Below, in pieces: positions 1 to 64,000 of a stretch of DNA of 64,000 nucleotides. This DNA is from a virus: positions 1 through 64,000 of the IMG/VR virus record IMGVR_UViG_3300044811_000010, one strand, 5' to 3'. The notes below the pieces were generated by a model. The model ran no database searches, was not told where the DNA came from, and worked only from the letters and a program-made list of their open reading frames with translations. Positions within the stretch are counted from its first letter, which is position 1. Each line of letters opens with the position of its first letter. Both the position numbers and the translations under genes were made by a program.

Positions 1-11
1 GGTGTGTCTGC

Positions 12-17
12 TACACT
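12..17 (+). promoter_or_regulatory. -10 box of leaderless promoter for the LAGLIDADG gene
   Basis: TACACT preceded by TGC; six bases separate it from ATG 24. Confidence 0.5.
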
Positions 18-23
18 ATGTGC

Positions 24-359
24 ATGACCACGGCAGAGAAGGCGTATATCGCAGGGATCATCGACGGCGAAGGCTGGATGGGCCTTGTGTCTGATGGGAA
101 GGGACGAAACCGGCGACCTCAGATCGAGGTTGAATCCACCGACAGGGAACTTACTCTCTGGCTACATGAGAAGGCAGGTGGTTACAACCCCCGGAGTAGG
201 GAGCCCAGGAACGACCGGCAGAAGGCCATCCACCGCTGGCGAGTCGGCGGGCCGAAGGCCAAGCGACTGCTCGTAGAGGTACTGCCGTACATCGTGATCG
301 AGCGGCGCAGGATACGGGCGATGGAGCTGCTTGGGCACCGGACGGGGCTGGAAAACTAA
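24..359 (+). CDS. LAGLIDADG-type homing endonuclease, single motif
   Basis: Small 111-residue protein with one LAGLIDADG-like motif (AGIIDGEG, residues 10-17) and a basic remainder. Single-motif members of this family act as homodimers that cut DNA; others are RNA maturases. I chose ATG 24 over ATG 18 because a -10 box TACACT (12-17) ends six bases before it, the leaderless arrangement seen at many genes here. No intron or intein is recognisable nearby, so it looks free-standing. Family call is fairly safe; activity is inferred. Confidence 0.7.
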   Translation: MTTAEKAYIAGIIDGEGWMGLVSDGKGRNRRPQIEVESTDRELTLWLHEKAGGYNPRSREPRNDRQKAIHRWRVGGPKAKRLLVEVLPYIVIERRRIRAMELLGHRTGLEN

Positions 360-425
360 AGTGGTACGAAGCCCAGAGGCTCATAGTGGTACATCGCCTG
401 CCGGTGGACAAGACGTAGCACGCGC

Positions 426-431
426 TACGAT
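426..431 (+). promoter_or_regulatory. -10 box of leaderless promoter
   Basis: TACGAT ends six bases before ATG 438. Two further GTGGTAC motifs lie upstream at about 361 and 386. Confidence 0.5.
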
Positions 432-437
432 GTGCCT

Positions 438-881
438 ATGCCTCAGCTCTCTCTCCGCGCCCGGCGCGAACTCGCACGCGGCTTCAACTACCGCGACATC
501 AAGGCCATCGGCAACCGGTACTTCTGGGGACTGGGCAACCGCGCTGTGCTGCAGACGGCGCTCGGCACGCCCAACGCGGACCTCTACTTCTACGCGAGGA
601 CTCCCGGCACGGCCGGGAACTCCATCCGGGTTCGGATCGTTGTTGCTGGCAACAGCACGCCGCTCAGCGTGGTCGTTGCAGGCTCGGACATCACGGTGAA
701 CTCGGCGACCGACTCCGGCGGAGCAGCGACCTCGACAGCCCGAGACGTTGTCCGGGCCATCAACTTCGACAACAAGGCCGGCGGCGCTGGGCTTCTCGTG
801 CATGCACAGCACGCGCCCGCGAACGACGGCACCGGGGTAGTCTCCGCGCTGGCTTACACGAACCTCGCCGGCGCTGTCTAA
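438..881 (+). CDS. Small virion-like beta-rich protein
   Basis: 147 residues. The N-terminal ~35 residues are basic. The rest (PGTAGNSIRVR, then VVAGSDITVN and TSTARDVVRAIN) resembles the beta-sandwich segments repeated in phage tail-sheath and other virion surface proteins. The role is therefore probably structural, although it sits far from the head and tail modules at 13-38 kb. Start at ATG 438 rather than GTG 432, from the -10 box six bases upstream. I do not recognise a named family. Confidence 0.55.
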   Translation: MPQLSLRARRELARGFNYRDIKAIGNRYFWGLGNRAVLQTALGTPNADLYFYARTPGTAGNSIRVRIVVAGNSTPLSVVVAGSDITVNSATDSGGAATSTARDVVRAINFDNKAGGAGLLVHAQHAPANDGTGVVSALAYTNLAGAV

Positions 882-894
882 CAGGCGCCTCCGC

Positions 895-923
895 TTGACT
901 TAGACTCCCAGTAGTGGTACGAT
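895..923 (+). promoter_or_regulatory. Sigma70-type promoter
   Basis: -35 TTGACT (895-900), 17-bp spacer, extended -10 TGG-TACGAT (918-923). Best consensus match in the window. It drives the gene at 1007 through a leader of about 75 nt, and possibly the RNA array downstream. Confidence 0.7.
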
Positions 924-1006
924 CCTTGGGTCGCTGGCGCTACGCGCACTACGTCCGGCTCAGACACGGCAGCGGCTTCTCTTCCCCAACCGAAGGAGGC
1001 TCTACC

Positions 1007-1231
1007 ATGCAGCTCACCAACCGGCATCCTCGCCCGGCCGCTCTCGCGTCAGAACTCGCGGACGCTCAGGCGAAGCACAACGCGGAGGTCGCCGCCTCCA
1101 AGCAGCGACTAGCCGACAAGCGGGACTGGGTCGTTCAGCGGGCGACGGATCGAGTGCAGGCTGTTCGCGAGCTTCAGCGTGACCTGAAGACCGAAGAGCA
1201 GGCGCTCAGCGATCTGATCAAGGCCGCGTAG
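1007..1231 (+). CDS. Small coiled-coil protein
   Basis: 74 residues, almost entirely charged helix from residue 14 (alternating Ala/Glu/Lys/Arg/Gln heptads), so a coiled coil is likely. Start set at ATG 1007 because GAAGGAGG lies seven bases upstream; a longer in-frame extension from 914 lacks any such signal. It lies just before the first RNA array. No family recognised. Confidence 0.6.
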   Translation: MQLTNRHPRPAALASELADAQAKHNAEVAASKQRLADKRDWVVQRATDRVQAVRELQRDLKTEEQALSDLIKAA

Positions 1232-1251
1232 CTGATAGGCTACGGTGTGTA

Positions 1252-1325
1252 GGGCCGACGTTGGAGGGCAGAACGGGTAAACGGAAACGCCCCGGCTGTC
1301 GAGGGTTCGACTCCCTCTCGGTCCA
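1252..1325 (+). tRNA. Irregular tRNA-like element, anticodon unclear
   Basis: A seven-pair acceptor (1252-1258 with 1318-1324, including G3:U70), discriminator A1325 and a perfect T-arm (1301-1317, loop TTCGACT) are clear. The 42 nt between them is the normal length but does not fold into a standard D-arm plus anticodon arm. CGTT/AACG could form a D-stem, and CGGG/CCCG would enclose a 13-nt loop. It may be a decayed or modified tRNA, possibly alanine-chargeable through G3:U70. Confidence 0.4.
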
Positions 1326-1327
1326 TC

Positions 1328-1386
1328 GGGGATTACAGGCATCGACGCGCCTAGCGCGGACGTGGGTTCGACTCCCACAGTCTCCA
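1328..1386 (+). ncRNA. Minimal tmRNA-like tRNA domain without mRNA part
   Basis: 59 nt. The acceptor GGGGATT (1328-1334) pairs with AGTCTCC (1379-1385) including G3:U70, the alanine identity pair, followed by discriminator A1386. The T-arm is 1362-1378. Where a tRNA has its D-arm there is an unpaired stretch GGCATCGAC, close to the D-loop signature of tmRNA, and GGAC precedes the T-stem as in tmRNA. A four-pair stem CGCG/CGCG with loop CCTAG replaces the whole P2, tag and pseudoknot part. Could instead be an armless tRNA. Confidence 0.5.
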
Positions 1387-1388
1387 CT

Positions 1389-1681
1389 GCAAGGCAGTAC
1401 AGACGGCCGCGCGGTCCCCTGCTCAGGTAAGGCACCGTGAGGAAGGTCGAGGCATCGCGCCCCGCCACATTGGGGAGGACGAGGGGCAAGAGGGAGGGCT
1501 TAGGCCCGCTATGACCTCAACTGCGGTCAAGCGATGCGATCCCTGAAGCGCCGGCGAGTGGCAGCCGGACTGGTGGGAGCGGCGGTAGCGAGCAATCGCC
1601 CGCTAGAGCCTAGGCTCTAAGAAGGATGGTCGTCACCGGCACAGGCCGGCACAGAACCTCGCCTATCGGACTGACTTGCAT
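1389..1681 (+). ncRNA. rnpB: RNase P RNA (phage-encoded ribozyme)
   Basis: Catalytic RNA that trims tRNA 5' leaders. Both conserved ends are present: GAGGAAGGTCGAGGC (1439-1453, CR-I) and ACAGAACCTCGCCTATCGG (1651-1669, CR-V). Pairing supports the fold. P1: 1389-1398 with 1670-1679, ten pairs. P2: GACGGCC (1402-1408) with GGTCGTC (1628-1634). P4: CGAGG (1448-1452) with CCTCG (1657-1661), where E. coli has CCGGG/CCCGG, a compensated change. At about 293 nt it is shorter than the ~377-nt E. coli RNA, so the specificity domain is probably reduced. It begins two bases after the preceding tRNA-like element. The protein subunit is not seen here, so host RnpA may be used. Confidence 0.85.
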
Positions 1682-1704
1682 CTGTCAACGAAGTATGCTA
1701 GAGT
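1676..1704 (+). promoter_or_regulatory. tRNA-array promoter 1
   Basis: -35 TTGCAT (1676-1681), 17-bp spacer, -10 TAGAGT (1699-1704). The same layout and similar spacer recur at 9604-9632 before the third tRNA array. The -35 overlaps the 3' end of the RNase P RNA. Confidence 0.7.
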
Positions 1705-1713
1705 TCTTCGAAC

Positions 1714-1762
1714 GCCGCAGAGGTTGGCTCTGTAGGAGGTTTGAATCCTCCGTGCGGCTCCA
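1714..1762 (+). ncRNA. 49-nt mini tRNA-like element with encoded CCA
   Basis: Begins about ten bases after the -10 of promoter 1, close to the predicted transcript start. Stem GCCGCA (1714-1719) pairs with TGCGGC (1753-1758), then T1759 and an encoded CCA. A perfect T-arm (GGAGG, loop TTTGAAT, CCTCC) is present. Only one other hairpin (AGAG/CTCT) replaces both D-arm and anticodon arm. It may be a tRNA relic or a processed mimic. Confidence 0.4.
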
Positions 1763-1835
1763 GGGGGTGTAGCTCTAACGGTAGAGCGCCTGCCTTGCAA
1801 GCAGAGGGTTGTGGGTTCGAATCCCATCTCCTCCA
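1763..1835 (+). tRNA. tRNA-Ala(TGC)
   Basis: 73 nt; loop CTTGCAA reads TGC. The G3:U70 pair agrees with alanine identity. No encoded CCA. Confidence 0.93.
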
Positions 1836-1863
1836 CTTGGGGAGTCTTCGGGCTCCCCGCCAA

Positions 1864-1935
1864 GCGCCGCTAACTCAGCGGGAGAGTGCCACGGTGACAA
1901 CGTGGAAGTCGCAAGTTCGATTCTTGCGCGGCGCA
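1864..1935 (+). tRNA. tRNA-Val(GAC)
   Basis: 72 nt; perfect acceptor GCGCCGC/GCGGCGC; stem CCACG/CGTGG with loop GTGACAA. No CCA. The spacer before it (1840-1858) holds a small hairpin GGGAG/CTCCC. Confidence 0.93.
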
Positions 1936-1941
1936 CTTCAT

Positions 1942-2014
1942 GGCCCTGTAGCTCAGCGTGTAGAGCGTCCGGTTTACACCCGGCAGGTCGTAGGTTCGAA
2001 TCCTACCAGGGCCA
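1942..2014 (+). tRNA. tRNA-Val(TAC)
   Basis: 73 nt; acceptor GGCCCTG/CAGGGCC; loop TTTACAC reads TAC; no CCA. Confidence 0.92.
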
Positions 2015-2019
2015 CTCAT

Positions 2020-2096
2020 GGGACAGTATCCCCTCCGTCTGATAAGCGGTAGAAAGGGTAGCTGGTAACACGAGGGTTCAACTCCTTCCTGTCCCA
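2020..2096 (+). tRNA. Irregular tRNA-Ile(GAT)-like element with displaced D-arm motif
   Basis: Acceptor GGGACAG/CTGTCCC, T-arm (2072-2088) and discriminator A2096 are normal. An anticodon-like hairpin TCCGT-CTGATAA-GCGGT (loop reads GAT, isoleucine) follows the acceptor after only seven bases, so no D-arm lies before it. A D-arm-like sequence (GTAGCTGGTAACAC) occurs after it, inside a 21-nt variable region. If functional it would supply the only Ile(GAU) isoacceptor of the set. Confidence 0.45.
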
Positions 2097-2100
2097 CTCC

Positions 2101-2173
2101 GCAGCGGTAGCTCAATTGGTAGAGCACCACCTTGCCATGGTGGATGTCGCGAGTTCGAATCTCGTCCGCTGCT
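2101..2173 (+). tRNA. tRNA-Gly(GCC)
   Basis: 73 nt; acceptor GCAGCGG/CCGCTGC, stem CCACC/GGTGG, loop TTGCCAT; no CCA. Confidence 0.93.
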
Positions 2174-2176
2174 TAC

Positions 2177-2249
2177 GCCTCCGTAACTCAAATGGCTAGA
2201 GGCCCGGCTCTTACCCGGTGCGATGCGGGTTCGATTCCTGCCGGGGGTA
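2177..2249 (+). tRNA. tRNA-Lys(CTT)
   Basis: 73 nt; acceptor GCCTCCG/CGGGGGT with G:U pairs; loop CTCTTAC reads CTT; no CCA. Confidence 0.9.
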
Positions 2250-2253
2250 CTTC

Positions 2254-2326
2254 GCTCGCATGGCGCAAATGGCAGCGCACTCCCTTGGTATGGGAGAGGT
2301 TCTGAGTTCGAGTCTCAGTGTGAGCT
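2254..2326 (+). tRNA. tRNA-Thr(GGT)
   Basis: 73 nt; acceptor GCTCGCA/TGTGAGC; stem CTCCC/GGGAG, loop TTGGTAT; no CCA. Confidence 0.92.
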
Positions 2327-2327
2327 T

Positions 2328-2365
2328 CGGTGGGAAATGTCGGCCGTAAGGCTGGGCGCCCATCG
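2328..2365 (+). other. Structured spacer, tRNA-like double stem without T-arm
   Basis: CGGTGGG pairs with CCCATCG (one G:U), enclosing a second hairpin CGGCC-GTAA-GGCTG. It fills the gap between two Thr tRNAs. No T-loop, so not a tRNA; possibly a relic or processing element. Confidence 0.35.
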
Positions 2366-2369
2366 GTAC

Positions 2370-2437
2370 GCCTCGCCATCAGGAGATGGCCTGTCCCTTG
2401 TAAGGACGGAGGCTGGGTTCGAGTCCCAGGCGAGGCT
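2370..2437 (+). tRNA. tRNA-Thr(TGT), short D-arm
   Basis: 68 nt; acceptor GCCTCGC/GCGAGGC, loop CTTGTAA. The D-arm is only CATC-AGGA-GATG, with no GG loop. No CCA. Confidence 0.85.
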
Positions 2438-2441
2438 CTTC

Positions 2442-2508
2442 GCCGGACGATCAGGGATCAGCCGTCTTTCGTAAGGACGGCAGACGAGTTCGATTCTCGT
2501 GTTCGGCT
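2442..2508 (+). tRNA. tRNA-Thr(CGT), short D-arm
   Basis: 67 nt; acceptor GCCGGAC/GTTCGGC, stem CGTCT/GGACG, loop TTCGTAA. Minimal D-arm GATC-AGG-GATC. No CCA. Confidence 0.83.
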
Positions 2509-2511
2509 TAC

Positions 2512-2584
2512 GCAGGTGTGTTCACAACGGCATGATGCTGGCCTTCCAAGCCATGCGATGAGGGTTCGACTCCCTTCACCTGTT
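2512..2584 (+). tRNA. tRNA-Gly(TCC)
   Basis: 73 nt; acceptor GCAGGTG/CACCTGT, stem TGGC/GCCA, loop CTTCCAA. Followed by an encoded CCA at 2585-2587, which almost all the others lack. Confidence 0.88.
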
Positions 2585-2596
2585 CCAAGGTTGTAG

Positions 2597-2658
2597 GTCA
2601 CCACGACCGCTGACTCCCGCGCGCATAAAGACGTAAGGCGCGGGGCGAGGACGGTGAC
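2597..2658 (+). other. Structured spacer RNA between tRNA-Gly and tRNA-Phe
   Basis: The 82-base spacer forms an outer stem GTCACC/GGTGAC around a strong inner stem CCCGCGC/GCGCGGG with a ~16-nt loop. It lacks tRNA features and hammerhead core bases. Function unknown. Confidence 0.4.
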
Positions 2659-2669
2659 TGCGTCTATGC

Positions 2670-2742
2670 GGCTTCGTAGCTCAGTCGGTAGAGCAGGCCC
2701 CTGAAAAGGGTCGTGTCGCAGGTTCGAATCCTGCCGAAGCCA
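2670..2742 (+). tRNA. tRNA-Phe(GAA)
   Basis: 73 nt; acceptor GGCTTCG/CGAAGCC; loop CTGAAAA; no CCA. Last gene of the first array. Confidence 0.94.
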
Positions 2743-2746
2743 CTTC

Positions 2747-2786
2747 AACGCCCGCTAGAGAGGTCCGATCCCTCCTAGCGGGCGTT
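2747..2786. terminator. Bidirectional terminator hairpin
   Basis: Perfect 12-bp inverted repeat AACGCCCGCTAG / CTAGCGGGCGTT between the convergent ends of the first RNA array and the leftward operon ending at 2794. Confidence 0.75.
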
Positions 2787-2793
2787 CTGCGTT

Positions 2794-2994
2794 CTAGGGC
2801 TTGAGGAACGTGACGACGAGTCCGATGGTGTAAGGATCTCGTTGGTTGCCACCTTCCAGCGCTGAAGCAGACGACAGTGCGTAGCCAGCGTCTGCTGCAG
2901 CCTTCAGCTCGGCGACGAACGTCTCGGTGTCTGACAGAGACGCCGGGATTGGGGTCTTCACCGTCACGGTGTCCACGCGCTTGACCTCGATCAT
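2794..2994 (-). CDS. Small hypothetical protein
   Basis: 66 residues beginning MIEVKRVDTV. Start at ATG 2994 because it overlaps the stop of the upstream gene (ATGA); the longer frame reaching 3081 would run through that gene. Predicted beta strand, then an Ala-rich helix, then a beta strand (TIGLVVTFLKP). No family recognised. Last gene of a leftward operon starting at 3946. Confidence 0.6.
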   Translation of the reverse strand: MIEVKRVDTVTVKTPIPASLSDTETFVAELKAAADAGYALSSASALEGGNQRDPYTIGLVVTFLKP

Positions 2995-3203
2995 CCGAGC
3001 ACCAGTACGCTGTTGGCGTTCTTGACCACCGAGACGTGGCCTAGATCGTTCTCGATCCTGATGCGATAGACGACGTGCCACTGGCTGACGCGCTTAGGCT
3101 CCCCAGGGTCGAGGACGACGCCGGGAACGACTTGGCCGCTCTGGTTGTAAGCAACCCTAGCGCCCCTCGTGATCTCAGTACCTCGGCTGTCGCAGACGAT
3201 CAT
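2991..3203 (-). CDS. Small beta-rich hypothetical protein
   Basis: 70 residues, compact and beta-rich (VAYNQSGQVVPGVVLD, WHVVYRIRIEND). It overlaps its upstream and downstream neighbours by four bases each, so it is translationally coupled between the phosphoesterase and the terminal small gene. The sequence suggests an SH3-like or KOW-like barrel, but that is only an impression. Confidence 0.6.
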   Translation of the reverse strand: MIVCDSRGTEITRGARVAYNQSGQVVPGVVLDPGEPKRVSQWHVVYRIRIENDLGHVSVVKNANSVLVLG

Positions 3204-3946
3204 CGGGATTCACCGGCTGCCTTGGCTGCCGCCTTGCGGCCGGCGGCGTCATCGAGCTGCTCCTGCGTCGTCTCGGGGTAGACACCTAGGATCGCAGCGT
3301 CGAGCAGCAGCTTGAGGTTGACGGGGCGGTACTTCGTCTGCTCGACCGAGAGGTTGATGTGGTTGCGGACGAACGGAACGAAGGCGTCCCGGCTGTAGCC
3401 GTTGTTGTGGATGTGGCCGTGGACGCGGATGTGGTCGGCGGACATGGGCCCGTCCTCGGCGTCGTTCCATGCGTAGTGCGAGAAGCTGACTTGGTGCTGG
3501 CAGTCGGCCGGGTCGCCGAGTGGGTCGTCAAACCCGCGCACGCGCAGGTACGGCTCCTCTGCGTGGACTTCGAGGCCCAGCGCGAACGGCCGCACGACTT
3601 GGAAGCCTGACTTCTTGTAGAAGCTGTAGGGCTGCTTGTCGTGGTTGCCGATGATCAGCAGCTTACGGGCGCCGGTCAGCTCCTTGGCGATCAGGTGCTT
3701 GAAGCGGCCGTTGCCTCGGTAGCTGAGGTCGCCAAGGTGGAGCACCGTAGCGTCGTCAGGCACTTGGGCTCGCCATTCGGCGATCATCACTTGCTCGTGG
3801 TCTTCCGGCCTATGGCAGAAGCCGACGATGTTGTCGTGGCCGAAGTGCGTGTCGGAGACGATCCAAGTGTTCTCTGGGTCGATGTCGTCACGGAACTTCA
3901 TGGCCGGGCGCGATTCGGACGCGCTGCCGGTTCTAGAGTTGCTCAT
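3200..3946 (-). CDS. Calcineurin-like metallophosphoesterase
   Basis: 248 residues with the metal-binding motifs in order: SDTHFGH (31-37), GDLSY (72-76), GNHDK (100-104), a SHYAWN histidine block and GHIHN. Phage members of this family hydrolyse phosphoesters, but the substrate cannot be told from sequence. ATG 3946 lies six bases after a -10 box, so the transcript is probably leaderless; ATG 3901 is an alternative start with no Shine-Dalgarno site. First gene of a three-gene coupled operon. Confidence 0.85.
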   Translation of the reverse strand: MSNSRTGSASESRPAMKFRDDIDPENTWIVSDTHFGHDNIVGFCHRPEDHEQVMIAEWRAQVPDDATVLHLGDLSYRGNGRFKHLIAKELTGARKLLIIGNHDKQPYSFYKKSGFQVVRPFALGLEVHAEEPYLRVRGFDDPLGDPADCQHQVSFSHYAWNDAEDGPMSADHIRVHGHIHNNGYSRDAFVPFVRNHINLSVEQTKYRPVNLKLLLDAAILGVYPETTQEQLDDAAGRKAAAKAAGESR

Positions 3947-3952
3947 ACGAGA

Positions 3953-3958
3953 ATCGTA
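3953..3958 (-). promoter_or_regulatory. -10 box of leaderless promoter
   Basis: TACGAT with upstream TGG on the minus strand, six bases before ATG 3946. Two copies of GTGCTAATC lie further upstream (about 3972-4001), possible operators. Confidence 0.55.
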
Positions 3959-4026
3959 CCACTAACGGGCCTGATTAGCACGCTTTCGCGAGCGATTAGC
4001 ACGATCACCGGCCCGGAATCGAAGAT

Positions 4027-4059
4027 AAAGTGGCGGTTAGAGGGTCTAACCGCAACTTT
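4027..4059 (-). terminator. Terminator of the NAD salvage operon
   Basis: 15-bp inverted repeat with one mismatch (AAAGTGGCGGTTAGA / TCTAACCGCAACTTT) around GGG, just after the stop at 4068 in the leftward direction. Confidence 0.65.
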
Positions 4060-4067
4060 ACTGGCAC

Positions 4068-4409
4068 TCAGAACCCGAGTTCGTCAAGGCTGGCGCGTGG
4101 GTCGGAATCTAGGACCACTTCTTCGCCGCTGCAGCCCCAAGGCTCGGCGCAGGGGACGTGATGTGGGCACGGACGGGCAACGCGCTTGTAGCCCTTCGGA
4201 ATGCTGCGCGCCCTAGGAGGCGTCGGCTTGTCGATGAACACGCCGAACTCCTTGAAGCAGTCGGCGCAGAGGTCGTACTTGCGATCCGGGTACAGCCCAG
4301 GGTCCTGCTGACGGCCGTTTGCCTTCAGGCCGGGCACGTCGATGGTGCGGCGACCGCTGCGGATTTCCCTACCGCAGCGGTCGCACTCGATGATGTTCCT
4401 GACGCCCAT
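4068..4409 (-). CDS. Zinc-ribbon protein of the NAD salvage operon
   Basis: 113 residues. ECDRCG (8-13) and LCADC (47-51) form a CxxC...CxxC zinc ribbon. A second cysteine/histidine cluster (CPHHVPCAEPWGC) follows around residues 80-92. The gene overlaps the NAMPT stop by one base and is the last of the operon, so it is made together with the two NAD enzymes. No function is known to me; metal binding is inferred. Confidence 0.65.
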   Translation of the reverse strand: MGVRNIIECDRCGREIRSGRRTIDVPGLKANGRQQDPGLYPDRKYDLCADCFKEFGVFIDKPTPPRARSIPKGYKRVARPCPHHVPCAEPWGCSGEEVVLDSDPRASLDELGF

Positions 4410-5812
4410 CAGAGCGCCGCCCTCTCACGGATCTGGTCGAACGTCTGCTCGTTGACGAGCTGGCCGTCCTTGAACACCGTCTGCAGCGCGTCGCACTCGT
4501 CGTTGTCGAGCCACACGCCTTCCCTGTCCGTGTGGAAGGTGTTGTGCTGCAGGTTCTGGATCAGTGTCAAGCGGCCCTTCTTCGACGCCTTGGTGGAGTC
4601 CAAGGGCTTCTTGTACACGTCGTGCCACTCGCCGTCGCGTTGCTGAGCGCTGCTCTTGAACGCGAAGCGGCAGGTGTCGCGGTTGAGGCGCTGCAGGAGG
4701 CCTCCGCCCATCCCGAACACGAGGTTCTCGGGGCTGAACCCCTGCAACATAGCGCGGTTGACGATCTTCTCGATGCCATGCTCGTCAATCCCGTCGCCCC
4801 ACAGCAGCCGGACGTGCGGGTCGAGGACCCTGAATCCCTTAGGCGTCTGGGTTCCGCCGTAGTAGCTCCACAGCCGCTCCAAGAGCGCCGAGGTCAGGAG
4901 CTGCGGAGTCGGATGGTCGCGCGTGACCGAGTCCGGCCGCACGACGAACACGCCGTCGCGCGAGAGGATGCGGTCCTTGAACGTCGTCCCGACCCGATCC
5001 ACGAACTCGTAGATGTCGTAGGAGTCCGCGACGACGCTGAGGATGCCGCCGGGGTGGTTGTCGAGAAGCCGCGACGTGATCGCGGCCTCTCCATCACGGC
5101 CGAGCGAGGTCATGACCGAGTGCTCGGTCGCCGGAACGCTGAACGCCAGCGTGTTGGGGTCAGCGCCATAGTCACGGATTGCCAGAAGCAGCGCCGGCAG
5201 CGTGTCAGCGCCAACGAAGCTCGTCAAATGGCCCGCCACGGCAATCGCGGCGGCCTCATGGCCCGCTGCACCCCGGTATCCGAAGTCGTGGAGCATGAAT
5301 TGAAGCCCATCGAGGCCCGATCCGGCCGCAGTGAGGCGTTCGGCGAGCATTCGCTTGACCGAGCGGCTCCTAGTGGCAACCGTCGTCGGGTACCAGACGT
5401 GCATGAGCAGCGATTCGAGCGCGTTGGTGAGCCAGAACGCATCGGGGTCGGTGTTCTCGACCGCCATCAGCACGTTCCCGACCGGGACAACGGACCCCTC
5501 GGGCACGGCCTTGATGTGCAGCGGCAGACGCCCTCCATGCCGGTCGATGATCGTCTCCCAGCCCTTGTAGTTGAAGACCGAAGCGTCCCCGAAGTGGACC
5601 CGAGCCAGCTCGAAGGCTTCACTGAGGTTCTCGTAGGTCACGCGAGGGATGGTCTTCAGGATGGACTGCAGGCCGAAGAACACCGTCTCGTCGTACTCCG
5701 AACCCTGACGGGCTTCGAGGTAGCTGTAGACGCCGGTCGTGTTGGCCGGGTACTGATTCCAGTGGCCCAGCTTGTAACTGTCGGTTGCGAGGATCGGATT
5801 GTCGAGCATCAT
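4409..5812 (-). CDS. nadV: Nicotinamide phosphoribosyltransferase (NAMPT)
   Basis: 467 residues, normal length for the family. It joins nicotinamide and PRPP to give nicotinamide mononucleotide. The N-terminus DSYKLGHWNQYP and the later blocks HDFGYRGAAGHEAA, RPDSVTRDHPTPQ and FGMGGGLLQRLNRDT match NAMPT active-site regions. AAAGGAG eight bases before ATG 5812 sets the start. It lies three bases after the NMN adenylyltransferase gene in the same operon, so together they rebuild NAD+ from nicotinamide in two steps. Confidence 0.95.
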   Translation of the reverse strand: MMLDNPILATDSYKLGHWNQYPANTTGVYSYLEARQGSEYDETVFFGLQSILKTIPRVTYENLSEAFELARVHFGDASVFNYKGWETIIDRHGGRLPLHIKAVPEGSVVPVGNVLMAVENTDPDAFWLTNALESLLMHVWYPTTVATRSRSVKRMLAERLTAAGSGLDGLQFMLHDFGYRGAAGHEAAAIAVAGHLTSFVGADTLPALLLAIRDYGADPNTLAFSVPATEHSVMTSLGRDGEAAITSRLLDNHPGGILSVVADSYDIYEFVDRVGTTFKDRILSRDGVFVVRPDSVTRDHPTPQLLTSALLERLWSYYGGTQTPKGFRVLDPHVRLLWGDGIDEHGIEKIVNRAMLQGFSPENLVFGMGGGLLQRLNRDTCRFAFKSSAQQRDGEWHDVYKKPLDSTKASKKGRLTLIQNLQHNTFHTDREGVWLDNDECDALQTVFKDGQLVNEQTFDQIRERAAL

Positions 5813-5814
5813 GG

Positions 5815-6885
5815 CTACGACTCCTTTCGATTGAGGTAGTCCACCAGCATCCCCATCAGCGGACGGTGCTCGGGGACAAGGTTGTTGTAGAACTGCTCTC
5901 GGGAGACTGGGTTGCCGAGTTCCTTCCCGTACTTCACGTCAGGCAGGTCAATCCACTTGACCTCTTCGATGTCGTCGCCCGGCGTGGGGCGGCCGTGGGT
6001 GTACTGCGCCGTGAACAGCATCGTCTTGATGCAGTCCGGCTCGTTGCGGTAGCGCCAGTCATCGACTCGAAGCGACCCGACGTAGCGCACATCCTCGACG
6101 TTCAGGCTCGTCTCTTCCTGAACCTCACGCTTGGCGTCGGCCTCGAAGCTGTCGGAGCGCGGGTCGGAGAAACCGCCAATGAAGCGATAGAGCGTCTCGT
6201 TTGGCTTGCGGCCGAGCAGAAGCTGCAAGGGCTTCTCCGTCGCATAGAAGGCTGCGGCCTCGTCTCGATGCACCGGACACGCAGTCCGTGGCTGGCAGCT
6301 TCGACAGTCGATCCACGACTGCGAAGCCTTGCGCTCGCGCGAGGGAACGTCCTTGAGAATCGCCACGTCTACCGTCGTGTAGGCGGTCGGGAAGCGGGCC
6401 TGCGACGCCCAGATGACGCCGGCACGGAACTCGGGGCTGGACTTAGCCCGGCTGCGGGCGATGTCCTTGCGCTGCGCGCGGCCGGAGTAGAACGTGGTCT
6501 GCGTCAGCTCCTGCGTCGGGTGGTTGCCCGTGTAGTGGCTGATGAAGGAGTCGCGGCCGCCGTAGAGGACGACGCTCTGGCCGGGAGCGACGAGGTTGGC
6601 GATGTTGTCGTCAAGAACGTGCGACCACGCGCGGTCGTTGTTCAAGTCCTTGACGTACAGGACGTTGGCCTCGGGGAACTCCGCGAGGATCATCTGCTTG
6701 CGCGCCTCGAAGTCGAGCGGATTGTTCGTGGAGACGGAAAGCGGCGAAAGGCCGAGGAAGATGATGACCTTGTCGTGCCGGTCGCAGACGTACTTGATCA
6801 GCTCCCTATGAGCGTTGTGCAGCTCATGGACCTGGAATCGCCCTACCAGTACCCCTACGTCGTACTGCTTCTCTGTTGGCTGCAT
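5815..6885 (-). CDS. nadM: Bifunctional NMN adenylyltransferase / Nudix hydrolase
   Basis: 356 residues. N-terminal nucleotidyltransferase: GRFQ (15-18) with HNAH (23-26), plus the block PLSVSTNNPLDFEARKQM. C-terminal Nudix domain: box starting GGFSDPRSDSFEADAKREV with QEET. The first domain makes NAD+ from NMN and ATP. The Nudix part in relatives cleaves ADP-ribose or similar, which could remove products of NADase defences. I chose ATG 6885 (GAAGGAGG upstream) over ATG 6921, which has no ribosome site. Confidence 0.9.
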   Translation of the reverse strand: MQPTEKQYDVGVLVGRFQVHELHNAHRELIKYVCDRHDKVIIFLGLSPLSVSTNNPLDFEARKQMILAEFPEANVLYVKDLNNDRAWSHVLDDNIANLVAPGQSVVLYGGRDSFISHYTGNHPTQELTQTTFYSGRAQRKDIARSRAKSSPEFRAGVIWASQARFPTAYTTVDVAILKDVPSRERKASQSWIDCRSCQPRTACPVHRDEAAAFYATEKPLQLLLGRKPNETLYRFIGGFSDPRSDSFEADAKREVQEETSLNVEDVRYVGSLRVDDWRYRNEPDCIKTMLFTAQYTHGRPTPGDDIEEVKWIDLPDVKYGKELGNPVSREQFYNNLVPEHRPLMGMLVDYLNRKES

Positions 6886-6942
6886 CAGGCGCAAACCTCC
6901 TTCTATGTCCGGGCCGCGCATCGGTGCGACGGCTCTACGAGA

Positions 6943-6948
6943 ACCGTA
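6943..6948 (-). promoter_or_regulatory. Extended -10 box of the NAD salvage operon
   Basis: TGG-TACGGT on the minus strand, about 57 bases before ATG 6885. Here a leader with a strong Shine-Dalgarno site follows, unlike the leaderless genes. Confidence 0.5.
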
Positions 6949-6974
6949 CCACAGGGCGGCGACGAGCGCAAGGG

Positions 6975-6980
6975 TAGAGT
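6975..6980 (+). promoter_or_regulatory. -10 box of leaderless promoter
   Basis: TAGAGT ends six bases before GTG 6987. Confidence 0.45.
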
Positions 6981-6986
6981 GGGAGG

Positions 6987-7391
6987 GTGGCTTTTCTCCG
7001 AGTAGTCAGAAAGAACTGGGTAGTGATTCTACTTCTGTTCGCCATCGTCTCGTCCTTCTTGGCGTCGATGCAGCAGACGCGCGCCGACACGGCTCAAGTT
7101 CGATCCAAGGCAATCGCCCTCTGCACCATCGACAACCAACGCGCCGTGCTGGTCATCACCTTCAAGTTCTCGGTGGCGAGGGCGGCGGACAAGCGCGGCG
7201 AGCACGCGGCGGCTGCTCACTTCCGGGCTCTTGGAGATAGTGGGCTGGCGTTGATCCCACTTGCCCCGGAAGATCAAGCCGAGCGAGCCCACCTAGCCGA
7301 TGTCATTCCGCAGGGAGGGCACTTCGTGCTGCCGCAGAAGGCGAAGGACGCGATCCGCGCGGGATGCGTGGATTCCTACCGCGCCAACTAG
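6987..7391 (+). CDS. Membrane-anchored small protein
   Basis: 134 residues, GTG start fixed by the -10 box six bases upstream. Residues 10-27 (NWVVILLLFAIVSSFLAS) form one transmembrane segment after a basic N-terminus, so the rest is probably outside the membrane. Two cysteines (CTIDN and AGCVDSYRAN) may pair. A similar plan (anchor, C..N, distal AxC) occurs in the protein at 60944. Function unknown. Confidence 0.6.
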   Translation: MAFLRVVRKNWVVILLLFAIVSSFLASMQQTRADTAQVRSKAIALCTIDNQRAVLVITFKFSVARAADKRGEHAAAAHFRALGDSGLALIPLAPEDQAERAHLADVIPQGGHFVLPQKAKDAIRAGCVDSYRAN

Positions 7392-7406
7392 GTCAGAGAA
7401 GCGTGC

Positions 7407-7412
7407 TATAGT
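7407..7412 (+). promoter_or_regulatory. -10 box of second tRNA array
   Basis: TATAGT, ten bases before tRNA-Tyr; the -35 region is weak. Confidence 0.5.
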
Positions 7413-7421
7413 CCCTGACGC

Positions 7422-7499
7422 GCTGCCGCGCATAGGCGAGCAAGGCCGGCTGTAACCCGGCGTCCTCTGGACTTGCAGGTTCGACTCCTGACGGCAGCA
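7422..7499 (+). tRNA. tRNA-Tyr(GTA)
   Basis: 78 nt, class II with variable arm GTCC-TCT-GGAC; stem GCCGG/CCGGC, loop CTGTAAC. No CCA. One mismatch at the base of the T-stem. Confidence 0.9.
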
Positions 7500-7503
7500 C
7501 TTC

Positions 7504-7587
7504 GGAAGGCTCCGCTTGGTGGCAGGCAACTCGGTTCGAACCCGAGGGCGGCGTTTCTCGTTGGGGGTTCGACTCCTCAGCCTTCCG
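7504..7587 (+). tRNA. tRNA-Ser(CGA)
   Basis: 84 nt, class II; acceptor GGAAGGC/GCCTTCC, stem CTCGG/CCGAG, loop TTCGAAC. Same T-stem mismatch as the Tyr tRNA. No CCA. Confidence 0.87.
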
Positions 7588-7591
7588 CTTC

Positions 7592-7663
7592 GTCGTAGTG
7601 CTGGGAGTGGCGACCAGCCGGGCTGCAACCCCGAGAACGTCGGTTCGAATCCGACCTACGACT
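7592..7663 (+). tRNA. tRNA-Cys(GCA)
   Basis: 72 nt; acceptor GTCGTAG/CTACGAC, loop CTGCAAC, no CCA. Confidence 0.92.
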
Positions 7664-7666
7664 TAC

Positions 7667-7753
7667 GGAGAGGACCCGGCTGGATCAGGAGCTTGCCCGC
7701 TAAGCAAGTAGCGCGTCCTAGATGTGTTCGGGGTTCGAGTCCCCGTCTCTCCG
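7667..7753 (+). tRNA. tRNA-Ser(GCT)
   Basis: 87 nt, class II; stem CTTGC/GCAAG, loop CCGCTAA. Position 33 is C instead of the near-universal U. The 5' half is nearly identical to the next Ser tRNA. No CCA. Confidence 0.88.
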
Positions 7754-7758
7754 CTCAC

Positions 7759-7844
7759 GGAGAGGACCCGGCTGGATCAGGAGCATCCCTGGAAAGGATG
7801 TGCGGCGGTCACGCGTCTTCAGGGTTCGAGTCCCTGTCTCTCCG
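7759..7844 (+). tRNA. tRNA-Ser(GGA)
   Basis: 86 nt, class II; stem CATCC/GGATG, loop CTGGAAA; no CCA. Recent duplicate of the Ser(GCT) gene, judging by the shared acceptor and D-arm. Confidence 0.92.
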
Positions 7845-7997
7845 CTTGATCGCTCCAACGGCTGCCCCGAGTAGCGCGACGATCATCACCAGTGCCGCAA
7901 GTGCCGCCACTACGACAGCCGCGTAGATGACGATGAAGGGCAGCAGGATCCCCGCGACGAGCGCGATTCCGGTGCCCAAGCAGCCTCCGTCAGACAT
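7809..7997 (-). CDS. Small two-helix membrane protein overlapping tRNA-Ser
   Basis: 62 residues. Residues 9-50 are almost wholly hydrophobic (ALVAGILLPFIVIYAAVVV, then AALVMIVALLGAAVGAI), giving one long or two short transmembrane helices before a charged tail. The last 36 bases run antisense through tRNA-Ser(GGA). It follows the CCA-adding enzyme by 34 bases. The overlap lowers confidence. Confidence 0.5.
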   Translation of the reverse strand: MSDGGCLGTGIALVAGILLPFIVIYAAVVVAALAALVMIVALLGAAVGAIKRRDRDSNPEDA

Positions 7998-8031
7998 CAG
8001 CCGCAGCAGACTCCACTGCAGGCGCCGCAGC

Positions 8032-9564
8032 TCACGCGAGCGCCTCGGCCCGCGTGAGCTGCCACTCCCGCGACATCGTCTGCTCGGTGGGCTGGCAGAC
8101 GACATCGTCCAGCACGGCGTTGAGGATCTCGCCGATCTTGCGGCCGTCCGCGCCGATGGCGCGCACGTCATGGCCGTTGATCTTCAGGTCCCTCGGAGAC
8201 GTGGGGACGTTGTCCTTCTCCGCCTCACGGCGCAGCAGTTCCATCCGGCTGATCTGCTCGATGTGACCCTTGTTGGGCTTGCCCTTGCCAGTCAGGTCGC
8301 ACATGCGGTGCAGGAACAGGTCGGCCAGCAGCTCGTCCCCGAACTGCACACGCATCCGGCGGACCTTCGAGCCCTTGAGCTTGCCGTCGACGGTGACCAT
8401 GTGATTGCGAATGAGCAGGCGCACGTCCTCGCGCAGACCGTTGCCTGCGTTCAGGCGCCGAGCGGTCTTGTTCCAGATGCGGGCGCCCGCAACCTCGTGG
8501 TCCTCCGTGGCGACCATCATCGGCGCGCCGCTAGCGACAGAGCGGGACGCGGTCCCGTCCTGAGCGTAGTAGTGCTTGCGTCCGTCCTTCCCAATCCACG
8601 CCGTCTCAGGCTTGCCCGCGTCGTGGAACAGCAGGGCCATGCGGACGCGCAGCGGCGCGTCGACGTGCGTAGCCGTCGTCAGAGCAGCGAACGTGTGCTC
8701 GTCGGTGGTCAGGTCGTGGTAGCGCGAGCCCTGATCGAAGCCGATCATCGGAGCCAGCTCAGGCAGCAGTGTGGCGAGAACGCCAGTGTCGAGCGCCAGC
8801 CTCAGCGCCTTGACCGGCTCGTCGCCCATCAGCAGCTTGCACAGCTCTTCCAGCACGGTTCCGGACGCGTAGCCATTGGCGCTCAGGCCGTTTACAGCGT
8901 CAGCGTGCTCACGCATCTGGTCGAGCGTGTTGCTCGACAGGTCGTAGCCAAGCGTCGAAACGAAGCGCAGAGCACGCAGCGTGCGCAGCGGGTCGTCGCG
9001 GAACGAATCCGGGTGAGTGGTGCGGATGATCTTATGGCTCAGGTCGTACAGGCCGCAGTTCGTCGGGTCCACGACGTTCTCGACCAGTGCCCCGCCCGAC
9101 ATGGTGGTCAACGAAGACATGCCGGCAGTCGGATCCACGATCTTGTAGAGAGCGTTGAACGTGAAGTCACGGCGCACGGCGTCTTCGTCCAGCCGCAGGT
9201 TCGGGTCAACCACGATGTCAAACGCGCGATGCACGTTCTCGCCGGGGGCGGGCGCGCGAGGGCGCTCCGTGCGCGGCAGGACGACTTCGATCAGACCCAT
9301 GCCGCGCGCGGCGACCCGCCATCCGGCCTGCCGACCATCGCGCAGCACCAGCGGGGAAACGACGTTGGACTTGTTCGCGGGGTCGTACCGAATCGCGGCG
9401 TCCTTGAGCGCAATGCCCAGCTTCGCCAGTCCGACGCCTCGGATCATGTAGTCAGCGTCCTTGACCTTGCGGCCGATCAGTTCGTCTCGAACGGAGCCGC
9501 CGACGCGGTAGGCTTCGAAGCCCAGGCCGGCGATGAAAGTGTCTGTCCGCTCGATGTACGCCAT
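8032..9564 (-). CDS. cca: CCA-adding tRNA nucleotidyltransferase
   Basis: 510 residues. Adds or repairs the 3' CCA end of tRNA. The nucleotidyltransferase head has GGSVRD (22-27) and the catalytic DAD (36-38). A central basic RNA-binding part follows, then an HD domain with LLFHDAGKPETA around residue 305. ATG 9564 is chosen because a -10 box (TACGTT) ends six bases before it; the longer frame to 9609 crosses that promoter. It lies between two tRNA arrays whose genes almost all lack CCA, so these tRNAs depend on such an enzyme. Confidence 0.93.
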   Translation of the reverse strand: MAYIERTDTFIAGLGFEAYRVGGSVRDELIGRKVKDADYMIRGVGLAKLGIALKDAAIRYDPANKSNVVSPLVLRDGRQAGWRVAARGMGLIEVVLPRTERPRAPAPGENVHRAFDIVVDPNLRLDEDAVRRDFTFNALYKIVDPTAGMSSLTTMSGGALVENVVDPTNCGLYDLSHKIIRTTHPDSFRDDPLRTLRALRFVSTLGYDLSSNTLDQMREHADAVNGLSANGYASGTVLEELCKLLMGDEPVKALRLALDTGVLATLLPELAPMIGFDQGSRYHDLTTDEHTFAALTTATHVDAPLRVRMALLFHDAGKPETAWIGKDGRKHYYAQDGTASRSVASGAPMMVATEDHEVAGARIWNKTARRLNAGNGLREDVRLLIRNHMVTVDGKLKGSKVRRMRVQFGDELLADLFLHRMCDLTGKGKPNKGHIEQISRMELLRREAEKDNVPTSPRDLKINGHDVRAIGADGRKIGEILNAVLDDVVCQPTEQTMSREWQLTRAEALA

Positions 9565-9570
9565 GGGAGA

Positions 9571-9576
9571 AACGTA
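9571..9576 (-). promoter_or_regulatory. -10 box of leaderless cca promoter
   Basis: TGG-TACGTT, with TTGCGC 17 bases upstream as -35; six bases to ATG 9564. Confidence 0.6.
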
Positions 9577-9603
9577 CCACATTGGGCTTCCGGGCGCAAG
9601 TTC

Positions 9604-9632
9604 TTGCACATGTCACGAAGATGTGCTAGAGT
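9604..9632 (+). promoter_or_regulatory. tRNA-array promoter 3
   Basis: -35 TTGCAC (9604-9609), 17 bp, -10 TAGAGT (9627-9632). Near copy of promoter 1 at 1676. Confidence 0.7.
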
Positions 9633-9640
9633 CCCATCTC

Positions 9641-9680
9641 TGGTCAGCGCTCCGTCGGCGACGGCGGGTAGCGGGGCCAG
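9641..9680 (+). other. Structured leader of third tRNA array
   Basis: Between promoter and first tRNA: nested pairing CTGG/CCAG, CGCT/AGCG and a perfect CCGTC-GGC-GACGG hairpin. No T-loop. It occupies the place held by the mini tRNA-like element after promoter 1. Confidence 0.4.
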
Positions 9681-9685
9681 GACAC

Positions 9686-9757
9686 TGAGGAGTAGTGTAA
9701 TGGCAGCACCGGAGTCCTTGAAACTTCGTAGTGCGGGTTCGAGTCCCGCCTCCTCAT
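9686..9757 (+). tRNA. tRNA-Gln(TTG)
   Basis: 72 nt beginning with U1 as usual for Gln; loop CCTTGAA, so position 33 is C. No CCA. Confidence 0.86.
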
Positions 9758-9761
9758 TCAC

Positions 9762-9833
9762 TGCGGAATGGTGTAACGGCAGCATGGCGGGTTCTGAGCC
9801 CGTTCGATCTAGGTTCGAATCCTAGTTCCGCAG
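9762..9833 (+). tRNA. tRNA-Gln(CTG)
   Basis: 72 nt; acceptor TGCGGAA/TTCCGCA, loop TTCTGAG, no CCA. Confidence 0.92.
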
Positions 9834-9838
9834 CTCAC

Positions 9839-9909
9839 TGGCGTGTAGCTCAAGGGCAGAGCCTCCGGTTGTTACCCGGCGGATGAGGGTTCGAATCCTT
9901 CCATGCCAG
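9839..9909 (+). tRNA. tRNA-Asn(GTT)
   Basis: 71 nt; acceptor TGGCGTG/CATGCCA, loop TTGTTAC, no CCA. Confidence 0.91.
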
Positions 9910-9914
9910 CTCAT

Positions 9915-9988
9915 CAGCGTGTGGCGCAGTCTGGTAGCGCTCTTTTCTGGGGAAAATGAGGTCGCAGGTTCAAATCCTGCCACGCTGA
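9915..9988 (+). tRNA. tRNA-Pro(GGG)
   Basis: 74 nt starting C1 (Pro-like); loop CTGGGGA, no CCA. Confidence 0.9.
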
Positions 9989-9994
9989 CTTCTC

Positions 9995-10067
9995 GCAGCC
10001 ATGGTCTAGTGGTCATGATGCCGGCCTTTCAAGCCGGACGACGAGGGTTCGAATCCCTCTGGCTGTA
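9995..10067 (+). tRNA. tRNA-Glu(TTC)
   Basis: 73 nt; stem CCGGC/GCCGG, loop CTTTCAA, no CCA. Confidence 0.92.
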
Positions 10068-10071
10068 CTAC

Positions 10072-10144
10072 GGCGCGTTGGGGTAACGGTTAGCCTCTCA
10101 GCTTCTCAAGCTGCTGGATACGAGTTCGAATCTCGTACGCGCTA
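10072..10144 (+). tRNA. tRNA-Glu(CTC)
   Basis: 73 nt; acceptor GGCGCGT/ACGCGCT, loop TTCTCAA, no CCA. Confidence 0.9.
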
Positions 10145-10149
10145 CTCAT

Positions 10150-10221
10150 CGGGATCAAGTGTTTATGGCTGCACCGGCCCCTCGGACGGGTCAAGACGGA
10201 GTTCGAATCTCCGGTTCCCGA
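10150..10221 (+). tRNA. tRNA-Pro(CGG)
   Basis: 72 nt starting C1; stem GGCCC/GGGTC, loop CTCGGAC. One U:U mismatch in the acceptor. No CCA. Confidence 0.84.
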
Positions 10222-10225
10222 CTTC

Positions 10226-10308
10226 GCTCCCGTGGTGGAATGGTAGACGCGCTAGGTCGAGAGCCTAGTGCCCTAACGGGCGTGCAGGTTCAAGTCCTGC
10301 CGGGAGCA
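10226..10308 (+). tRNA. tRNA-Leu(GAG)
   Basis: 83 nt, class II with arm GCCC-TAAC-GGGC; stem CTAGG/CCTAG, loop TCGAGAG, so position 33 is C. No CCA. Confidence 0.88.
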
Positions 10309-10314
10309 CTGCAT

Positions 10315-10399
10315 ACCAGCGTGGTGAAATTTGGTAGACGCAGCAGGTTCAGAACCTGCCGGCCGCAAGGTCTTGAGGGTTCAAGTCCCTCCGCTGGTA
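10315..10399 (+). tRNA. tRNA-Leu(CAG)
   Basis: 85 nt, class II; stem GCAGG/CCTGC, loop TTCAGAA, no CCA. Confidence 0.9.
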
Positions 10400-10403
10400 C
10401 TAC

Positions 10404-10488
10404 GCAAGAGTGGCGAAATGGGTAAACGCTCCGGGCTCAAACCCCGGCGAGGTCATTCCTCTTGAGGGTTCGATTCCCTCCTCTTGTA
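10404..10488 (+). tRNA. tRNA-Leu(CAA)
   Basis: 85 nt, class II; stem CCGGG/CCCGG, loop CTCAAAC, no CCA. Confidence 0.92.
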
Positions 10489-10492
10489 CTAC

Positions 10493-10566
10493 GTCTCCTT
10501 AGCTCAGCAGGATAGAGCGCTGGTCCGCGAAGCCAGAGGCCGCAGGTTCGAATCCTGCAGGGGACG
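10493..10566 (+). tRNA. tRNA-Arg(GCG)
   Basis: 74 nt; acceptor GTCTCCT/AGGGGAC; stem CTGGT/GCCAG, loop CCGCGAA with C33. No CCA. Confidence 0.86.
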
Positions 10567-10570
10567 CTCC

Positions 10571-10644
10571 GGTGATGTAACTCAGTCGGATAGAGTGGCG
10601 GCTTGTCAAGCCGTTGGTCGCGGGTTCGAGTCCCGTCATCACCG
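10571..10644 (+). tRNA. tRNA-Asp(GTC)
   Basis: 74 nt; acceptor GGTGATG/CATCACC, loop TTGTCAA, G73 as expected for Asp. Confidence 0.93.
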
Positions 10645-10648
10645 CTTC

Positions 10649-10721
10649 GCCTCCGTAACTCAGCGGACAGAGTGCTTGGCCTCGAACCAAGTGGTCGCGG
10701 GTTCAAATCCTGCCGGGGGCG
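10649..10721 (+). tRNA. tRNA-Arg(TCG)
   Basis: 73 nt; stem CTTGG/CCAAG, loop CCTCGAA with C33. Similar body to tRNA-Lys at 2177. No CCA. Confidence 0.88.
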
Positions 10722-10727
10722 CTACAC

Positions 10728-10803
10728 GGTGAATGTAGACTAATCGGTCAAGTCCCTTGGTTGTGAACCAAGCCGATGCGGGTTCGAGTCCCGTCGTTCA
10801 CCC
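10728..10803 (+). tRNA. tRNA-His(GTG)
   Basis: 76 nt; stem CTTGG/CCAAG, loop TTGTGAA; discriminator C, typical of His. Confidence 0.9.
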
Positions 10804-10807
10804 TCTC

Positions 10808-10876
10808 GGGTCATAGGTCATGGCGACCAAGCAGGTTCCAACCCTGCAGGACAGCGTTCGATTCGTTGATGACCCG
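10808..10876 (+). tRNA. tRNA-Trp(CCA), short D-arm
   Basis: 69 nt; acceptor GGGTCAT/ATGACCC; D-arm GGTC-ATGGC-GACC; stem GCAGG/CCTGC, loop TTCCAAC. Confidence 0.87.
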
Positions 10877-10880
10877 CTTC

Positions 10881-10947
10881 GGCTCTCTGAAGGTACGACA
10901 CGGTCCCTCATAAGGACGGTGGACAGGTTCGAGTCCTGTGGGAGCTA
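10881..10947 (+). tRNA. tRNA with CAT anticodon, reduced D-arm
   Basis: 67 nt; acceptor GGCTCTC/GGGAGCT; stem GTCC/GGAC, loop CTCATAA. The D region has no convincing stem. Could be Met, or Ile(AUA) after lysidine modification. Confidence 0.75.
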
Positions 10948-10951
10948 CTTC

Positions 10952-11020
10952 GCCCTTGAAGTTGGATACGCGACGGCCCTCCTAAGGCTTGCGCAGCGAG
11001 TTCGATTCTCGCCGGGGGCT
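10952..11020 (+). tRNA. tRNA-Arg(CCT), reduced D-arm
   Basis: 69 nt; acceptor GCCCTTG/CGGGGGC; stem GGCC/GGCT, loop CTCCTAA; short D-arm; no CCA. Confidence 0.8.
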
Positions 11021-11021
11021 T

Positions 11022-11092
11022 CGCAGATAGGTGGTCTGGTGACCATTCGGGCCTCATAAGCCTGAGAGCAGGGTTCGACTCCCGGTCTGCTA
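11022..11092 (+). tRNA. tRNA with CAT anticodon
   Basis: 71 nt; loop CTCATAA. The acceptor CGCAGAT/GTCTGCT pairs except at C1:U72, a mismatch recalling initiator tRNA, but the anticodon stem lacks the three G:C pairs of initiators and the T-loop is then six bases. Met, initiator-like or Ile2 remain possible. Confidence 0.7.
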
Positions 11093-11099
11093 CTTGTGG

Positions 11100-11105
11100 T
11101 ACGAT
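11100..11105 (+). promoter_or_regulatory. Extended -10 box before a possible small RNA
   Basis: TGG-TACGAT just after the last tRNA. No rightward gene follows; a terminator hairpin ends about 80 bases downstream. Confidence 0.45.
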
Positions 11106-11146
11106 TCACCCTCGGCTGGCGGCTCGGGGGAGACGGTCGAATCCTT

Positions 11147-11184
11147 GAGGCCCGGACGGCTGCGAAAGCGGCTCTCCGGGCCTC
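11147..11184. terminator. Bidirectional terminator
   Basis: GAGGCCCGGA pairs with TCCGGGCCTC around an inner GCTGC-GAAA-GCGGC hairpin, followed by TTGTTCGTTCT. Lies between the convergent tRNA array and the gene ending at 11194. Confidence 0.75.
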
Positions 11185-11193
11185 TTGTTCGTT

Positions 11194-11931
11194 CTACGCT
11201 ACGTTGATCTGCCGGAATGGGTCGTCGTACAGATCGTAAAGCTGGTCCACAGCAGCGACGTTGTAGACCTGGTGGCCCGAGAGCGGGAGCCCATGCAGGC
11301 CGCGCGCCTCGTGGATGTGACCGCAGACGACGGCTGCAGGGTTCGCTCGTACGATGGCGTCGTTCAACGTAGGGTCGCCGACGTTCATTCCGCCCCAGTT
11401 CCCGTACTTGTTGCGCTGCTTCTCGCTCGTAGGGATGTAGTCCCCCGCGCGATGAGGCGGCCCATGCGTCACGAGGATGTCGATTCCGGTCGGGATTCTG
11501 TCGGCGCGAGCCTGCAACGCCTCCTCCCGTCCGTAGAAGGCCCAGTAAGGCAAACCGGGCACCCACGGCGTCCCCCACACTCGCAGGCCCGCAGCGCGCG
11601 TCTCAGAGTCCTGCAGCAGTGTCCAGGGAAGATCGGGCACCAAGAACGCGTGCTCACCGACGAAGTCGTGATTGCCCCAGATAGCCACGACTTCCGTGCC
11701 ACGCTTACGGACTGCGAGAAGCCACTCGCGGAACTCAGTGTCGAGCCATCGGCCCTGCTGAAGACCGCCCTTGTCGATGCCTCCGCGTCCGAGGGCGCGT
11801 TGATCGGCGCCGCGCAGTGCGAAAGGCCGGAAGTCGGGGCAGATGTCGCCGCCGAGGATCAGCAGATCGCACTCCGGGGCTTCGGGGAGGTTACCGTGCA
11901 GGTCAGAGACGGCGTATACGACGGGCGCCAT
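11194..11931 (-). CDS. Calcineurin-like metallophosphoesterase
   Basis: 245 residues with SDLHG (9-13), GGDICPD (27-33), WGNHDFVG, VTHGPPH and CGHIHEAR: the full ordered metal-site set. The spacing resembles the MPPED-like branch and differs from the enzyme at 3200. Substrate unknown. AAGGAG five bases before ATG 11931 gives the start. It ends the leftward run beginning at 13042, next to a MazG-like pyrophosphohydrolase, so a nucleotide-related role is plausible. Confidence 0.87.
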   Translation of the reverse strand: MAPVVYAVSDLHGNLPEAPECDLLILGGDICPDFRPFALRGADQRALGRGGIDKGGLQQGRWLDTEFREWLLAVRKRGTEVVAIWGNHDFVGEHAFLVPDLPWTLLQDSETRAAGLRVWGTPWVPGLPYWAFYGREEALQARADRIPTGIDILVTHGPPHRAGDYIPTSEKQRNKYGNWGGMNVGDPTLNDAIVRANPAAVVCGHIHEARGLHGLPLSGHQVYNVAAVDQLYDLYDDPFRQINVA

Positions 11932-11940
11932 GGAGACTCC

Positions 11941-12363
11941 TTATCCTTCGATGATGTCAGGCACGAACTTGGTCATGTCGGCCTCTGAGTAGCTCGGGCC
12001 GCGCAAGACCTTACCGTCGCTACGGTACAGCGGCTTGCCGTCGGTGTCAAGCTTGCTCATGTTGGCCCGGTGGACCTCGGCGAATGCGCCGTCGATGTCA
12101 AGCCCGAACGTCACAGCCGCGCCCTCGATGACGTATCGCAGGTCGGCAAGCTCCAACAGCAGGTTCTGTAGATGAGGCCACTGGACATGTAGCGGAGCAG
12201 CCCGGCGGCCCATAAACATCAGCGCATCAAGCTCGGCCATGACCTCCTCGAACTCCTCACGGATCAGCCGCGCGCGGAGGGCGACGAGGTCCACGTCGGG
12301 GATCGTCGGATGGTCGGCCGCCGGCAGGCGAAACGCGGCGTGGAACCTGCGGACGAGGGTCAT
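11941..12363 (-). CDS. MazG-like NTP pyrophosphohydrolase
   Basis: 140 residues. REEFEEVMAELD (35-46) and LADLRYVIEG (72-81) supply the acidic metal-binding positions of the all-alpha NTP pyrophosphatase fold, and the tail with GKPLYRSDGKVLRGPSY is typical of phage and plant-like members. Such enzymes clear non-canonical or signalling nucleotides. Its start overlaps the upstream stop by four bases. Confidence 0.83.
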   Translation of the reverse strand: MTLVRRFHAAFRLPAADHPTIPDVDLVALRARLIREEFEEVMAELDALMFMGRRAAPLHVQWPHLQNLLLELADLRYVIEGAAVTFGLDIDGAFAEVHRANMSKLDTDGKPLYRSDGKVLRGPSYSEADMTKFVPDIIEG

Positions 12364-12686
12364 ACCTGCAGCGACCCTAGCGACGCGTCGGCGCTACGCA
12401 TCTTGAACAGCTTACGTCGCTCGCGTTGAAGGGATGTGCTCGCTTCACGGATCTTCTTCCGGTTGCGCTCGGCGGTGTCAGTCGCCGGGCCGTAGGGGAA
12501 TCGCCCGATCTCGGATCGCAGGGGAGCCATGGCGGCCTTGATCCGCGTCAACGCCAGCTCGATGTCCTCGTTGCGCTGCGTGGAGGACTTCTTCGACCGG
12601 CGTCGATGGATCCGGCGGACCTGCTGAGCGTAGGCGACCGCCGCTTCCGCGCGCTCGATGCAATCCTGGGGTAGCTTGTTCGGCAT
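12360..12686 (-). CDS. Basic helical hypothetical protein
   Basis: 108 residues, very rich in Arg and Lys, predicted mostly helical (RRIHRRRSKKSSTQR, LQRERRKLFK), so a nucleic-acid contact is possible. ATG 12686 is six bases after a -10 box, and the TGATG junction also couples it to the upstream nuclease gene. No family recognised. Confidence 0.6.
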   Translation of the reverse strand: MPNKLPQDCIERAEAAVAYAQQVRRIHRRRSKKSSTQRNEDIELALTRIKAAMAPLRSEIGRFPYGPATDTAERNRKKIREASTSLQRERRKLFKMRSADASLGSLQV

Positions 12687-13042
12687 CAGACGAGCGTACC
12701 AGTTAGCGCACGCCAGCGCTCGTCCGCCGCTTCAAGGGCTGCGCGGCTGTATGGCGCGTCGCGGTAGAGAGGCGCAACGAAGTCAACATCCTCTAGAGAG
12801 GCAATGAAGCTAACGAGGGCCGCCGACGGAGAAAACCACTCCCCTCGAAGATGGTCAGCTAGGAAGCGATGATGAATGGCCGCCTCTTCTTCCCTGCCGA
12901 CTCCTCGGATAACGCCCCTGACACTCGACGGGTAGGGAAGCACACCCCCGAGCGCCGCAATCCTCTTCTTCAGCGACTGCTCGTCCCTGCTGAAGCCAAT
13001 CTTGATCGGGCCGTCAATGCCCATCTGCAGAAAGTACACCAT
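12686..13042 (-). CDS. GIY-YIG family protein (T5orf172 type)
   Basis: 118 residues. VYFLQMGIDGPIKIGFSRD starts the domain, followed by RIAALGG, EEEAAIHHRF and LRGEWF, the usual T5orf172 order. Such small GIY-YIG nucleases occur in many phages, either as mobile endonucleases or with unknown targets. ATG 13042 is fixed by the -10 box TACTAT six bases upstream; the longer frame crosses it. First gene of the leftward run 11194-13042. Confidence 0.78.
   Translation of the reverse strand: MVYFLQMGIDGPIKIGFSRDEQSLKKRIAALGGVLPYPSSVRGVIRGVGREEEAAIHHRFLADHLRGEWFSPSAALVSFIASLEDVDFVAPLYRDAPYSRAALEAADERWRALTGTLV
12693..12698 (-). promoter_or_regulatory. -10 box of leaderless promoter
   Basis: TGG-TACGCT on the minus strand, six bases before ATG 12686, inside the 3' end of the upstream gene. 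Confidence 0.5.
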
Positions 13043-13048
13043 AGGGGA

Positions 13049-13054
13049 ATAGTA
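13049..13054 (-). promoter_or_regulatory. -10 box of leaderless promoter
   Basis: TGG-TACTAT on the minus strand, six bases before ATG 13042. Confidence 0.55.
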
Positions 13055-13169
13055 CCACAACAGCAGGCGGGCTTAGCCCCATCAAATGCCGCTTGAGATG
13101 CTTGTAAGTGGTACGAATGTCCCAACTTTATGGCCCGTGTTTACTGGGGATTTCGGACGTACGCCCGTC

Positions 13170-13189
13170 ACACACTATAGATAGTGTGT
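13170..13189. repeat. Palindrome in the head-module leader
   Basis: Perfect ACACACTAT / ATAGTGTGT with a two-base centre. Candidate operator for the structural operon; it follows an extended -10 (TGG-TACGAA, about 13113) and a 16-codon reading frame starting near 13129. Confidence 0.45.
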
Positions 13190-13208
13190 AGGGCTCGCCG
13201 ACAACTCC

Positions 13209-13261
13209 CTACCGGCAGCTCACGAAATCGGGTCTGTACCACCTGTCGGCTGCCCCGGTAG
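13209..13261 (+). promoter_or_regulatory. Hairpin in the portal 5' leader
   Basis: CTACCGGCAG pairs with CTGCCCCGGTAG (two-base bulge) around a ~31-nt loop, ending 11 bases before ATG 13273. The portal gene lacks a Shine-Dalgarno site, so this structure may control its translation. Confidence 0.4.
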
Positions 13262-13272
13262 TCTCCCGGTTG

Positions 13273-15516
13273 ATGGACTTCGACCTGACACGCGCGTTGC
13301 GAGCCCAAGCGGCAGGGAAGGCGCTTGGTCCGTTCCCGGCGCTCATGAGCCGCGACCCTGTCTCGACATACACACCTGGATATGGTCAGCAGCCCCGCAC
13401 CGACGCGCTGTTCTCTCAGCAGAACGCCGAGCGCCACGCTGGCGCATACGGCGGCGATCAGGCGATGGACTGGGTCTATGACGCGATCAACCTCTACGCC
13501 GACCCGATCTCCACCGCCCCCTTCCACCTGAAGCAGCAGGACGGCACCAAGCTGGTCAAGACCCGCCTGAAGGGCACGCCGCCCGACCACAATGTCGGCC
13601 CGCCCGATCTCTACCGGCTGCTTGAGCAGCCCAACCCGTTCATGATGTACGACGAGCTGGTGGCGCTGCTCGTCATCGACCTGATGCTGGTCGGCAATGC
13701 CTACTGGTTCAAGTGGCGCACCGGAACGTCCGGCAAGCCGCTGGCGATCTACCGCCTAGCGCCGTCGCACGTCAAGCTCGTTCCGGGGCCGTTCGGACCC
13801 GAGCGCTACGAGTACCAGCCGCCCGGAGTCAAGGACCCGCTGAAGATCAGCGCTGAGGACATGCTGCACTTCCGGCGACCCAACCCTCACTCTCAGTACC
13901 TCGGCCTCGGCGTCATTCAAGGCGGCGGCCGGGCGATGGACCTTGACCTCGCTGTGACCGACACCGTTGCGAGCTACTACGAGAACCGCGCCGACCCGTC
14001 CATGATCATTCAGGCCGAGCGCCGGGTGTCGCGCGACGTGTTCAACAAGCTTCGCGCGCAGCTTCGAGCCCGCTCGTCTGGGTCGCACCGAGCCGGCGAA
14101 CTGCTCGTCCTTGAAGCGGGGTTGAAGGCATCCTCGCTGAGCGCCAGCGCCAGCAACGCCCTTTTCGACTCGCTTTCGAAGATGTCGCGCGACCGGATCC
14201 TCGCCAAGTTCCGCGCGAACCCGAAGCTGTTGGGCATCATGGACGAGACGGGCGGCGCCGACAAGGTCGCCGACGCGCGCTTGGAGTTTGACAACGCTGC
14301 CCTGCGCCCGTTCATGGACAAGCTGCAGAAGCTCATCTCGGCCAAGCTCACGGCGGCGTGGGACTGCGAGTACGTCATCGACTACCGCACGCAGATGCCG
14401 CCGGACCAAGCCGTCAAGGTCGCGGGCGAGATCGCCAAGATTCCGGGGATCAAGGTCCGCGAGCTGCGTCGGCAGTACACGCAGTTCGGCATCGAAGAGT
14501 CGACCGGGGACGCCGCGATTGACGAGACGGTCCTCAACATGCCGACCAACGAGCTGGACGCCAACGGCAACCCCATCGGAGGGGGCGCCGGGCTCGCCGA
14601 TCAGCCTCTACCCGGCGAGGCAGGCCGCCCGCCCGGCGGCAATCGCACCGCAGCGTTCCCGAAGAACGGAGCCGCACCCACGCCGGGCGCCCGCGTTCGT
14701 GGCCCCGCCAAGAAGTCTCTGGACGAGATCGCCGCTCGCCTTGAAGTCCTAGGGCTCCTCGAAAGGGTCGAAGGCAAGGCGGTCAGCACGCCAGCGCCCG
14801 ACAACCGGCTCTCGGGAGAGCACCGCCCGAGCGACAGCTTCGCGGGCGCCCGGCGCATCGACATTGACGATGCCGCCTCTGACATCGCTGCGGGGCTTCG
14901 CGACGCGTCGGTAACTCTTGAGCGAGCGCTGCTGGACCACGTCGAGGGCAAGGCCCTGAAGACCTCAGACCTCGCAGGCCGCATCCGCAAGTCGGTGGCG
15001 TGGACGACGTTCCGCAACCAGATCACCAAGATCATCGAAGACGGCGCCAAGCGTGCTGCCCAGAGCGCGGTCGCGCACTCCGGGCTGACTCTTGAGGACG
15101 AGGTCGACTACGACTCCATCGTGAAGTCCGTCGCGAACCGTCCCGAGGGCATCCGCAGCATCGTCAACACGCTGCGCACCCGCGTTGTCAACGCCATCAA
15201 GGACGCCCGCAACGCCAACGCTGAGCGCACCGAGTTCGAGACTGCGGTTCGAGCGTCGCTGAGCGATTGGGCCGCCTCGCAGGCAGTCACCATCGCTGAC
15301 ACCGAGGCAACCCACACCTACAACGAAGCGACGCTCACAGCCGCCGAGCAGGCGGGCATCAAGTCGGTGCTCGTGACCGACGGCGACGAGGACGACGAGC
15401 CCTGCATTGAGGCCAACGGCCAGGTCTGGGACATCAAGACCGCCCGCGAGCGCCGAGTGGAGCACCCGCGCTGCCGCCGCGCCTTCCTTCCTCTGACTGC
15501 TGAAGCGGTAACCTAG
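13273..15516 (+). CDS. Portal protein fused to a MuF-like head protein
   Basis: 747 residues. The N-terminal ~430 residues are an HK97-type portal (MDWVYDAINLYADPIS, FRRPNPHSQYLGLGVIQGG, KFRANPKLLGIMDETG). A Pro/Gly/Ala-rich linker (about 435-490) leads to a second region ending in ADTEATHTYNEAT, VTDGDEDDEPC and EHPRCRRAFLP, which is the C-terminal pattern of SPP1 gp7/MuF minor head proteins. The fusion would put the DNA-gate subunit and an ejected or neck protein in one chain. ATG 13273; TTG 13270 is also possible. Confidence 0.88.
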   Translation: MDFDLTRALRAQAAGKALGPFPALMSRDPVSTYTPGYGQQPRTDALFSQQNAERHAGAYGGDQAMDWVYDAINLYADPISTAPFHLKQQDGTKLVKTRLKGTPPDHNVGPPDLYRLLEQPNPFMMYDELVALLVIDLMLVGNAYWFKWRTGTSGKPLAIYRLAPSHVKLVPGPFGPERYEYQPPGVKDPLKISAEDMLHFRRPNPHSQYLGLGVIQGGGRAMDLDLAVTDTVASYYENRADPSMIIQAERRVSRDVFNKLRAQLRARSSGSHRAGELLVLEAGLKASSLSASASNALFDSLSKMSRDRILAKFRANPKLLGIMDETGGADKVADARLEFDNAALRPFMDKLQKLISAKLTAAWDCEYVIDYRTQMPPDQAVKVAGEIAKIPGIKVRELRRQYTQFGIEESTGDAAIDETVLNMPTNELDANGNPIGGGAGLADQPLPGEAGRPPGGNRTAAFPKNGAAPTPGARVRGPAKKSLDEIAARLEVLGLLERVEGKAVSTPAPDNRLSGEHRPSDSFAGARRIDIDDAASDIAAGLRDASVTLERALLDHVEGKALKTSDLAGRIRKSVAWTTFRNQITKIIEDGAKRAAQSAVAHSGLTLEDEVDYDSIVKSVANRPEGIRSIVNTLRTRVVNAIKDARNANAERTEFETAVRASLSDWAASQAVTIADTEATHTYNEATLTAAEQAGIKSVLVTDGDEDDEPCIEANGQVWDIKTARERRVEHPRCRRAFLPLTAEAVT

Positions 15517-15520
15517 GGCC

Positions 15521-15718
15521 ATGCACGCCTACTTCTTCGCAGCCGATGTTCACAACGCGACGCGCGGGCGCCCCAAGCGTAAGCGTTCGGCGGGCGCCGG
15601 GTCTGCGGTCAAGGTCGGAGGCCACACGAGGACCCCACGAGGCCCCAATCGAGGGAAGCCCTCGGTTCGAGTCGACGGCTACGCTCGCGGAAAGCCGAAG
15701 AAGCGCCGCAAGTCGTAA
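15521..15718 (+). CDS. Small very basic protein
   Basis: 65 residues, about a third Arg and Lys (GRPKRKRS, RGKPKKRRKS), likely to bind DNA or RNA. A -10-like TAACCT ends six bases before ATG 15521. Lies right after the portal fusion. Similar short basic proteins follow at 18626, 27829, 39389 and 39580. Confidence 0.55.
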   Translation: MHAYFFAADVHNATRGRPKRKRSAGAGSAVKVGGHTRTPRGPNRGKPSVRVDGYARGKPKKRRKS

Positions 15719-15760
15719 TGTGGTACGCTTCCTAGCCCCGAGCAAGGAGCGCGCTACGTC

Positions 15761-16081
15761 ATGAACTACTCGCAGGACGAATTTCTCGACATCATGTCTC
15801 AGGTTGACCGCGAGGGCGGCGACCACTTGGACAAGGTGTGTAAGCATCGGCGCTATACCTTCTCCGGCCCGAAGCAGAAGCCGGTGATTCTTCCCGGCTG
15901 CGGCAACTCCACGCTGTTTGAGATTCCCTACGATCTCGAACCCGCTACCAACGTCTTGGAGAAGGGGAAGATCGGGGTCTGCGCGGTCGATGACGCCATG
16001 GGCGCGTGGCCGCGCTATGGTGCTAACGAGCACTCCCCAGCCACCGGCGGCTGGCTACCCGACATGGAGGAACTTCGGTGA
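15761..16081 (+). CDS. Hypothetical protein
   Basis: 106 residues, mixed composition with cysteines CKHRRY and LPGCGN. An extended -10 (TGG-TACGCT, about 15722) and AAGGAG before ATG 15761 suggest its own transcript. It overlaps the next gene by four bases (GTGA). Function unknown. Confidence 0.6.
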   Translation: MNYSQDEFLDIMSQVDREGGDHLDKVCKHRRYTFSGPKQKPVILPGCGNSTLFEIPYDLEPATNVLEKGKIGVCAVDDAMGAWPRYGANEHSPATGGWLPDMEELR

Positions 16082-16290
16082 CCGTAGAGATCACAGTACG
16101 CGACGTAGTGGACCCCGTTCAGATCGAAGGGGACTTCGCTGGGTTCATCGCCGACCTGAACATCGCGGCAGCGTCCGGCAAGCAGTTCGTGATCTGCAAG
16201 GAGCTGGGCGGCGGCCCGGTCGCGTTCGAGACGCGGAACATCACAATCATGCGCGACGCGGAGGATGACAGTTCCTTCATCGGTCGCTAG
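16078..16290 (+). CDS. Hypothetical small protein
   Basis: 70 residues; GTG start overlapping the previous stop. Beta-alpha-beta-like pattern (VEITVRDVV, DFAGFIADLNIAAASGKQFVI, VAFETRNITIMRD). Unknown role. Confidence 0.58.
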   Translation: MTVEITVRDVVDPVQIEGDFAGFIADLNIAAASGKQFVICKELGGGPVAFETRNITIMRDAEDDSSFIGR

Positions 16291-16414
16291 CTCTCTGTTG
16301 GCTTTCGGAGCCATCCTGACGGTCGTCTCCCCGGCCGCCGGGGTCATCGTTGCCGGGCTCGGGCTGGCTTTCGAGCTGGTGCTGTTCGTCGTCAGTGCGA
16401 CTGGGCAGCCCTGA
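16265..16414 (+). CDS. Small two-helix membrane protein
   Basis: 49 residues. Two hydrophobic segments (SLLAFGAILTVVSPAAGVIV and GLAFELVLFVVSA) separated by Ala-Gly. It overlaps the upstream gene by 26 bases, and its stop shares a base with the next ATG (TGATG), which supports it being real. Unknown function. Confidence 0.5.
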   Translation: MTVPSSVASSLLAFGAILTVVSPAAGVIVAGLGLAFELVLFVVSATGQP

Positions 16415-16656
16415 TGGCGATTGGCCGCCGCTGCTCGCTAGGTTGCGAATCGTGGCCCGACGAGGCGCTATTCACGACCTGTCCGCAATGCGGCGAGCCT
16501 ACGCAGAGGATGCGTAACCTGCATCCTCTCGCGGCCGACGAGGCTCACAACGTGCTCGCCCATTACGAATTCGAGAAGTTCTACGTCCGCTATTGCAGGC
16601 AGCGCGGCCAGCGGGTCGAGGGGCCGCTTCTTGATGAGCCCAGTCCAGTTGGCTAG
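16414..16656 (+). CDS. Small zinc-finger protein
   Basis: 80 residues. CSLGCESW (7-14) and CPQCGEP (23-29) give two cysteine pairs, a likely zinc ribbon. One-base overlap with the upstream membrane protein. Partner and role unknown. Confidence 0.6.
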   Translation: MAIGRRCSLGCESWPDEALFTTCPQCGEPTQRMRNLHPLAADEAHNVLAHYEFEKFYVRYCRQRGQRVEGPLLDEPSPVG

Positions 16657-16828
16657 ACTTCTGATTGGCACTTTCGAGGCCGTCGAGCTGGCAGATCGAG
16701 TCCTGAGCAGGGCGTTCCCGTACCGCTGGACTCGGGACGCTCTACTTGATACGATCCTAGGCCCCGCCGATAGCTTCGAGTACGTCAGCAGAACTGCCCC
16801 CGCAGGACCGCCGCCGACCATCTCATAG
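16634..16828 (+). CDS. Hypothetical small protein
   Basis: 64 residues from ATG 16634, overlapping the upstream gene by 23 bases. Helical N-terminus (SPVQLARLLIGTFEAVELADRV split over residues 2-23). No family recognised; frame use is consistent with coding. Confidence 0.5.
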   Translation: MSPVQLARLLIGTFEAVELADRVLSRAFPYRWTRDALLDTILGPADSFEYVSRTAPAGPPPTIS

Positions 16829-16876
16829 CCGAGCGGAACACCCGCTCACAGCCTGAATCCACAGGAGGATTACCCC

Positions 16877-18595
16877 TTGTCTGACATCTCCCCGTTCCAG
16901 ACCGACTTCGCGCACTCGGTCATCAGCGCGAAGTACATGGCCCCGCACGGAGAGCGCCATTGGTTCCAGACCGCTGACCGCGCCGTACTCCACCCGCTTG
17001 CCGCGCTCGAAGCGCGCACGGGCAAGTCCTACGCGCGAGAGCGTATCGCGCTACAGGCGCTCGTGCGCGCACGTCACTTCATGCCCGGCGGTCGTTACCT
17101 CTACGCGTCGGGCAACGATTTCCACCAAGTCCAGAACTGCCTGCTGCTGTCGTGCGAGGATACTCGCGAGGGCTGGGCAGACCTGTCGTGGAAGTCTGAA
17201 ATGTCGCTACTGACAGGCGCCGGCATCGGCGTCTACTATGGGGATGTACGCCCCAACGGAACGCTCGTCGGCCGCACTGGCGGCACGGCCAGCGGCCCCA
17301 TCCCGAAGATGATTCAGGTCAACGAGACGGGCCGTGCCGCTGTTCAGGGCGGAGATAGGCGGTCTGCGGTCTGGGCTGGGCTACCTTGGTGGCACGCGGA
17401 CGTGTTCTGGTTCAACCGCGTCAAGGACTGGCCGCAGTACCTCAAGGACGCGAAGGCTGAGGACCCCAGCATCGCTGCGCCGATGGACATGACCAACATC
17501 TCCGTGTGCCTTGACGACGAGTTCTTCGAGCTGATGGACACGGGAACGCTCGATGACCAGTCTTGGTTCTTGGAGAACGGCTACTCGGCCCCTGACGGCG
17601 GCACTTGGTCCGAATGGGCTCGGCGCGTCTACTGGGACGTAGTCAACCGGATGACGCAGACCGGCGAGCCGGGCTTCTCTGTTGACCTTGGGGAGCACCG
17701 TGACGAGAAGCTGCGCAACGCTTGCACCGAAATCGTCTCGGCGGATGACTCTGACATCTGCAACCTCGGGGGCATCGTCCTCTCGCGATTCACTAGCCCC
17801 AGCGACTTCGAGGAAGCGGTGCGGCTCGGGGTCCTGTACCTGACTGCCGGCACGGTCTACTCCGATCTTCCGTACGCGAAGGTTGGAGAGGTCCGTGAGA
17901 AGAATAGGCGCCTCGGTCTTGACCTGCTAGGAGTCCATGAGTTCCTGCTGATGCGTGGCCTCAAGTACGGAACCGACGACGCCTTCGAGGCGTTGGAGCC
18001 CTACATGGAGGTCTACGACCGGGCGTTGGAATACGCCCACGAGGCCCAGGCCGCCGCTGGGCTGTCGTTGTCGGTCGCGGCGACCTCCGGAGCCCCTACA
18101 GGCACGCGCGGCATCGGAGCTGAGACGACGACAGGCTGGGAGCCGGTCACCTACACGGCGTATAGCCGCTCCGTCATTACGTCCAAGGCCCACGCTCCGG
18201 ACGAGCGCACGCTGCACTATGTCGTGGATCCGACGGTCGAACGGCTGATCAAGGAAGGCTACATCCTGCCCACCGACGATATTGAGGACTCGGCTACGCT
18301 GGCATACGACTACGAGAGCCGCTTCCGCATGCAGGCGTACGCTCAATCTCATACCGATCAGGCGATCAGCATGACGATCAACCTCCCTCACGTCATGACT
18401 AGCGCGCAGGAGCGCAAGCAGTTCGGCGAGACGCTGTACCGCTACCTGCCCAAGCTGCGCGGCATCACGGTCTACCCGAACGGCGCGATCTCGGGGCAGC
18501 CGATCACGCGCGTACCTCTGGCCCAGGCGATGGGCTACGACTACGAGGTCACTGAGGACGCTGAGAAGTGCGCGACGGGGGTCTGCGGCATCTAG
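16877..18595 (+). CDS. nrdJ: Class II (B12-dependent) ribonucleotide reductase
   Basis: 572 residues. Reduces ribonucleotides to deoxyribonucleotides using adenosylcobalamin, with no separate radical subunit. Visible features: QNCLLLSC (Cys88, one partner of the active-site disulfide), LTGAGIGVYYGDVRPNG, the DICNLGGI active-site block (Cys295), and a C-terminal CATGVC pair (565/570) that passes electrons. TTG start with AGGAGG eight bases upstream. It sits between portal and protease, inside the head module, which is unusual for a metabolic gene. Confidence 0.92.
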   Translation: MSDISPFQTDFAHSVISAKYMAPHGERHWFQTADRAVLHPLAALEARTGKSYARERIALQALVRARHFMPGGRYLYASGNDFHQVQNCLLLSCEDTREGWADLSWKSEMSLLTGAGIGVYYGDVRPNGTLVGRTGGTASGPIPKMIQVNETGRAAVQGGDRRSAVWAGLPWWHADVFWFNRVKDWPQYLKDAKAEDPSIAAPMDMTNISVCLDDEFFELMDTGTLDDQSWFLENGYSAPDGGTWSEWARRVYWDVVNRMTQTGEPGFSVDLGEHRDEKLRNACTEIVSADDSDICNLGGIVLSRFTSPSDFEEAVRLGVLYLTAGTVYSDLPYAKVGEVREKNRRLGLDLLGVHEFLLMRGLKYGTDDAFEALEPYMEVYDRALEYAHEAQAAAGLSLSVAATSGAPTGTRGIGAETTTGWEPVTYTAYSRSVITSKAHAPDERTLHYVVDPTVERLIKEGYILPTDDIEDSATLAYDYESRFRMQAYAQSHTDQAISMTINLPHVMTSAQERKQFGETLYRYLPKLRGITVYPNGAISGQPITRVPLAQAMGYDYEVTEDAEKCATGVCGI

Positions 18596-18625
18596 CATGT
18601 CGTAGTGGGCCGTAGGATTTGTCCT

Positions 18626-18799
18626 ATGCCTCTCTCGAACTTGATGTCCAAGCCCGTCCGGACGAAGCCGGTAGTCGTCAAGACCCGAATCCTCCCGGCC
18701 GCCTATCCGGCGGGGCGCGGTGTCAACCAGCCGAGCGGCAAGATCAAGGTCACGCACCGTAACCCGCCGAAGAAGCACAGCGTCGGCCGCCCTAGCTGA
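18626..18799 (+). CDS. Small basic protein
   Basis: 57 residues, Lys/Arg/Pro-rich, ending NPPKKHSVGRPS. A -10 box TAGGAT ends seven bases before ATG 18626; the upstream GTG 18605 would lie before it. Precedes the prohead protease by two bases. Unknown role. Confidence 0.55.
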   Translation: MPLSNLMSKPVRTKPVVVKTRILPAAYPAGRGVNQPSGKIKVTHRNPPKKHSVGRPS

Positions 18800-18801
18800 G
18801 C

Positions 18802-19533
18802 ATGCAGTTCCCGGCTGACATCTTCGTCTCCCCGGTCGAGGGCCATGACGACCTGATCGCGTTCCGCTACGACTTCACGCTCGAAGGCAAGGCAGTCGAT
18901 GGGGCGTCGCCGCAGATCATCACTGAAGACGAGAACGGCGACCTCATCATCGAGGGCTACGCCGCAGTCTTCGATGGGCTCGACCGGCAGCGCGAGAACT
19001 TCGCCGACGGCGCCTTCCAGCGAGGCATTAAGAGCTTCCTCGACGGCCAAGCCTCTCTGAACTTTCACCACAAGCACGATCATGGGATCGGCAAGGTTCT
19101 CGACCTCAAGGAAGAGGAGGGCAAGGGGCTGTGGATGAAGGCGCGCGTTGATCATCAGCCTGAGTCCTCGCCGCTGCGCTACATCTACAACGCCGTCAAG
19201 AAGGGCACGTACAGCGCTCTCTCCGTGGGTGGGTTCTTCAAGCGTGCCCTCGTCGCTGGCGGCCAGAGGATCGTGGACTGCGACTTCACTGAAATCAGCG
19301 TCACTCCTGTTCCGGTTCACCCCGGAACAAGCTTCGCTGTCGTTGCCGGTAAGGCTCTCGCGAGCGACCTGCAGTCCGAGAACCTCAAGGTTCCGAAGCT
19401 GCCGGAAGACGAGATTCGCGACGATGACTTCTTCTCGGCGCAGTGCGCGCTTGAGACGCTGGACCGTATCTTCACGCAGCTCTCGAAGCGTGGAGCAGTC
19501 ACTTCAACCTCGGATGCCGCAGCCGCTGCTTAG
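18802..19533 (+). CDS. Prohead maturation protease (HK97/S78 type)
   Basis: 243 residues. Processes the head scaffold and capsid. The family pattern is clear: IIEGYAAVFDGLDRQRENF early, catalytic His region NFHHKHDHGIG (87-97), Ser in YSALSVGGFF (137-146), and DFTEISVTPVPVHPG. The C-terminal acidic helix may act in scaffolding. Directly upstream of the capsid gene. Confidence 0.92.
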   Translation: MQFPADIFVSPVEGHDDLIAFRYDFTLEGKAVDGASPQIITEDENGDLIIEGYAAVFDGLDRQRENFADGAFQRGIKSFLDGQASLNFHHKHDHGIGKVLDLKEEEGKGLWMKARVDHQPESSPLRYIYNAVKKGTYSALSVGGFFKRALVAGGQRIVDCDFTEISVTPVPVHPGTSFAVVAGKALASDLQSENLKVPKLPEDEIRDDDFFSAQCALETLDRIFTQLSKRGAVTSTSDAAAAA

Positions 19534-19565
19534 CGGTTGTCACTGGCGAAGGTAAGGTACCACTC

Positions 19566-20888
19566 ATGGATCTCAAGCAGCTCACCGACGCGATCTCCGC
19601 CCTGGAGACGAAGGCCAACGAGACGCTCGCCGCTGTCGAGGCTGGCGACAAGACGGCCGAGGAAGCCAAGGCGCTCATCGCCGAGTGGCAGCCTCAGATC
19701 GAAACCCTCACGCGCGACCGTGAGTCTGCTCTGCAGGCCAAGGCGCTCGAAGACCTGCGCGGCGAGTTCGGCACGCTGCAGTCCGTCATCGAAGACCTCC
19801 GCAAGCCCGCTGGTGAGTTCGTGCTTCCCACGGACGGCGAGGGCAAGTCGCTTCCCGAGGACGACCCCTACTCCGCAGGCAACTACTCCGTCTTCGCCGA
19901 CATCCGCATGGCGAACAAGGGCCAGCAGGACGCCCGCGACCGTCTGACCAAGGGCTTCGAGGGTCTGACCCCCGAGGGCAAGGCTATGACGGAAGGTACC
20001 GACGCGCAGGGCGGCTACCTCGTTCGCCCGCAGATCGAGCGCCAGATCGTTGAGGCCCGCGAGCTGGACAACGTCCTTCGCACCCTCTGCTCCAAGCTGA
20101 ACGTCACCACGACGAGCATTCAGCTCGACCAGATCGGCCTGACGACGACTGCCGGCTGGGTCGCCGAGCTGGCTCAGAAGCCTGAGTCGACCGGCATGAC
20201 GCTGGCGACCGTCACGGCCAACGTCTTCACGGCGGCTGGCCTCGCGACGATCTCCAACCAGCTCCTGCAGGACTCCAACCCGGCCATCGACGGCCTCGTC
20301 ACGGCTGACCTCGCCAAGCGCCTCGTCGCGCTGGAAGAGACGGCCTTCCTCAACGGCTCCGGAACGGGACAGCCTCTCGGCATCCTGAACACTCCGGGCA
20401 TCGGCGCAACGCCGCTGACGGCGACGGACATTCTCTCGCTGCTGGACTCGATCCTCGACTCCATCGCGACGGTCGAAACGGCGCACGGCGCCCCGACGGC
20501 CATCCTGATGCACCCGCGTACGTGGACTCGCATCCTGAAGTCCCGCGACTCGCAGGGCGCCTACTACATCGACCCGGTCGGCGGTCCTCAGGACCCCCGC
20601 ACGGGACAGCGCGGCCCGGTCAAGTCCCTCTGGGGCTACCAGGTTGTCACGTCCAACCGAGTCCCGACCAACCTCGGAACGGGCACCAACGAGTCTCGCG
20701 TCATCATCGGCGACTTCGCCGAGGCGCTGATCCTCGACCGTCAGGGAATCACGGTGGACGAGTCGAGCCACGTCTTTTTCACCACGAACCAGACGGTGTT
20801 CCGCGCTGAGCAGCGAGTCGGCTTCACCGCCGCCCGCACCCCGTCCGCCTTCAACGTGGTCGGTGGCGTCGGCCTGGCCAACGGCTGA
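19566..20888 (+). CDS. Major capsid protein (HK97 fold)
   Basis: 440 residues. Residues 1-85 form a charged coiled-coil delta domain usually removed by the protease. The fold core follows: TDAQGGYLVRPQIERQIVE, LEETAFLNGSGTGQPLGILN, AILMHPRTWTRIL, LWGYQVVTSNRVPT and VFRAEQRVGFTAARTPSAF. GAAGGTAAGG precedes ATG 19566. Order protease-capsid matches HK97-type heads. Confidence 0.95.
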   Translation: MDLKQLTDAISALETKANETLAAVEAGDKTAEEAKALIAEWQPQIETLTRDRESALQAKALEDLRGEFGTLQSVIEDLRKPAGEFVLPTDGEGKSLPEDDPYSAGNYSVFADIRMANKGQQDARDRLTKGFEGLTPEGKAMTEGTDAQGGYLVRPQIERQIVEARELDNVLRTLCSKLNVTTTSIQLDQIGLTTTAGWVAELAQKPESTGMTLATVTANVFTAAGLATISNQLLQDSNPAIDGLVTADLAKRLVALEETAFLNGSGTGQPLGILNTPGIGATPLTATDILSLLDSILDSIATVETAHGAPTAILMHPRTWTRILKSRDSQGAYYIDPVGGPQDPRTGQRGPVKSLWGYQVVTSNRVPTNLGTGTNESRVIIGDFAEALILDRQGITVDESSHVFFTTNQTVFRAEQRVGFTAARTPSAFNVVGGVGLANG

Positions 20889-20917
20889 TCAACCAGCCTC
20901 ACTAGGAGAACTGACTA

Positions 20918-21325
20918 ATGGCACCCATTTCTACACCTGACAAGCCGGAGATCGTCGCTCAGGCTGGCGCCCTCATCGGTGACGAGGCAGTCAACGCTGC
21001 CCGCCACGTTGTCGAGCCCGAAGTCAACACCGAGCCCGTCGACGCGCAGGTCGCGCCCGAGCGCGACGCGGCGGCAGCGTCGGTCACCGTCCATGAGACG
21101 GTTGTCCACACCGACCGCGTGATCACGGATCCGTCCTCTCCGGAGGCCGTCCAGATCCCCGACGCAGGTCGCGGCGACGCTCGTCTCCCGATCCATCAGC
21201 TCGGCGAGCCCACGCCGGAGCAGGTCTTCGCTGGTGAAGAGAAGGAGAGCGACGAAGCTCCCGCCTCCACGCCGGACGAGACTCCGACCTCCACGCCGGA
21301 CGAGACTCCGACCAACAACGCCTAG
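20918..21325 (+). CDS. Acidic protein downstream of capsid
   Basis: 135 residues, acidic, with a C-terminal tandem repeat (TPDETPTS then TPDETPTN). Probably extended. The position directly after the capsid suggests head assembly or decoration, but no family is recognised. The ribosome-site context TAGGAGAACTGACT recurs exactly before the gene at 27829. Confidence 0.65.
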   Translation: MAPISTPDKPEIVAQAGALIGDEAVNAARHVVEPEVNTEPVDAQVAPERDAAAASVTVHETVVHTDRVITDPSSPEAVQIPDAGRGDARLPIHQLGEPTPEQVFAGEEKESDEAPASTPDETPTSTPDETPTNNA

Positions 21326-21352
21326 ACCACGCCCTACGACAGCCGTTTGTAA

Positions 21353-21377
21353 CGAGAGCCGCCAAGTGCGGCTCTCG
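21353..21377 (+). terminator. Terminator after the capsid genes
   Basis: Perfect 10-bp stem CGAGAGCCGC / GCGGCTCTCG, loop CAAGT, followed by TCGTTTCC. Confidence 0.8.
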
Positions 21378-21399
21378 TCGTTTCCGGCGAGCCCCACTG

Positions 21400-21405
21400 T
21401 ACCAT
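21400..21405 (+). promoter_or_regulatory. -10 box of leaderless promoter
   Basis: TG-TACCAT, seven bases before ATG 21413, directly after the terminator. Confidence 0.5.
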
Positions 21406-21412
21406 CTGACAC

Positions 21413-22189
21413 ATGCCCACTGCCCCGACCCCTAAGCCGCTTGTAGCCCTTTTCGGCAACAACAACCCGCAGATGCAGGTTGAGGGGCAGAGCGTCCCGG
21501 CAGAGCATCTGAACCAGAGCGTCACTCGCGTCGAGTTCTGGCCGGGCATCGACAACATCGAGAACGTCGAGCACTCCCTTTCGACCAACAACGACCGGGT
21601 TCTCTCCATGATCGCTCGCGGTCTGGGGGACGCTCACCGTAAGTTCGCCATCGCGGTTGCTGAGGCCGAGCAGCTTCTCGGTATCCACGCCGCAGGCGAC
21701 GCGCCCGCGTACATCAACTCCGAGGACCCTGACCTCGCGGCGGCTCTCTCCAAGCACTTCGACGTTCCGATCCTCGACCCGCAGGCGCTTCTGACCAGCG
21801 TAGGGCGCGACGCGCTTCACGCTCAGCATCTTGGATCCGCTGGATCCCCGACGCAGCCTGCACAGTTCGGCTACATGGCTGTCTCGGCCAACGCGACGGC
21901 CGCATCGACGGCGTCCACAACGCTTCCCGGCGAAATCACGACTGCCGGCGGCGGACTTCTCCGCGCCCTCGCCACTTACGCCCACACCGCAGGTACGAAC
22001 ACGACGACGTTGACCAAGACCTTCACGGCCAACGGCTCTGACGCTCTGCCCGTGACGCTGGCGAAGATCGGCATTCTCAACGCGTCTTCGGTCGGCACGC
22101 TCGGCTACGAAACGCTCCTGAGCGCCACGGCGACCCTCACGGTGTCCGGCGACAACGTGACGATCACCTGGACCGACACAGCGGGCTAG
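21413..22189 (+). CDS. Virion-like structural protein
   Basis: 258 residues. N-terminal half mixed helix and strand; C-terminal ~110 residues are Ala/Thr/Ser-rich beta sequence (TTLPGEITTAGGGLLRAL, ATLTVSGDNVTITWTD) typical of phage surface proteins. In several phages a similar C-terminal pattern caps tail or head fibres. Placement between capsid and connectors suggests a head decoration or whisker. Unproven. Confidence 0.6.
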   Translation: MPTAPTPKPLVALFGNNNPQMQVEGQSVPAEHLNQSVTRVEFWPGIDNIENVEHSLSTNNDRVLSMIARGLGDAHRKFAIAVAEAEQLLGIHAAGDAPAYINSEDPDLAAALSKHFDVPILDPQALLTSVGRDALHAQHLGSAGSPTQPAQFGYMAVSANATAASTASTTLPGEITTAGGGLLRALATYAHTAGTNTTTLTKTFTANGSDALPVTLAKIGILNASSVGTLGYETLLSATATLTVSGDNVTITWTDTAG

Positions 22190-22192
22190 TTC

Positions 22193-22546
22193 ATGATGTG
22201 GCGCGCGGTCGCCGCCGCATTCGTGCTCATCATGGTGGCTGGCGTGGGAACAGACGCGGCTGGCGAAGCTCCAGGCCGCACTACGATCCTCAGGAACGGC
22301 GGAGCCGCCGGAGGAGACGCGCTGGTCATCCCGCGCGGTGACATTCTGAACGTCCGCAACATTCAAGGCGGGACCGCTAGTGACCCAAACCTCGACCTCG
22401 GCGCGGGCTCGTCCACGCACCGTGGCGTGCTGGCGCTGAACTACGACGTGGGTCGCTGCGTCGTCATCTACGACGGGCATCGACGACGCCTCGCTAAGTT
22501 CTGCCCCCACAAGATCGTCTTCTACGTCAAGCCGCAGGTGCGCTGA
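22193..22546 (+). CDS. Secreted or membrane-anchored small protein
   Basis: 117 residues with an N-terminal hydrophobic signal (AVAAAFVLIMVAGVGTDAAG), then a beta-rich domain with two cysteines (GRCVVIYD, KFCPHK) that may form a disulfide. Probably exported. One-base overlap with the next gene. Unknown function. Confidence 0.6.
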   Translation: MMWRAVAAAFVLIMVAGVGTDAAGEAPGRTTILRNGGAAGGDALVIPRGDILNVRNIQGGTASDPNLDLGAGSSTHRGVLALNYDVGRCVVIYDGHRRRLAKFCPHKIVFYVKPQVR

Positions 22547-24411
22547 TGGCCGCCGCGTTCGTCAAGAACCACGGACAGGCGACCGGCAAGGCGGTCGCCC
22601 TCGGGACGATTCACCCCGTCACGACGATCCCCGTGGGCAACATGGCCCATGTGGTCCTGACTGCCAACGGCGCGGTAACTCTTTCTACCGTTGCGTCTAT
22701 CTCCGACACTAAGGGAAACACGTGGGGCATCGACTACAGCCTTAGCAGCGCGACGGGGTCGATCATCGTCTTCTCCAGCATCGTCACGGCCGCCATTCTA
22801 GCGACTGACAGCGTGAACCTGGCGTATAGCCCATCGTTGTCGGCGGCGGCCGCGTCGCTGAGTGAGTTCTCCGGGCTCACGCGCACGCTCGATGGAACCG
22901 TCGTCGCTGTGCAGAACAGCACCTCTCCGCAGCCGAGCAAGACGCCGACGGTGACCGGTGACATGGCAATCACCGTCGGAGTAACCAACGCGAACGCGGG
23001 AAACTGGGCTGCGCCCTCGACGGGCTGGACGACAGTCGATGGCGTCACGGCGTCTACCGGCGGAAGCTCGTCCTCCAACACCGTCAACCAGGTCTACTGC
23101 CAGACAGCTACCTTGTCCTCCGTACTGGCGGCGTGGCCGGTTGGCTCGGCGGCGGGCAACGGCTTCCTCTTGCTCTACGAGGCTGCTGTCACCGGCACCA
23201 ACTTCCCACGCACCGGGGCGGACACTGTCACGATTTCAGACTCTGCCGTCGCTGGAACGCGGGCACTTCTGCGAGCGGCCACTGATTCGGCGACGATCAG
23301 CGACGCAGCAACCCGGCAGGCTGGCCCTCATCCGCGAGCGATTGCCGACTCGGTGTCCGTGAGCGACGCCGTGAGCGCCCTCGTCGCACATTCCTACTCC
23401 GGAGCAGCGGCTGACTCCGTCTCGGTACTCGATTCCGCAGCAAGGCAGGCTGGCCCGCAGCCGCGATCCGCCTCGGACACGACGACTATCTCTGACGCTG
23501 CGGCGAGGTCTGCTATGGCCCGAATCCGGGCGGCTGTAGACGCCTTGACTGTCTCCGACGGCGCTCAGCGACAGGCTGGACCCCAGCCTCGCTCGGCTTC
23601 TGACACGCTTTCGGTTGCTGACGCGGCTGTGGGACAGCGAGGATCCACTAGGGTAGCGACCGACTCTGTGGCGCTTGCCGACGCAGCAGTCAGGCTGCTT
23701 GTGCTGGTGGGGCGTCCGGCTACTGATGCTGTGGTTCTCAGCGACGCGGCGACTCGTTCTCAGGCAAACGCAAGGGCCGCCAGCGACCTTATGTCGGTGT
23801 CAGACGCGGCAGTGCGCGCCGTGCTGGGGCGTATTCGGGCAAGCACCGACTCGCTGACGATTTCTGACGCCGCGACACGAGCGGCCCTCGCGGATCTGCG
23901 GACGGCGCAGGACGCCTTCGCCGTCGCCGACGCCGCAGTTCGTTCGGCATTGTCACGCACGCGCACCGCCTCCGACTCCGTCGTCGTCTCTGACGCCGCC
24001 ACTAGGCAGCTCGGCTCGTTGCTTCGGGCCGCCGCTGACTCGCTTGCTGTAGCCGACTCCGCAACACGGGCCGCCCTCGGGAAGCTGAGGGCGCCCGTCG
24101 ATTCGTTCACTGTCGCCGACTCGACCGTCAGGCTGCTCAGTATGGTGAGGATCGCGGCTGATTCCGTCGCCATTTCTGATTCAGCAAGCGCAGTGTTGAC
24201 GATGTATGCGTTGGTCCAGGCCAAGCTGCCTACGTCAGTAGCCCTCGAACTGCACCACACAGTCGCGGCGCTCGTGACGATCCGCAGCTCGGCGGCAATC
24301 ACCGCAGCCGCAGCCAAGGCGGCAATCGCCGCCCACGCCGCCAAGTCGGCGATTTCGCCCTACAAGAGCAAGGCCGAGGTCGCCGCGCCTGCAACAATGG
24401 TGGTGATCTAA
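22546..24411 (+). CDS. Large repeat-rich surface protein
   Basis: 621 residues. Residues 1-215 are a beta-rich head domain with typical virion-surface sequence (SEFSGLTRTLDGT, TGWTTVDGVT). Residues ~221-552 are about sixteen imperfect repeats of 19-22 residues with core R-x-A-x-D-S-V-x-V-S-D-A-A-x-R, followed by an Ala/Lys-rich tail. The regular length suggests a fibre or filament. Lies between capsid and connector genes, so it may be a head fibre. See findings. Confidence 0.7.
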   Translation: MAAAFVKNHGQATGKAVALGTIHPVTTIPVGNMAHVVLTANGAVTLSTVASISDTKGNTWGIDYSLSSATGSIIVFSSIVTAAILATDSVNLAYSPSLSAAAASLSEFSGLTRTLDGTVVAVQNSTSPQPSKTPTVTGDMAITVGVTNANAGNWAAPSTGWTTVDGVTASTGGSSSSNTVNQVYCQTATLSSVLAAWPVGSAAGNGFLLLYEAAVTGTNFPRTGADTVTISDSAVAGTRALLRAATDSATISDAATRQAGPHPRAIADSVSVSDAVSALVAHSYSGAAADSVSVLDSAARQAGPQPRSASDTTTISDAAARSAMARIRAAVDALTVSDGAQRQAGPQPRSASDTLSVADAAVGQRGSTRVATDSVALADAAVRLLVLVGRPATDAVVLSDAATRSQANARAASDLMSVSDAAVRAVLGRIRASTDSLTISDAATRAALADLRTAQDAFAVADAAVRSALSRTRTASDSVVVSDAATRQLGSLLRAAADSLAVADSATRAALGKLRAPVDSFTVADSTVRLLSMVRIAADSVAISDSASAVLTMYALVQAKLPTSVALELHHTVAALVTIRSSAAITAAAAKAAIAAHAAKSAISPYKSKAEVAAPATMVVI

Positions 24412-24725
24412 TGGCCTCCCTTACTCTCAAGCAGCATGACAACTGGCCGCCCCTCAACGCGACCCTCTCCGACGCTGTCGGCCCTATGGATCTCACCGGA
24501 GCCACGGTCAAGCTGATCTTGGTTGGGGTCACAGTGACGATCACCGGAGCTTGCACGCTGGTCGACGCGGTCAACGGCGTCGTACGCTACACATGGGCCA
24601 ACGGGGATCTTGCTGTCGCTGGCGACTACAGCGGAGAGTTCGAGGTAACCTTCTCGACCGGCAAGATCGAGACGTTCCCCAGTGACTCCTACTTCACTCT
24701 GACCGTCAAGGCAGACCTCGGCTAA
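24411..24725 (+). CDS. Small beta-sandwich virion protein
   Basis: 104 residues. SLTLKQHDNWPPLNATLSD, LTGATVKLIL and DLAVAGDYSGEFEVTFSTG resemble the N-terminal domain of BppU-like baseplate proteins and related Ig-like phage domains. One-base overlaps with both neighbours. Perhaps caps or anchors the repeat protein upstream. Confidence 0.6.
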   Translation: MASLTLKQHDNWPPLNATLSDAVGPMDLTGATVKLILVGVTVTITGACTLVDAVNGVVRYTWANGDLAVAGDYSGEFEVTFSTGKIETFPSDSYFTLTVKADLG

Positions 24726-25441
24726 TGCCTGTTACTCCGAACCCGCCCACTTACGAAGATGTTGTCTCCACCGACCTCATCTCCCTTGAGGACTACAAGC
24801 TGCTGTCCGGAATCGACGCAACGGACACGCGCAAGGACGAGCAGCTCGCCCAGATGATCTCGTGGGCGTCGGTTGCCGTTTCCAACTACGCCCAGCGCGG
24901 CTTCGGGCTCCCCGTGGTCACCGAAACTCGGCAGTTCGTCTACAACGACGACGACGCTGGGTTCTTGGACATCGACGACACGGCCAGCGTCGCCACGGTC
25001 GCTCTCGTAGTACCGCACGGCACAGACCTCGCGCTGACGACCGACCAGTGGGTAGCACTGCCTCCGCGCCGCGCCGACTCCCACGTCTACACGTACATCG
25101 CCCTCGCAGGATTCCAAGCGACGGCTGCGTTCAGCTCGGCGATGGGATTCACGCGCAACCTCGATGTCTACGCCCGCGAGGGGCGCCTGCGCGGCATCCC
25201 CACGGTCATCAAGGTCACCGCCGACTGGGGCTGGCCGCTGGTTCCCTCCGATGTGTCGCTTGCTACGGCGTGGACCGTACAGGACTGGCTCAGCAAGCAG
25301 GACGGAGAAGGCTTGACTGCCGAATCCATCGAGAACTACTCGCGGGCTTGGGGCCGATCTGGCGCAACCGTGGCAGCCGCTCTGGCGATCCCGAACCGAG
25401 CGCGCGATCTGCTCACCGATTTCCAGCGGATCCCCGTCTGA
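24725..25441 (+). CDS. Head-tail connector (gp6-like adaptor)
   Basis: 238 residues. The N-terminal helices (LISLEDYKLLSGIDATDTRKDEQL, then QMISWASVAVSNYAQRGF) match HK97 gp6/SPP1 gp15-like adaptors that extend the portal. Middle inserted beta domain; C-terminal helix near TAWTVQDWLSKQ. Order adaptor, completion protein, terminator, tube is the classic one. Confidence 0.75.
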   Translation: MPVTPNPPTYEDVVSTDLISLEDYKLLSGIDATDTRKDEQLAQMISWASVAVSNYAQRGFGLPVVTETRQFVYNDDDAGFLDIDDTASVATVALVVPHGTDLALTTDQWVALPPRRADSHVYTYIALAGFQATAAFSSAMGFTRNLDVYAREGRLRGIPTVIKVTADWGWPLVPSDVSLATAWTVQDWLSKQDGEGLTAESIENYSRAWGRSGATVAAALAIPNRARDLLTDFQRIPV

Positions 25442-25917
25442 TGGATGTCGCCGTCTCCAATCGGGTCGTTGCTCGAAACGGCATCGGCCGGTTCATCAGC
25501 GAGTGCGAGGCCGCCGGCCAGCGTACGGTGGAGAAGGCCGTACGCAAGGGCACTGAGCTGTCTCGTCGCCGAGCGCCTGTAGGGCACAAGCCCGACTCTC
25601 GCACGGTCACGCTCAAGGAGGGCATGTTCTACAAGATGACCAGCCGCACGTCGGGGTACTGGGGCAACACAGCCCGCCACGCAATGCCGGTCGAGTTCGG
25701 GGCCGCACCACACGACATCCCCGCGACCGTCAGCTTCTACTGGGAGAAGATGGGGCGCATGTGGATGGTCCCTGAGGAGTATCTGCGACGCACGGGATTC
25801 CCCGGCGCGGACCCGATTCACCACCCTGGAAACGCCTCGCAGCCCTACCTGCGCCCCGCCTACAAGCAGATCATGGGCGAGATCATGCAGATCGCGCGGC
25901 AGGAGTACCCGAACTGA
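25441..25917 (+). CDS. Neck / tail-completion protein (HK97 gp10-like)
   Basis: 158 residues from ATG 25441, which shares a base with the upstream stop; a longer frame begins inside the previous gene and is not real. RTVEKAVRKGTELSRRRAPVG and TARHAMPVEFGAAPH with a late HHPGNASQPYLRPAY block match the gp10-like family of tail-completion proteins. Confidence 0.75.
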   Translation: MDVAVSNRVVARNGIGRFISECEAAGQRTVEKAVRKGTELSRRRAPVGHKPDSRTVTLKEGMFYKMTSRTSGYWGNTARHAMPVEFGAAPHDIPATVSFYWEKMGRMWMVPEEYLRRTGFPGADPIHHPGNASQPYLRPAYKQIMGEIMQIARQEYPN

Positions 25918-26372
25918 TGGCTGACTCTCCCTACGAAGCGGTCGCTACGGCGATCAAGGCTGTCATCGACGCGGAGTTCGCGGCCGAGTCGATCACTGCG
26001 ATTCAGGACAACATCCACGAGGCGCTAGGCCGCACGGGCGTCGCGGTCGGAATCGCACCTATCGAGGACTTGGTTCAGTCGTCCAACAACGTCGTGCAGG
26101 AGACGTGGGCCGAAGTCCGCTTCTTCGACCTGTGGGACGCCAAGATCGACCCGGAACAGGCCGTAAATCCCTTCAAGATCACGGCCTACGCCGACCGCTT
26201 TAGGCAGGCAATTCGCCGCGCCAGCGTGACAACTCCAGGCACCGGGCAGGTCTGGTACTTCGATCTTCAGCGGGTTCAGTACCCTAATGACCCCACCGGC
26301 AACAAGACGCGCTTCGTGGCAACGATTCGGGCCTACGGCAACAACAGCGGTCTGGTGGAGACTTCCGGCTAG
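25917..26372 (+). CDS. Tail terminator-like protein
   Basis: 151 residues, one-base overlap with the upstream stop. Pattern YEAVATAIKAVIDAEFA and later AEVRFFDLWDAKIDPEQ fits the minor tail/terminator family by gene order more than by clear motif. It would cap the tail tube at the head end. Confidence 0.6.
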   Translation: MADSPYEAVATAIKAVIDAEFAAESITAIQDNIHEALGRTGVAVGIAPIEDLVQSSNNVVQETWAEVRFFDLWDAKIDPEQAVNPFKITAYADRFRQAIRRASVTTPGTGQVWYFDLQRVQYPNDPTGNKTRFVATIRAYGNNSGLVETSG

Positions 26373-26404
26373 AAGCTGGCAAGGAGCCCCGTAGTATACC
26401 TCCT

Positions 26405-26839
26405 ATGGCTCGCATCGTTCCTTCCGATCTTGCACCGGCTGACACCGTTCATTACACCTTCGCCGGTGTGGAGTTCGACCTCGGCGGCTCTGGCAAGGGC
26501 AGCTCCAAGTTCTACGAGACGCTCGACCGCGCCGCCCTGTCCAACGCCTCCGCTCACCCTTGGCTCGACGTTCAGTACGACGAGGCCGAGGCTGTTCCGG
26601 TTGTGTTTGCCAACAACCAGGTGAAGCCGGAAGACGACCCGCTGAGCGCGGTTGGCCCCAACGCCAACGCGCCGTTCGACCCCGCTGAGATCGCCAAGGT
26701 CGAAGAGGCCAAGGCGCAGGGCGCAACTACCCCGGTCGCCATCGACGCGGGACTCGACCAGACGACGGAAGTCTCGGAAGGCGAAGTCGCAGAGACAGTC
26801 GCTGCCGACGACGCCGCTGACACCAAGGACAAGAGCTAG
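26405..26839 (+). CDS. Acidic protein upstream of tail tube
   Basis: 144 residues, acidic, with a low-complexity Ala/Glu/Asp C-terminus. A -10 box TAGTAT ends seven bases before ATG 26405. Position suggests tail assembly. No family recognised. Confidence 0.6.
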   Translation: MARIVPSDLAPADTVHYTFAGVEFDLGGSGKGSSKFYETLDRAALSNASAHPWLDVQYDEAEAVPVVFANNQVKPEDDPLSAVGPNANAPFDPAEIAKVEEAKAQGATTPVAIDAGLDQTTEVSEGEVAETVAADDAADTKDKS

Positions 26840-26841
26840 AC

Positions 26842-27816
26842 ATGGCCGGACTTCGAGGCAACACCGCGTGGCTGATGGCCCAGAAGCAGACGGCGAAGGG
26901 CGCCGTTGCTGTCCCTGCCGTCGCCAGCGCGTACAAGAACCCGTTTACGGGCGGCTCCATCGGCCCGGTTCGCGCTACCGACAACCTCGCCGAGACTGAC
27001 GCGACGCGCGACCGTGGCGTTACCTTCATCGCCTCTTCTGGCGTCGAGGGCTCTCCCGAGTTCTACGTTCGAGACTCGTCCATCGGCTTCTGGCTCTTCG
27101 CGGCTCTTGGAGCCGACGCGGTCACGGGCACCATGCCCAACTTCTCGCACGTTCTCACGCCCGCCAACACGCTTCCCTACATCACCTGCTGGCGCGACAT
27201 CGCCGACACGCTGTTCGAGCAGTACCTCGACTGCAAGGTCGACACGCTCACAATCGCGGCCGAGGCTGGCGCACCCCTCACGGCCACCGCAGCGATCAAC
27301 GGACTGCAGGCGACTCGTCTGACGGCGGACCCGTCGATCTCGCCCATCATCCCGCTGCAGTCGAGCACGGTCTACAACTACAACAACGCGACGGTGACCC
27401 TCGGCGGCAGCGCCACGGCGCTGATCCGCTCCTTCGAGCTGACCATCGCAAACAACATCACTCGTCAGCAGACCGACGATGTCGTCCCCTACGACGTTGC
27501 GGAAGGCGTCCGCGAGGTATCGCTCGGGTTCGACCTGATCTTCGAGAACCTGACCGAATACAACAAGTTCCACTACGGCGGCGCGGCGGGCACCTCGATC
27601 TCGTCTTCGGTCTTCACGACCTCGGCGCTGTTCAACTTCTCGCTCGGAGCCAACAACTCCATCGCGTTCAACCTCCCGGCCATCGCGTACGAGGAGTTCC
27701 CTGTCGAGCCCAACGCCGGCGGCGACCCCATCGTCGCTTCCGTTCGTGCCTCGGCTCAGCGCGGAGCCTCGCCGGTCCTCACGGCCACGGTCGCCAACCA
27801 GGTCGCGTCCTACTAG
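26842..27816 (+). CDS. Major tail tube protein
   Basis: 324 residues, beta-rich, with the usual plan of actinophage tube proteins: GNTAWLMAQKQTAKGA at the start, VEGSPEFYVRDSSIGFWLFAALGA, and strands such as RSFELTIANNITR. Directly before tail chaperone and tape measure genes. It polymerises around the tape measure. Confidence 0.85.
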   Translation: MAGLRGNTAWLMAQKQTAKGAVAVPAVASAYKNPFTGGSIGPVRATDNLAETDATRDRGVTFIASSGVEGSPEFYVRDSSIGFWLFAALGADAVTGTMPNFSHVLTPANTLPYITCWRDIADTLFEQYLDCKVDTLTIAAEAGAPLTATAAINGLQATRLTADPSISPIIPLQSSTVYNYNNATVTLGGSATALIRSFELTIANNITRQQTDDVVPYDVAEGVREVSLGFDLIFENLTEYNKFHYGGAAGTSISSSVFTTSALFNFSLGANNSIAFNLPAIAYEEFPVEPNAGGDPIVASVRASAQRGASPVLTATVANQVASY

Positions 27817-27828
27817 GAGAACTGACTC

Positions 27829-27996
27829 ATGCCTCGAATCAAGCCCGCCTACAAGACCCAAGCGGCCCCGAAGGTCGTCTCGCTCGGCTCGGTTTCCAAG
27901 CCGAAGAAGCTGGCGAAGTGGCGCCCCACGACACAGCCCGCGCAGGCAACCCCTCGCGTCGTCAACCCGTGGCCCAAGGACAACACCGGGCTCTAG
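27829..27996 (+). CDS. Small basic Pro-rich protein
   Basis: 55 residues, Lys/Pro/Arg-rich (PRIKPAYKTQAAPK, SKPKKLAKWRP). TAGGAGAACTGACT upstream of ATG 27829 is identical to the site before 20918. Followed by a terminator. Role unknown. Confidence 0.55.
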   Translation: MPRIKPAYKTQAAPKVVSLGSVSKPKKLAKWRPTTQPAQATPRVVNPWPKDNTGL

Positions 27997-28015
27997 GCCC
28001 GCCCGAACCCCTGCC

Positions 28016-28046
28016 GACACCGGCCGCCCTCGTGGCGGTCGTTGTC
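28016..28046 (+). terminator. Terminator after tail tube genes
   Basis: GACACCGGCCGCC pairs with GGCGGTCGTTGTC (two non-pairs), loop CTCGT, then GTTC. Confidence 0.6.
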
Positions 28047-28048
28047 GT

Positions 28049-28147
28049 TCTGAGAGGCGGTCTGCGCGCGAAAGGCGGCTAGGCAGGGTGCGCGCCTATC
28101 TTCACGCTCTCAGAGCCGCACACGAGCGCTCAGAGCGTCACAGCGGC
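28049..28147 (+). ncRNA. Candidate structured RNA in tube-chaperone gap
   Basis: Two successive structures fill this gap: TCTGAGAG/CTCTCAGA (28049-28056, 28107-28114) enclosing GCGCGC/GCGCGC, then GCCGC/GCGGC enclosing CGCT-CAG-AGCG. No start codon frame fits. Could be a small RNA or a leader. Confidence 0.4.
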
Positions 28148-28162
28148 ATCTAGGCTTGGTGG

Positions 28163-28351
28163 GTGAACGAGCTACATGCTGCGGCCGACAAGCTGTTCAC
28201 CGAGGTTGACCATCTGGACCGAATCCTCGCCGGGCAGGATGACCCGTCTGAAGAACAAGTCTCGTTGGCGCTCGGTGTGGCGAAGCGTGTCCGGCGCGAC
28301 TGTACCATCCTTGTGCGGCTGCTAGCAGCCGCCCGTGACCAACAGCTATAG
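28163..28351 (+). CDS. Small helical protein
   Basis: 62 residues, helical (HAAADKLFTEVDHLDRILAG, LALGVAKRVRRDC). GTG start fixed by -10 TAGGCT (28151-28156), six bases upstream. Position before the chaperones suggests a tail-assembly helper; unproven. Confidence 0.6.
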   Translation: MNELHAAADKLFTEVDHLDRILAGQDDPSEEQVSLALGVAKRVRRDCTILVRLLAAARDQQL

Positions 28352-28369
28352 CCTTAGGAGGCACAAGCT

Positions 28370-28828
28370 ATGTCGTACGACGCAGAGAATGACGAGCAGA
28401 AGCCCACCAGCGTTGCCGCTTGGAAGAAGGCTGCGGTCCACTACCCGCTGCTGCCCAGCGGCGTGCGGGTCGGAATCAAGATCCCCGACCTTCCGAGGCT
28501 GATCGAGGTCGGCACGATTCCCCAGCATCTTCTCGAAGCCGCCATCGGCGTCGCCAGCGGCCAGCAGGCGCTGCCCACGAAGGAGCTGATCGTCCAGCAG
28601 CGCGAGTTCACCGACCTGACGGTGCAGCTTACGGTGACGGAGCCCAAGCTCTCCGAAGCCGACGTGGAGGGACTCCCCTACGAGGACAAGGAGCTGATCG
28701 TCGCTCTTGCCACGCGTCAGCGTGACATCGACGCGGAGGGCGAGCACATCGCCGGGCTGTCTACGTCCGAGAAGTTCCGTAGGTTTCGTAAGCTCGGCGA
28801 GTTCGACTCGCCTCTGGGCGACCTGTAA
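28370..28828 (+). CDS. Tail assembly chaperone (gpG-like)
   Basis: 152 residues. TAGGAGG precedes ATG 28370. Position directly between tube and tape measure, plus KIPDLPRLIEVGTIP and EKFRRFRKLGEFDS, fit the actinophage tail chaperone family. The gene ends in CTG-TAA, where ribosomes may shift to make the longer product. Confidence 0.75.
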   Translation: MSYDAENDEQKPTSVAAWKKAAVHYPLLPSGVRVGIKIPDLPRLIEVGTIPQHLLEAAIGVASGQQALPTKELIVQQREFTDLTVQLTVTEPKLSEADVEGLPYEDKELIVALATRQRDIDAEGEHIAGLSTSEKFRRFRKLGEFDSPLGDL

Positions 28829-28991
28829 GGCAGGAGGGCGTCCTTGGCCGGTCCTCTGCGATGATGACGTAATCGACTTCATGGTCATGGAGGCGGTCGC
28901 GCTCAAGGCTCAGAAGGAGGAAGCGGCAGCGATCCAAGCGGCTAAGAAGAAGGATTGGAAGAAGGACCGAGAACACCTGAAGAACCTGTAG
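28827..28991 (+). CDS. Tail chaperone frameshift extension (gpT-like)
   Basis: In the +1 frame relative to the gpG-like gene an open stretch follows the stop: AGGRPWPVLCDDDVIDFM then charged helix ending KKDREHLKNL. This is the usual second part of tail chaperone fusions, made by programmed frameshifting. Skipping one base at CTG-T-AAG, or a -2 shift near CTGGGCGAC, would join the frames. ATG 28880 is an alternative independent start. Confidence 0.6.
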   Translation, partial: KAGGRPWPVLCDDDVIDFMVMEAVALKAQKEEAAAIQAAKKKDWKKDREHLKNL

Positions 28992-28998
28992 AACCGCA

Positions 28999-31900
28999 AT
29001 GGACATCGCCCACGGCTCAGTCAAGATCGACCTCAACGACGCAGATGTCGTTGCTGGTCTGCGCAAGGTTGACGCCGAGTTCAGCCGGACGATGGACAAG
29101 ATCGGCCGCGAGCAGGCGGTCGCGTCGATCAATGCGGACCTCGCGCCGCTTACCGATAAGGTCGAGAAGGCCAAGCGTAAGCTGCGCGAGCTGCAGGGCG
29201 AGAAGGCATCGGCGCGTGTAGACGCCAACACGGCCGAGCTGACACGCAAGATCAAGAACGCCGAGCGCGAGCTGAAGCGCCTCGACGGGCGCAAGGCGAC
29301 TCTTGAGATCAAGCTGAAGGGCGCTGAGAAGGTACTCGCGGCCGAGGCTGCCCTTGAGGCGGCTGAGCACAAGCGCGCCAAGGCTGCGGAGGATGCGGGG
29401 CGCCGCATCGAATCTTCTCTGCGCCAGGAGGCCGCTGCTCGCCAGCGCGCCAGCCGCGAGAACCTGAACCGAGTCAACAGCGACGCGCGAGTCATGCGTT
29501 CGCTGGAAGACCAGCGGGTCAAGGAGCAGGCGGCTAGGATGCGTCAGGTCGAGAACGACGCGCGCGTTTCGGTCTCCTTGGAACGCCAGCGCGTCAGTTC
29601 GATGCGTACTGCGGAGACAGAGGCGCACCGCATGGACGCCGCCTTCCAGAAGGCTGCCTACAACCGCGACGTGGGCTCGCGCCGCGAAGTCACGCGCATC
29701 CTCTCGCTGCAGAAGCAGTATGCCCGGCTGACCGATCAGCTCGAAGCCCTCTCCCGCAAGCACCCCGTCGGCCGCGAAGCCCGTGCCAAGGTCAACCTCG
29801 ACGCTACCGGCGTGGTCGCGAAGATGGAGGCGCTGAAGGCGGAGCTGAACTTCCTCGGCGCGCACCCGCCCATCGACATCAAGGCGGACGTGAACAAGCG
29901 CGGCCTCGCGCGCGTCCAGCAGACCGTCACCGGGTTCGTCGCCGGGCTCGCCAACAAGGCCAGCGGGCTCCAAGACCTTACCCTCCGACTCGGCCCCTTC
30001 ACCACCTCGCTCCGGGGTCTGGGAGTAGCCCTAGGGTTCCTCGGGCCGTCGATCACCGACCTTCTCGGGGCCGCTGGGTCGCTCGTCGGAGTCCTCGGCG
30101 CGGGCGTCGCCGGGGCCGCCGCGCTGGGCGCTGGCGCCGTCACTGGCCTCGCCGGGGACTTCCTCGGGCTGAAGTTCGCCACCCGCAACACATCGCAGGA
30201 GCTGGCACAGGCCCGCACGTCGATCAACGCGTACCAGAGCGCTGTTCTGAAGTACGGAGCCGGTTCGGACAAGGCCATCGCCAAGCAGAAGGAGATGAAC
30301 TCTGTCCTGCAGCAGATCAGCCCGCTCGCCCGCGAGGCGGCGCTCGGCACGGAACGCTTCTTCAAGGGCTGGGACGCCTCGACCAAGCCGACGCAGAACA
30401 ACCTCGGCACCATCGCCAAGCAGGGCTTCGAGGCGCTGAACAAGCTGCGCCCGATGTGGGCGGCCTCGACCAACGAGATGTCCGGCGAGCTGCAGAAGGC
30501 GCTGGGCGGGGCGTTCAAGTTCCTCGGCGGCGCTCAGGGCCGCAACCTCCTCAGCGGGATCTTCGGCAACATCAACGCTCAGATCCCGACGCTGCTTCAC
30601 GGGCTTGGGTCGCTTGGGCACGCGTTCCTGAACCTCGCTTCGGCCGGGGCCAGCAATTTCGGGTCGCTGGCTAACGGGTTCGACCACTTCGCAACCTCGA
30701 TCCTGAACTTCACGCAGCAGGACTCCTTCGGGGCGACGGTCCACCGCTGGGTCAAGGACGCGGGCGACGTGATGCGCTTCTTCGGAGCCCTGACTCGCGT
30801 CCTCGTTCACTTCTTCGGCGACGGATCTCAGGCGGGCGACCGCTTCGTCAACACGATGACCAAGGCGCTCAACCGCTGGGACACGTTCCTGACTTCGGTC
30901 AGTGGGCGTAACAAGGTGGGCGAGTTCTTCTCCAACTCGGTCGCCGGAGCCCAGCAGCTCTACTCGGCCCTGAAGCCGATCATCCAGCTCTTCGCTCTGT
31001 GGTCCATCGGACTTGAGCCCGCTGTCGCGGCGATCACCAGCATCGCCGCGTGGCTCACCAACGCCGCAGCTTCGCTGGGCAAGATCGTCGGCCTCGGTAA
31101 CCCGCTGGCGACGCTTGGCACGACTCTCGGCGCCATGTTCGCTGTCAGCAAGATCGGCTCTTTCGTTTCGCTGCTCGCACGCGCGGCGGGGCTCATCAAG
31201 GACATGGCAGCCGCCGGAGGGGCAGCAGGAGTCCTGAAGGGCGTCATGGGCGGAGGCTTGCTCGGAGGGCTCAAGGGCGGCGGCGGAATCGTCACAGCGG
31301 CCGAGGCAGGCGCGAACGCGATGCGGGCGGCGATTATCTCCGGCGCAACGGTCGGAGCGGCCGAGCTTCGTGCCGCGATGGTTGAGGGCGGCGCCGTCGG
31401 AGCGGCTGAGGGCGGCGCTGGCGGGGGAATCGTAGGCGCCGCGAAGAAGCTGATTCTTCCGTCGGGCTTCGCAGCCGAAGCGGCGGGCGCCGAGGCTGCC
31501 ATTGGCGGCATCAGCATCGCGGCCGGAGCAGCCACAATCGGCGTCTTGGCGCTGGGCGGCGGCCTGATCTACCTTGGCCTCAGCCTCGACCACCACAAGA
31601 CTGCTGTCGACCGCGTCAACGACGCCTTGAAGGAGAACGCCAAGTCTCTGCAGAGCGACGCGACGTACACTCGGCTCTCTGCCGGGGCACAGGACAACGC
31701 AGCGAAGTCCCGCCATCAGGCCGCTGCAAGCATCAAGGCGCTGCGCACCGAAATGCAGAACGCGACCAAGGGCACCGTCGCCTACCGCGATCTGCAGCTC
31801 AAGCTCTACGACGCGAACCAGAAGCTCAAGAACAGCACGGACGCGGGAGTCGAGTCGGCCCACCACAACCACGACGCGGCTCAGCAGACGATTGACGACG

Positions 31901-34305
31901 AGCGCAAGCGCATCAAGCTGATCAACGACAGGCTCGACGCGGCGAAGAAGGAAGCCGGCACTCACATGGGCTTCAACCCGAACGGGACGGTGAGCGATCA
32001 GCGGGCCAAGGCTCAGGCAGATGCCACGGCCGCTCTGACGGTTGAACAGCGGCGCCTCAACACGGCGTACAACGCACGCGCTGCGGCGGCCCTGAACGTA
32101 GGTCGCGCCGAGCGCGGAATGGGTGCTCTCGCGGGTAAGGCAGCTCAGCAGATGGGAGCCCTCGCGCGCCAGAGCGGCGGCGGTCAGAAGCTGGCCCAGA
32201 CGATCTCGCTGAAGTACGAGAACCCCACCAATGCCGGCAACGTCGCGTCCGCAGCCAAGGCCGCTCTCGGCTCTGGCATCAAGGTCAAGACGGTCATGCA
32301 GATCGTCGCCGACTCGTCGGATGCCGACGCGGCGATCAAGCGCATCCGCTCGATCACGCTGGCGAGGAAGATGCAGCAGGTCGGCATCACCGGCCACAAC
32401 GGCGTGCTGAGCATGCTGAGCGCCATCGACCGTAAGGCGATCAGGCGCAAGATCGCGCGCATCATCGAGAACGGCGGCAACCCCACCATCGACAAGATCA
32501 ACAAGATCATCTCGATGCAGATTCGCGACAAGCCCTTCTCGGTGACGGCCAACGTAAGCCAGGCGCTCGCTCAGATCAGCCTGATGCAGAGCGGCCTGAG
32601 CGCCATCCAGTCCAAGAGCATCGTCATCAGTGCGACCGTCCGCATGAAGGGCTACCCGCACGCTAGCGGCGTAGGCCCCGGCGAGATGGGAACCCACGCG
32701 GCGCTCATCGGCGAGGGCGGCGCCCCGGAGTGGTACTACAACACCAAGCACGGTATCGGCTACAAGACCGCCGGGCCTCAGTTCGCCCGCATCGGACCTG
32801 ACGACGCAGTCATCCCGACCGAGCCGAAGTACAAGACTCGCGGCCGCGCCATCGTCTCTGAGATCGCAAGTGATCTTGGCATGCGCGCATACAAGACGGG
32901 CAAGAAGCCCGCGAAGAAGGCAAGCCCTAAGAAGGCGGCAGGGGCGCCGGGCGCAGTCAAGGTTCCGACAGGTGTCGCACAGGCTCAGCGGCTGGGAGTT
33001 CCCAACGTCTTCAAGAGCGGCGGCGTCGATGAGGGAACGCTGTCGACCGAGCTTGGCAACGCAGTCACCGCGTTCCGCAACCAGAACAGCCGCCTTGACA
33101 CGGCCCGTCAGGCCGAGGCTCGGGCCAAGAAGGCGTACGACCGGGCCAAGGGCGAGAAGTGGGGCGCTGACGGAACCGCCAACGGCGTCAAGCACAAGAA
33201 GGGTCAGCGCAAGCCGGTACCGCAAGGCACCATCGACTCCTACGACCGCGCCAAGCGGATCGCCTACGTCTACGAGAACGGCGGCAGGCTCCCCGGCTCG
33301 CAGATCAGTCTGCCCACCCTCGCGGCCCTGAAGACCGAGGTCAGCGACATCCGCACGGCCGACACGCAGGCGAAGCGCGCCAACCAGAACATCGACCACC
33401 TGACCACGCTCATCGGGCAAGAGCGTACGAACATGAGCAACGCGTCGTCCAGCTACGCGGCGACCGGCGACTCCAAGTACCTCGACGCCTACAACACGGC
33501 CAAGCAGAACCGTGCGGACGACATCACGCAGGTGTCGTCGCTGCTCTCGACGGCCAAGGGGGTCGCCGATGCGCTGACGTCCAAGTACCCCGCCTCGGTT
33601 GTTCTGCAGCAGGTCGCCGACGGCATCAACAGCGCCATCGGCGACGTGCAGAGCTACACCGTTGACAACAACACCGACGCCATCGAGCAGCCCGCTGCCG
33701 CTGACATCCCCGCCTACGACCTGAATTGGCTGCTTGGCGCTGCTGGGCTCACGGATCGCTACAACACCGCCCTCAAGGACGTAGCGGTCGGCAAGATCAA
33801 CAACGTCAGCGACGACCCCAGCACCACGATCCGCGAAGATTTGGCGTCGCTGGCTGACGACCGCGCGGCGTCCGGAGAGATGGTAGGGGTCCTGAAGGAC
33901 GCCTACACAGCGGCGCAGGGAACCGGCAACATCACGGCGATCACCAGCGCGGCCGACGCCTACAGCTCGGCCCTGTCCGACCAGCAGGGAATCGAGCAGC
34001 AGTTCAGCGACGCAGCCGCTGCTGCTGCTGCGGCAGCCGCTCCCGCCGTTTCACAGGATTCGATGCTCAGCTCGGCGCGCGCCGATCTCTACTCCGCCTT
34101 CGGCAGCAACTACAGCCCGGTCTTCGCTGGCGCCCAGAGGGCCGCTGACATGGGCCTCGGAGGCGGGGCATTCGGCCCGAATGCCTCCTCGGACAGCGCC
34201 GGAGGATCCACGAGCGTCATCATCAACAACACCTTCCCGACACCGCCGGCCGACCCGCACACCTGGTCGCAGGGAGTCGGCTGGGAACTGCAGACCGTGA
34301 TCTAG
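28999..34305 (+). CDS. Tape measure protein
   Basis: 1768 residues. Begins MDIAHGSVKIDLNDADVV, typical of tape measures, then about 250 residues of coiled coil. Hydrophobic segments lie near residues 320-400 and 750-880 (Gly/Ala-rich), likely the membrane-spanning part during DNA injection. A Lys-rich segment and further helices lead to an Ala run and a C-terminus with SVIINNTFP. At about 0.15 nm per residue it predicts a tail near 265 nm. Confidence 0.93.
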   Translation: MDIAHGSVKIDLNDADVVAGLRKVDAEFSRTMDKIGREQAVASINADLAPLTDKVEKAKRKLRELQGEKASARVDANTAELTRKIKNAERELKRLDGRKATLEIKLKGAEKVLAAEAALEAAEHKRAKAAEDAGRRIESSLRQEAAARQRASRENLNRVNSDARVMRSLEDQRVKEQAARMRQVENDARVSVSLERQRVSSMRTAETEAHRMDAAFQKAAYNRDVGSRREVTRILSLQKQYARLTDQLEALSRKHPVGREARAKVNLDATGVVAKMEALKAELNFLGAHPPIDIKADVNKRGLARVQQTVTGFVAGLANKASGLQDLTLRLGPFTTSLRGLGVALGFLGPSITDLLGAAGSLVGVLGAGVAGAAALGAGAVTGLAGDFLGLKFATRNTSQELAQARTSINAYQSAVLKYGAGSDKAIAKQKEMNSVLQQISPLAREAALGTERFFKGWDASTKPTQNNLGTIAKQGFEALNKLRPMWAASTNEMSGELQKALGGAFKFLGGAQGRNLLSGIFGNINAQIPTLLHGLGSLGHAFLNLASAGASNFGSLANGFDHFATSILNFTQQDSFGATVHRWVKDAGDVMRFFGALTRVLVHFFGDGSQAGDRFVNTMTKALNRWDTFLTSVSGRNKVGEFFSNSVAGAQQLYSALKPIIQLFALWSIGLEPAVAAITSIAAWLTNAAASLGKIVGLGNPLATLGTTLGAMFAVSKIGSFVSLLARAAGLIKDMAAAGGAAGVLKGVMGGGLLGGLKGGGGIVTAAEAGANAMRAAIISGATVGAAELRAAMVEGGAVGAAEGGAGGGIVGAAKKLILPSGFAAEAAGAEAAIGGISIAAGAATIGVLALGGGLIYLGLSLDHHKTAVDRVNDALKENAKSLQSDATYTRLSAGAQDNAAKSRHQAAASIKALRTEMQNATKGTVAYRDLQLKLYDANQKLKNSTDAGVESAHHNHDAAQQTIDDERKRIKLINDRLDAAKKEAGTHMGFNPNGTVSDQRAKAQADATAALTVEQRRLNTAYNARAAAALNVGRAERGMGALAGKAAQQMGALARQSGGGQKLAQTISLKYENPTNAGNVASAAKAALGSGIKVKTVMQIVADSSDADAAIKRIRSITLARKMQQVGITGHNGVLSMLSAIDRKAIRRKIARIIENGGNPTIDKINKIISMQIRDKPFSVTANVSQALAQISLMQSGLSAIQSKSIVISATVRMKGYPHASGVGPGEMGTHAALIGEGGAPEWYYNTKHGIGYKTAGPQFARIGPDDAVIPTEPKYKTRGRAIVSEIASDLGMRAYKTGKKPAKKASPKKAAGAPGAVKVPTGVAQAQRLGVPNVFKSGGVDEGTLSTELGNAVTAFRNQNSRLDTARQAEARAKKAYDRAKGEKWGADGTANGVKHKKGQRKPVPQGTIDSYDRAKRIAYVYENGGRLPGSQISLPTLAALKTEVSDIRTADTQAKRANQNIDHLTTLIGQERTNMSNASSSYAATGDSKYLDAYNTAKQNRADDITQVSSLLSTAKGVADALTSKYPASVVLQQVADGINSAIGDVQSYTVDNNTDAIEQPAAADIPAYDLNWLLGAAGLTDRYNTALKDVAVGKINNVSDDPSTTIREDLASLADDRAASGEMVGVLKDAYTAAQGTGNITAITSAADAYSSALSDQQGIEQQFSDAAAAAAAAAAPAVSQDSMLSSARADLYSAFGSNYSPVFAGAQRAADMGLGGGAFGPNASSDSAGGSTSVIINNTFPTPPADPHTWSQGVGWELQTVI

Positions 34306-34308
34306 GCT
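34303..34308 (+). promoter_or_regulatory. -10 box of leaderless promoter
   Basis: TAGGCT, overlapping the tape measure stop, seven bases before ATG 34316. Confidence 0.4.
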
Positions 34309-34315
34309 GTAGCTG

Positions 34316-35209
34316 ATGAGTTTCGTCTACCCCAACGGCCCTGAGTACGGAGTCCCGTATGTCCTCACCGGACCCGACGGGTCGCGAGCGGTCTTCAACG
34401 ACCAGACCGACGCCGACTACGTGGGGGCGCTGACCGACGCCACCGGCTTCGACTCGCCCGAGGTCCGCGAGTCGGCCGACAACCTCGTCGGCATGGACGG
34501 AGGCATCCATGGCAGCTTCTACTACGGCCGCCGCCCCGTAACGCTGAGCGGCACGGTCTACAACGTAGCGACGGACGCCGTTCGCAACACTCGTCTGACC
34601 AAGCTGCAGCAGGCCAGCAACGCCGTGCGAGGCGACGCAACCCTGTCGTGGACGCCCGGTGGCGGCGTCGCGCAGCAGATCAAGGTTCGGCGACAGCAGC
34701 CGCTCCGCATCTCCGGCGGCTGGGTCAAGGACTTCCAGCTCAGCCTCGTGGCCGCCGACCCGCGCATCTACTCGGCCGTGCTCCACACGCAGAGCGTAGC
34801 GGCCTCCGGAACCCCGACCCCCAGCGGCCGTGGGTACGCCAAGGCGTACCCGGTCGTCTACGGCGGCGGCAGCATCCTCGGCCAGATGTTCGTAGTCAAC
34901 AGCGGATCGGCGCTGTCCTACCCGATCCTTACCTTCACTGGGCCGGGTTCAAACCCTAGCGCTCTAAACTTGACGACCGGCGAGCGCATTTCGCTGATCT
35001 ACACGCTCGGCGCGGGCGACACCCTCACCGTAGACACCCTGAACCGGACTGTGGTCCTGAACGGCACGGCGTCTCGATACTCGGCTATTGACTTCACGAA
35101 CACCGCTTGGTGGGGCTTGGTTCCGGGCTCCAACGACGTGCGACTGTCGTGGGGAGCGTACACAGCCGGGGCGAGCCTCACGGTACAGTACAGGGACGCT
35201 TGGCTCTAA
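34316..35209 (+). CDS. Distal tail protein (Dit-like)
   Basis: 297 residues. Begins FVYPNGPEYGVPYVLTGPDGS; VRESADNLVGMDGGIHGSFY and RRPVTLSGTVYNVATDAVRN are typical of the Dit N-terminal hub domain in actinophages. C-terminal half is a galectin-like beta domain. Order tape measure, Dit, tail-tip proteins agrees. Confidence 0.8.
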   Translation: MSFVYPNGPEYGVPYVLTGPDGSRAVFNDQTDADYVGALTDATGFDSPEVRESADNLVGMDGGIHGSFYYGRRPVTLSGTVYNVATDAVRNTRLTKLQQASNAVRGDATLSWTPGGGVAQQIKVRRQQPLRISGGWVKDFQLSLVAADPRIYSAVLHTQSVAASGTPTPSGRGYAKAYPVVYGGGSILGQMFVVNSGSALSYPILTFTGPGSNPSALNLTTGERISLIYTLGAGDTLTVDTLNRTVVLNGTASRYSAIDFTNTAWWGLVPGSNDVRLSWGAYTAGASLTVQYRDAWL

Positions 35210-35237
35210 CGAGCGCCGCGACCGGAGTCACTAGAAC

Positions 35238-36185
35238 ATGGCACTTCTCACACCCGAGTATCTGCAGACCAAGACCTACGCGGCCTCCAAGGACCGCTAC
35301 GCTTGGGCCACTTCGGCACTGCAGGCTGGCGTCTACGCGGCGACTGACTTTCTCGTAGTACAGCACACCGGAACGGCCAACATGACGGTCGACATCGGTG
35401 CGGGGGCGGCTTGGGTTGCTGGCACGTCGGTAGCTCGCCAGGGCCTCTACCACATCGTCAACGACGCGGCCGTGCTGTCGGCCGTTACGCTCAACGCCTC
35501 GAACGTCACCAACCCGCGCCTCGACAAGATCTACGTCGTGATTCACGACTCGACCGACGCGGGTTCGTCTGACGACATCCCCGTGTTCGGCGTCGCGACC
35601 GGGACTCCGGTAGGCGGCACCACGCTCGACAACGGCAACACCAACGGCTCGGCTGCCGCCCTGCCGGCCAACGCCCTGCTGCTGGCTGACGTGCTCGTAC
35701 CCGCGTCTTCTACGACCGTCACGACGGCCAATATTCGCGACCGTCGGGCATGGGCTCGCGGTGCCAATTGGAGCACTATCCGCAACAACGCCGGAGGCGA
35801 CTACATCGTAACGGTGACGACCATGACGGCGTTGGACACTACGAATCTTCGTGCGCGCATCGAATGCACAGGTAACCCAATCAAGCTTACCCTGACCGGG
35901 GCTGCTGCTGCGCCTTCGACCGGCCAAGGCGCGCTTGGTTTTATGGTAGACGGCACGGTCTATGCGTCGGGCGAAGGCGCACCGCACGCTCTGAACCTCG
36001 GGAACTCGGCTCTTTCCGTTCCGTTCGGATTTTCGGACGTAGTCATCCCGGCGGCTGGCTCACATGTCTTCGATGCTGCCGCAGCATCGGGGGCTGGCAC
36101 GGGATTCCGCGTCTACGCCCAGGCTGGTATTCTTCTGCGGTTCGCCGTGGAGGAGATCGTACGACAGAACGCGAACAACAACTGA
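35238..36185 (+). CDS. Minor tail protein / candidate receptor-binding protein
   Basis: 315 residues. Residues 1-190 match a widespread baseplate-type domain (TVDIGAGAAWVAGT, ASNVTNPRLDKIYVVIHDS, NIRDRRAWARGA). Residues 190-315 form an Ala/Thr-rich beta domain that could bind the host surface. Position in the tail tip supports adhesion. Confidence 0.72.
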   Translation: MALLTPEYLQTKTYAASKDRYAWATSALQAGVYAATDFLVVQHTGTANMTVDIGAGAAWVAGTSVARQGLYHIVNDAAVLSAVTLNASNVTNPRLDKIYVVIHDSTDAGSSDDIPVFGVATGTPVGGTTLDNGNTNGSAAALPANALLLADVLVPASSTTVTTANIRDRRAWARGANWSTIRNNAGGDYIVTVTTMTALDTTNLRARIECTGNPIKLTLTGAAAAPSTGQGALGFMVDGTVYASGEGAPHALNLGNSALSVPFGFSDVVIPAAGSHVFDAAAASGAGTGFRVYAQAGILLRFAVEEIVRQNANNN

Positions 36186-36523
36186 TGCCCTACCTACGAG
36201 ATGCACACACCAGCGAGGCGATCTTCGAGGGCACCCCCGAGGAGCTTGCCCTGCTCGCCAACGAGCTTGGTCGCGACGAAGTTCTGTTCGACGGAGTCGG
36301 CCTCGCATTCGACCCTGACGCGGTACTCTCCGCCCGGCAGGAGAACATCGACGCCAACAAGAAGCTGGCGGCTTCGACGGCCAAGGCCATCACTGCTGAC
36401 ATCAAGGACGCGGCGAAGGCTGCCGTTGCAGCCGCAACGGAGCAGGAAGACAACGTCAAGGCCGCCGCTCCCGACGCCCAGACGCTGCTGGACGAAGCAC
36501 GAGCGCGCCGTGAGGCGGGCTAG
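36185..36523 (+). CDS. Helical tail-tip helper protein
   Basis: 112 residues; one-base overlap with the upstream gene. Short N-terminal domain (FEGTPEELALLANELG) then a long Ala/Lys/Asp helix. No family recognised. Confidence 0.6.
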   Translation: MPYLRDAHTSEAIFEGTPEELALLANELGRDEVLFDGVGLAFDPDAVLSARQENIDANKKLAASTAKAITADIKDAAKAAVAAATEQEDNVKAAAPDAQTLLDEARARREAG

Positions 36524-36526
36524 CGT

Positions 36527-37651
36527 GTGGCTGTCTGGTCCTTCCAACTGACGGACCTGAACTTCCTGCCACTCGGGGAAGTTCTCAACGCACCGACGCG
36601 TAGCGTGGTGCTGCCGCTGAACAAGGTACCGACGGCGAGCCTCGTCGTTCGACTCGATAACCCCCTCGCCCCGATCATGGCGAGTGGCCTCGGCTACATC
36701 AAGGCGTACCGCAACGCGGCCTTGCAGTTCTTCGGACCCATCGTCACCGCTGAGATCGACGCAACCCGCGAGGACGCCACTCTCGCCGTCAACGCCGCCG
36801 GGGTCGCTTGGAACCTCGCGCACCGGCTGGCCGGCAAGACCGTCGCCGGAATCTCGTTCGCCTCGGCCGACCGGGCCGTGATCAGCAAGAGCCTGATCGA
36901 CACAGCGAACGGTGAAGACGAGACGCACATCGACACGTCGCTGGTGTCTCCCGCGTACCAGTCGTCCAACGGAACCTCGATCTCCGCCAACTCCGCGACC
37001 GCGTACGCGGCGAGCCCCTTCAAGCCCATCTCCGAGTGCCTGCTCGACCTCGCAGGGACGCTTGACGGCTTCGACTGGCGCGTGACCCCGCTAGAGAACT
37101 ACGTCAACAACGCCGTCATCTCTCAGAAGATCGGGCGCTTCGAGGCGTACCCGGTCATGGGCATCGCTCAGCCTGAAGCGGTCTTCGAGTGGGGCACCGG
37201 CCGCAACAACGTCGTTTCGTTCAAGCGCACGCTGTCGCGCGACACGCAGGCCAACAAGGTCTACAACTACACCAGCGCTGGGCCGGACGCTCCCGGCGCG
37301 CCCACCGTCGTCCAGACCGACGCGACCAGCATCACGACGTGGGACTTGATGGAGGCTCTAGCTCAGGCCGACATCCTCGATAACACGCTGCGCCAGCGCC
37401 TCGTAGACGAGCACGTCCGAGTGCGCAAGGGGCCTCGCCAGGTAGTCGAGTTCCAGCCTCACTTGGACGACGGGCGAGGCAGGGTGCCTCAGTATGGCAC
37501 CGACTTCCTCGTCGGCGACAGCCTGCGGGGCCGCATCTGCTACAACGGCTCGATGATCCTCGACGCCGCTGTGCGCTGCTGGGGCGCCCAGTTCGACATC
37601 AGCTCCGAGAATCAGGAGTCGATCACACTCACACTGTCGGATGACACCTGA
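36527..37651 (+). CDS. Tail-tip protein (Gp37-like / Tal-like hub)
   Basis: 374 residues; GTG start. WSFQLTDLNFLPLGEVLNA, LVVRLDNPLAPIM and GYIKAYRNAALQFFGPIV followed by ECLLDLAGTLDGFDWRV match the ReqiPepy6 Gp37-like family of siphovirus hub proteins that close the tail tube. Confidence 0.78.
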   Translation: MAVWSFQLTDLNFLPLGEVLNAPTRSVVLPLNKVPTASLVVRLDNPLAPIMASGLGYIKAYRNAALQFFGPIVTAEIDATREDATLAVNAAGVAWNLAHRLAGKTVAGISFASADRAVISKSLIDTANGEDETHIDTSLVSPAYQSSNGTSISANSATAYAASPFKPISECLLDLAGTLDGFDWRVTPLENYVNNAVISQKIGRFEAYPVMGIAQPEAVFEWGTGRNNVVSFKRTLSRDTQANKVYNYTSAGPDAPGAPTVVQTDATSITTWDLMEALAQADILDNTLRQRLVDEHVRVRKGPRQVVEFQPHLDDGRGRVPQYGTDFLVGDSLRGRICYNGSMILDAAVRCWGAQFDISSENQESITLTLSDDT

Positions 37652-37881
37652 TGCCGACGCTGCTGGAACCCCGCGCCATCGACTCGGACGCCCGGCTGGC
37701 CCAGAAGATCGCTGCCTTGGAGCAGCGAATCAACGACTTGGAGCGAACACAGGCCAGCATCCCCGTCGTCGGCGGTGCCCCGACTTCAGTGTCGGGCGAC
37801 GGTCAGATGGCCGGCGATTCCGTCAACACCCGTCTGTGGCTCCGCGTCAGTGGCACATGGCGCTACGTGACGCTAACCTAG
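37651..37881 (+). CDS. Short coiled-coil tail protein
   Basis: 76 residues; one-base overlap with the hub gene. ARLAQKIAALEQRINDLER forms a trimer-type coiled coil; the C-terminus WLRVSGTWRYVTL is a beta hairpin often found at the end of tail-tip modules. Confidence 0.65.
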   Translation: MPTLLEPRAIDSDARLAQKIAALEQRINDLERTQASIPVVGGAPTSVSGDGQMAGDSVNTRLWLRVSGTWRYVTLT

Positions 37882-37885
37882 CTGG

Positions 37886-37891
37886 TACACT
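37886..37891 (+). promoter_or_regulatory. -10 box of leaderless lysis promoter
   Basis: TGG-TACACT, six bases before ATG 37898. Confidence 0.55.
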
Positions 37892-37897
37892 AGAGCC

Positions 37898-38416
37898 ATG
37901 GCTCGCAGCCGCCTGAGCATCCTCTACCCGGCCTACCACACCGTCACCTTCGACGGCGTGCCGATGTTCCGCGCGCAGGCGTGGGCGCTGCTGGACGCTC
38001 GTCGCTCAGGGGTTCGCTTCTCAGTGGCCTCGGCCGACAGGCGACAGGGCGTGGCCGAGAAGTACGGCCACCAGTCGCAGTTCGCGCTGTATCAGGGATG
38101 GCTTCGCCGCCTTCCCGGCTACTACCCGGCAAACCCGCCCGGCTACAGCTCCCACGAGCTGCGCTCGGATGGAAGCGCCGTCTACCGAGTCCGGCGCGGA
38201 GCTGCGATTCCGAAGTTCATGCTGGGAATCGACGCCAACGACGCTGGGGCCTCGAACTCCTGCGAACATCTGGTCCGGTGGCTCAACGCTCACGGCTACC
38301 ACGCAGTCCGACCCTACAGCGCAGGCTCGGAAGCTCACCACTTCAGCTTCACCAAGTCTCCCGCGTATAACGCGCGACGCCGCATCGCGGCGCAGAACCG
38401 AAAGGCACGACGATGA
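37898..38416 (+). CDS. Peptidase M15-like endolysin subunit
   Basis: 172 residues. SSHELRSDG (84-92), GIDAND (110-115) and EAHHFSF (145-151) line up with the His, Asp and Glu/His zinc-site order of D-Ala-D-Ala peptidases of family M15, though diverged. SQFALYQGWLRRLPGY before it is also typical. It would cut peptide cross-links in the cell wall. Basic tail. First gene of the lysis cassette. Confidence 0.65.
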   Translation: MARSRLSILYPAYHTVTFDGVPMFRAQAWALLDARRSGVRFSVASADRRQGVAEKYGHQSQFALYQGWLRRLPGYYPANPPGYSSHELRSDGSAVYRVRRGAAIPKFMLGIDANDAGASNSCEHLVRWLNAHGYHAVRPYSAGSEAHHFSFTKSPAYNARRRIAAQNRKARR

Positions 38417-38943
38417 GCCTCGCATCAGACCTCAGGCTGGCTGCACGCGCTAAGCTGCACGGCGCAAACTACGCGCTCCGCATCATTCGCGAATCACGCG
38501 GCCACGGCATTCCGATCAGCGCGGGCTTCGCGTTGGTTCAGAAGGAGACGTATTTCCGCAACATCTTCGGCCACGACGGCACCACGTCGATCCCGAACTC
38601 GTGGAAGGGCGGCGCAGTCACCAAGAGCCGCTACGCCTACTACAAGGCGCGCCGTCCCACGCACGGCATGCAGGGCGTCGGGCCGACGCAGTTGACGTGG
38701 TACAGCTTCCAGGATGAGGCCGACAAGCTTGGCGGCTGCTGGCGCCCCGGCATCAACATCCACGTCGGACTGCGCAACTTCTCCGCGTCCTTCAAGACCT
38801 ACGTCGCACGAGGACAGACCCGCCGCACGGCGCTGCAGTCGGCAGCTCACGACTACAACGGCACGGGCGCGGCGGCTGACGCTTACGGCCGCGACTTCCT
38901 TGTCCAGATGGACAAGTGGCACAACATCCTGAACACCAAGTAG
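38413..38943 (+). CDS. Lysozyme / transglycosylase-like endolysin
   Basis: 176 residues; start overlaps the upstream stop (ATGA). GFALVQKETYFRNIFGHD carries a candidate catalytic Glu at residue 44, and GMQGVGPTQLTWYSFQ with AHDYNGTG are typical of the lysozyme-like fold. Would cleave glycan strands. Two wall enzymes in tandem followed by a holin. Confidence 0.72.
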   Translation: MSLASDLRLAARAKLHGANYALRIIRESRGHGIPISAGFALVQKETYFRNIFGHDGTTSIPNSWKGGAVTKSRYAYYKARRPTHGMQGVGPTQLTWYSFQDEADKLGGCWRPGINIHVGLRNFSASFKTYVARGQTRRTALQSAAHDYNGTGAAADAYGRDFLVQMDKWHNILNTK

Positions 38944-38954
38944 AGGAGATCCTC

Positions 38955-39266
38955 ATGGCAACGACCCCCACACCTACGCAGGACGCAACCGAGGTAGCCG
39001 GCATCCTCACGCAAGACGCCAAGCTCGGCACGCCTGTCGTCAACACGTTTCTCCATGACGCTCCTGTCGTCATCGCAGACGTGAAGGCGGGCTACAAGAC
39101 GACCGAGTTCTGGATCGCCGGCATCGGCATCCTGCTCACGCAGCTCGGGGCTCTCCATCTGCCCGGCAAGTACGGGGACACGATCACCACGGCCGCGCTC
39201 GCGCTGTCGTACATCCTGTCTCGCGGCTTCGCCAAGGCAGGTGCTTCCAAGGGAGTCGTGGCCTAG
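38955..39266 (+). CDS. Holin-like membrane protein
   Basis: 103 residues from ATG 38955, with GAGGAG nine bases upstream. Hydrophobic segment FWIAGIGILLTQLGALHLP followed by TITTAALALSYILSRGFAK gives two transmembrane helices. Context after two endolysin genes supports a holin. Confidence 0.75.
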   Translation: MATTPTPTQDATEVAGILTQDAKLGTPVVNTFLHDAPVVIADVKAGYKTTEFWIAGIGILLTQLGALHLPGKYGDTITTAALALSYILSRGFAKAGASKGVVA

Positions 39267-39315
39267 GGCAGCCGCCACGCTCCCTCGTCCGAGGGGGTGG
39301 TCCTAAATCTCGCTC

Positions 39316-39337
39316 AGAGCCCGCTTCGGCGGGCTCT
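39316..39337 (+). terminator. Terminator of the late operon
   Basis: AGAGCCCGC-TTCG-GCGGGCTCT, a nine-pair stem with a stable tetraloop, after the holin gene. Confidence 0.85.
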
Positions 39338-39376
39338 CTGCGTGCTGGTGGGCTTGCGTCCCTAGGGTTGCTGTGG

Positions 39377-39382
39377 TAGCCT
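39377..39382 (+). promoter_or_regulatory. -10 box of leaderless promoter
   Basis: TGG-TAGCCT, six bases before GTG 39389. Confidence 0.5.
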
Positions 39383-39388
39383 CGCGGG

Positions 39389-39583
39389 GTGAGCCATTCT
39401 GGAACCAAGAACAGGCACCAGCGCATCACCGCGCGAATGGGCCGTAAGAAGTTCCGGGCCGCCGAGAAGCGAGTGCTGCATGGCGATAACATCCGCACGA
39501 GCAGATACTCGCACCGATGGGGCGGAATGGGCGCGATGAAGCAGGACGACATCCCGATTGACCCTAAGGAGGAAACACCATGA
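39389..39583 (+). CDS. Small basic protein
   Basis: 64 residues, Arg/Lys/His-rich. GTG start fixed by the -10 box. Overlaps the next gene by four bases. Unknown. Confidence 0.55.
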   Translation: MSHSGTKNRHQRITARMGRKKFRAAEKRVLHGDNIRTSRYSHRWGGMGAMKQDDIPIDPKEETP

Positions 39584-39720
39584 AGATCCGTCGCCAGCGC
39601 AACGCCAACAAGCGCCTCGCCGTCCGTCAAGCGGGCCACGACACCCGCAAGAGCGCGGGCTCGGTCAACCCCAAGGCGTTCACGCGGCCGGGCTCTCAGA
39701 ACCCGCACAAGCAGGGATGA
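39580..39720 (+). CDS. Small very basic protein
   Basis: 46 residues, over 30 percent Arg/Lys/His (IRRQRNANKRLAVRQAGH). Strong AAGGAGG eight bases before ATG 39580 and overlaps on both sides support it. Possibly nucleic-acid binding. Confidence 0.6.
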   Translation: MKIRRQRNANKRLAVRQAGHDTRKSAGSVNPKAFTRPGSQNPHKQG

Positions 39721-40100
39721 TGCACCACGTTCTCGTCACGGGCGACCGAAACTGGACCGACGCTTGGGCCGTCAGCACCCAGATTCTGCGCCTCGTGGAC
39801 ACCCACGGCGCTCGAAACGTCCTCTTGATCGCCGGCGGCTGCCGAGGACTGGACCTCATGGCCGAGAAGATCGCCAAGGACCACGGAATCCATGTGGCGC
39901 GCATCGACGCGCTCTGGGACTCCTACCACCGGGGCGCGGGGCCAATCCGCAACGGCGTCATGCTGACGCTTCACCCGAACGAGGTTCTCGCCTTCCATAA
40001 CGACATCGAGAACAGCTCAGGCACCGCCAACTGCATCAAGCAGGCTCGGGAACTTGGGGCTGATATCACGATGATCACTTCAGAGACGCGGCCCGGATGA
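39720..40100 (+). CDS. DUF2493 / SLOG-superfamily protein
   Basis: 126 residues from ATG 39720 (39717 equally possible). VLVTGDRNWTD, LIAGGCRGLDLMAEK and a WDSYHRGAGPIRNGVM block are the nucleotide-binding landmarks of the DUF2493 (YspA-like) branch of the SLOG fold. Members bind nucleotide-derived ligands, some as sensors. Role in phage unknown. Confidence 0.78.
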   Translation: MHHVLVTGDRNWTDAWAVSTQILRLVDTHGARNVLLIAGGCRGLDLMAEKIAKDHGIHVARIDALWDSYHRGAGPIRNGVMLTLHPNEVLAFHNDIENSSGTANCIKQARELGADITMITSETRPG

Positions 40101-40201
40101 CCGGCTACCGGACGTGCGAGCGTTGCCCTCTGCCGCTGACGTGGTGGGAGCGGCTCCGCAACCTCACGCTCTGCGCCGACTGTCGACGCTGGGGTCGCTG
40201 A
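40097..40201 (+). CDS. Tiny zinc-finger protein
   Basis: 34 residues: CERC (7-10) and CADC (27-30) around a Trp/Leu-rich core. Four-base overlap upstream and one-base overlap downstream support translation. Confidence 0.5.
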   Translation: MTGYRTCERCPLPLTWWERLRNLTLCADCRRWGR

Positions 40202-40419
40202 TGCAGGGTCCGCATTTCATCCACCTGACGAACGCCTATGTCGAAGCTCTAGGCTTGGAGAAGTTCGTCTACCAGCACTCTGGGCGCTACAGTTGTGTCT
40301 TCATCACCGAGGACTCGGTGTTACCTTTCGAAGCTCGTGGGTTCGATCTGGCCGTCGCCTACAACCACTGTCTGTACCTGCGGGCTTCTGACGGGCTCTC
40401 ATGGGACCTCAAGCGATGA
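40201..40419 (+). CDS. Hypothetical small protein
   Basis: 72 residues from ATG 40201, which shares a base with the previous stop. Globular-looking (FIHLTNAYVEALGLEKFVYQ). Unknown. Confidence 0.55.
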   Translation: MQGPHFIHLTNAYVEALGLEKFVYQHSGRYSCVFITEDSVLPFEARGFDLAVAYNHCLYLRASDGLSWDLKR

Positions 40420-40592
40420 TCACTGACACGACCCGCGTCGTGGCCGAGATGATGGACGGCGTCAACAAGATGACCGGCGCCCCTCCCGACGCAATCATCG
40501 ACATCGCCCGGCACGCGACTAAGCGCGCTGGTCTGGATGACGATACTGTGGACGAGGCGCTCCGCTACCTGCGCGAGCAGGATCGGCTGTGA
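40416..40592 (+). CDS. Hypothetical small helical protein
   Basis: 58 residues from ATG 40416 (ATGA overlap). Helical with acidic C-terminus (DDDTVDEALRYLREQ). Unknown. Confidence 0.55.
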   Translation: MITDTTRVVAEMMDGVNKMTGAPPDAIIDIARHATKRAGLDDDTVDEALRYLREQDRL

Positions 40593-40843
40593 GCCACCCC
40601 TCGAAGACCATTCGAGGAAAGCGCCGCAAGCTGGTCCGGCTGCTCGTGCGCGACGGCTTCAACTGCCACATCTGCAAGGAACCCCTGAACCTCCGGGCCG
40701 AGAACAACGCTCCTGACCAGCCCTCCATTGACCACGTTCTGCCCCGAAGCGAGGGCGGAGGCCACGAGCTGTCGAACCTGAGGCTGGCTCATCGCGAGTG
40801 CAACTCGCGGCGAGGTAGTGCGCCAATCGAACCTGTACTATAG
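40589..40843 (+). CDS. HNH endonuclease
   Basis: 84 residues, GTG start overlapping the upstream stop. CHICKEP (Cys26, Cys29), IDHVLP (Asp48-His49), SNLRLAHRECN (Asn63, His68, Cys71) make a complete zinc-bound HNH site. Small phage HNH proteins of this type often assist terminase in genome packaging; here it faces the terminase genes from the other strand. Confidence 0.85.
   Translation: MSHPSKTIRGKRRKLVRLLVRDGFNCHICKEPLNLRAENNAPDQPSIDHVLPRSEGGGHELSNLRLAHRECNSRRGSAPIEPVL
40836..40841 (+). promoter_or_regulatory. -10 box of leaderless promoter
   Basis: TG-TACTAT, six bases before GTG 40848, overlapping the HNH gene end. Confidence 0.45.
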
Positions 40844-40847
40844 GTCC

Positions 40848-40985
40848 GTGATCATTGCAGCCCTCCTTGCCGTCGTAATCGCCGCCCTCGTCTACTGGGT
40901 GGCTGTCCGCCTTGGGCTCCCGCAGCTCATCGCCATCATCGCTGCGATCCTAGTGATCCTAGGGATTCTTGGGCCGTACACCTAA
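40848..40985 (+). CDS. Tiny two-helix membrane protein
   Basis: 45 residues, GTG start. IIAALLAVVIAALVYWVAV and LIAIIAAILVILGILG are two transmembrane helices with almost no loops, a holin- or pinholin-like shape. It ends in overlap with the terminase stop on the other strand. Role unknown. Confidence 0.55.
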   Translation: MIIAALLAVVIAALVYWVAVRLGLPQLIAIIAAILVILGILGPYT

Positions 40986-42532
40986 CGCAGCCACACGTCG
41001 GGAGACGTGAGCAGCTCGGAGATAGTCGGCGGCGTCCGGAAGTCGGTCAGCCCGATGGCGTCAGCCGCCTCCTCGTCGGTCAGCCCAGCATCCTCTTCAA
41101 CCCCGTAGTAGTCCTCGTCGGGGTCGTCCGGGTCGTGGATGTCCCAAGGGTCGCTGTCGTCGGACTGGCCGCCCTCTCCAGGATCCGTGCTCAGAACCTG
41201 AACGTCAGGGACGCCCTCGTTGACGAGGCCCCAATGCTGCAGCATCTTCGCGGAGACAACGTCGTCGTGCTCCCCTTCGGGAGCCGAGTACGTCATCTTC
41301 CCGGCAGGGCTCATCGTCATCGTGTAGTTCTCGAACTCGTCCCGGCCGCTCGGAACGAGGAACGCGCGGTTCTCTTCCAAGTCCTTCGCAAGCAGCCGGA
41401 CCATGTTGGTCTTGTGCGTCGTGAAGTTGATCGGGACCACGTCGTAGCCCTCGACCTCCATGTCCTCCACGATGGGGTCGCCGACGCCGGTCGAGTCCAT
41501 TACGAGCATGACGTTCTCGGCGCCCGCCTTCATCAGCGTCCTGACGGCCCTTCGGATGCGGCGCTTCTGCTCGGGCCAAGTGATCGCCTGCATGCGTTCG
41601 AAGTAGACGTTGCGCCGGTCGCGAGCGCGGGCTCCGTAGAGGACTGTCCAGTCGTTCGTGCGCGCGAGGTCGATCCCGAGTACGACGTAGCCTGCCGGCA
41701 GGATGACCTTGCCGCTGTCGGGGTCGGCGAGCAGGCCATCAGAGCGGACGATAACGTCCTGCTCGGCCCGGTTGCCAATGAGGAAGGTGCTCGATCCGGC
41801 CGCGAGGAACTTCGCCAATACCTCCTGCTCGAACTCCAAGCGCGGCATGGCGCCGCGCATGCGCTCGACTTCGCCCTCGGGAAGCGTGGGGTTGTCAGCC
41901 GACGTGAACGTCCAGCTCTCCCAGTCCTCGCGGTCGGGGTCTTGGCCCATCCTCCACACCTGATAGAACCAGTTGCGCCCTCGGGGCGTGCTGATCATCA
42001 GCGCGCCACCGCGACGGTCCATAAGGGTCGGGGAGACGATCTGGTTCCAGATGCGGCCCGGCATGGTAGCGGCCTCGTCCAAGACGGCGAAGTCGACGCC
42101 TTCTCCCAGCATGCCCTCAGGGCGCTCAGCGGAGTAGAACTCCATCCGCGTGCCGTTCTTGAAGCGCAGGATGACGGAGCGTCCCGCGTCGAAGTTGGTT
42201 TCGGGCGGAGGATCGTGGACCAGCACGCCGTCGGGTAGCTGGCGCAGGACTTCAGCGTAGCCACGCTTGACGATCTTGTACGTCGGCGCGACCCACCACA
42301 GCATCTGCTTGGGCTTTCGAGCCTTCCCGACGATGATCTTGGCGGCGATCTTCGTCTTACCGAAGCGGCGGCCCGCGTTCATCACCTTGAATCGCGCGTT
42401 GGAGCGGACCACCGGGAGCTGGGCCGGGTGCGGGTAGACGACCTTGTCCTTGAGGCTGGCGATGAGCCTCCGGAACTGCTCAGGGTCGTTCTCCGCAAGC
42501 TCCTGCAGCCGGTCGAATGCCTTGTCGGCCAT
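40982..42532 (-). CDS. terL: Terminase large subunit
   Basis: 516 residues. Packaging motor. Walker A GRRFGKT (54-60), Walker B VDFAVLDEAA with Asp152-Glu153, and the RNase H-like nuclease with GIDLARTNDW, VMDSTGVGDP and HDDVVSA. Complete. It is transcribed leftwards, opposite to portal and capsid and about 25 kb from them, an uncommon arrangement. Confidence 0.95.
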   Translation of the reverse strand: MADKAFDRLQELAENDPEQFRRLIASLKDKVVYPHPAQLPVVRSNARFKVMNAGRRFGKTKIAAKIIVGKARKPKQMLWWVAPTYKIVKRGYAEVLRQLPDGVLVHDPPPETNFDAGRSVILRFKNGTRMEFYSAERPEGMLGEGVDFAVLDEAATMPGRIWNQIVSPTLMDRRGGALMISTPRGRNWFYQVWRMGQDPDREDWESWTFTSADNPTLPEGEVERMRGAMPRLEFEQEVLAKFLAAGSSTFLIGNRAEQDVIVRSDGLLADPDSGKVILPAGYVVLGIDLARTNDWTVLYGARARDRRNVYFERMQAITWPEQKRRIRRAVRTLMKAGAENVMLVMDSTGVGDPIVEDMEVEGYDVVPINFTTHKTNMVRLLAKDLEENRAFLVPSGRDEFENYTMTMSPAGKMTYSAPEGEHDDVVSAKMLQHWGLVNEGVPDVQVLSTDPGEGGQSDDSDPWDIHDPDDPDEDYYGVEEDAGLTDEEAADAIGLTDFRTPPTISELLTSPDVWLR

Positions 42533-42534
42533 GA

Positions 42535-42981
42535 CTACTCCGAGGCGGCTGCTGCGATGCCTTCAGGCACTTCGCCGCCCTCGAAGAGCTGCGCGAGCTT
42601 CTCAGCGAGGTCCGGATCGCGCTCCATCGCCTCGACCGCCTGCGTGATCGTCTCTTCGTCGGCCTTCTCGGTCTGGGCACGCAGCGCTCCACCGAGGAAC
42701 TCCTTGCGGACGGCGAGAAGCTCGGTGATCGTCATTTCGCTGGCATGCTCAAGGCGCTCGGCGATGACGCCGTCGACCTTGCGGGTGACCTGAAGAACGC
42801 GGTCTTCGATGAGGCGCAGAGCGCGGCCCTTGACGCGGGGGTCCTTGCGCCACCGTGTGATGGTTGCGCTGTCCTTGACTCCGAACAGCTCGCACATGTC
42901 GGCGCGCGAGGCGCCGCTGGCGAACGCCTCGGCGACCTGCTGAGCGAAGTCGGGGTCTGCGAGAGGGTTTGGGCGAGCCAT
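42535..42981 (-). CDS. terS: Terminase small subunit
   Basis: 148 residues. N-terminal helix-turn-helix (ADMCELFGVKDSATITRWRKD) for DNA recognition, then a long helix (LLAVRKEFLGGALRAQTEK) and an acidic tail. Two bases before terL. Start is leaderless: -10 TAGAAT six bases upstream. Confidence 0.82.
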   Translation of the reverse strand: MARPNPLADPDFAQQVAEAFASGASRADMCELFGVKDSATITRWRKDPRVKGRALRLIEDRVLQVTRKVDGVIAERLEHASEMTITELLAVRKEFLGGALRAQTEKADEETITQAVEAMERDPDLAEKLAQLFEGGEVPEGIAAAASE

Positions 42982-42985
42982 GAGG

Positions 42986-43126
42986 CTATTCTACCCCGTT
43001 ATTCGACACGGGCTTGTTGCCGGGATCGGCGCAATCATGGGGCGGAGAGTAGTCCCAGTGCCCCGGCTCGGGGTGCCCGAGATAGACACGCCCTCCGCAC
43101 TTCGGGCACACCATGGCGATAGCCAC
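42986..43126 (-). CDS. Tiny zinc-ribbon protein
   Basis: 46 residues from GTG 43126, which shares a base with the upstream stop. VCPKCGG (6-12) and HDC near residue 33 form a possible zinc site. Unknown. Confidence 0.5.
   Translation of the reverse strand: MAIAMVCPKCGGRVYLGHPEPGHWDYSPPHDCADPGNKPVSNNGVE
42988..42993 (-). promoter_or_regulatory. -10 box of leaderless terminase promoter
   Basis: TAGAAT on the minus strand, six bases before ATG 42981, overlapping the upstream stop. Confidence 0.55.
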
Positions 43127-43440
43127 TACTCGACCACCTGAATCGCCACTGTGCCGTCCGGCCACACCAGCCGGCAGCTAGAGATGTGGGAGTCCGATGC
43201 GACGCACAGCCGATCCGCGAGGTCGAGGCTGATCGTAGGCTTGGACTCGTCCGGGTTTAGCACGCGGTAGACCGTGCGCGTCGACACTCGCGCCTTGTGG
43301 GCAATCAGGGACACGCTCTCGCCAGCCTCGTCGCTACCGGGCCGGATGATCCGCTGCAGTATCGCCTGCACGTCCGCTGTCACCACTCGGGGCTCCGGCC
43401 CCTCGTGGCGTTCGATCTCGTTGTCCAGTAGTGTCGCCAT
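43126..43440 (-). CDS. Helix-turn-helix DNA-binding protein
   Basis: 104 residues. Residues 43-78 (SLIAHKARVSTRTVYRVLN then TISLDLADRLCVA) form a Cro/C1-type helix-turn-helix. ATG 43440 has GGGAG upstream. A possible regulator of the terminase-replication block; no lysogeny genes accompany it. Its N-terminus overlaps the previous gene by 107 bases. Confidence 0.7.
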   Translation of the reverse strand: MATLLDNEIERHEGPEPRVVTADVQAILQRIIRPGSDEAGESVSLIAHKARVSTRTVYRVLNPDESKPTISLDLADRLCVASDSHISSCRLVWPDGTVAIQVVE

Positions 43441-43612
43441 CTGTCTCCCTAGGTTCGGTCTGGACGTGTGACGGTCCAGGGAGACTTGTGTGCTGAACGC
43501 CGAAGAGGAACTTCTCGTACAACGCCTTGTCGGTGACCCTGAGAGTGAAGGTGACTCCGACGCCGTCGACCTCCGATGAGACTACTTCGAATCCGGGCGG
43601 CAGGCTAACCAT
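43334..43612 (-). CDS. Hypothetical protein, C-terminus overlapping HTH gene
   Basis: 92 residues. The first ~45 (LPPGFEVVSSEVDGVGVTFT, TDKALYEKFLFGVQ) look like a compact domain; the rest is Gly/Asp/Arg-rich and lies in the overlap with the HTH gene. One-base coupling to the upstream Pth2 stop. Either the overlap is real or the stop is later than needed. Confidence 0.5.
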   Translation of the reverse strand: MVSLPPGFEVVSSEVDGVGVTFTLRVTDKALYEKFLFGVQHTSLPGPSHVQTEPRETDGDTTGQRDRTPRGAGAPSGDSGRAGDTAADHPAR

Positions 43613-44172
43613 CAGGATCGCCTAAGTCGGCCAAGGAGCGTCCGAGTGGAGCGCTTCTCGGCCCGTCGCGTCCGAAGCCACTCGTTGATGAGGTCCGCAG
43701 ACCAGCCGCGCTGTAGCCAATGCTTGATCTGGCTTAGCTCCTCGGGAGTCAGGTGGTCCGTCTCGATGATCGTCGGCCTGTCGCGGTAGAGATCCAGCGA
43801 GCTGAAGGTCGCGGCGACGTGGGGGCTGTCCTTGTCCACGATCTCGATGCCGAGCGCGGTGGGGACGATGGAGGCAACTTCGGTGTGCCCCTCATCCAAG
43901 ATCAGAGCGGTCTTGAACCCGCGTCCGTTGAGGTATCGCTCGATGTCGAGCAGGTGCTCCCGGTCGCGCGCCTCCATGACCAGTTTCATGTAGTGGCCGC
44001 CCTTGTACCACTGGTTGACGAGGCCCGTCTCGATCAGGTGCCCGAAGCCTTCCTCGCCGTGTCGGCAGGAGATTCGGTACGCCTCGACCGCCGCGTGGCT
44101 GGCCTGAGCGGCCGCCTTGCCGGTCGACATGCCGAGCCCCTTGTTGAGCACGATGTACATTGCTGGCCTCAT
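43612..44172 (-). CDS. pth2: Peptidyl-tRNA hydrolase, Pth2 family
   Basis: 186 residues from ATG 44172 (ATGA overlap upstream). Frees tRNA from stalled peptidyl-tRNA. The Pth2 fold is visible: MYIVLNKGLGMSTGKAAAQ with ASHAAVEAYR, a GHYMKLVMEA strand, IERYLNGRGFKTALI and DEGHTEV...PTALGIEIV. Bacteria usually have Pth1; Pth2 is the archaeal/eukaryotic type with some bacterial relatives. A 60-residue basic C-terminal extension is extra. Fits the tRNA theme of this phage. Confidence 0.85.
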   Translation of the reverse strand: MRPAMYIVLNKGLGMSTGKAAAQASHAAVEAYRISCRHGEEGFGHLIETGLVNQWYKGGHYMKLVMEARDREHLLDIERYLNGRGFKTALILDEGHTEVASIVPTALGIEIVDKDSPHVAATFSSLDLYRDRPTIIETDHLTPEELSQIKHWLQRGWSADLINEWLRTRRAEKRSTRTLLGRLRRS

Positions 44173-44333
44173 GGCCGCCTCGCCTCGCAGAACTGGGTCC
44201 AGTATTGGCCGACGCAGACGCCGAAGAAGAACACCCAGCCGCTGCCCCAATCGTACGCCATCGCCAAGGTGGCTAGCGCTACAGAGATTGACAGCAAGGC
44301 CGCTGTTGCCCAGCGCTGAGTGCGTCGAGACAT
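44169..44333 (-). CDS. Small two-helix membrane protein
   Basis: 54 residues from ATG 44333 (one-base overlap upstream, four-base downstream). WATAALLSISVALATLAM and WVFFFGVCVGQYWTQF are two membrane helices. Unknown. Confidence 0.6.
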   Translation of the reverse strand: MSRRTQRWATAALLSISVALATLAMAYDWGSGWVFFFGVCVGQYWTQFCEARRP

Positions 44334-44569
44334 CAGTCGGGCCATCCTGGACCGCAGGTGACCCGCACGCGATGCGGGCACATTACATTCATGCAGGTCG
44401 TCCCCAGAGGGCACCCGCATTGAGGCATCAGCAGCCCGCCGGGGAGGGGCTCGTAGGGTCCTCGCTCAGCCTCACGAACGAACCTCTCCATAATCTCTGA
44501 CAAGCTCTCTCCTTCGCAGGCGAGCCGCACGTCGTCAGCGAACTCCAAGAGTTCCTCAGGCGACAGCAC
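44333..44569 (-). CDS. Small Cys-rich protein
   Basis: 78 residues from GTG 44569, 14 bases inside the end of the RuvC-like gene. Helical N-terminus (SPEELLEFADDVRLAC), then a C-terminal cluster CGCPLGTTC...CPHR...C that may bind metal. Confidence 0.55.
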   Translation of the reverse strand: MLSPEELLEFADDVRLACEGESLSEIMERFVREAERGPYEPLPGGLLMPQCGCPLGTTCMNVMCPHRVRVTCGPGWPD

Positions 44570-45107
44570 TGGGCGCTCCCGGCAACGTCTTGAGGTCGAT
44601 CCCGGCCTTGAGGCCGAGCAGCTCAGTCTGGGTGTAGAAGACGAAGTGCTGGATCGCGTCGTTCTGGTGACGGTTCTCCTTGAGCGGCTTGTAGTACAGC
44701 TCTTCCGCGCCCGCCGCCTGCGCCGCCTTCTTGATGGCGGCCGGTTGAAGCACCAGCGGGATCTCGAAGTGGCGGCACAGGAACGTGATCGCCCCAATGA
44801 CCCTAGCGGTCCTGCATTGATCCCACTTCAAGAACTTCAGCTTCTCGGGGTACAGCCGCCAGTCCTCGCAGACCACGCGTCCGATGGGGCCAGTGTTGTC
44901 CTCGGCCGTGACTCCGTCACGAGCGTAGGCGTCCCCGTTGAAGATCGAGGCGTGAGGGTCGCTAGGGTTGCTCAGCGCCTCCCACATCTCGTCAGCGGTG
45001 ACCCACATCTTCTCTGTCCCGCCCGCAAGCAACCGCGTGTGGCGGCCGACAGCCCACCCGAAGTCCTCGCCGGGGTCGCAGTAGAGGGTGCGGAAGTCCT
45101 CAGACAC
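44556..45107 (-). CDS. RuvC-like Holliday junction resolvase
   Basis: 183 residues. RNase H-like fold with acidic positions Asp11 (YCDPGEDFGW), Glu81-Asp82 (VCEDWRLYP) and the HQNDAIQH block with Asp150, the pattern of phage RuvC-type resolvases. Would resolve branched DNA before packaging, consistent with a place between replication and terminase genes. Confidence 0.75.
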   Translation of the reverse strand: MSEDFRTLYCDPGEDFGWAVGRHTRLLAGGTEKMWVTADEMWEALSNPSDPHASIFNGDAYARDGVTAEDNTGPIGRVVCEDWRLYPEKLKFLKWDQCRTARVIGAITFLCRHFEIPLVLQPAAIKKAAQAAGAEELYYKPLKENRHQNDAIQHFVFYTQTELLGLKAGIDLKTLPGAPSAVA

Positions 45108-45369
45108 TGGGAGCCTCTACGAAGCGGCGCCGAGTCGACAGCTTGATCGGCAGCGAGGCGCGGACTGAGGTCGTTGCGGCGTTGAAGGCAATCTGCCCGA
45201 CGTAGTTAGCGAGGTCGCCCCGCTTGCCGAAGTCCTCGGCGGCCTCTACCATCATGGCTTCGGGAACAGGCACGGCGATGAAGAGGTCGTTGTACCCATC
45301 GGCCCTGTTGTAGCCGGGCAACAGCCGCTTCAACGCCCTACGGCGCCACCAACGGCGCCACCAGCTCAT
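45100..45369 (-). CDS. Hypothetical protein
   Basis: 89 residues; Trp/Arg-rich N-terminus (SWWRRWWRRRALKR) then a mixed domain. Overlaps both neighbours. The N-terminus could bind membrane or nucleic acid. Unknown. Confidence 0.55.
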   Translation of the reverse strand: MSWWRRWWRRRALKRLLPGYNRADGYNDLFIAVPVPEAMMVEAAEDFGKRGDLANYVGQIAFNAATTSVRASLPIKLSTRRRFVEAPSV

Positions 45370-45653
45370 GTCTGCACCGTGAGCGTGTCGCGCAGGTGAG
45401 CCGGAACGGCGATGACGACCGGAACGGCCTCAGGCTTTCCGTCCTTGCCTCGGATGGTGTATTCGCCGTAGCCGACCTTGTGGCTCTCAGAGCGCAGCTT
45501 GCCGCCTAGGATCAGGAGCCGTGCCTCGCGCTTGGTGCGGGCATGGCCGCGCGAGACGATGAACTCGACCGGGTCGATGAATGCGGGAAGCTCGCGGCGA
45601 AGCAGCTTGCGCAGCTTCGCGATCTTCTTGGCCTGAACAGGTCGATGGCTCAT
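45366..45653 (-). CDS. S4-like RNA-binding protein (tentative)
   Basis: 95 residues. FIDPVEFIVSRGHARTKREA followed by LLILGGKLRSESHKVG resembles the S4 RNA-binding fold (helix, RGxAxTxxEA turn, LI.GGxV strand), then a basic beta tail. If correct it would bind structured RNA, of interest beside Pth2. Call is by pattern only. Confidence 0.5.
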   Translation of the reverse strand: MSHRPVQAKKIAKLRKLLRRELPAFIDPVEFIVSRGHARTKREARLLILGGKLRSESHKVGYGEYTIRGKDGKPEAVPVVIAVPAHLRDTLTVQT

Positions 45654-45657
45654 TTCT

Positions 45658-46170
45658 CTAGATCACCGAGGTCTGGACGGGCTGGCCCGTGTCCTCGACA
45701 CCGGCCTCAGGCGAGACGGGTCCGAGCGGGCCATCGCTGGGCTTCGGACGAGGATCGACCAGCGGGCTCTCGGCGGCTGCCTTGATGGCGCCCGGCCGAC
45801 GCGGCGCGTCAGGGTCGCCAGGAGCCTCCTTGGCGAAGATTTCCTCAGGCGTCGGGCCAGCGTCGCCGGTCGTGGGCGAAATGACGCGAACCTGCGGCCG
45901 AGCGTCTACGAGAACCTCAGGCACGGAGACGACCGTGTAGAGAGCCTGCAGCTTCCCCAGCGGCTCATCCAACGTCGAGCCGAAGTTGGACTCGGGCGTG
46001 ATGATCACGCCAGCGCCGGCAGCCCCGGACCACTCGGATTGAGCACCAGCCCCATGGTTGATCGGGGACGGGCCGACGACCTTGACCCGGTTGTACGGGA
46101 AGACCTCGTCAGTCTCGGAGTCATTGGGTCGCTGGTCGTTGAGTTCGAGGATGGTTCCGGGCGTGTACAT
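45658..46170 (-). CDS. Hypothetical protein
   Basis: 170 residues. N-terminal ~95 residues mixed (TILELNDQRPND, ALYTVVSVPEVLV); C-terminal 75 residues Pro/Gly/Asp-rich and probably disordered. Unknown. Confidence 0.55.
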   Translation of the reverse strand: MYTPGTILELNDQRPNDSETDEVFPYNRVKVVGPSPINHGAGAQSEWSGAAGAGVIITPESNFGSTLDEPLGKLQALYTVVSVPEVLVDARPQVRVISPTTGDAGPTPEEIFAKEAPGDPDAPRRPGAIKAAAESPLVDPRPKPSDGPLGPVSPEAGVEDTGQPVQTSVI

Positions 46171-46175
46171 GTGGG

Positions 46176-46382
46176 TCAGACCTCCTGGGTCAGCTTGTCG
46201 CGAATGACGGACGACCGCCTGAGCAGCCTGTCCAGTTCAGCAGAGAGCGCGATGTGGTCTACCGGCCAGAGCCGGGCGTCAATCGAGTTCAGAGAAATCT
46301 CGACCTTTCGGACGCTGCGATTGACTTCGGCGTACCGACGCCAGAGGCGACGACGGAACCATGCGCGAATGAAGTAGGGCAT
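46176..46382 (-). CDS. Small basic helical protein
   Basis: 68 residues from ATG 46382, nine bases after an extended -10 (TGG-TACAGT). Arg-rich helix (RAWFRRRLWRRYAEV). TTG 46388 is in frame. Unknown. Confidence 0.5.
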   Translation of the reverse strand: MPYFIRAWFRRRLWRRYAEVNRSVRKVEISLNSIDARLWPVDHIALSAELDRLLRRSSVIRDKLTQEV

Positions 46383-46401
46383 CTGCAAGGAACTGTACCA
46401 G

Positions 46402-46818
46402 CTATTCCTTGTAGGCGTCGTAAAGCTGACGAGCGACGCGGTCTACGAAGCCCTCGCGTCGCTGATCCACGGTTTCCTTGAAGTCCTCGTACGTCTGCTC
46501 GGGCATCCACGACTCGACCGCGTGTAGTGACACATCGAAGTCTCGCATCGCCACATGTACCCATTCGTGGATGATCGTCTGGTCGAGTTCGTGCTGGTCG
46601 GCCTCGTCCACGAAGTCGTTGTCGAAGTAGAAGTGACAGGAGTCGTAGAGAACCGAAGTCTGCACAGCAGCCACGGCAGACAAGCCTCCCCTACACGGAA
46701 CGTCGTCCGTCGTCGTCACGCACTTGATGTCGAAGTGCCCGATGGCTAGCATCGGCAGCCTCTTCTGCCAGAACTCGATACGCTTGGCTAGCTTGACAGC
46801 TCCCCGGCTGGTCATCAA
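46402..46818 (-). CDS. HExxH zincin-like metallopeptidase
   Basis: 138 residues. TIIHEWVHVAM (82-91) carries His84, Glu85, His88 of the zincin site; a third ligand may lie near residue 100. Similar small phage proteins are of SprT/WLM-like type, but this one is not clearly either. Start overlaps the upstream P-loop gene. Confidence 0.62.
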   Translation of the reverse strand: MMTSRGAVKLAKRIEFWQKRLPMLAIGHFDIKCVTTTDDVPCRGGLSAVAAVQTSVLYDSCHFYFDNDFVDEADQHELDQTIIHEWVHVAMRDFDVSLHAVESWMPEQTYEDFKETVDQRREGFVDRVARQLYDAYKE

Positions 46819-47474
46819 GCGAGTTCACTCTCAACTTCAGTCACGATCTGCTCGACGTGGTCTGTCGTGGTGCTCATGTTGAGTTCCAGACAAGGTAGCT
46901 CGTAGGCGTCCAGCATGTCCTTGATGCGCAGGTCGAGGTTCTGTGCCTCGATCTCGGACTGAGATCGGCCCTTAGGGTTGTAGGGCCGTTCGATGTTGCG
47001 GCGCAGGAACACGTTGAGCGTCCGGCGGGCACGCCAGTCAGCGACGATCCACTGGTGGAACGCAAGATCGCGGAGCGGCGAATCGCTGGACTTACTGTAA
47101 ATCAGCGAGAGCATCGTTGATGTGTCAGTAATGATGGCGTCGACTTGACCGTGGAGCCGGTCGTAGCGGAACATCTGCTTGGCAGCGACGTAGGGCTGAT
47201 GGGCCAGCGCGCGATGCCGCTGCTCCCACGTCAAGTCCTTCGCAACTTCGTGGACCAGCTCGACGTTGTGGCCGTGCTGCTTCAGCGCGCCGAATACCAG
47301 CGAAGCCGTCGTTGACTTACCCGTGCCGGGGCCTCCGTAGAGCGCCACCAGCAGCGGCTGAAGGCGCCCCTCGGCCCGGTCGATGTCCTGCTGCAAGCTT
47401 CCGATGATGGGCGGGCGGCTAGGAGGAAGGACGAACGGAACCTCGCGTACGCACGGCTGAGGACCAGCGACCAT
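46815..47474 (-). CDS. P-loop ATPase/kinase, NadR-like AAA type
   Basis: 219 residues. Walker A GGPGTGKST (47-55), VELVHEVAKDLTWEQR and an ITDTSTML Walker B-like strand, then FLRRNIERPYNPKGRSQSE. These fit the AAA_28/NadR-kinase-like family found in phages. A ribosyl-nicotinamide kinase role would suit the NAD genes at 4.4-6.9 kb, but substrate cannot be read from sequence. Confidence 0.65.
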   Translation of the reverse strand: MVAGPQPCVREVPFVLPPSRPPIIGSLQQDIDRAEGRLQPLLVALYGGPGTGKSTTASLVFGALKQHGHNVELVHEVAKDLTWEQRHRALAHQPYVAAKQMFRYDRLHGQVDAIITDTSTMLSLIYSKSSDSPLRDLAFHQWIVADWRARRTLNVFLRRNIERPYNPKGRSQSEIEAQNLDLRIKDMLDAYELPCLELNMSTTTDHVEQIVTEVESELA

Positions 47475-47752
47475 CAGGCGGCCTTCCGGTCGAGGGCTTC
47501 AATCCACGCCAGCGCGACAGCGGCTACATGGACGACTTCCTCACGAAGCTCGCCATGGCCCTTGCCGGCCGATCCGAACTGGGCGGTGAGAATCTCCTGC
47601 GCCGCCTCGCCAACCTCTTCGCTGAGGATCGCCAACCACGTCAAGTCGAGATGATTCTGCTCGCCCCACTTGTCGCTCTGCCTGCCGCGCTCCTTGCGCA
47701 CAGACTCGAAGGCTTCGTAGGCATATTCGGGTACATAAACGGGCTCGTTCAT
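47474..47752 (-). CDS. MazG-like NTP pyrophosphohydrolase
   Basis: 92 residues. SEEVGEAAQE (44-53) and ELREEVVHVAAVALAWIEAL supply Glu45, Glu46, Glu49 and Glu72 of the MazG metal site. Second enzyme of this class in the window. One-base overlap with the upstream and downstream genes. Confidence 0.8.
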   Translation of the reverse strand: MNEPVYVPEYAYEAFESVRKERGRQSDKWGEQNHLDLTWLAILSEEVGEAAQEILTAQFGSAGKGHGELREEVVHVAAVALAWIEALDRKAA

Positions 47753-48057
47753 CAGTTCTCCTTAGGAGGTCGTGGGGCGTCGTATTGGGGACGCCGTAGG
47801 CGATGGACCACGAAGTTCTTACCGCTGCCGCGACATCCTCCGCAAGACTGTCGAGTGCCATACTCGTCGCTGTAGCTGTCGTAGTGCGGCCTGCCGTAAG
47901 AGCCCGAGCAGGGAACGAACTCCCCGAAGCGCTCGAAGGCCCGCCCGTCATTCGACCACTGGATGCCGTGGCTCATGCAGCGGGACTCGACTTCCTTCTC
48001 GAACTCTTCACGGTCGATCTTGTCGGCCTCTGCTCGCAGCTCTGCTGCCGTACTCAT
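47752..48057 (-). CDS. Zinc-binding hypothetical protein
   Basis: 101 residues from ATG 48057 (ATGA overlap with polymerase stop). Helical N-terminus; CGGCRGSGK near residue 76 recalls a DnaJ-type zinc knuckle half. Unknown. Confidence 0.55.
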   Translation of the reverse strand: MSTAAELRAEADKIDREEFEKEVESRCMSHGIQWSNDGRAFERFGEFVPCSGSYGRPHYDSYSDEYGTRQSCGGCRGSGKNFVVHRLRRPQYDAPRPPKEN

Positions 48058-50219
48058 GCGGCCACCGGGCGCTTCTCGCCGCCTGCCCACTCGGGAGTGA
48101 ACAGGTACTCGGAGCCGTCGGAGTCCTTGAGATGCTTAGCGTCTGACCAGCGCTGCACGATGTCAGCGTCGGCCCTTAGCGGCACGATGTCCTTGAGCCC
48201 CTCGAACTCGGTCATCCTCGTCTCAATCAGCTTCCCAACCTCGGGAGCGTCCGCAGTCGGGACGTGGGCCACGATCTCGTCGTGGACCAGAGCGACCATA
48301 GGGACGCCGTCCTCGTGCAGTTTGACGACCGCGTACTTCAGCAGCGCGGCTGCTGTGCCTTGGACGAGGTAGTTCGTCGCCTTGTAGGCGTCGCGGGGGT
48401 CGACGCGGAAGCGCCGTCCGCTGATCAGCTTGTCCTGAATGTAGCCGTCGTCCTGCAGCCTGTACTCGATCCGCGTCTGCAGCCTCTGAACCTCGGGGTA
48501 CGCATCATCGAACCGGCGCTTGAGCAACCGGGCCTCGTCCATCGTGCAGCGGAACTGGCGCCGGATGGTCCGGAGGCCGCCGCCGTAGACGCGCGAGAAG
48601 TTGTACGTCTTGCCGAGCTGGCGGGCCGTCTCGACGCCGCCCCCCATCCGCTTACGGTCGCGGAGGCCCAGCATCTGAGCCGTCAGCGTGTGGAGGTCAT
48701 CCCCGCGCTTGACGGCGTTCAGCAGGCGGCCCTCGCCGCAGTAGGCCGCGAACAGCACCATTTCGATGTTCGAGAGGTCGCAGGTGACCAGCGAGAAGCC
48801 TGGGTCTGCCACGATGTTGTAGCGCAGCCTCAGGTCGTCTCGCGGCTGATTCTGCATGTTGGGGTCCGAGCAGCTCATTCGGCCCGTCCGGGCCCCGACC
48901 TGCCTGTAGTTGGCGTGGATGCGGCTGTCGCCCGCGATGAACGGCTCCTTGTAGGTGTTCATCGACGTGACGTAGGACCGCCCGATCATGGGACGAACGT
49001 AGGTGCTCAGCACCTTGTACTCGGATCGGAACTTCAGGATCGCGACCGCCAGCTCGTCATCGACAGCCAGCAGGTTGTCCTTGTCGGCCGACAGCGCTCC
49101 GTTCTTCTCGGACATGAATGACATGTCGGCGCCCCGAGACTTCAGGGCCGCGAGAATCTGCGGGGTCGAGTTCGGGTTGAACTCCGGAACGCCGCCCTTG
49201 TAGGAGACGATCTCTGCGCCGTTCCCGTTGTCTTCGACCTCCACTTCGATCCCGAGCGCCTTGGCGTAGACCTTCGGGTCGCCCTCGGACGCAAGCGCAT
49301 GCACGCGGTCTTCGAGGGTTTCGAGGTTGCCGATGACCTCCTGTTCGAGCTTCAGGTATTCCTCGCGACGTGCGGGGAGCCCGCGCTTCTCGATGGCGAA
49401 CAGCGCGTCCATCGCCTTGCGCTCGAATTCGTAAACGCCGGCGAGGTCGGGCTGGTTCTCCAACGTCGCCTCGTACACGTCACAGACCTTGCGTGTCAGG
49501 ATCACGTCGTCCAGCGCGTAGGGCTCCATGATCTCCATGGGCACGTCGGCGAAATTGGCGTAAGAGAAGGTCCCATCCTCGCGACGATACTGGGACGCCT
49601 CCGCGAGCACGTCGCGGACTTCCTCGTCCGTGGCCTTGCGCTTGCGGTTCTTCTCGACTCCCGGCAGGCCGCAGGTGACGCACAGATCGCCGCCGCCCTC
49701 CCACTTCTGGGGACAAGCTTCGCAGACGTACTCGACGTAGTCGATCTTGAGCGTCCCTGCCTCGGCCTTCTCGGCCTGCTTCTCGACGTGGCGGCGGCGC
49801 TTGTTCTCGTCGTTGAGCCAGCCCTTGACCTTCTTCTGCTCGTCGGCCGCGTCCTCGCCGAAGAGCTGAGCGGCGACCGCCTTCAGGGCGACCGAGCGGC
49901 GCTCGTCAATCGCGTGAGCAACGAGCATCCCATCGTGCCAGCGCCCGTCGCCGGGTACCGTGAACTGGCAGGCCGTCTCAGCGAAGGCGCGGTCGAACTT
50001 GGCGTTCCACGCACGAATCCCGTCAGGGTCGGCGATGGCCTCGTTGAACCACTCCTGAATCCTGTCGTGCGCAGCGCCGTCAGGGTCGCTGGGGAGGTAC
50101 TCGATGGCCTCGGCGCGGTCGCCGTCGGCGCTCAGGAAGATCCAGAGGAACGCCTCGTTCCCGTCGCTGTAGGGCTGAAGCCCGGTCGTCTCACAATCGA
50201 ACTCAATAATGGCTATCAC
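48054..50219 (-). CDS. polA: DNA polymerase, family A with 3'-5' exonuclease
   Basis: 721 residues from GTG 50219, overlapping the upstream stop. Exonuclease: Asp8 and Glu10 (EFDCETTG). A CxxC-10-CxxC zinc motif (166, 169, 180, 183) is inserted in the exonuclease part. Polymerase motifs: A CDLSNIEMVLFAAYCGE, B QLGKTYNFSRVYGG, C LVHDEIVAHV. Replicative polymerase of the phage. Confidence 0.93.
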   Translation of the reverse strand: MIAIIEFDCETTGLQPYSDGNEAFLWIFLSADGDRAEAIEYLPSDPDGAAHDRIQEWFNEAIADPDGIRAWNAKFDRAFAETACQFTVPGDGRWHDGMLVAHAIDERRSVALKAVAAQLFGEDAADEQKKVKGWLNDENKRRRHVEKQAEKAEAGTLKIDYVEYVCEACPQKWEGGGDLCVTCGLPGVEKNRKRKATDEEVRDVLAEASQYRREDGTFSYANFADVPMEIMEPYALDDVILTRKVCDVYEATLENQPDLAGVYEFERKAMDALFAIEKRGLPARREEYLKLEQEVIGNLETLEDRVHALASEGDPKVYAKALGIEVEVEDNGNGAEIVSYKGGVPEFNPNSTPQILAALKSRGADMSFMSEKNGALSADKDNLLAVDDELAVAILKFRSEYKVLSTYVRPMIGRSYVTSMNTYKEPFIAGDSRIHANYRQVGARTGRMSCSDPNMQNQPRDDLRLRYNIVADPGFSLVTCDLSNIEMVLFAAYCGEGRLLNAVKRGDDLHTLTAQMLGLRDRKRMGGGVETARQLGKTYNFSRVYGGGLRTIRRQFRCTMDEARLLKRRFDDAYPEVQRLQTRIEYRLQDDGYIQDKLISGRRFRVDPRDAYKATNYLVQGTAAALLKYAVVKLHEDGVPMVALVHDEIVAHVPTADAPEVGKLIETRMTEFEGLKDIVPLRADADIVQRWSDAKHLKDSDGSEYLFTPEWAGGEKRPVAA

Positions 50220-50827
50220 GCCTCCTTGATGGCAGTGTTGGCGGGGAACTCCAAGATCAGCTCGCGAGTTACGGAGAACCACTCCTGCAGCACGTTGTTG
50301 TGGCTGTACTTGGCGTGCAGCTTACGCTCGTCGTCCTCAGTACCCGGCATAGCGTACAACACTTGCAGCGGGCGCGGGTTTCCCGTCTGCAGCTCGGCCA
50401 CGCGCTTCTCCGGGTTGGTAGAGAACCCAATCTTCCCGTAGTTGATCCCGCCGCCGGGCAGCTTCTCGATGATCAGGTAGACGAAGCCCTGAACGCCCGC
50501 CTTCTGAGCCTTGTAGTCGCGCAGGACCCCCAGCGCATCCTTGACCTCTTGAGGCAAGGGCTGAGAGGAACGCGAGGGTCGCTTGTGGCCTGCGGACTTC
50601 AGCTTGGTGGCAGACCACACGTCCGGGTTGCCGTTGGCATAGTCGCAGTAGTCCTGCGCCGCCTCAAGCGCAGTAGCACGCTGCGGACCCCACCACGCGT
50701 GCCCCGCACGCGTCAGCTTGCCGCCATAGGCTTGCGCATGGTAGAACGCGCCGCCGTTGTGGATGTTGACGTGCTTGTAGCCGCTCTTGAGCGCGGTGTT
50801 CCGGATGTCGGCGGGCTTCAGAGTCAC
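50216..50827 (-). CDS. AP2-like DNA-binding domain fused to GIY-YIG (T5orf172) nuclease
   Basis: 203 residues. N-terminal ~60 residues (YKHVNIHNGGAFYHAQA ... ATALEAAQDYCDYANG) resemble the AP2 domain used by homing endonucleases to bind DNA. C-terminal half is a T5orf172 GIY-YIG domain: GFVYLIIEKLPGG, GKIGFSTNPEKRVAELQTG, ERKLHAKYS, LQEWFSV. Inserted directly before the polymerase gene, a usual target of mobile endonucleases. Confidence 0.75.
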   Translation of the reverse strand: MTLKPADIRNTALKSGYKHVNIHNGGAFYHAQAYGGKLTRAGHAWWGPQRATALEAAQDYCDYANGNPDVWSATKLKSAGHKRPSRSSQPLPQEVKDALGVLRDYKAQKAGVQGFVYLIIEKLPGGGINYGKIGFSTNPEKRVAELQTGNPRPLQVLYAMPGTEDDERKLHAKYSHNNVLQEWFSVTRELILEFPANTAIKEA

Positions 50828-51471
50828 AGCGTTTCCAGCGCGGTGACGACGCGGCCTTCGAGAACGTCGAGGTCGCCATCGTTGATGATCTTGTAGTCGA
50901 CCAGATACGGCGGCAGCGGCGTCTCTGTCGCGTGGCCGTCGCTTTCGGTGCCGGGGCGTAGGACTTCCCAGACGACGCCGCCGAGCGCCTTGACGCGCTG
51001 AGCCTCGTTGGGGTAACGCACGTCGGTCACGCAGACGAGGTCTGCGTCCGGGTACATGAGCGGCAGCGGATCCAGGCCGCCGGCAAACGCCGGGTAGGGC
51101 AGGATCTGGTCGATCCAGAAGTTGTCGCCGAACACGTCGCGGGCCTTCGCTCCGAAGAGCTGCAGGTACTCACGGCCGCTCAGCGTCTTGATGCTGGCCG
51201 GGTCGCCGAGCATCGTGTCGTCGGGGCCGTTGCCCTCGTACTGATTGAGCTGCGTGACGATGCGCCCGCGTGCCTTGAAGTCGTCCATGTGGTCGATCAG
51301 CTCCTGCGGAGGCCCTTCGTAGCCGAGCACCAAGGCCGCCATGATCTTCAGCTTGTCGGCGAACGCTACGCGCTGAACGAACGCGTCACCATCGCCGTAG
51401 ACGTGGCTGAGGATCGTGTAGGTGGTGTCCTTGCCTGAGGTCTTGAACCCGTTGATGCCGATGAGTGTCAT
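50824..51471 (-). CDS. Deoxynucleoside monophosphate kinase
   Basis: 215 residues from ATG 51471. GINGFKTSGKDT (5-16) is the P-loop; RVAFADKLKIMAA, LSGREYLQLFGAKARD and VTDVRYPNEAQRV match T4 gp1-type dNMP kinases. Raises dNTP precursors for replication along with the ribonucleotide reductase. Confidence 0.85.
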   Translation of the reverse strand: MTLIGINGFKTSGKDTTYTILSHVYGDGDAFVQRVAFADKLKIMAALVLGYEGPPQELIDHMDDFKARGRIVTQLNQYEGNGPDDTMLGDPASIKTLSGREYLQLFGAKARDVFGDNFWIDQILPYPAFAGGLDPLPLMYPDADLVCVTDVRYPNEAQRVKALGGVVWEVLRPGTESDGHATETPLPPYLVDYKIINDGDLDVLEGRVVTALETL

Positions 51472-51472
51472 G

Positions 51473-51838
51473 TTAGAACACGTCTCCGTTCTGTTGGATC
51501 TTGTCGTCCTCATAGGGAGCGACGATGTCGTTGTAGTAGCCGTCCAGCACGGTGTTGAGCACGTAGTGGGCGACGAGGCTATCTGTGGGGCGCCGCCTGA
51601 TGAACTCGCGCCTAGCACACTCCAAGCACCCTACCACGGACGACAGGAGCGCGTAGGAGAGCTTCTTAGCGCCGAGGTAGTCGGCGATCTCCTGCTTGAT
51701 CGCCACGACGAGGTAGGTGTCGTAGTGGTCCAGCATCAACAGGTGAGCAGTGACGACGTAGGTCAGCTCGCCGGGAGTCTCGGCTGTGCGATACCCATGG
51801 TCGAGAGAGTCCTTGGTGGCCTGATCGACGTAGGGCAT
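51473..51838 (-). CDS. Conserved phage protein ending in NGDV motif
   Basis: 121 residues. MPYVDQ start, GELTYVVTAHLL, VGCLECARREFIRR and the end VAPYEDDKIQQNGDVF follow a pattern I know from many phage genomes (DUF6899-like), often beside nucleotide genes. Function unknown. Confidence 0.68.
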   Translation of the reverse strand: MPYVDQATKDSLDHGYRTAETPGELTYVVTAHLLMLDHYDTYLVVAIKQEIADYLGAKKLSYALLSSVVGCLECARREFIRRRPTDSLVAHYVLNTVLDGYYNDIVAPYEDDKIQQNGDVF

Positions 51839-51996
51839 CAGCGCATGACCATCGCGGAGGCGTCCCCGACTGAAAGGAGCGGCCAGAGAACTCGACGCGC
51901 CTCGTTGGTTGCCGTGACGGCGCTGCTCATACGCCGCTCGTCCATGATGAAGGCGGCGAGTGCTGCTACAGCGTCATCGAAGTCGATCTTCGCCAT
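51838..51996 (-). CDS. Small helical protein
   Basis: 52 residues; shares single-base or four-base junctions with both neighbours. Helical (DFDDAVAALAAFIMDERRM). Unknown. Confidence 0.55.
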   Translation of the reverse strand: MAKIDFDDAVAALAAFIMDERRMSSAVTATNEARRVLWPLLSVGDASAMVMR

Positions 51997-52619
51997 CAGA
52001 CGGCCCTCCGGCCGCGCGGAATGTCGAGGCCGGGGCGATGCTCGCCCAACGTCCGCTGAGAGCGTGAGAGGCCCAGCGGGTCGAGTTCCAGCCTTCCGAC
52101 GCGGTAGGGGCTCTCAGGGAGCGGCGGGGCCTCACGCATGGCCTCCAACAGCTTGCTGTTCTCGTGGTGCTTGATCGCCTCGTCACGGTCAATCTCCATG
52201 AGCACGAACGCCGTGTCCTCAGGACGAATCCACGCATCCTCGATGAAGAGGTAGATAGGCCGCTTGAACCGCTTGGCGATGAACGTCTCGATCTGAGCGC
52301 CGAAGCTATCCTCCCAGCCCTTCAGGCAGATCACGCCAACGCAGCGAGGGTGCATCACGATGTTCACGTCGCGCCGCAGAAGAGCTAGCCCAACAGGCGC
52401 GTCGGAGCGCAGATGCTCCTGCGTGCCGTCGCCGTCCATGACCTCGTCGTAGATCGGGGCGTCGAGGTCAGCCGGGGAGCAGATCGTGTAGTGCGCCTTG
52501 GTGAGCTTCTCTGAAACGCGCTGGAACTCGGGGAAGTTGTGCTGTGGGTAACCCGTCATCGGCCCGGCGAGGTAATAGAACTCCCCGTACGGCACTGGCA
52601 CGTCGATTGTGATGCTCAT
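51996..52619 (-). CDS. DUF4406 / nucleoside deoxyribosyltransferase-like protein
   Basis: 207 residues. YYLAGPMTGYPQHNFPEFQR and YTICSPADLDAP are the family signature; DVNIVMHPRCVGVICLKGWEDSFGA split over the next block is the second conserved part. Relatives hydrolyse or transfer nucleoside bases. The C-terminal ~45 residues are extra. Probably nucleotide metabolism. Confidence 0.75.
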   Translation of the reverse strand: MSITIDVPVPYGEFYYLAGPMTGYPQHNFPEFQRVSEKLTKAHYTICSPADLDAPIYDEVMDGDGTQEHLRSDAPVGLALLRRDVNIVMHPRCVGVICLKGWEDSFGAQIETFIAKRFKRPIYLFIEDAWIRPEDTAFVLMEIDRDEAIKHHENSKLLEAMREAPPLPESPYRVGRLELDPLGLSRSQRTLGEHRPGLDIPRGRRAV

Positions 52620-53791
52620 AGCTTGATACCTCCGAAATCCTCGTTGTCGCTAGACGGCAACCTATACCGTACACCAGTCGAGCCATTCTGTCCACTCACA
52701 GATGGCATCTTCTTCACGCGCTTCTCGTCTACGAGCTGCGCCATGATCGGCCGCAGCTTGGAGCGTGTCTCGCCTGTCTCGTCGGCGATGCCGGCCAGGT
52801 TCATGGGCTCGTCGTCGGACTCGCGCAACACAGCCAACACGCCGTCGGCGATGGAAGAGGTAGGAACCCACTTGTACCAGCCCGTCTCACGCTCCCACTC
52901 CATGCGCACAGGGGTCGGGCCGGGGAGATAGCGGGCCTTGCTCCACGTCATTTCCCTGTACTCGTTGTTCTTGACGCTCTCGAAGTTCTCCATGACCGCA
53001 ACGACGCCTTCGAGCACGGTCGATCCTCGCCCGGCGCTCATCTTCTCGCCGTCGTCTCCGACGCCGCCCTTGCGCTCATGGTGGCTAAGAATGACCGCAC
53101 ACTGAAACTCGGTGGCGAGCGCCACGAGGTTGTCCACGACGACGGCCATATCGGTGGCCGAGTTCTCGTCGCCGCTCCACAGCGACCGGAAGGGCTCGAT
53201 GAAGACGATGTCCGGCGAGCACTTGTCGACAGCCGCCCTCAGCTTGTTCAGCCCCTCCGGCTTGTCGAGCTTCATACCTGAGTAGCCGCCGTCGCCGTGG
53301 ATCCAGAGATTGTCCTTGATCAGCTCGCGGTGGTCCTTTTCCAGCGGCCCGTTGTTGAGTAGGATTCCGACCTTCTGGTGGAACATCCCAGCGTTGCCTT
53401 CGTTCTCGGCGATCAGCGTCTTGAGCGGCTTCTCGGGCTGCAGGTAGGTGTTGCCGTCGTGGTCTGTCCAGCCGGGGAACAGCGCCAGCCCGGCCGCCCA
53501 CGCGAAGATGCGGTTCAGGTTCATCGTCGTCTTGCCCTTGCCGGCGCGTCCCAGCGTTGTGGTGATCTCACCGCGAACGGCGATGGTCGGCCACACCAGC
53601 GAGGGCGGAATCGGAATTTCACGGAGTAGGTAGTCCCGCAGCAGCGTCACGTCGGGCTCGAAGGCTTCCTCGGGCGCGATGTTCACGGCCCGCATCTTGA
53701 CCTGAGCGAGCAGGCGCTCGCGCTCGGCCTCGTCGGTGATGGATGCGAAGTGTCGAATGAACCCGTCGATGGCGGGGTTGGCTGTGCTCAT
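52616..53791 (-). CDS. RepA-like / KaiC-family replicative ATPase
   Basis: 391 residues. Walker A GRAGKGKTT (81-89), Walker B DIVFIEPFRSLW, and VILSHHERKGG are typical of AAA_25 RepA-type helicases. Residues ~310-390 form a winged-helix tail (MNLAGIADETGETRSKLRP). Likely loads or acts as the replicative helicase, next to the primase. Confidence 0.82.
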   Translation of the reverse strand: MSTANPAIDGFIRHFASITDEAERERLLAQVKMRAVNIAPEEAFEPDVTLLRDYLLREIPIPPSLVWPTIAVRGEITTTLGRAGKGKTTMNLNRIFAWAAGLALFPGWTDHDGNTYLQPEKPLKTLIAENEGNAGMFHQKVGILLNNGPLEKDHRELIKDNLWIHGDGGYSGMKLDKPEGLNKLRAAVDKCSPDIVFIEPFRSLWSGDENSATDMAVVVDNLVALATEFQCAVILSHHERKGGVGDDGEKMSAGRGSTVLEGVVAVMENFESVKNNEYREMTWSKARYLPGPTPVRMEWERETGWYKWVPTSSIADGVLAVLRESDDEPMNLAGIADETGETRSKLRPIMAQLVDEKRVKKMPSVSGQNGSTGVRYRLPSSDNEDFGGIKL

Positions 53792-54213
53792 CAGGAGCTG
53801 GGCACTAGCGACGTGATCACGACGACCCGGTCGACGTTCTTGAGCGACACGACGCGGTTGGGGTCGAAGATCGCGCTCTGAGTAGAGCCCTCGCGCGTCC
53901 GTCGGACACGAAGCATGTACGCCTTGGAGTCATCGCGCACGAAGTCTCCGTACACGCGTCCAATCTTGTTCATCGGGTGAGCGGCGCCGGGATCCCAGCG
54001 GCCGGGAATGAGGCGCCTCACGTAAGGCTTCGCCGCGTCACCGGGGATCGACCCGCGCCGGTTCTTCGGGTCGGCAGGGTCCTCAGGTGTGATCGGGATG
54101 ATCTCGGTCACGACGCCTTGGTTGAGGTCGGCGGCAGAGCTACCGCTGCAGGTCGGGTAGACGATGCTATCTCCGACTGCGATGCAGTTCCCCAGATAGT
54201 CTGTGTAGTTCAT
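53791..54213 (-). CDS. Hypothetical protein of the replication block
   Basis: 140 residues, beta-rich (GDSIVYPTCSGS, GVVTEIIPITPED, VDRVVVITSL). An SH3-like barrel is possible. One-base overlap with the helicase gene. Unknown. Confidence 0.58.
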   Translation of the reverse strand: MNYTDYLGNCIAVGDSIVYPTCSGSSAADLNQGVVTEIIPITPEDPADPKNRRGSIPGDAAKPYVRRLIPGRWDPGAAHPMNKIGRVYGDFVRDDSKAYMLRVRRTREGSTQSAIFDPNRVVSLKNVDRVVVITSLVPSS

Positions 54214-54216
54214 GGA

Positions 54217-55185
54217 TTAGCTCCTTGGATGGGCGATGGGGCAGTTGGGATGCGCGTACGGCAGGAACAAGGGATCGTCGCACCCAGTGGAAGTGTACTG
54301 GCCTCGCTCAGCGTTCGCGAGGATACGTCGTAGCTCGGAGTCCGGGGCCTTGTCGGGGGACGCCTCGCTGACCGAGCGCAGGATGTCGAGCGCCTCGTCG
54401 TGGTTGACGAGTCGCCAGTTCGTGAGCTGCTTGGCGAGCGCGAAGTAGACCGCGTTGCGATGGCCGTCGAGTACCGGGTTGTCCTCGGCGTGCTCGATGA
54501 CGTGTTCGGCGCAGATGTGCAGGTTCTCCTGCTGGCCGAAATCTGTGCGCTCAGCACGCGCTTCACGCGGGTCGGTAAGCATCATCCACGAGGCACGCTT
54601 GCGCCAGTCGCGCGGGTCGTTCATGGACGCCTCAGCGTCGTCCAAGAACATGGGCAGCTCGGTGGCGAGGTCGTACCAGTCGCCCTCGTGCTCGGCGCCC
54701 TGCATCTGGATCGGGCGCCTGTCGCCATGCCACGGAAGGTTGATGTAGTTGCCCAGCTTGACGCGGGTGAAGTCGGGGTTCTTAGGGAAGACCTCGACTC
54801 CCTTCTTGCCGGCCGCTACGACCGCCTCCTTCAGAATCCCCATCGGAATCCACGCCTCGATGGCGTCTGAGAAGAAGACCCAGACGTGTGCGTTCCCCGA
54901 CCGGGAACTCTCGATCCATGACGTGCCGGGGATGTACTGCTGCATATCGCGGGCAGCCGCGAAATCAGGCTCGTCCAGGTCGATAGCTGCGAAGCGCACG
55001 GTGCTGTCGGCGCGCAGGGGCGCGATGCCCATGCCCGGACCATCGCCGCGCAGGTGCTTCAGCCAGTCCTCGGGCTGCGGGGGTCGCTTGATCCACTCAC
55101 CGTTCCCGGTCCCGAACGCAACCCGGAGGCCATCGAACAGCGCCGTGAATCGGGGCTGCAGTTCATAGAGGTCGCCTGAAGTCAC
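54217..55185 (-). CDS. Archaeo-eukaryotic-type primase (AEP/PrimPol)
   Basis: 322 residues from GTG 55185 (GTGA overlap). RFAAIDLDEPD has the metal-binding Asp69 and Asp71; SSRSGNAHVWVFF (93-105) is the catalytic His strand; GVEVFPKNP continues the fold. C-terminal helical domain (ADNPVLDGHRNAVYFALAKQ-type) is PriCT-like. Would prime replication with the RepA-like ATPase. Confidence 0.82.
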   Translation of the reverse strand: MTSGDLYELQPRFTALFDGLRVAFGTGNGEWIKRPPQPEDWLKHLRGDGPGMGIAPLRADSTVRFAAIDLDEPDFAAARDMQQYIPGTSWIESSRSGNAHVWVFFSDAIEAWIPMGILKEAVVAAGKKGVEVFPKNPDFTRVKLGNYINLPWHGDRRPIQMQGAEHEGDWYDLATELPMFLDDAEASMNDPRDWRKRASWMMLTDPREARAERTDFGQQENLHICAEHVIEHAEDNPVLDGHRNAVYFALAKQLTNWRLVNHDEALDILRSVSEASPDKAPDSELRRILANAERGQYTSTGCDDPLFLPYAHPNCPIAHPRS

Positions 55186-55352
55186 GCGAGTGCAACCCCG
55201 AGGCAGGCCGCGAGAAAATAGACCGTAGCGACGATGGCGTAAAACACGCCGAACCAGAAGACGGTCGGGCTGTCGGCGCGCACCATGTTGTAGAGAGCGC
55301 AGCCGGACGCCAGCAGCCCGAATACGCCGGCAAGGTAGAACAGCCCGATCAT
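55182..55352 (-). CDS. Small two-helix membrane protein
   Basis: 56 residues from ATG 55352. GLFYLAGVFGLLASGCALY and VFWFGVFYAIVATVYFLAA are membrane helices. Coupled by four-base overlaps on both sides. Unknown. Confidence 0.6.
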   Translation of the reverse strand: MIGLFYLAGVFGLLASGCALYNMVRADSPTVFWFGVFYAIVATVYFLAACLGVALA

Positions 55353-55558
55353 GACTGGCGCTCCGCTGCACGCATCAGCATCGCACGGCCGACAGGGCGA
55401 GGGAGGATACCCTTGAAGGCACGTCGCATCGCCTTGTCCCACGCAATCGCGACCTTCTCGGCCTCCGACATCGCGGCCGCCTCGGTCGACTTGCGCTGCA
55501 GAGCTGCTGCGCGGGCTACCTTCGAAAGATCGACTGCGTTCCTAGGGTCGATGGTCAT
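55349..55558 (-). CDS. Small helical protein
   Basis: 69 residues, Ala/Arg-rich helices (VARAAALQRKSTEAAAM, WDKAMRRAFKGIL). Coupled on both sides. Unknown. Confidence 0.55.
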   Translation of the reverse strand: MTIDPRNAVDLSKVARAAALQRKSTEAAAMSEAEKVAIAWDKAMRRAFKGILPRPVGRAMLMRAAERQS

Positions 55559-55788
55559 GCGGTGACCTCCTTGATGTAGCGCCGCATGACGATGTCGCGC
55601 GTCGCGCGAAGGCCGGTGCGGTCCTTATCCTCTCGCTCGTCGCCACGGTCAAGCTGCTCGTGGATGTAGTCGATCTTCCGTACATCCTCGGCAGGCATGG
55701 ACTTACGAACAGAGGCGATCTCCTTGCGGAGTTCCTTCTCTCGCTGGGCGGCGCGCTCTACTGCACGCTCTGCTGCGGTCTTAGGGAT
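55555..55788 (-). CDS. Charged helical protein with possible ATC start
   Basis: 77 residues if translation starts at ATC 55788; AAGGAGG lies six bases before it and no ATG, GTG or TTG is available nearby. The first ATG in frame (55698) gives only 47 residues and has no well-spaced ribosome site. Very charged, coiled-coil-like (AVERAAQREKELRKEI). Ends in ATGA overlap with the next gene. Confidence 0.5.
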   Translation of the reverse strand: MPKTAAERAVERAAQREKELRKEIASVRKSMPAEDVRKIDYIHEQLDRGDEREDKDRTGLRATRDIVMRRYIKEVTA

Positions 55789-55879
55789 GGTAGACCTCCT
55801 TCTCTTGGATGATGTAGTGCCGGGTCGCCTCCGCCGCGCTCCCGGCCAACGGCTGCTAGGCCGCTCCCTCCGCGCCTCG

Positions 55880-56056
55880 CTAGAAGCGCTTGGACTTGAT
55901 GGCCGCTGCCGCCAGCGCGAAGATCACGAGCGCGAAGACGAGCCCGACACCCCCCACGATCAGCAGGATCGCTCCGACCGTTGCCGCCCCGGTGAACCAA
56001 GACGACCCGGCGAGCAGCAGCACCAGCCCGGCGATGATGAACAGGAAGGCGGGCAT
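55880..56056 (-). CDS. Small two-helix membrane protein
   Basis: 58 residues; ATG shares a base with the upstream stop. AFLFIIAGLVLLLAGSSWF and AILLIVGGVGLVFALVIFAL are membrane helices, basic C-terminus KSKRF. The 91 bases after it (55789-55879) hold no feature I can support. Confidence 0.6.
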   Translation of the reverse strand: MPAFLFIIAGLVLLLAGSSWFTGAATVGAILLIVGGVGLVFALVIFALAAAAIKSKRF

Positions 56057-56892
56057 CAGACTCCCAGCCCACCCTTCGCGTCCGGCTCGACGGGCTTGTC
56101 GCCTGTCGCAGCGGCGACCGCGTTGTCCGACACGCGACCTGCGGCTACGGCCTGCGCCAGCTCGACGGCCTGCGACCGCTCTTCCGGAGTCGTCTCGCGA
56201 CCCAGCGTCGCGTTCAGCAGGTGCGCGGAGCCCCTGTCAAACGTGCGCTTCTCCGTGGACAGGTCGTAGACCTTGTCCCAGAACGGACGGTTGCGCAGCG
56301 ACGCCTTCTTCAGCGTCAGGATCTTGCGGACAGCGGGCATGTTGGTCCGCTGCAGCGATAGACGAACCGGCTGCAGCTCGTCCTCGTCATCGCTTCCCTC
56401 GACCGCGCTGATGACAGCGAGCCCAGTGAAGTTGTGGGTGGTCGAAATCAGCGGGCCCTTGCCCCACTCGATCTCCTTGGCGTTGACGCGCTTCTTGAAC
56501 GTCTCTTCGGCGTCCGGGTGCTCCGAGAACGGAGTCCCGACGAACTGCTCGCCGACGAGGTCAGCCCACGCCTCGGGGATGGAGTCGCCGAAGGCGACGT
56601 AGGCGCGACCGGAGTCGCGGTCGGCCGCGAAGCGGCCCTTCTGGTAGAAGGAGACGATGAACTCCAACTTGTCTCCGATGCCCTGACCAGTCAGGGTGTT
56701 GATGAACTCGCCGGCCTCGGCCTGCTCGTTCTGAACCTCACGGGTGAGGGGCTGACCGATCTTGAGGATCGGTGTCTGGAACAGGTCGGAGTCGATCTCC
56801 GAGTCCTGCTGGGCCTGAAGAGCCTGCAGCTCTTCCGGCGAGATAAGAGCGCCTGCGCTCTCGGGGGCTTCCACGTCGGTTGACGGGGTCAT
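56056..56892 (-). CDS. Replication-block protein, possibly ssDNA-binding
   Basis: 278 residues with acidic ends. TPILKIGQPLTREV, GEFINTLTGQGIGDKLEF and AVRKILTLKKASLRNRPFWDKVYDL split the core into strands and helices. Similar proteins in other phages lie among replication genes and are sometimes named ssDNA-binding; I cannot confirm it. GGAGG precedes ATG 56892 by 14 bases. Confidence 0.55.
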   Translation of the reverse strand: MTPSTDVEAPESAGALISPEELQALQAQQDSEIDSDLFQTPILKIGQPLTREVQNEQAEAGEFINTLTGQGIGDKLEFIVSFYQKGRFAADRDSGRAYVAFGDSIPEAWADLVGEQFVGTPFSEHPDAEETFKKRVNAKEIEWGKGPLISTTHNFTGLAVISAVEGSDDEDELQPVRLSLQRTNMPAVRKILTLKKASLRNRPFWDKVYDLSTEKRTFDRGSAHLLNATLGRETTPEERSQAVELAQAVAAGRVSDNAVAAATGDKPVEPDAKGGLGV

Positions 56893-56940
56893 GCTGATGA
56901 TGCCTCCTATCGTTGGTTTCTGCGTCTGAGCGGAAGAACC

Positions 56941-56978
56941 GCGCGACCCACTGAGAGTAGCAGCTCAGTGGGTCGCGC
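56941..56978 (-). terminator. Terminator after lipoprotein gene
   Basis: Perfect 15-bp inverted repeat GCGCGACCCACTGAG / CTCAGTGGGTCGCGC around an eight-base loop. Confidence 0.7.
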
Positions 56979-56985
56979 GCAAGTG

Positions 56986-57387
56986 CTAGCCGGTGTGCAG
57001 GTTGAAGTCCGGAATGATGTTCTGCGGCTTGAGGACGATCTCCGTGTGGTACTCGCTGACGTTGAGCCCTTCGAGCTGCGTAGCGACGAAGAACATGTTG
57101 TCGGCGAGGCCGAAGTAGTGCTTCTTGAAGTCGTGCAGACCCTGCTGGCAGGTGACCACCAGCGCCCGGATGCCCGGAAGACTGTCGGAGCCCTCGATGG
57201 AGCAGCGGCCGACAACCTCGAACTCCACCTTGTCGGTGATTCCGTTGACGCCGATGATTCGGCGCTGGCAGTTGAACTTCTCGCATTCGGTGCTGATGTT
57301 CTTCGACACCTTGTCGGCGTTCGACGCACAACCAGCGAGCGGGACGATGAAGACGACAGCGAGAAGAAGTGCGATGGTGCGCTTCAT
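56986..57387 (-). CDS. Lipoprotein
   Basis: 133 residues. Signal peptide MKRTIALLLAVVFIVP with lipobox LAGC (Cys20), so it is exported and lipid-anchored. The mature part has three cysteines (ECEKFNCQ, GRCSIEG, VTCQQG). Phage lipoproteins of this kind can block superinfection; this is inference. Its own hairpins lie before and after it. Confidence 0.72.
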   Translation of the reverse strand: MKRTIALLLAVVFIVPLAGCASNADKVSKNISTECEKFNCQRRIIGVNGITDKVEFEVVGRCSIEGSDSLPGIRALVVTCQQGLHDFKKHYFGLADNMFFVATQLEGLNVSEYHTEIVLKPQNIIPDFNLHTG

Positions 57388-57421
57388 GAGTATGGATCCT
57401 CCTTCGTTGGGATACAGATGA

Positions 57422-57451
57422 CGCGAGGGACGCTACAGCACGCCCCTCGCG
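57422..57451 (-). terminator. Terminator after the 57462 gene
   Basis: CGCGAGGG / CCCTCGCG stem with a 14-base loop, directly after the stop at 57462 on the minus strand. Confidence 0.6.
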
Positions 57452-57461
57452 ATGTCAAGCG

Positions 57462-57881
57462 TCAGCTCTTCTGCTTCGTGATGCTCACGAAGCGGCGCTG
57501 GTAGAAGTCAAGGCCGGGCGGCAGCTTCTCGCCCTGCTCAACAGCGTCGCGCACCAGCTCATTGACGCGAGCCATAACGAACTTCGGCTCGCTGACTTCC
57601 TCGACCATCTGGCGCTGCTCGAAGTATTCCTGCGCTTCGTCGGCGTCGATGACGCGGCCGTAGATCGTCTCGCGAGCTTGGAAGCTGACCTTGCCCCACG
57701 GCTCGCCAAGGTCGATGTTGTTGAGCCTGTCCATCGGGCCTTCATCGAGAGCTTCGTACACGTCAGCCTCTGCCTCGCGGTACGCCTTCTCGTCAATCTC
57801 GGCCTGCTTCTTGGACTCGTCCCGGCGCTGCCTCAGCTCCATGAGCCTGCGGAGCTTCTGCAGGCTGTCTTCACCGATCAT
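57462..57881 (-). CDS. Helical phage protein
   Basis: 139 residues. Coiled-coil N-terminus (RRLMELRQRRDESKKQAE) then a compact domain (PWGKVSFQARETIYGRV). AAGGAGG precedes ATG 57881. The order after the SNF2 helicase is common in actinophages. Unknown function. Confidence 0.6.
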   Translation of the reverse strand: MIGEDSLQKLRRLMELRQRRDESKKQAEIDEKAYREAEADVYEALDEGPMDRLNNIDLGEPWGKVSFQARETIYGRVIDADEAQEYFEQRQMVEEVSEPKFVMARVNELVRDAVEQGEKLPPGLDFYQRRFVSITKQKS

Positions 57882-59743
57882 GCTGCGCCCTCCTTGATCT
57901 CGTCCTTAGGAATCACGGTCTTGACGATGCCTTCCTTGAGCGTGTTGGTCGGCTCGACGTTGTTGGTCGACACGGTGTTGCGCGGGAGCGGGATGTAGAT
58001 GCGGACCAGCTCCTGCTGGCCGAGCCGGTCGCAACGCGACTCCCACTGCTCGTTGGTCGCTGGCACCCAGGCCCGCGTGAGCTGGTACATCGAATGGCCG
58101 CTCGTGAGGGTGATGCCTTCCTTCGTGGCGTCGAGCGTGCCGACGATCACGTCCAGCTCGCCGCGCTGAAAGGCGTCCTCCATCTTCGTGCGGTCCTCCG
58201 GCGGCGTGTCCCCAGTGTACACGCCCACGTCGGCGTTGTACTTGGACCGCAGCCGAGCGGCGAGGATGTTGCAGGACTCCTTGAACTTGCACGCCACAAC
58301 CCACTGAGTAGGCCGCGAGTCGATGAACTTCTGCTCGAAGTCATCCATCAGCGCCGAGTCGTCCTCACCGCCGAGGATCGCCGGGTTCTCAAGGATCTGC
58401 TGGCAGCGAATCATGCGGGCGGCGCCGTTGGGGATGTTGTAGAGCATCCCGACCGGGTCTACCGCCTGCTCGATCTGCAGCGCTGTGGTGTCTCCGGCCG
58501 CCGCGTCCTTCTTGACTTCGAGCCACATGACCTTCTCGGCCTCGTCGTAGAGCTTGCGCTGCTTGGGGTTCAAGTCGACTTCGTACCGAATCCGCTTGCG
58601 CCCCTTGAGGCCGAGGATCGCAGCGGTGCGCCGGATCAGCTTCCCACGCAGCACGAACCGCAGCGCGTCCGGGTTCTTGACGCCAGTGACGACCTTGCGC
58701 TTGTACTGATCCTCCCAGTAGTCAACGTAGTCCTCGTAGAACGCCCAGTAGGCGACGCGGGGGTGGCCTGCGGGGTTCTTGGCCGAGCGCGGGGTGGAGT
58801 TCCCGTACTCGTCCGGCCACAGCCAGCGGAGGATGGACCACAGCTCGTCGGGGGAGTTCATCAGCGGCGTGCCGGTGAGCCCGAGCATCATCTGCCCCTT
58901 GACGCGCCAGAGTCCCTGCGTCTGCTGAGACTTACGGTTCTTGGCGCGGTGGACCTCGTCGGCGATGGTTGCGAGCCATTCAGTGTCCTCGAACAGCGGC
59001 TCCTTCAGCATCGTGACCGTCTTCCGGCCGCCGTTCTTGAGCAGTACCTTCTCCTTCTTGACGCGTAGCTGCTCCCAGTTGACGATGGTCCACGCCGATT
59101 CCTCGATGGCTGCTTCGAGCTGCTTGGACCGTGCCGCCGGCGACTTGGCGTCAACGATCTGGTGTGGAGCGTCTTCAAGCCACCGGCTGATCTCGCGAGC
59201 CCAGCCGCCCAGCACCGAGTTCGGCGCAACGACCAGCTTCGGCCCGTCGATCTGTCCGTTGCGTAGCGCGAACTCTTCGACCGCGCTGATCGCCTCGAAC
59301 GTCTTTCCGAGCCCCATGTCGTCGGCGAGGATAGCTCGCGTCGAGGCCGCCATTGCTGAGACTGCGGCTCGCTGGTAGTCCAGCAGCCCGTCGTACTTCT
59401 CGTCGTTGACGTACTCGGGCTGCCACGGCATGCGCTTAGTCGCCCACGGAACCAGCAGGTCTGCGGCGTCGTCGGGCAGCTCGGTCGTCAGCGACTCCTC
59501 CGCTCCGCCCTTGGCCTCCTTGATCCACTGGATGATCTCAGGGTCGCACTCCGGGCGCAGCGTCTTGAGTACGCGCTCTGCGTTCTGGACCGTCGCCGGG
59601 ACGATCCACAGCTTCGTGTCCCAGTCGAACCGGCGTCCGGGGATGTCGCTGACCTTGTCCTTGGCATCCTGGAATTCCATGCCACGGCAGCCCGATAGGG
59701 CCAGTTCCAGCGAGTCTCCGTTTCGCGTCAGGACAGGCGGCAT
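57878..59743 (-). CDS. SNF2-family DNA translocase/helicase
   Basis: 621 residues. An N-terminal HARP-like segment (RFDWDTKLWIVP, 38-49) precedes the motor: motif I LADDMGLGKT (139-148), II DEVHRAKN, III GLTGTPLMNS, V/VI region ending RCDRLGQQ. Members remodel or anneal DNA; SMARCAL1-type enzymes act at stalled forks. Probably replication restart or recombination. Confidence 0.9.
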   Translation of the reverse strand: MPPVLTRNGDSLELALSGCRGMEFQDAKDKVSDIPGRRFDWDTKLWIVPATVQNAERVLKTLRPECDPEIIQWIKEAKGGAEESLTTELPDDAADLLVPWATKRMPWQPEYVNDEKYDGLLDYQRAAVSAMAASTRAILADDMGLGKTFEAISAVEEFALRNGQIDGPKLVVAPNSVLGGWAREISRWLEDAPHQIVDAKSPAARSKQLEAAIEESAWTIVNWEQLRVKKEKVLLKNGGRKTVTMLKEPLFEDTEWLATIADEVHRAKNRKSQQTQGLWRVKGQMMLGLTGTPLMNSPDELWSILRWLWPDEYGNSTPRSAKNPAGHPRVAYWAFYEDYVDYWEDQYKRKVVTGVKNPDALRFVLRGKLIRRTAAILGLKGRKRIRYEVDLNPKQRKLYDEAEKVMWLEVKKDAAAGDTTALQIEQAVDPVGMLYNIPNGAARMIRCQQILENPAILGGEDDSALMDDFEQKFIDSRPTQWVVACKFKESCNILAARLRSKYNADVGVYTGDTPPEDRTKMEDAFQRGELDVIVGTLDATKEGITLTSGHSMYQLTRAWVPATNEQWESRCDRLGQQELVRIYIPLPRNTVSTNNVEPTNTLKEGIVKTVIPKDEIKEGAA

Positions 59744-59865
59744 CAGGAGCGCGTCGAGCCGCCGCCGTAGCGGCGTTCGTAGGCCGCCTTCTTAGCCAGC
59801 TCGTCAGCGAGGATCGTGACCTGCTTGATCAAGCTGATGATGGCGTGCTCTAGAGCCATGCTCAT
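59743..59865 (-). CDS. Tiny helical protein
   Basis: 40 residues. ATG 59865 overlaps the upstream stop, and its stop overlaps the helicase start (TGATG). Helical (MALEHAIISLIKQVTILADE). Unknown. Confidence 0.5.
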   Translation of the reverse strand: MSMALEHAIISLIKQVTILADELAKKAAYERRYGGGSTRS

Positions 59866-60080
59866 TCGACGCGCTCGGCTTCCATGGCAGAGATGTTCTG
59901 GGGGTTGACGTAGAGGATCTTCACGGGTAGTCCTTCGAGCTTGACGCGCTCTTCAGCGATAAGCGCGGGGATTCCGTACGTCTCCTCGTTGACGAGGCTG
60001 ATGTAGTTGATCCCCGAAAACTCGATGGGCTCCCCTGTTTCGTCAGCGGCGGGAAAGACCCGTACGTTGATCGTGTTCAT
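59862..60080 (-). CDS. Hypothetical small protein
   Basis: 72 residues, beta-rich (NVRVFPAADETG, NYISLVNEETYG, PVKILYVNPQNI). AAAGGAGC upstream of ATG 60080. Unknown. Confidence 0.55.
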   Translation of the reverse strand: MNTINVRVFPAADETGEPIEFSGINYISLVNEETYGIPALIAEERVKLEGLPVKILYVNPQNISAMEAERVE

Positions 60081-60119
60081 GGGTAATGGTGCTCCTTTCG
60101 GGGCGAGTGATGTTGTAGA

Positions 60120-60190
60120 TGGGCCTCCGGCTTACACGACGCCGCCACATAGGACGCACGCCCCTCCATCCTCATCCAACCGGAGGCCCA
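60120..60190 (-). promoter_or_regulatory. Long-loop inverted repeat in leader of 60080 gene
   Basis: TGGGCCTCCGG pairs with CCGGAGGCCCA (11 bp) around 49 bases that read no gene. Could end the upstream transcript or act as a leader element. Otherwise the gap 60081-60221 is empty. Confidence 0.45.
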
Positions 60191-60221
60191 CCAAGAACGG
60201 TAGCAGACGATGCCGTCTGCG

Positions 60222-60551
60222 TCAAACCTTGGGAGGCTTGCGCGGGTTGAATCCTGCGGCCCTCGCGAGGACGCCAAGCCGCGTCCGGAGGTTCTTCACG
60301 TCCTGCTCGGCGGCCTTGAACTGCCGGCCCTGAGGGGTGCCCTCCCAGCCCGGCGCGTCCGCATCCTCAGCACGTAGTAGCTGCCGCTCCATCTCGGCGT
60401 TGCGGGCCATCACGTCGGCGCTTGCGAGCGAGTCCGTGAGCAGGTCCACCAGCGCCAGCGACTGCCTTGCGGCGCGCTCGGCGACTTCGAACGGGTCGCC
60501 GTCGAAGTCGCGAGGGTCGCTGATGGAGAAGTTCTTGATCCTTGGTCCCAT
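60222..60551 (-). CDS. Helical hypothetical protein
   Basis: 109 residues from ATG 60551, chosen for TAGGAGG seven bases upstream. FEVAERAARQSLALVDLL and QFKAAEQDVKNLRTRLGVL are long helices. First gene of the leftward early block. Unknown. Confidence 0.6.
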   Translation of the reverse strand: MGPRIKNFSISDPRDFDGDPFEVAERAARQSLALVDLLTDSLASADVMARNAEMERQLLRAEDADAPGWEGTPQGRQFKAAEQDVKNLRTRLGVLARAAGFNPRKPPKV

Positions 60552-60585
60552 TTCACTGCCTCCTAAGTCCGTAGACTGAGTGTTG

Positions 60586-60771
60586 ATGTCTGCGCCTGAA
60601 GCCAAGAAGAGGTCGTTGTTCCCATGGTTCTATGCGACGCGTGGGCTGGGTGTAGTGTTCTTGCTCTACGGGTTGCTTCATGACCACTCCGGAGATCGGG
60701 GCACCATCATCCTCACGGGCGCTGGCCTGATCGGAGTCGACAAGGTGGCTCGTTCAGAACCCGGAAAGTAA
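60586..60771 (+). CDS. Small membrane protein
   Basis: 61 residues from ATG 60586, eight bases after TAGACT. YATRGLGVVFLLYGLLH and GTIILTGAGLIGVDKV suggest two membrane segments. First of five rightward membrane-protein genes divergent from the replication block. Confidence 0.55.
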   Translation: MSAPEAKKRSLFPWFYATRGLGVVFLLYGLLHDHSGDRGTIILTGAGLIGVDKVARSEPGK

Positions 60772-60775
60772 AGAC

Positions 60776-60925
60776 ATGGTCCCACAGGATTGCGAAGAAG
60801 TCAAGCGACGTGATGGTCACGCAGCATTGATCTCCTGGATTGAGTGCCATCCGCGCACGGGCTGGTACATCGCGGTCCTGACCACGCTGAACGTGGTCCT
60901 GAACCTTCTCGGCCTGTTCCACTGA
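60776..60925 (+). CDS. Small single-helix membrane protein
   Basis: 49 residues. Charged N-terminal half, then WYIAVLTTLNVVLNLLGLF, a membrane helix, at the C-terminus. Unknown. Confidence 0.5.
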   Translation: MVPQDCEEVKRRDGHAALISWIECHPRTGWYIAVLTTLNVVLNLLGLFH

Positions 60926-60930
60926 CACGA

Positions 60931-60936
60931 TAGACT
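60931..60936 (+). promoter_or_regulatory. -10 box of leaderless promoter
   Basis: TAGACT, seven bases before ATG 60944. Confidence 0.45.
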
Positions 60937-60943
60937 GGTACTG

Positions 60944-61438
60944 ATGCCCCAATTGACCGAAGATCAGCTCGACTTCTTCTCCCAGCAGACGGAACGCGCG
61001 GCTCGTAAGGCGGTGCGGCGCTACCGTCGGAGCGCGGTTGTTGGCTTCGCTGTCTTGGCGCTCGGAATCGGGGCACAGCAGTACACGACGAACCACGATG
61101 CGAATAGCTCTAGGCAGGCAATCGTGGTCACGACGCGCGACGTTGCCACAGCTAGCTGCAACGGGCGCTTCCTCGACCGGCAGGTTCTTCGTGAAATCGT
61201 AGAGGCCCAGAGGCCGGTTATCGCCGGTTATGTCAAGGACGGCACTCTGACCTTGGGCCAAGGCACGCAGGCCATCAAGCAGCTCAACGAGACACTGACT
61301 CTCCTACGCCTCCCCGACTGCCGGCGCGCTGCAGAGATCATCACCGATGATCCGACGCATGCTGCCCCTAACACGCCTCCGGCGCTGTACCCCGGCGCCC
61401 CCGCTGCGGGCGGCTTCACCTACAAGGCCATCGGATAG
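60944..61438 (+). CDS. Membrane-anchored protein
   Basis: 164 residues. Basic cytoplasmic N-terminus (ARKAVRRYRRS), one membrane helix (AVVGFAVLALGIGAQQY), then an outer domain with two cysteines (ASCNGRF, PDCRR) and a Pro-rich tail. The overall plan resembles host-type small membrane proteins of actinobacteria. Unknown. Confidence 0.6.
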   Translation: MPQLTEDQLDFFSQQTERAARKAVRRYRRSAVVGFAVLALGIGAQQYTTNHDANSSRQAIVVTTRDVATASCNGRFLDRQVLREIVEAQRPVIAGYVKDGTLTLGQGTQAIKQLNETLTLLRLPDCRRAAEIITDDPTHAAPNTPPALYPGAPAAGGFTYKAIG

Positions 61439-61441
61439 CTC

Positions 61442-61615
61442 ATGCTGCTCGTTGCATACATCGCCATCATGGGCTCAGCGCTCACCCTCAGCGCGTCCGG
61501 CCTCTTCGTTCCGGCGCTCGTGCTTGGGATCGTGGGGTCGATGTTGGCGTACCGCTGGACCATCGTGGCGGCTGCACACCGGGTCAAGACGCAAGCATCC
61601 CGGTCGCGCTCTTGA
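61442..61615 (+). CDS. Small two-helix membrane protein
   Basis: 57 residues. LVAYIAIMGSALTLSASGLF and VPALVLGIVGSMLAYRW are membrane helices; basic tail. Its stop overlaps the next start (TTGA). Confidence 0.55.
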   Translation: MLLVAYIAIMGSALTLSASGLFVPALVLGIVGSMLAYRWTIVAAAHRVKTQASRSRS

Positions 61616-62034
61616 TCGACCATCTGCGCAGCATCCGATGGTGGGACGCCACGGTCTTCGTGATTCTAATTGCGGCGATCATCTTCGCCATCCACACCCA
61701 ACAGTCAGTGACGCGGGTCGAGCGCCACATCACAACCATCACGAGGGCTGGCGCGCGTGGTCGTCCGGGTAAGTCTTGCGTGGTCATCGTGCGGCGGCCT
61801 GTGGCCGTGGGGCCGCTTCAGCGCCGCGTGCTTCCCAGCCACGCTAGAAGGTCAAGCGCGCTAGGCACAGCTCGCCGCCCTAGCGGCGCAAGTCCGGGGC
61901 GAACGAAGGGCCACGCTCGAACCAAGAGCACAGCGGGCAAGGCACGCAAGCGCGACGTGACTCGCAAGCACGCTGCCAAGCACCACGGTCGGCATCTAGG
62001 CCACAAGAAGCATCACGGCCACAAGAAGCACTAG
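61612..62034 (+). CDS. Membrane protein with Lys/His/Arg-rich tail
   Basis: 140 residues, TTG start overlapping the previous stop. One membrane helix (VFVILIAAIIFAIHTQQ) and then about 80 residues of Arg/Lys/Ser/Gly ending in HHGRHLGHKKHHGHKKH, which could bind metal, nucleic acid or the acidic cell surface. Unknown. Confidence 0.6.
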   Translation: MIDHLRSIRWWDATVFVILIAAIIFAIHTQQSVTRVERHITTITRAGARGRPGKSCVVIVRRPVAVGPLQRRVLPSHARRSSALGTARRPSGASPGRTKGHARTKSTAGKARKRDVTRKHAAKHHGRHLGHKKHHGHKKH

Positions 62035-62041
62035 GCGAGAC

Positions 62042-62218
62042 TCAGCCCGCCACGACGGCGATGGACAGGCCCAGTGTCGTAAACGACAGAAGCACGACGC
62101 AGATGATGTAGAACGTAGAGTTCCACGTCCGCGTGATCGGCTGGTCGGCGAACTCCCAGACGAACCCGATTACGTTCCAGACGATGATGACCCACGCCAG
62201 CCAATGAGCGGTGTTCAT
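62042..62218 (-). CDS. Small two-helix membrane protein
   Basis: 58 residues. WLAWVIIVWNVIGFVWEF and FYIICVVLLSFTTLGLSI are membrane helices. ATGA overlap with the upstream surface-protein gene. Confidence 0.6.
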   Translation of the reverse strand: MNTAHWLAWVIIVWNVIGFVWEFADQPITRTWNSTFYIICVVLLSFTTLGLSIAVVAG

Positions 62219-62784
62219 CCTGTCACCGCGCAGATGGCCGTGACCACGACGTTCGCCGGAGTGGTCGTGTCGGTGTTAGAGATACGCGCCGTCCATGAGT
62301 CAGTGCCGCCGGGACCTGACGCCTGAATAGCCGTCGCCGAGGCGGAAGACGCTCCACCGCCTAGGACGTGTTGCCCGGCATCGCACACGGCCGAGAGGGT
62401 AGCCACCTGCAGCGGCCCAATCGAGGCTGACGCCTGCGGATAGGTCACCTGCGTTACGCCCGGCGAGCCCTGTGGGCCAGCAGGTCCCTGCGCTCCGGGG
62501 TCGCCCTTCTCGCCATGAACGGTGATGTTGATGCCGCTCGCCGGGTCGCTCAAGACCTCAGTGATAGCGTCGCGCAGATTCGTCTTCGTGATCGCATGTG
62601 CCGGCGGCCTGGCCGACGGCGCAAGGTCACGAACGCGCACCGAGCGGTCGTGAATGGCGCGCGTGCCTACGGCGCCGGTCCTGATCTGGTTCGGGCCGAC
62701 CTGAGTGGCCGCGTAGCCCACGCCGCCGCTCGCCAATACGAGCGCGAGGACGGAGAGGGCCGTGGACGGCGAGGGGAGCCTCAT
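62215..62784 (-). CDS. Secreted collagen-like surface protein, host-type
   Basis: 189 residues. Signal segment TALSVLALVLASGGVGYAAT, followed by QVGPNQIRTGAVGTRAIHDR and a short collagen-like stretch (GEKGDPGAQGPAGPQGSPG). C-terminal beta domain with two cysteines. The signal and following spacer closely recall the many paralogous extracellular proteins of Thermoleophilia. Likely acquired from such a host; could coat the cell or join the virion. Confidence 0.72.
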   Translation of the reverse strand: MRLPSPSTALSVLALVLASGGVGYAATQVGPNQIRTGAVGTRAIHDRSVRVRDLAPSARPPAHAITKTNLRDAITEVLSDPASGINITVHGEKGDPGAQGPAGPQGSPGVTQVTYPQASASIGPLQVATLSAVCDAGQHVLGGGASSASATAIQASGPGGTDSWTARISNTDTTTPANVVVTAICAVTG

Positions 62785-63227
62785 GCGACCGAAACCTCGC
62801 CCTTCATGCGGTCCACGCGATAGGCGCGCGGCTCGTCGCGGTCGGGGTCGTAGCCCGTGAACGTGACGTGGCCTGCGACCTCCTTGACCTCCGTGGGCTG
62901 CAGGGTGCGCGTCTCGATGACGGCGCCGTCGCCCTTGGCGTAGCGGAATGTCACGGTCTTGCTGTGGACAGCCGCGAGGCGCAACAGCCCCTCGTTGAAG
63001 CTGATCTGCGAAGCCAGAGGAACTCCGTCGAGCTTGACGCTCTGGGGGTGCTCAGCAGCATCGCCCAAGAATTCGTTGCAGGCGCTGCGCAGCGCACGCA
63101 CGCCGTCCGTCTGCGCTTCCTGGAACTGGAAGCTGGAAACGTCCCGGTCGCCATTGAGGTCGAGGGAGCCTGTCGCCGCGTGAATCTGCAGAACGTCGCC
63201 GCAACAGTCTGTGATGTTTACGTGCAT
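62781..63227 (-). CDS. WYL-domain-like protein
   Basis: 148 residues. The C-terminal part (VTFRYAKGDGAVIETRTLQP, then GYDPDRDEPRAYRVDRMKG) follows the WYL ligand-sensing domain pattern. The N-terminal half is not a helix-turn-helix. CTAGGAGG precedes ATG 63227, with TAGACT as a possible -10 upstream. WYL proteins often sense nucleic acid in defence or regulation. Confidence 0.6.
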   Translation of the reverse strand: MHVNITDCCGDVLQIHAATGSLDLNGDRDVSSFQFQEAQTDGVRALRSACNEFLGDAAEHPQSVKLDGVPLASQISFNEGLLRLAAVHSKTVTFRYAKGDGAVIETRTLQPTEVKEVAGHVTFTGYDPDRDEPRAYRVDRMKGEVSVA

Positions 63228-63263
63228 GGTTGACCTCCTAGGGTCGTTGGGATAGCTGAAAGT

Positions 63264-63515
63264 CTAGCAGTAGTTGGCTCGCCGTCGCGTCAACGCGGCC
63301 AGCTTCGGGCGGTGCTCGTGCTCGTGGATCGCCGCGCGGACGATCAGATCGCGCTCGTCCTTGGGGAGCAGCAGGTTGCAGACGATCAGAGCGTCGCTGG
63401 GAGCCTCGGGGTGGAACTGGTAATCGCTCCACCTAGGGTTGGTGGGGTAGCCGCCGTGGGATGGCGTCGAGAAGTAGCCCACGTCGTCCTCGTCCTCGTA
63501 GATCACAACTCCCAC
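63264..63515 (-). CDS. Hypothetical protein
   Basis: 83 residues, GTG start inside the end of the upstream gene (13-base overlap). GGYPTNPRWSDYQFHPEAPS and IHEHEHRPKLAALTR are notable; the HEHEH stretch may bind metal. Unknown. Confidence 0.5.
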   Translation of the reverse strand: MGVVIYEDEDDVGYFSTPSHGGYPTNPRWSDYQFHPEAPSDALIVCNLLLPKDERDLIVRAAIHEHEHRPKLAALTRRRANYC

Positions 63516-64000
63516 AGCCTTTCGATGCGATCCATCCTGAACGTGCGGGGCTCGTCCTTCGCCACGTCGAGCGCGACGAGATAGTCGGTCTGGAATCCGA
63601 GGCCGGCGCGGCGCTGCTCGACCCTGATCGGGACGATGGCGCGCGAGGACTCGATTCCGTTTTCGGTGCTATAGCCGAGCTGCATCTGGGGAACGTCATC
63701 GAGGCTCAGAACCTCGATAAGCAGCTCCTTGATGCGCTCCGTGCTGGCCGCTCCACGCTTGATGCGGGCCGTGGACGGCGTGGAGTGGGGCTCGACTGAG
63801 TCGCGCTGGTGAGGGACCACAACGTCGGGGCCGATGATGAACGGCTGTGTCTTGTTGTAGTAGGCATTCATCGCCTCCATGACAGCGTTTCGCTCAGAGA
63901 CTCCGCCTCCGCAGGCGCCGCTGGACAGCAGCTCGCTGGACTCGCAGACGAAGGCGACGGTTCCGCCACCCTCGCGCACGAACGTCTCGACAAGGAGCCG
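63503..64000 (-). CDS. WYL-like protein, probably incomplete at window edge
   Basis: The frame is open to the right edge, so the N-terminus may lie outside; GTG 63979 would give 158 residues. The C-terminus (DYLVALDVAKDEPRTFRMDRIERL) matches the end of WYL domains, as in the gene at 62781. A later ATG (about 63874) has GGAGG very close. Two WYL-like proteins in a row suggest a regulatory pair. Confidence 0.5.
   Translation of the reverse strand, partial: RLLVETFVREGGGTVAFVCESSELLSSGACGGGVSERNAVMEAMNAYYNKTQPFIIGPDVVVPHQRDSVEPHSTPSTARIKRGAASTERIKELLIEVLSLDDVPQMQLGYSTENGIESSRAIVPIRVEQRRAGLGFQTDYLVALDVAKDEPRTFRMDRIERLWEL

Follow-up and report, generated by a model that had tools for sequence, protein, structure and literature searches.

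A siphophage with 64% GC, represented by an 80 kb IMG/VR record of which the first 64,000 nucleotides form the window, carries -10 elements locked in position to the start codons of its genes. About 17–19 transcription-unit heads are marked in this way, and they are probably read by the host sigma-A polymerase, directly in one promoter class (class A) and, in the other (class B), through a phage activator, likely an HTH protein, that recognises an upstream box. The lock is best explained by leaderless transcription with +1 on the start codon, where the mRNAs probably begin; we infer this from the spacing, its conservation and the missing Shine-Dalgarno (SD) sites.

Start-locked -10 elements in the window

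The sequence-only reading had listed 18 starts, each preceded at 6 or 7 bases by a uniform extended -10, TGnTAnnnT. The lock itself is found at all 18, with TAnnnT ending 6 (14 sites) or 7 (4 sites) bases 5' of an ATG or GTG, a spacing denoted d and counted between the end of TAnnnT and the start codon. The uniformity did not survive, as TGn stands directly 5' of TAnnnT at only 7 of the 18; it is present in class A, and mostly missing from class B. The 106 called genes offer 217 candidate starts, and in the spectrum of their spacings up to 30, nine sites fell at d = 6 and seven at d = 7, with 0–2 at each other spacing. These 16 compare with 2.15 ± 1.46 (maximum 7) in 400 dinucleotide-type shuffles of the upstream regions. 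The composite TGNTANNNT-N6-RTG has seven matches in the window (0.66 expected, with seven reached in 0 of 100 shuffles), and TGNTANNNT-N7-RTG has one (0.72 expected).

Strong SD sites had been claimed for genes with leaders, and this was borne out, a match of at least 5 bases preceding 38 of 92 other genes versus 1 of 19 leaderless ones. The two features that mark TA-led leaderless genes, a fixed TAnnnT distance (~12 bases from first T to start) above chance and the lack of an SD, are thus both found here. The ordinary sigma-70 -10/-35 arrangement is not: no TTGACA-like -35 was found ~17 bases 5' of the -10, and positions -24 to -17, numbered relative to that T of TAnnnT which comes first, hold almost no information in 71 aligned sites, or in two larger sets. 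The -35 had been called mostly absent, which is correct for TTGACA at its usual place but not in general, since 10 of the 18 listed sites have G-n-C at positions -14/-12 relative to the first T. Nor is the pattern genome-wide, as had been proposed, a minus-strand replication block at ~43.6–70 kb being almost devoid of locked sites. The listed sites with least support are those before 34316, 60944 and 24.

Two classes of promoter

Class A consists of the extended -10 TGTGG-TACGnT, and is found on leftward early-type genes and some other early-type genes. On the minus strand, all at d = 6, it comprises TACGCT with a TGG extension (12693–12698; ATG 12686), whose lock is kept in 16/20 orthologues; TACTAT with TTGTGG (13049–13054; ATG 13042); TACGTT with ATGTGG (9571–9576; ATG 9564), before the gene for a CCA-adding-type enzyme and locked in 3/3 orthologues; and TACGAT with AGTGG (3953–3958; ATG 3946), before a phosphoesterase-like gene and locked in 1/3. 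Further sites with TGn lie on the plus strand, again at d = 6, namely a TGG-extended TACACT (37886–37891; ATG 37898), a TGTGG-extended TAGCCT (39377–39382; GTG 39389), and TACACT with TGC (12–17; ATG 24), which has little context at the record's end. Class A promoters at 15724, 6948, 918 and 11100, unlocked to any start, had been overlooked by the sequence-only reading. At the first of these, a plus-strand TGTGG-TACGCT (15724–15729) is followed by an ordinary leader with an SD and then gene 15761, an arrangement also present in L005, L007 and L008.

Class B, mostly without TGn, is found on the genes for the portal, the prohead protease, the major capsid protein and the small terminase, and on other morphogenesis genes. 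Its box, TGTC(A/G) or a GnC variant, lies at about -27 to -23, 10 bases 5' of TAnnnT. On the plus strand, the 18626/prohead protease unit (18598–18618) has TGTCG at 18598–18602 and TAGGAT at 18613–18618 (d = 7; lock in 25/40 orthologues), and the site at 28136–28156 has CGTCA at 28136–28140 and TAGGCT at 28151–28156 (d = 6 to GTG 28163; 2/2). The small terminase gene, on the minus strand (42988–43008), has TGTCG at 43008–43004 and TAGAAT at 42993–42988 (d = 6 to ATG 42981; 5/7). Two plus-strand sites had gone unremarked: the major capsid gene (19538–19558), with TGTCA at 19538–19542 and TAAGGT at 19553–19558 (d = 7 to ATG 19566), and the portal gene (13244–13264), with TGTCG at 13244–13248 and TAGTCT at 13259–13264 (d = 8 to ATG 13273; lock in 15/29).

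The GnC variant accompanies six further plus-strand -10 elements. Four are at d = 6: TAACCT (15509–15514; ATG 15521 of a 65-aa conserved protein; lock in 12/27 orthologues), TACTAT (40836–40841; GTG 40848), TACGAT (426–431; ATG 438; 2/3 orthologues) and TAGAGT (6975–6980; GTG 6987). The remaining two are at d = 7: TAGTAT (26392–26397; ATG 26405; 4/5 orthologues) and TACCAT (21400–21405; ATG 21413). Also at d = 7 on this strand are TAGGCT (34303–34308; ATG 34316), locked in 0/6 orthologues and possibly a chance match, and TAGACT (60931–60936; ATG 60944), which has neither box nor TGn. The leaderless reading was supported by orthologue conservation and the scarcity of SD sites, whereas a single extended -10 class lacking any upstream element gave way to two classes.

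Conservation among relatives and a candidate activator

The lock extends to related phages, with peaks at d = 6/7 of 61 and 65 sites in close relatives (~10–40 elsewhere), and of 94 and 68 in mid relatives (~9–36 elsewhere). It is retained at orthologous unit heads, such as 24725 (21/28 orthologues), and is not seen at the inner genes 26842 (0/23) and 28370 (0/22). Of 256 locked sites, 40 have TGTC[AG] at -15, whereas other offsets average 0.47 (maximum 3); at 3830 control TAnnnT sites the corresponding figures are 17 and 8.2. Among locked sites, box and TG are mutually exclusive (OR 0.12, p = 1.1e-8), and there is a strand bias: TGTC[AG] is found in 40/151 sites on the late strand and 0/42 on the opposite one, and GTGG in 1/151 and 11/42, respectively. 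In a boxless sister subclade, 40/91 sites are TG-extended and 1/91 has TGnC. The assignment of loci to the box clade was decided in part by inspecting the sites.

Adjoining the small terminase gene is a minus-strand gene (43126–43440) for a 104-aa HTH protein, a candidate reader of the TGTC box. Among box lineages, 11 records have the gene, as opposed to 0/5 boxless records (G006–G010), and it adjoins TerS in 5/5 genomes inspected. This co-occurrence may stem from just one loss on the tree; genes 12360, 20918 and 50216 share the same four-against-three presence pattern. G014 and G016 carry the HTH gene but not the full TGTCR-N10-TAnnnT, showing only GTCA variants at some sites. The AlphaFold model of the protein is HTH-like (pLDDT 79), Foldseek returned weak XRE-like matches only, and the profile phrog_836, "late transcriptional activator", gave a weak match (E 9.5e-5, 51 residues) but also matches all 14 control genomes. 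From its place and distribution, this protein is the likeliest candidate for a putative box-binding activator.

In five phages (G000–G004), neither region 2 nor region 4 of sigma-70 was matched, although the controls were, and a phage sigma factor for late promoters was rejected on this result; a search for a single-subunit phage RNA polymerase found no match, but none in the controls either, and so carries no weight. The sigma-54 consensus has GC at -12, and was set aside as the conserved downstream element here is TAnnnT. Single-sequence searches with the large terminase, CCA-adding enzyme and helicase found no relatives, and no prophage relatives of the capsid gene were present in 84,980 species genomes. 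In a viral contig collection, a highly specific composite had 4 matches versus 13 for a control with spacing increased by 2 bases, an uninformative result given how tiny a part of the collection the clade forms.

Proposed mechanism, alternatives and comparable systems

Under the favoured mechanism, the host sigma-A-type RNA polymerase would read TAnnnT at the ~17–19 unit heads, where its placement would put +1 on the start codon and yield leaderless mRNAs. Unmodified host holoenzyme could suffice for class A. At class B, the TGTC box would be occupied by a DNA-binding activator of the phage, most probably the HTH protein, which would hold the sigma-A polymerase at the -10, roughly as T4 MotA does, so that accumulation of the protein would switch on the late genes. 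Like the +1 position, the early and late timing of the classes, the binding of the HTH protein to DNA and its contact with polymerase are inferred. A wider scenario, in which an uncultured phage clade uses the HTH protein and a TGTC box, at a place where ordinary sigma-A promoters have no element, to turn host polymerase to making leaderless late mRNAs from late promoters mostly fused to their start codons, while a sister lineage lost both and has a TG-extended -10 in their stead, is tentative, and put at somewhat below an even chance.

A simpler account would have plain host sigma-A promoters from a leaderless-rich host, with the TGTC box read by host polymerase or a host factor. TAnnnT ~12 bases 5' of the start is indeed how leaderless genes are ordinarily signalled in Actinobacteria and Deinococcus-Thermus (PMC3160421), and the missing phage sigma domain suits this account as well. 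It is nonetheless unlikely, if worth keeping in view, since the box tracks phage lineage and strand, TGn replaces it in the sister subclade, and the composite is scarce in the genomes searched: the strong pattern has 22 scattered matches in 84,980 species genomes, none actinobacterial by title, and the loose pattern 1–2 per genome (three genomes of 2.8–4.7 Mb), against 3 sites in this 80-kb phage. The exact spacing between TGTC and TAnnnT, an 11-base gap, would also fit a phage sigma of unrecognised type that reads both elements, with no host sigma-A at late genes. This is very improbable, however, as class B shares its TAnnnT hexamer with class A and with the boxless relatives, and the sigma region search in five phages argues against it.

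Two other alternatives concern what the lock and the box represent. TAnnnT might be a promoter with a variable +1, giving short leaders or processed transcripts, the lock then reflecting selection to keep the -10 outside coding sequence in a compact genome. Consistent with this, the capsid gene of most relatives has a TGTCAC-type box upstream, a -10 at d = 9–10 and GGAG between it and the ATG, so that its mRNA possibly has a very short leader, and the portal promoter of the window lies at 8 bases. The sharp 6/7 peak, which matches the separation normally seen between a -10 hexamer and +1, and the missing SD sequences make this quite improbable. That TGTC is merely the T-rich tail of terminators abutting the promoters is scarcely credible: many class B sites do lie behind a GC hairpin, and TGnC occurs in 31/70 hairpin sites, but it is also found at exactly -15 in 42/186 sites lacking a strong hairpin, on which ground the tail was rejected as its source, and it is not a feature of locked sites in the boxless subclade.

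The position of the HTH gene recalls late activators of the RinA/ArpU type, small DNA-binding proteins encoded beside the small terminase gene. The likeness is one of position and small size; in the present phage, the box takes the place of the -35 and keeps a constant distance from the -10. In promoter layout only, there is a close parallel with T4 middle promoters, which depend on sigma appropriation by AsiA and MotA, have a MotA box 12 ± 1 bases 5' of the -10, and carry TGn in about half of cases (PMC2988021). Both combine a sigma-70-type -10 with a phage-specific box replacing the -35, but here the box is TGTCR, 10 bases 5', the genes are structural and late-type, and the output is leaderless; no MotA or AsiA match was seen among the proteins scanned. 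The Thermus phage P23-45, whose middle/late promoters work with gp39 (PMC7403470), likewise uses host polymerase on an extended -10, and its annotated starts 38116, 33842 and 33442 have TATTAT/TATTCT 6 bases 5' of the ATG. P23-45 differs in having neither a TGTC box nor an overall 6/7 peak, and its DNA polymerase is only ~25% identical. In Actinobacteria and Deinococcus-Thermus, leaderless genes have been identified by this TAnnnT lock (PMC3160421; Zheng et al. 2011), and these TA-led genes share the ~12-base placement, the lack of SD and high GC with the present sites, which are distinct in belonging to a phage clade, in their concentration at unit heads and in having two upstream variants.

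No report of leaderless promoters across such a phage genome was found in the literature searched, the coverage of which was partial. To our knowledge, leaderless translation has been studied mostly in bacterial genomes, with scattered phage examples. A phage clade with start-locked promoters at its unit heads, those of the capsid, portal and packaging genes among them, would offer a compact model for the competition of leaderless mRNAs in infected cells, and the lock also helps to place start codons correctly in phages of this kind. If the HTH protein and the TGTC box are indeed a pair, they would represent a further means by which phages substitute for the -35 contact and so redirect host polymerase, and the lineage lacking both box and gene would serve as its natural control.

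Position-locked promoters in a tailed phage

The window covers 64,000 of the 80,254 bases of the IMG/VR virus record and derives from a tailed phage of 64% GC, encoding a tape measure, large terminase, major capsid, portal, prohead protease and tail tube proteins, together with a DNA polymerase, a NAMPT-like enzyme and 29 tRNA genes. No close relative was found in an annotated phage set: the best capsid and polymerase matches fell below 30% identity and were largely to actinobacteriophages, with Thermus phage P23-45 also appearing for the polymerase. Relatives of the capsid protein were likewise not found among 84,980 bacterial and archaeal species genomes. Comparison has drawn on 77 loci carrying capsid relatives, and on the whole or the greater part of several larger contigs.

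The sequence-only reading had proposed an extended -10 element at a fixed distance from the start codon. The fixed spacing is borne out, with TAnnnT ending 6 or 7 bases before all 18 starts it named. Across all in-frame ATG/GTG candidates of the 106 called genes, TAnnnT occurred nine times at spacing 6 and seven times at spacing 7, against 0–2 at any other spacing up to 30. Together these make 16 sites, compared with 2.15 ± 1.46 when the upstream regions are shuffled, and the lock is real; the extension is only partial, with seven literal TGNTANNNT matches at spacing 6 (expected 0.66). Shine-Dalgarno sites are mostly missing at the leaderless candidates and often strong at other genes, in agreement with the earlier description.

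The lock is kept at the same genes in relatives with diverged proteins, the remaining upstream sequence being altered. Among orthologues it was present for 12686 (16/20), the portal gene at 13273 (15/29), 15521 (12/27), the protease gene (25/40), 24725 (21/28), 26405 (4/5) and the small terminase gene at 42981 (5/7). Orthologues of the inner genes 26842 (0/23), 25441 (0/18) and 28370 (0/22) lacked it, and the site at 34316, one of the 18, was not conserved (0/6). Far relatives (capsid identity below 40%) showed at most a weak peak, at spacing 7; of four actinophages sampled, two had no peak and two had too few sites to judge. In P23-45, the annotated starts 33442, 33842 and 38116 (-) have TATTAT or TATTCT exactly 6 bases before ATG; this phage, too, would then have a small group of leaderless-type starts.

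A TGTC box and two promoter classes

When locked sites are aligned on TAnnnT, TGTC(A/G) stands out as a further element, occupying -15 to -11 relative to the first T. Of 256 locked sites in relatives, 40 carry it there, against an average of 0.47 for the other offsets; the corresponding figures for 3830 control TAnnnT sites are 17 and 8.2. Box sites mostly lack TGn and TGn sites mostly lack the box (both, 10; box only, 108; TG only, 33; neither, 42; p = 1.1e-8). The classes also differ by strand, the full box occupying 40/151 sites on the structural-gene strand and 0/42 on the opposite strand, and GTGG-extended sites 1/151 and 11/42, respectively. The extended class, TGTGG-TACGnT (class A), is also predicted to drive ordinary leadered genes, as in the promoter at 15724 ahead of gene 15761. 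The full form of the box class (class B), TGTCR-N10-TAnnnT, precedes the portal, protease-unit, capsid and small terminase genes in the window.

The box is strongest in one mid-distance lineage, where it reads GCTGTCAC. It was not found in the lineage of loci L015, L056, L058, L059 and L061, whose locked sites rely on TGn; in the boxless set, TGn occurs at 40/91 locked sites. For a transcript beginning at the start codon, the box would occupy about -27 to -23, a stretch in which a standard sigma-A promoter is not known to have a contact element. At the capsid gene (19566 in the window), the TGTCAC box often lies within a short palindrome, for example GTGTCACAC or GTTGTCACAAC, in the relatives' loci L007, L005, L006 and L013, several of which carry GGAG between the -10 and the start.

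RNA features of the tRNA region

The 29 tRNA genes (1229-11093), a CCA-adding-type enzyme (8032-9564 (-)) and a PTH2 peptidyl-tRNA hydrolase (43612-44160 (-)) make up an extensive set for supplying and maintaining tRNAs. Within the tRNA region lies an RNase P RNA-like gene (1391-1681 (+)) with motifs GAGGAAGGTC and ACAGAACC, scoring 32.4 bits against Rfam RNaseP_bact_a (E 1.7e-8), short of the curated threshold of 100; its counterpart in relative G001 (L125 2570-2855) scores 54 bits (E 8.7e-14). An RNase P RNA encoded by a phage would be a noteworthy finding. Adjoining it, a 62-base RNA (1328-1389 (+)) matches both tmRNA ends (the tRNA-like domain) without the mRNA part (42.7-51.3 bits; gathering 47). 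Just past the last tRNA, a class A promoter, TTGTGG-TACGAT, in the stretch 11100-11180 (+) is followed by GC-rich sequence with no gene called on that strand, and its transcript is possibly a small RNA.

A candidate reader and likeness to known systems

When gene content was compared, four window genes were present in every one of four box genomes and in none of three boxless genomes: 12360, 20918, 43126 and 50216. Gene 12360 fits the co-occurrence less well than 43126, since it also occurs in the boxless loci L051 and L063. Gene 43126-43440 (-) encodes a helix-turn-helix (HTH) protein, 57-65% identical across box genomes, and, in the window as in G001-G004, directly adjoins the small terminase gene; it was not found beside that gene in the boxless G006-G008. 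A profile search recovered it in 11 records of box lineages and in none of G006-G010; fragments with no match may simply stop short of the gene. Pfam HTH matches are weak, as are the XRE-like structure matches; the AlphaFold model (pLDDT 79) shows a helical HTH fold and a short tail containing strand. A PHROG late-activator match was too unspecific to carry weight, and no sigma domain was found in the five phages scanned. The contigs G014 and G016 carry the HTH gene, and the box only as GTCA-type variants. Co-occurrence, position and fold make the HTH protein a candidate reader of the TGTC box, although the co-occurrence may rest on a single evolutionary event.

The sequence gives good support to leaderless output from a host sigma-A-type polymerase as the probable reading. 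In T4, the MotA box is found 12 ± 1 bases upstream of the -10 (PMC2988021). The likeness to T4 middle promoters is one of promoter layout, and the promoters are not classed as members of the T4 system, which is defined by its protein contacts. On present sequence evidence, we would place its promoters as leaderless, TA-led genes combined with a layout like that of T4 middle promoters: known kinds, newly varied.

Follow-up and report, generated by a model that had tools for sequence, protein, structure and literature searches.

The window analysed here is a 64,000-nucleotide stretch of DNA from a viral record (IMGVR_UViG_3300044811_000010) that carries three tRNA arrays on its plus strand. Array 1 (1763-2743) comprises Ala, two Val, Ile, two Gly, Lys, three Thr and Phe tRNAs, read with ARAGORN and by hand and, for Ile, also scored with Rfam. 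Array 2 (7422-7846; Tyr, three Ser and Cys) and array 3 (9686-11093; two Gln, Asn, two Pro, two Glu, three Leu, three Arg, Asp, His, Trp and two CAU tRNAs) were compiled from ARAGORN calls and hand reading. ARAGORN reported 29 genes; its 'Pro-ggg' call at 1229-1325 was rejected as an ordinary tRNA and corresponds to an anticodon-less G3:U70 element at 1252-1325, leaving 28. Six more tRNAs were read by hand, namely Ile-GAU (2020-2096; Rfam tRNA score 28.9 bits, just below the cut-off of 29), Thr-CGU (~2442-2508), Ser-GCU (~7667-7754), Ser-GGA (~7759-7844), a CAU tRNA (~10880-10947) and Arg-CCU (~10951-11019). The resulting 34 ordinary tRNAs serve all 20 amino acids, in agreement with the initial annotation, which had listed 33 tRNAs and an Ile(GAU)-like element that would complete the set. 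An encoded CC(A) occurs in 1 of the 29 ARAGORN calls (Gly-UCC), which bears out the claim that all but one ordinary tRNA lack CCA. The spacers of 3-6 nt described there hold for array 3, except before its last unit and beside the hand-read tRNAs, whose ends are approximate; array 1 also includes spacers of 28-82 nt. Trailers begin with N73-CU in 22 of 29 cases in the window, and it is conceivable that such trailers fit the GGU loop of the RNase P RNA described below through G-U pairing.

The motif TGCTANAGT occurs three times in the 64 kb, with one copy immediately ahead of each array (0.5 copies expected; three copies were obtained in 2 of 100 shuffles). These copies resemble -10 promoter elements and lie on the plus strand at 1696-1704 (TGCTAGAGT, array 1), 7404-7412 (TGCTATAGT, array 2) and 9624-9632 (TGCTAGAGT, array 3). 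The motif, a tRNA-like-domain-only (TLD-only) tmRNA at 1328-1386 and a two-armed element at 1714-1762 were absent from the initial annotation.

Two protein-coding genes for tRNA metabolism are found on the minus strand. The product of 8032-9564 (possible start at 9609) has a class II nucleotidyltransferase head (Pfam PolyA_pol, 3.6e-11) and an RNA-binding domain (8e-8), and matches the PHROG tRNA nucleotidyltransferase family (9.9e-44). It is thus predicted to be a CCA-adding tRNA nucleotidyltransferase, as initially annotated, and was present in 6 of 6 clade records tested. The gene at 43612-44172 (possible start at 44250) encodes a peptidyl-tRNA hydrolase, Pth2 (PF01981, 1.9e-19; PTH2 domain 70.4 bits against a cut-off of 23), confirming the gene for a recycling enzyme proposed earlier; in a control search of 14 genomes, matches to this domain were confined to the 4 archaea. 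The Pth2 gene is 33 kb distant and turned up in 2 of the 12 records searched, which are mostly fragments, so we infer rather than observe that it belongs to the tRNA line. Of the system originally proposed, the tRNA genes, the 5' ribozyme and the 3' CCA enzyme are well supported as a production line, whereas the inclusion of Pth2 is conjectural.

The 5' ribozyme is an RNase P RNA with a complete catalytic core, running from P1 to P1 at 1388-1680 on the plus strand (CR I at 1439, CR V at ~1651), and this assignment is solid. In a 12-kb search, RF00010 matched 1391-1681 at 32.4 bits (E = 3.5e-7), short of the gathering score of 100, so independent comparative proof was needed, and it was obtained. 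The CR I, CR IV and CR V motifs, the GGU loop of L15 and the bulged U of P4 are all present. Among four related phages, helices P1, P2, P4 and P5 are paired in 118 of 120 core pair cells (98.3%), and both sides have changed in 21 of 30 pairs. None of 500 shuffles paired as well, and slid controls were 32-46% paired. The strands of P1, P2 and P5 were placed partly by eye for complementarity, and P4 alone was taken at fixed offsets from CR I and CR V; at these offsets it is paired in 39 of 40 cells across five phages, a level reached by 1 of 120 partner permutations, the true one. The P4 bulged U and, as judged by eye, the L15 GGU loop are kept in all five phages. The specificity domain is shortened to about half, its loop measuring 67-79 nt in four phages versus 147-168 nt in three type A P RNAs from other viral records (L052-L054), which pass the Rfam cut-off at 253-280 bits. 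No CR II or CR III was recognisable by eye, and the features of a full S-domain are accordingly incomplete. A search for RnpA genes (PF00825) found none in 11 records, so the phage P RNA probably borrows the host protein.

Relatives of the window were found with major capsid, metallophosphoesterase and portal queries; the CCA-enzyme protein as sole query retrieved no viral relatives, and the portal alignment had no match among genome contigs. Rfam recognised the P RNA of the relative L101 (E = 8.4e-17), and at E<=1 gave no match for those of L087 and L088. The P RNA of a fifth phage (G043, locus L137) was found with a motif descriptor and then confirmed by Rfam (E = 1.2e-15); it has no adjoining mini-tmRNA and lies ~5.5 kb from the first array. 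Run on both strands of 132 partly overlapping loci (2.46 Mb), the strict descriptor matched solely at P RNA sites known from Rfam, blastn or synteny, and it had no match in 1.28 Mb of shuffled sequence; a relaxed version run on 1.16 Mb of bacterial loci gave three off-target matches. P RNA and CCA enzyme co-occur in all five related records in which P RNA was found, and both went undetected in a more distant relative (G013). Searched with blastn against cultured-phage records, the window's own P RNA region had no match, so this search says little on divergent P RNAs. Several blastn look-alikes were set aside, MaAM05 and the Acinetobacter MD-2021a contigs with genes that look bacterial, and MT835553 and MT836823 as records without annotation. 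No tRNAs lie near either of two plasmid P RNAs. A link between S-domain loss and D-arm-less tRNAs (recognised by an anticodon position of 31 or less in the ARAGORN lists and counted by hand) was also considered. Such tRNAs numbered 12 of 143 in the clade, whereas three type A loci had 0 of 53 (p = 0.039); with four further loci of the same type A records (L096-L099; 1 of 61) p became 0.11, and the link was not relied on.

Directly upstream of the P RNA lies the 59-nt TLD-only tmRNA, or mini-tmRNA (1328-1386, plus strand), identified by Rfam and alignment. It has G3:U70 and a T-arm, a small stem stands where a full tmRNA has its mRNA-like region, and there is neither a tag frame nor an encoded CCA. 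The Rfam tmRNA score was 51.3 bits in one search (cut-off 47) and 42.7, below the cut-off, in another; the cut-off was passed by two of four clade members (the window and L087; not L088 or L101). G3:U70 is present in 4 of 4 clade copies, and in 6 of 6 when the 'up' elements are included, and among the other ARAGORN tRNAs of these four loci it occurs in tRNA-Ala only. The mini-tmRNAs of the clade are all 59-80 nt long with the mRNA-like region replaced by a short stem, and the lack of such a region with a tag frame marks them as TLD-only relatives rather than complete tmRNAs. In L101, ARAGORN also reported a 'tmRNA*' with a tag peptide; this call overlaps the P RNA and was dismissed as spurious. 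The 'up' element (1252-1325, plus strand), which ARAGORN had called tRNA-Pro, has a 7-bp acceptor stem, G3:U70 and a T-arm, and has a counterpart with G3:U70 at the same place in L101. The truncated two-armed element with an encoded CCA at 1714-1762 (plus strand, read by eye) is the first unit past the promoter-like motif and corresponds to a minihelix in relatives.

TLD-only tmRNAs are widespread in viral contigs and have hardly been described before, apart from phage DS6A. The pattern gave 81 matches in viral loci, of which 9 failed the acceptor and G3:U70 filter and 72 reduced to 56 on deduplication; these 56 distinct RNAs come from 80 viral loci read, and 46 of them were included in alignment A6. 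Their inner stem is paired in 309 of 336 cells, compared with at most 174 in 2000 shuffles. In genome contigs, 1 of 81 pattern matches passed among the matches listed, and as full tmRNAs fill these matches, this is no proof that prophages lack TLD-only RNAs. They also occur in the cultured Streptomyces phages LuckySocke, GiJojo, Alone3, pSt2308 and BRock. Strong inhibition of tmRNA by a TLD-only molecule, perhaps through SmpB titration, has been reported (PMC4131195). The TLD-only form points to a second function, inhibition of host trans-translation. No SmpB gene was detectable.

The locus is probably a tRNA production line that belongs to the phage and may include an SmpB decoy. It is hypothesized that the three promoter-led arrays yield polycistronic precursors of the 34 tRNAs. 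The phage P RNA would most likely bind host RnpA and make the 5' cuts, so splitting neighbouring tRNAs, the short trailers would be trimmed by host exonucleases, and the 3' ends would be completed by the phage CCA enzyme. Pth2 may recover peptidyl-tRNAs. Judged by position, the mini-tmRNA and P RNA would share one transcript; with its G3:U70, the mini-tmRNA is expected to accept alanine and to associate with the SmpB of the host, most likely damping trans-translation there during infection. A bolder version, to which we give limited credence, is an RNA-only takeover of the host tRNA economy, in which P RNA captures RnpA and thereby directs maturation mostly to phage pre-tRNAs (some of which have degenerate arms), and the TLD-only tmRNA captures SmpB and stops host rescue. 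If so, TLD-only tmRNAs would form a general class of viral RNAs that act against trans-translation.

The absence of RnpA genes and the shortened S-domain would also suit a P RNA that is mainly a decoy, tying up RnpA and halting host tRNA maturation while the arrays are processed without it. The mini-tmRNA next to it could plausibly act as a decoy for SmpB, and paired RNA decoys would be consistent. However, a decoy could do without the catalytic core, the bulged U of P4 and the GGU loop that binds CCA, all of which are retained in 5 of 5 phages, and P RNA is always accompanied by tRNA arrays and CCA enzyme in the clade; we consider this reading unlikely. The mini-tmRNA might instead be a working rescue RNA, whose alanylated TLD would enter stalled ribosomes together with SmpB, accept the peptide and drop off to be freed by Pth2. 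Although G3:U70 in all copies, the intact acceptor and T-arm and a phage-encoded Pth2 agree with this, the sparse distribution of Pth2, the many tRNA-poor viral contigs with mini-tmRNAs (22 of 26 scanned loci lack tRNAs) and the inhibition reported for a similar molecule (PMC4131195) make it rather improbable. It seems very improbable that 1328-1386 and the P RNA are decaying remnants of fortuitous capture or fragments of host genes kept as attP sites. Two elements, 'up' and 1714-1762, do look degenerate, and tmRNA genes are common integration sites, but attP pieces hold one gene end only, and neither the compensatory double-sided changes in P1, P2, P4 and P5 nor the conserved pairing of the TLD-only inner stem is expected of remnants.

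What the tRNAs are for is a separate matter. They could serve codon supply and translation speed for phage genes rather than defence evasion, with RNase P RNA and CCA enzyme boosting processing capacity while dozens of precursors are made together; this opposes the defence purpose, not the production-line mechanism, and we regard it as a serious contender falling somewhat short of even. Codons without a phage tRNA are nearly absent from 36 window genes (100 of 12,705, excluding GCC and GCU, which Ala-UGC may read; TTA 0, AAA 2, ATA 3 and AGA 5). High GC yields the same codon avoidance, however, and the full set extends to common codons, whose tRNAs any host would supply. As the phage tRNAs cover the phage codons, replacement of the host pool is a better fit than a supplement for rare codons. 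The production line may plausibly counter tRNA-cleaving defences, a purpose argued by analogy with other phages (PMC10264068).

Phage tRNAs are usually held to depend on host RNase P, with T4 as the textbook case. No description of a phage RNase P RNA was found in the literature searched. If the production-line reading is true, a phage P RNA that has lost half of its specificity domain would represent a minimal ribozyme occurring in nature, and tRNA maturation itself would be contested during infection. Blocking trans-translation is, as the TLD-only tmRNAs suggest, a strategy common among phages, and the presence of these RNAs in cultured Streptomyces phages makes the idea directly testable.

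The phage P RNA shares with bacterial type A (RF00010) the P1-P5 core, CR I, CR IV, CR V, the P4 bulged U and the L15 GGU, but it lies beside a tRNA array, has the shorter S-domain loop (67-79 rather than 147-168 nt) and scores below the Rfam cut-off. The E. coli C-domain alone cleaves (PMC5839562); those constructs likewise have a catalytic domain with little or no S-domain, but they are laboratory-made, whereas the phage P RNA is a natural gene keeping a short S-domain. According to PMC11143913, CCA is missing from the dimeric pre-tRNAs of T4, and RNase P has a preference for CCA. Xanthomonas jumbo phage XacN1 has 56 tRNA genes for 20 amino acids, a CCA nucleotidyltransferase and a peptidyl-tRNA hydrolase, with no RNase P RNA reported and RNase P unmentioned in the main text (PMC5852040). 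Mycobacteriophage cluster C1 arrays, with ~33 tRNAs per phage, are proposed to evade anticodon nucleases, and RNase P is unmentioned in the main text (PMC10264068). The TLD-only tmRNA of mycobacteriophage DS6A is a single case in PMC4131195, whereas that of the window adjoins an RNase P RNA and is one among 56 distinct viral RNAs.

A reduced bacterial type A RNase P RNA stands ahead of the phage tRNA genes. The Rfam model places it at 1391-1681, with a score (32.4 bits, E=3.5e-7) below the curated cut-off of 100, and the identity proposed in the initial annotation is backed by core helices in relatives. These relatives were sought with three protein queries against viral sequences; 13 viral loci came from the major capsid protein, L101 (record G039) from a metallophosphoesterase alignment, and L135 (record G043) from the portal alignment. 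L087 (G002), L088 (G005) and L101 share one arrangement with the window: tRNA-like elements come first, then an RNA bearing RNase P motifs and, past a promoter-like motif, an Ala-Val-... array. The L101 RNA scored 56.9 bits (E=8.4e-17) with Rfam, and the L087 and L088 copies gave no Rfam match at E<=1. With P1, P2, P4 and P5 placed on these three RNAs and that of the window, 118 of 120 cells were paired, both-sided changes were present in 21 of the 30 pairs, and none of 500 shuffles approached the observed pairing. P4, located by constant distances from the GAGGA and AGRA motifs, is the cleanest test, because the P1, P2 and P5 strands were chosen partly by eye. Across five phages, 39 of the 40 P4 cells are paired, a value that only the true one of 120 partner permutations attains. 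The bulged U of P4 and the tRNA 3'-end-binding GGU are present in all five. The stretch expected to contain the specificity domain (S-domain) is 67-79 nt in four phages, versus 147-168 nt in three type A RNAs from other viral records.

A strict motif descriptor, written after the first four RNAs had been seen, matched only places already recognized as RNase P RNA by Rfam, blastn or synteny among 132 loci (many overlapping), and had no match in 1.28 Mb of shuffled sequence. A relaxed version gave three off-target matches in 1.16 Mb of bacterial loci and located an RNase P RNA at L137:2604, in the newly fetched G043 record, which Rfam afterwards scored at 54 bits (E=1.2e-15). Neither an RNase P RNA (by descriptor) nor a CCA enzyme was found in the complete 69.9-kb record of a distant relative, G013; the enzyme is present in all six closer records tested. 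RnpA and SmpB were not found in 11 records (a set apart from G039 and G043, the fifth record with the RNA), so host proteins would probably have to serve the phage RNAs.

The region 1328-1386 matches the tmRNA model at both ends and lacks the mRNA-like region, leaving only the tRNA-like domain (TLD). It scored 51.3 bits in one search and 42.7 in another, and its L087 counterpart scored 61.5; ordinary tRNAs of these two records reached at most 20.4 bits, and tRNAs of other tRNA-rich records at most 39.2. The L088 and L101 copies did not match the model. G3:U70 is present in all four TLD-only copies and two adjoining anticodon-less elements, and at these loci tRNA-Ala is the only called tRNA that also has it. 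At four loci (three besides the window judged by eye), P1 of the RNase P RNA starts 0-1 nt past the TLD discriminator base. A 'Val-aac' element of G013 (L091:5813-5898, minus strand) has G3:U70, scores 32.4 bits against tmRNA and is perhaps another anticodon-less tmRNA-like RNA.

TLD-only tmRNAs with a conserved inner hairpin are widespread in viruses. A pattern search of viral contigs gave at least 81 matches in 80 loci (L146-L225). Among the matches listed, 72 of 81 show G3:U70 in a complete acceptor stem, and these comprise at least 56 distinct RNAs of 64-81 nt (for example L165:10377-10454, minus strand). Their inner stem, which lay outside what the search required, forms pairs in 309 of 336 cells versus at most 174 in 2000 shuffles. 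Identical or similar copies occur in six records that represent five cultured Streptomyces phages, with no RNA annotation there. A 2014 tmRNA survey names a single TLD-only case, DS6A, and describes strong tmRNA inhibition by a similar molecule, perhaps through SmpB titration (PMC4131195).

The window is 64 kb of an IMG/VR virus record of 80,254 bases and carries genes for portal, major head, tape-measure and terminase proteins. ARAGORN called 29 tRNA genes at 1229-11093, and six more tRNAs are readable in the gaps, including Ile-GAU at 2020-2096 (28.9 bits against the tRNA model). A called 'Pro' tRNA at 1229-1325 was rejected as an ordinary tRNA and is an anticodon-less element. The total of 34 tRNAs in three arrays, covering 20 of 20 amino acids, agrees with the earlier count of 33 plus an Ile(GAU)-like element completing the set. 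The absence of encoded CCA from nearly all tRNAs also held, with CC after the discriminator in just 1 of the 29 called genes and CT in 22, as did the identifications of the CCA enzyme and Pth2. The TGCTANAGT motif occurs three times in the window, once directly ahead of each array. The first unit after an array promoter is either an element with two arms or a bare minihelix, with UCC(A) at its end (window 1714-1762; L087:5081-5115; L135:3422-3445; L101 ~12685-12722, minus strand), and the first tRNA or tRNA-like element follows it directly. Of 12,705 codons counted in 36 genes of the window, the phage set can read 92.5% if simple wobble is assumed; GCC and GCU may be readable by Ala-UGC if modified, and setting these aside leaves a gap of 100 codons. 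Pth2 (43612-44250, minus strand) is of the archaeal/eukaryotic type, and PF01981 matched only the four archaea among the control genomes; a relative adjoins terminase in G043 too. Elsewhere on the minus strand, a NAMPT-like gene adjoins a NUDIX-domain gene (4409-6921), a pair that hints at NAD+ salvage to counter defences that deplete NAD, and a primase-like protein (54217-55371) matches AEP-TOTE (PF22548).

A second, separate lineage suggests that viral tRNA arrays acquired an RNase P RNA on more than one occasion. A scan of viral contigs by pattern, together with the Rfam model, shows type A RNAs of full length (253-280 bits) that lie 0-2 nt from neighboring tRNAs in G016, G033 and G035. No CCA enzyme match was obtained in these three records, which may be incomplete. 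G033 and G035 also encode a phage portal and, beside the array with the full RNA, a Ro60/TROVE protein (L097:1252-2973 and L099:15924-17663, respectively). Elsewhere, Ro60 binds tRNA-like Y RNAs. In L055-L058 (G034, G026, G024 and G020), a match of 382 bases leaves just the 3' half of an RNase P RNA recognizable, tRNA-Phe-like and tRNA-Pro sequences occupy the place of the 5' half, and the larger loci examined revealed no CR I; this RNA is a broken or split ribozyme.

Judging from sequence, we infer that tRNAs a few bases apart could be separated by RNase P alone. With its own RNase P RNA and CCA enzyme, the line would be self-sufficient save for RnpA and exonucleases, because processing of T4 dimers that lack CCA is described as working best when CCA is in place (PMC11143913). 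The catalytic domain of RNase P RNA is reported to retain activity when the S-domain is absent (PMC5839562). The TLD-only RNA would bind SmpB.

No phage-encoded RNase P RNA was found in searches of open-access literature. The combination of a CCA enzyme, a peptidyl-tRNA hydrolase and a large tRNA set in one phage is already known: XacN1, like the window phage, is described as having all three (PMC5852040). A defensive interpretation of phage tRNAs has been put forward for mycobacteriophages (PMC10264068), and huge phages are reported to carry tmRNA and CCA enzymes (PMC7162821).
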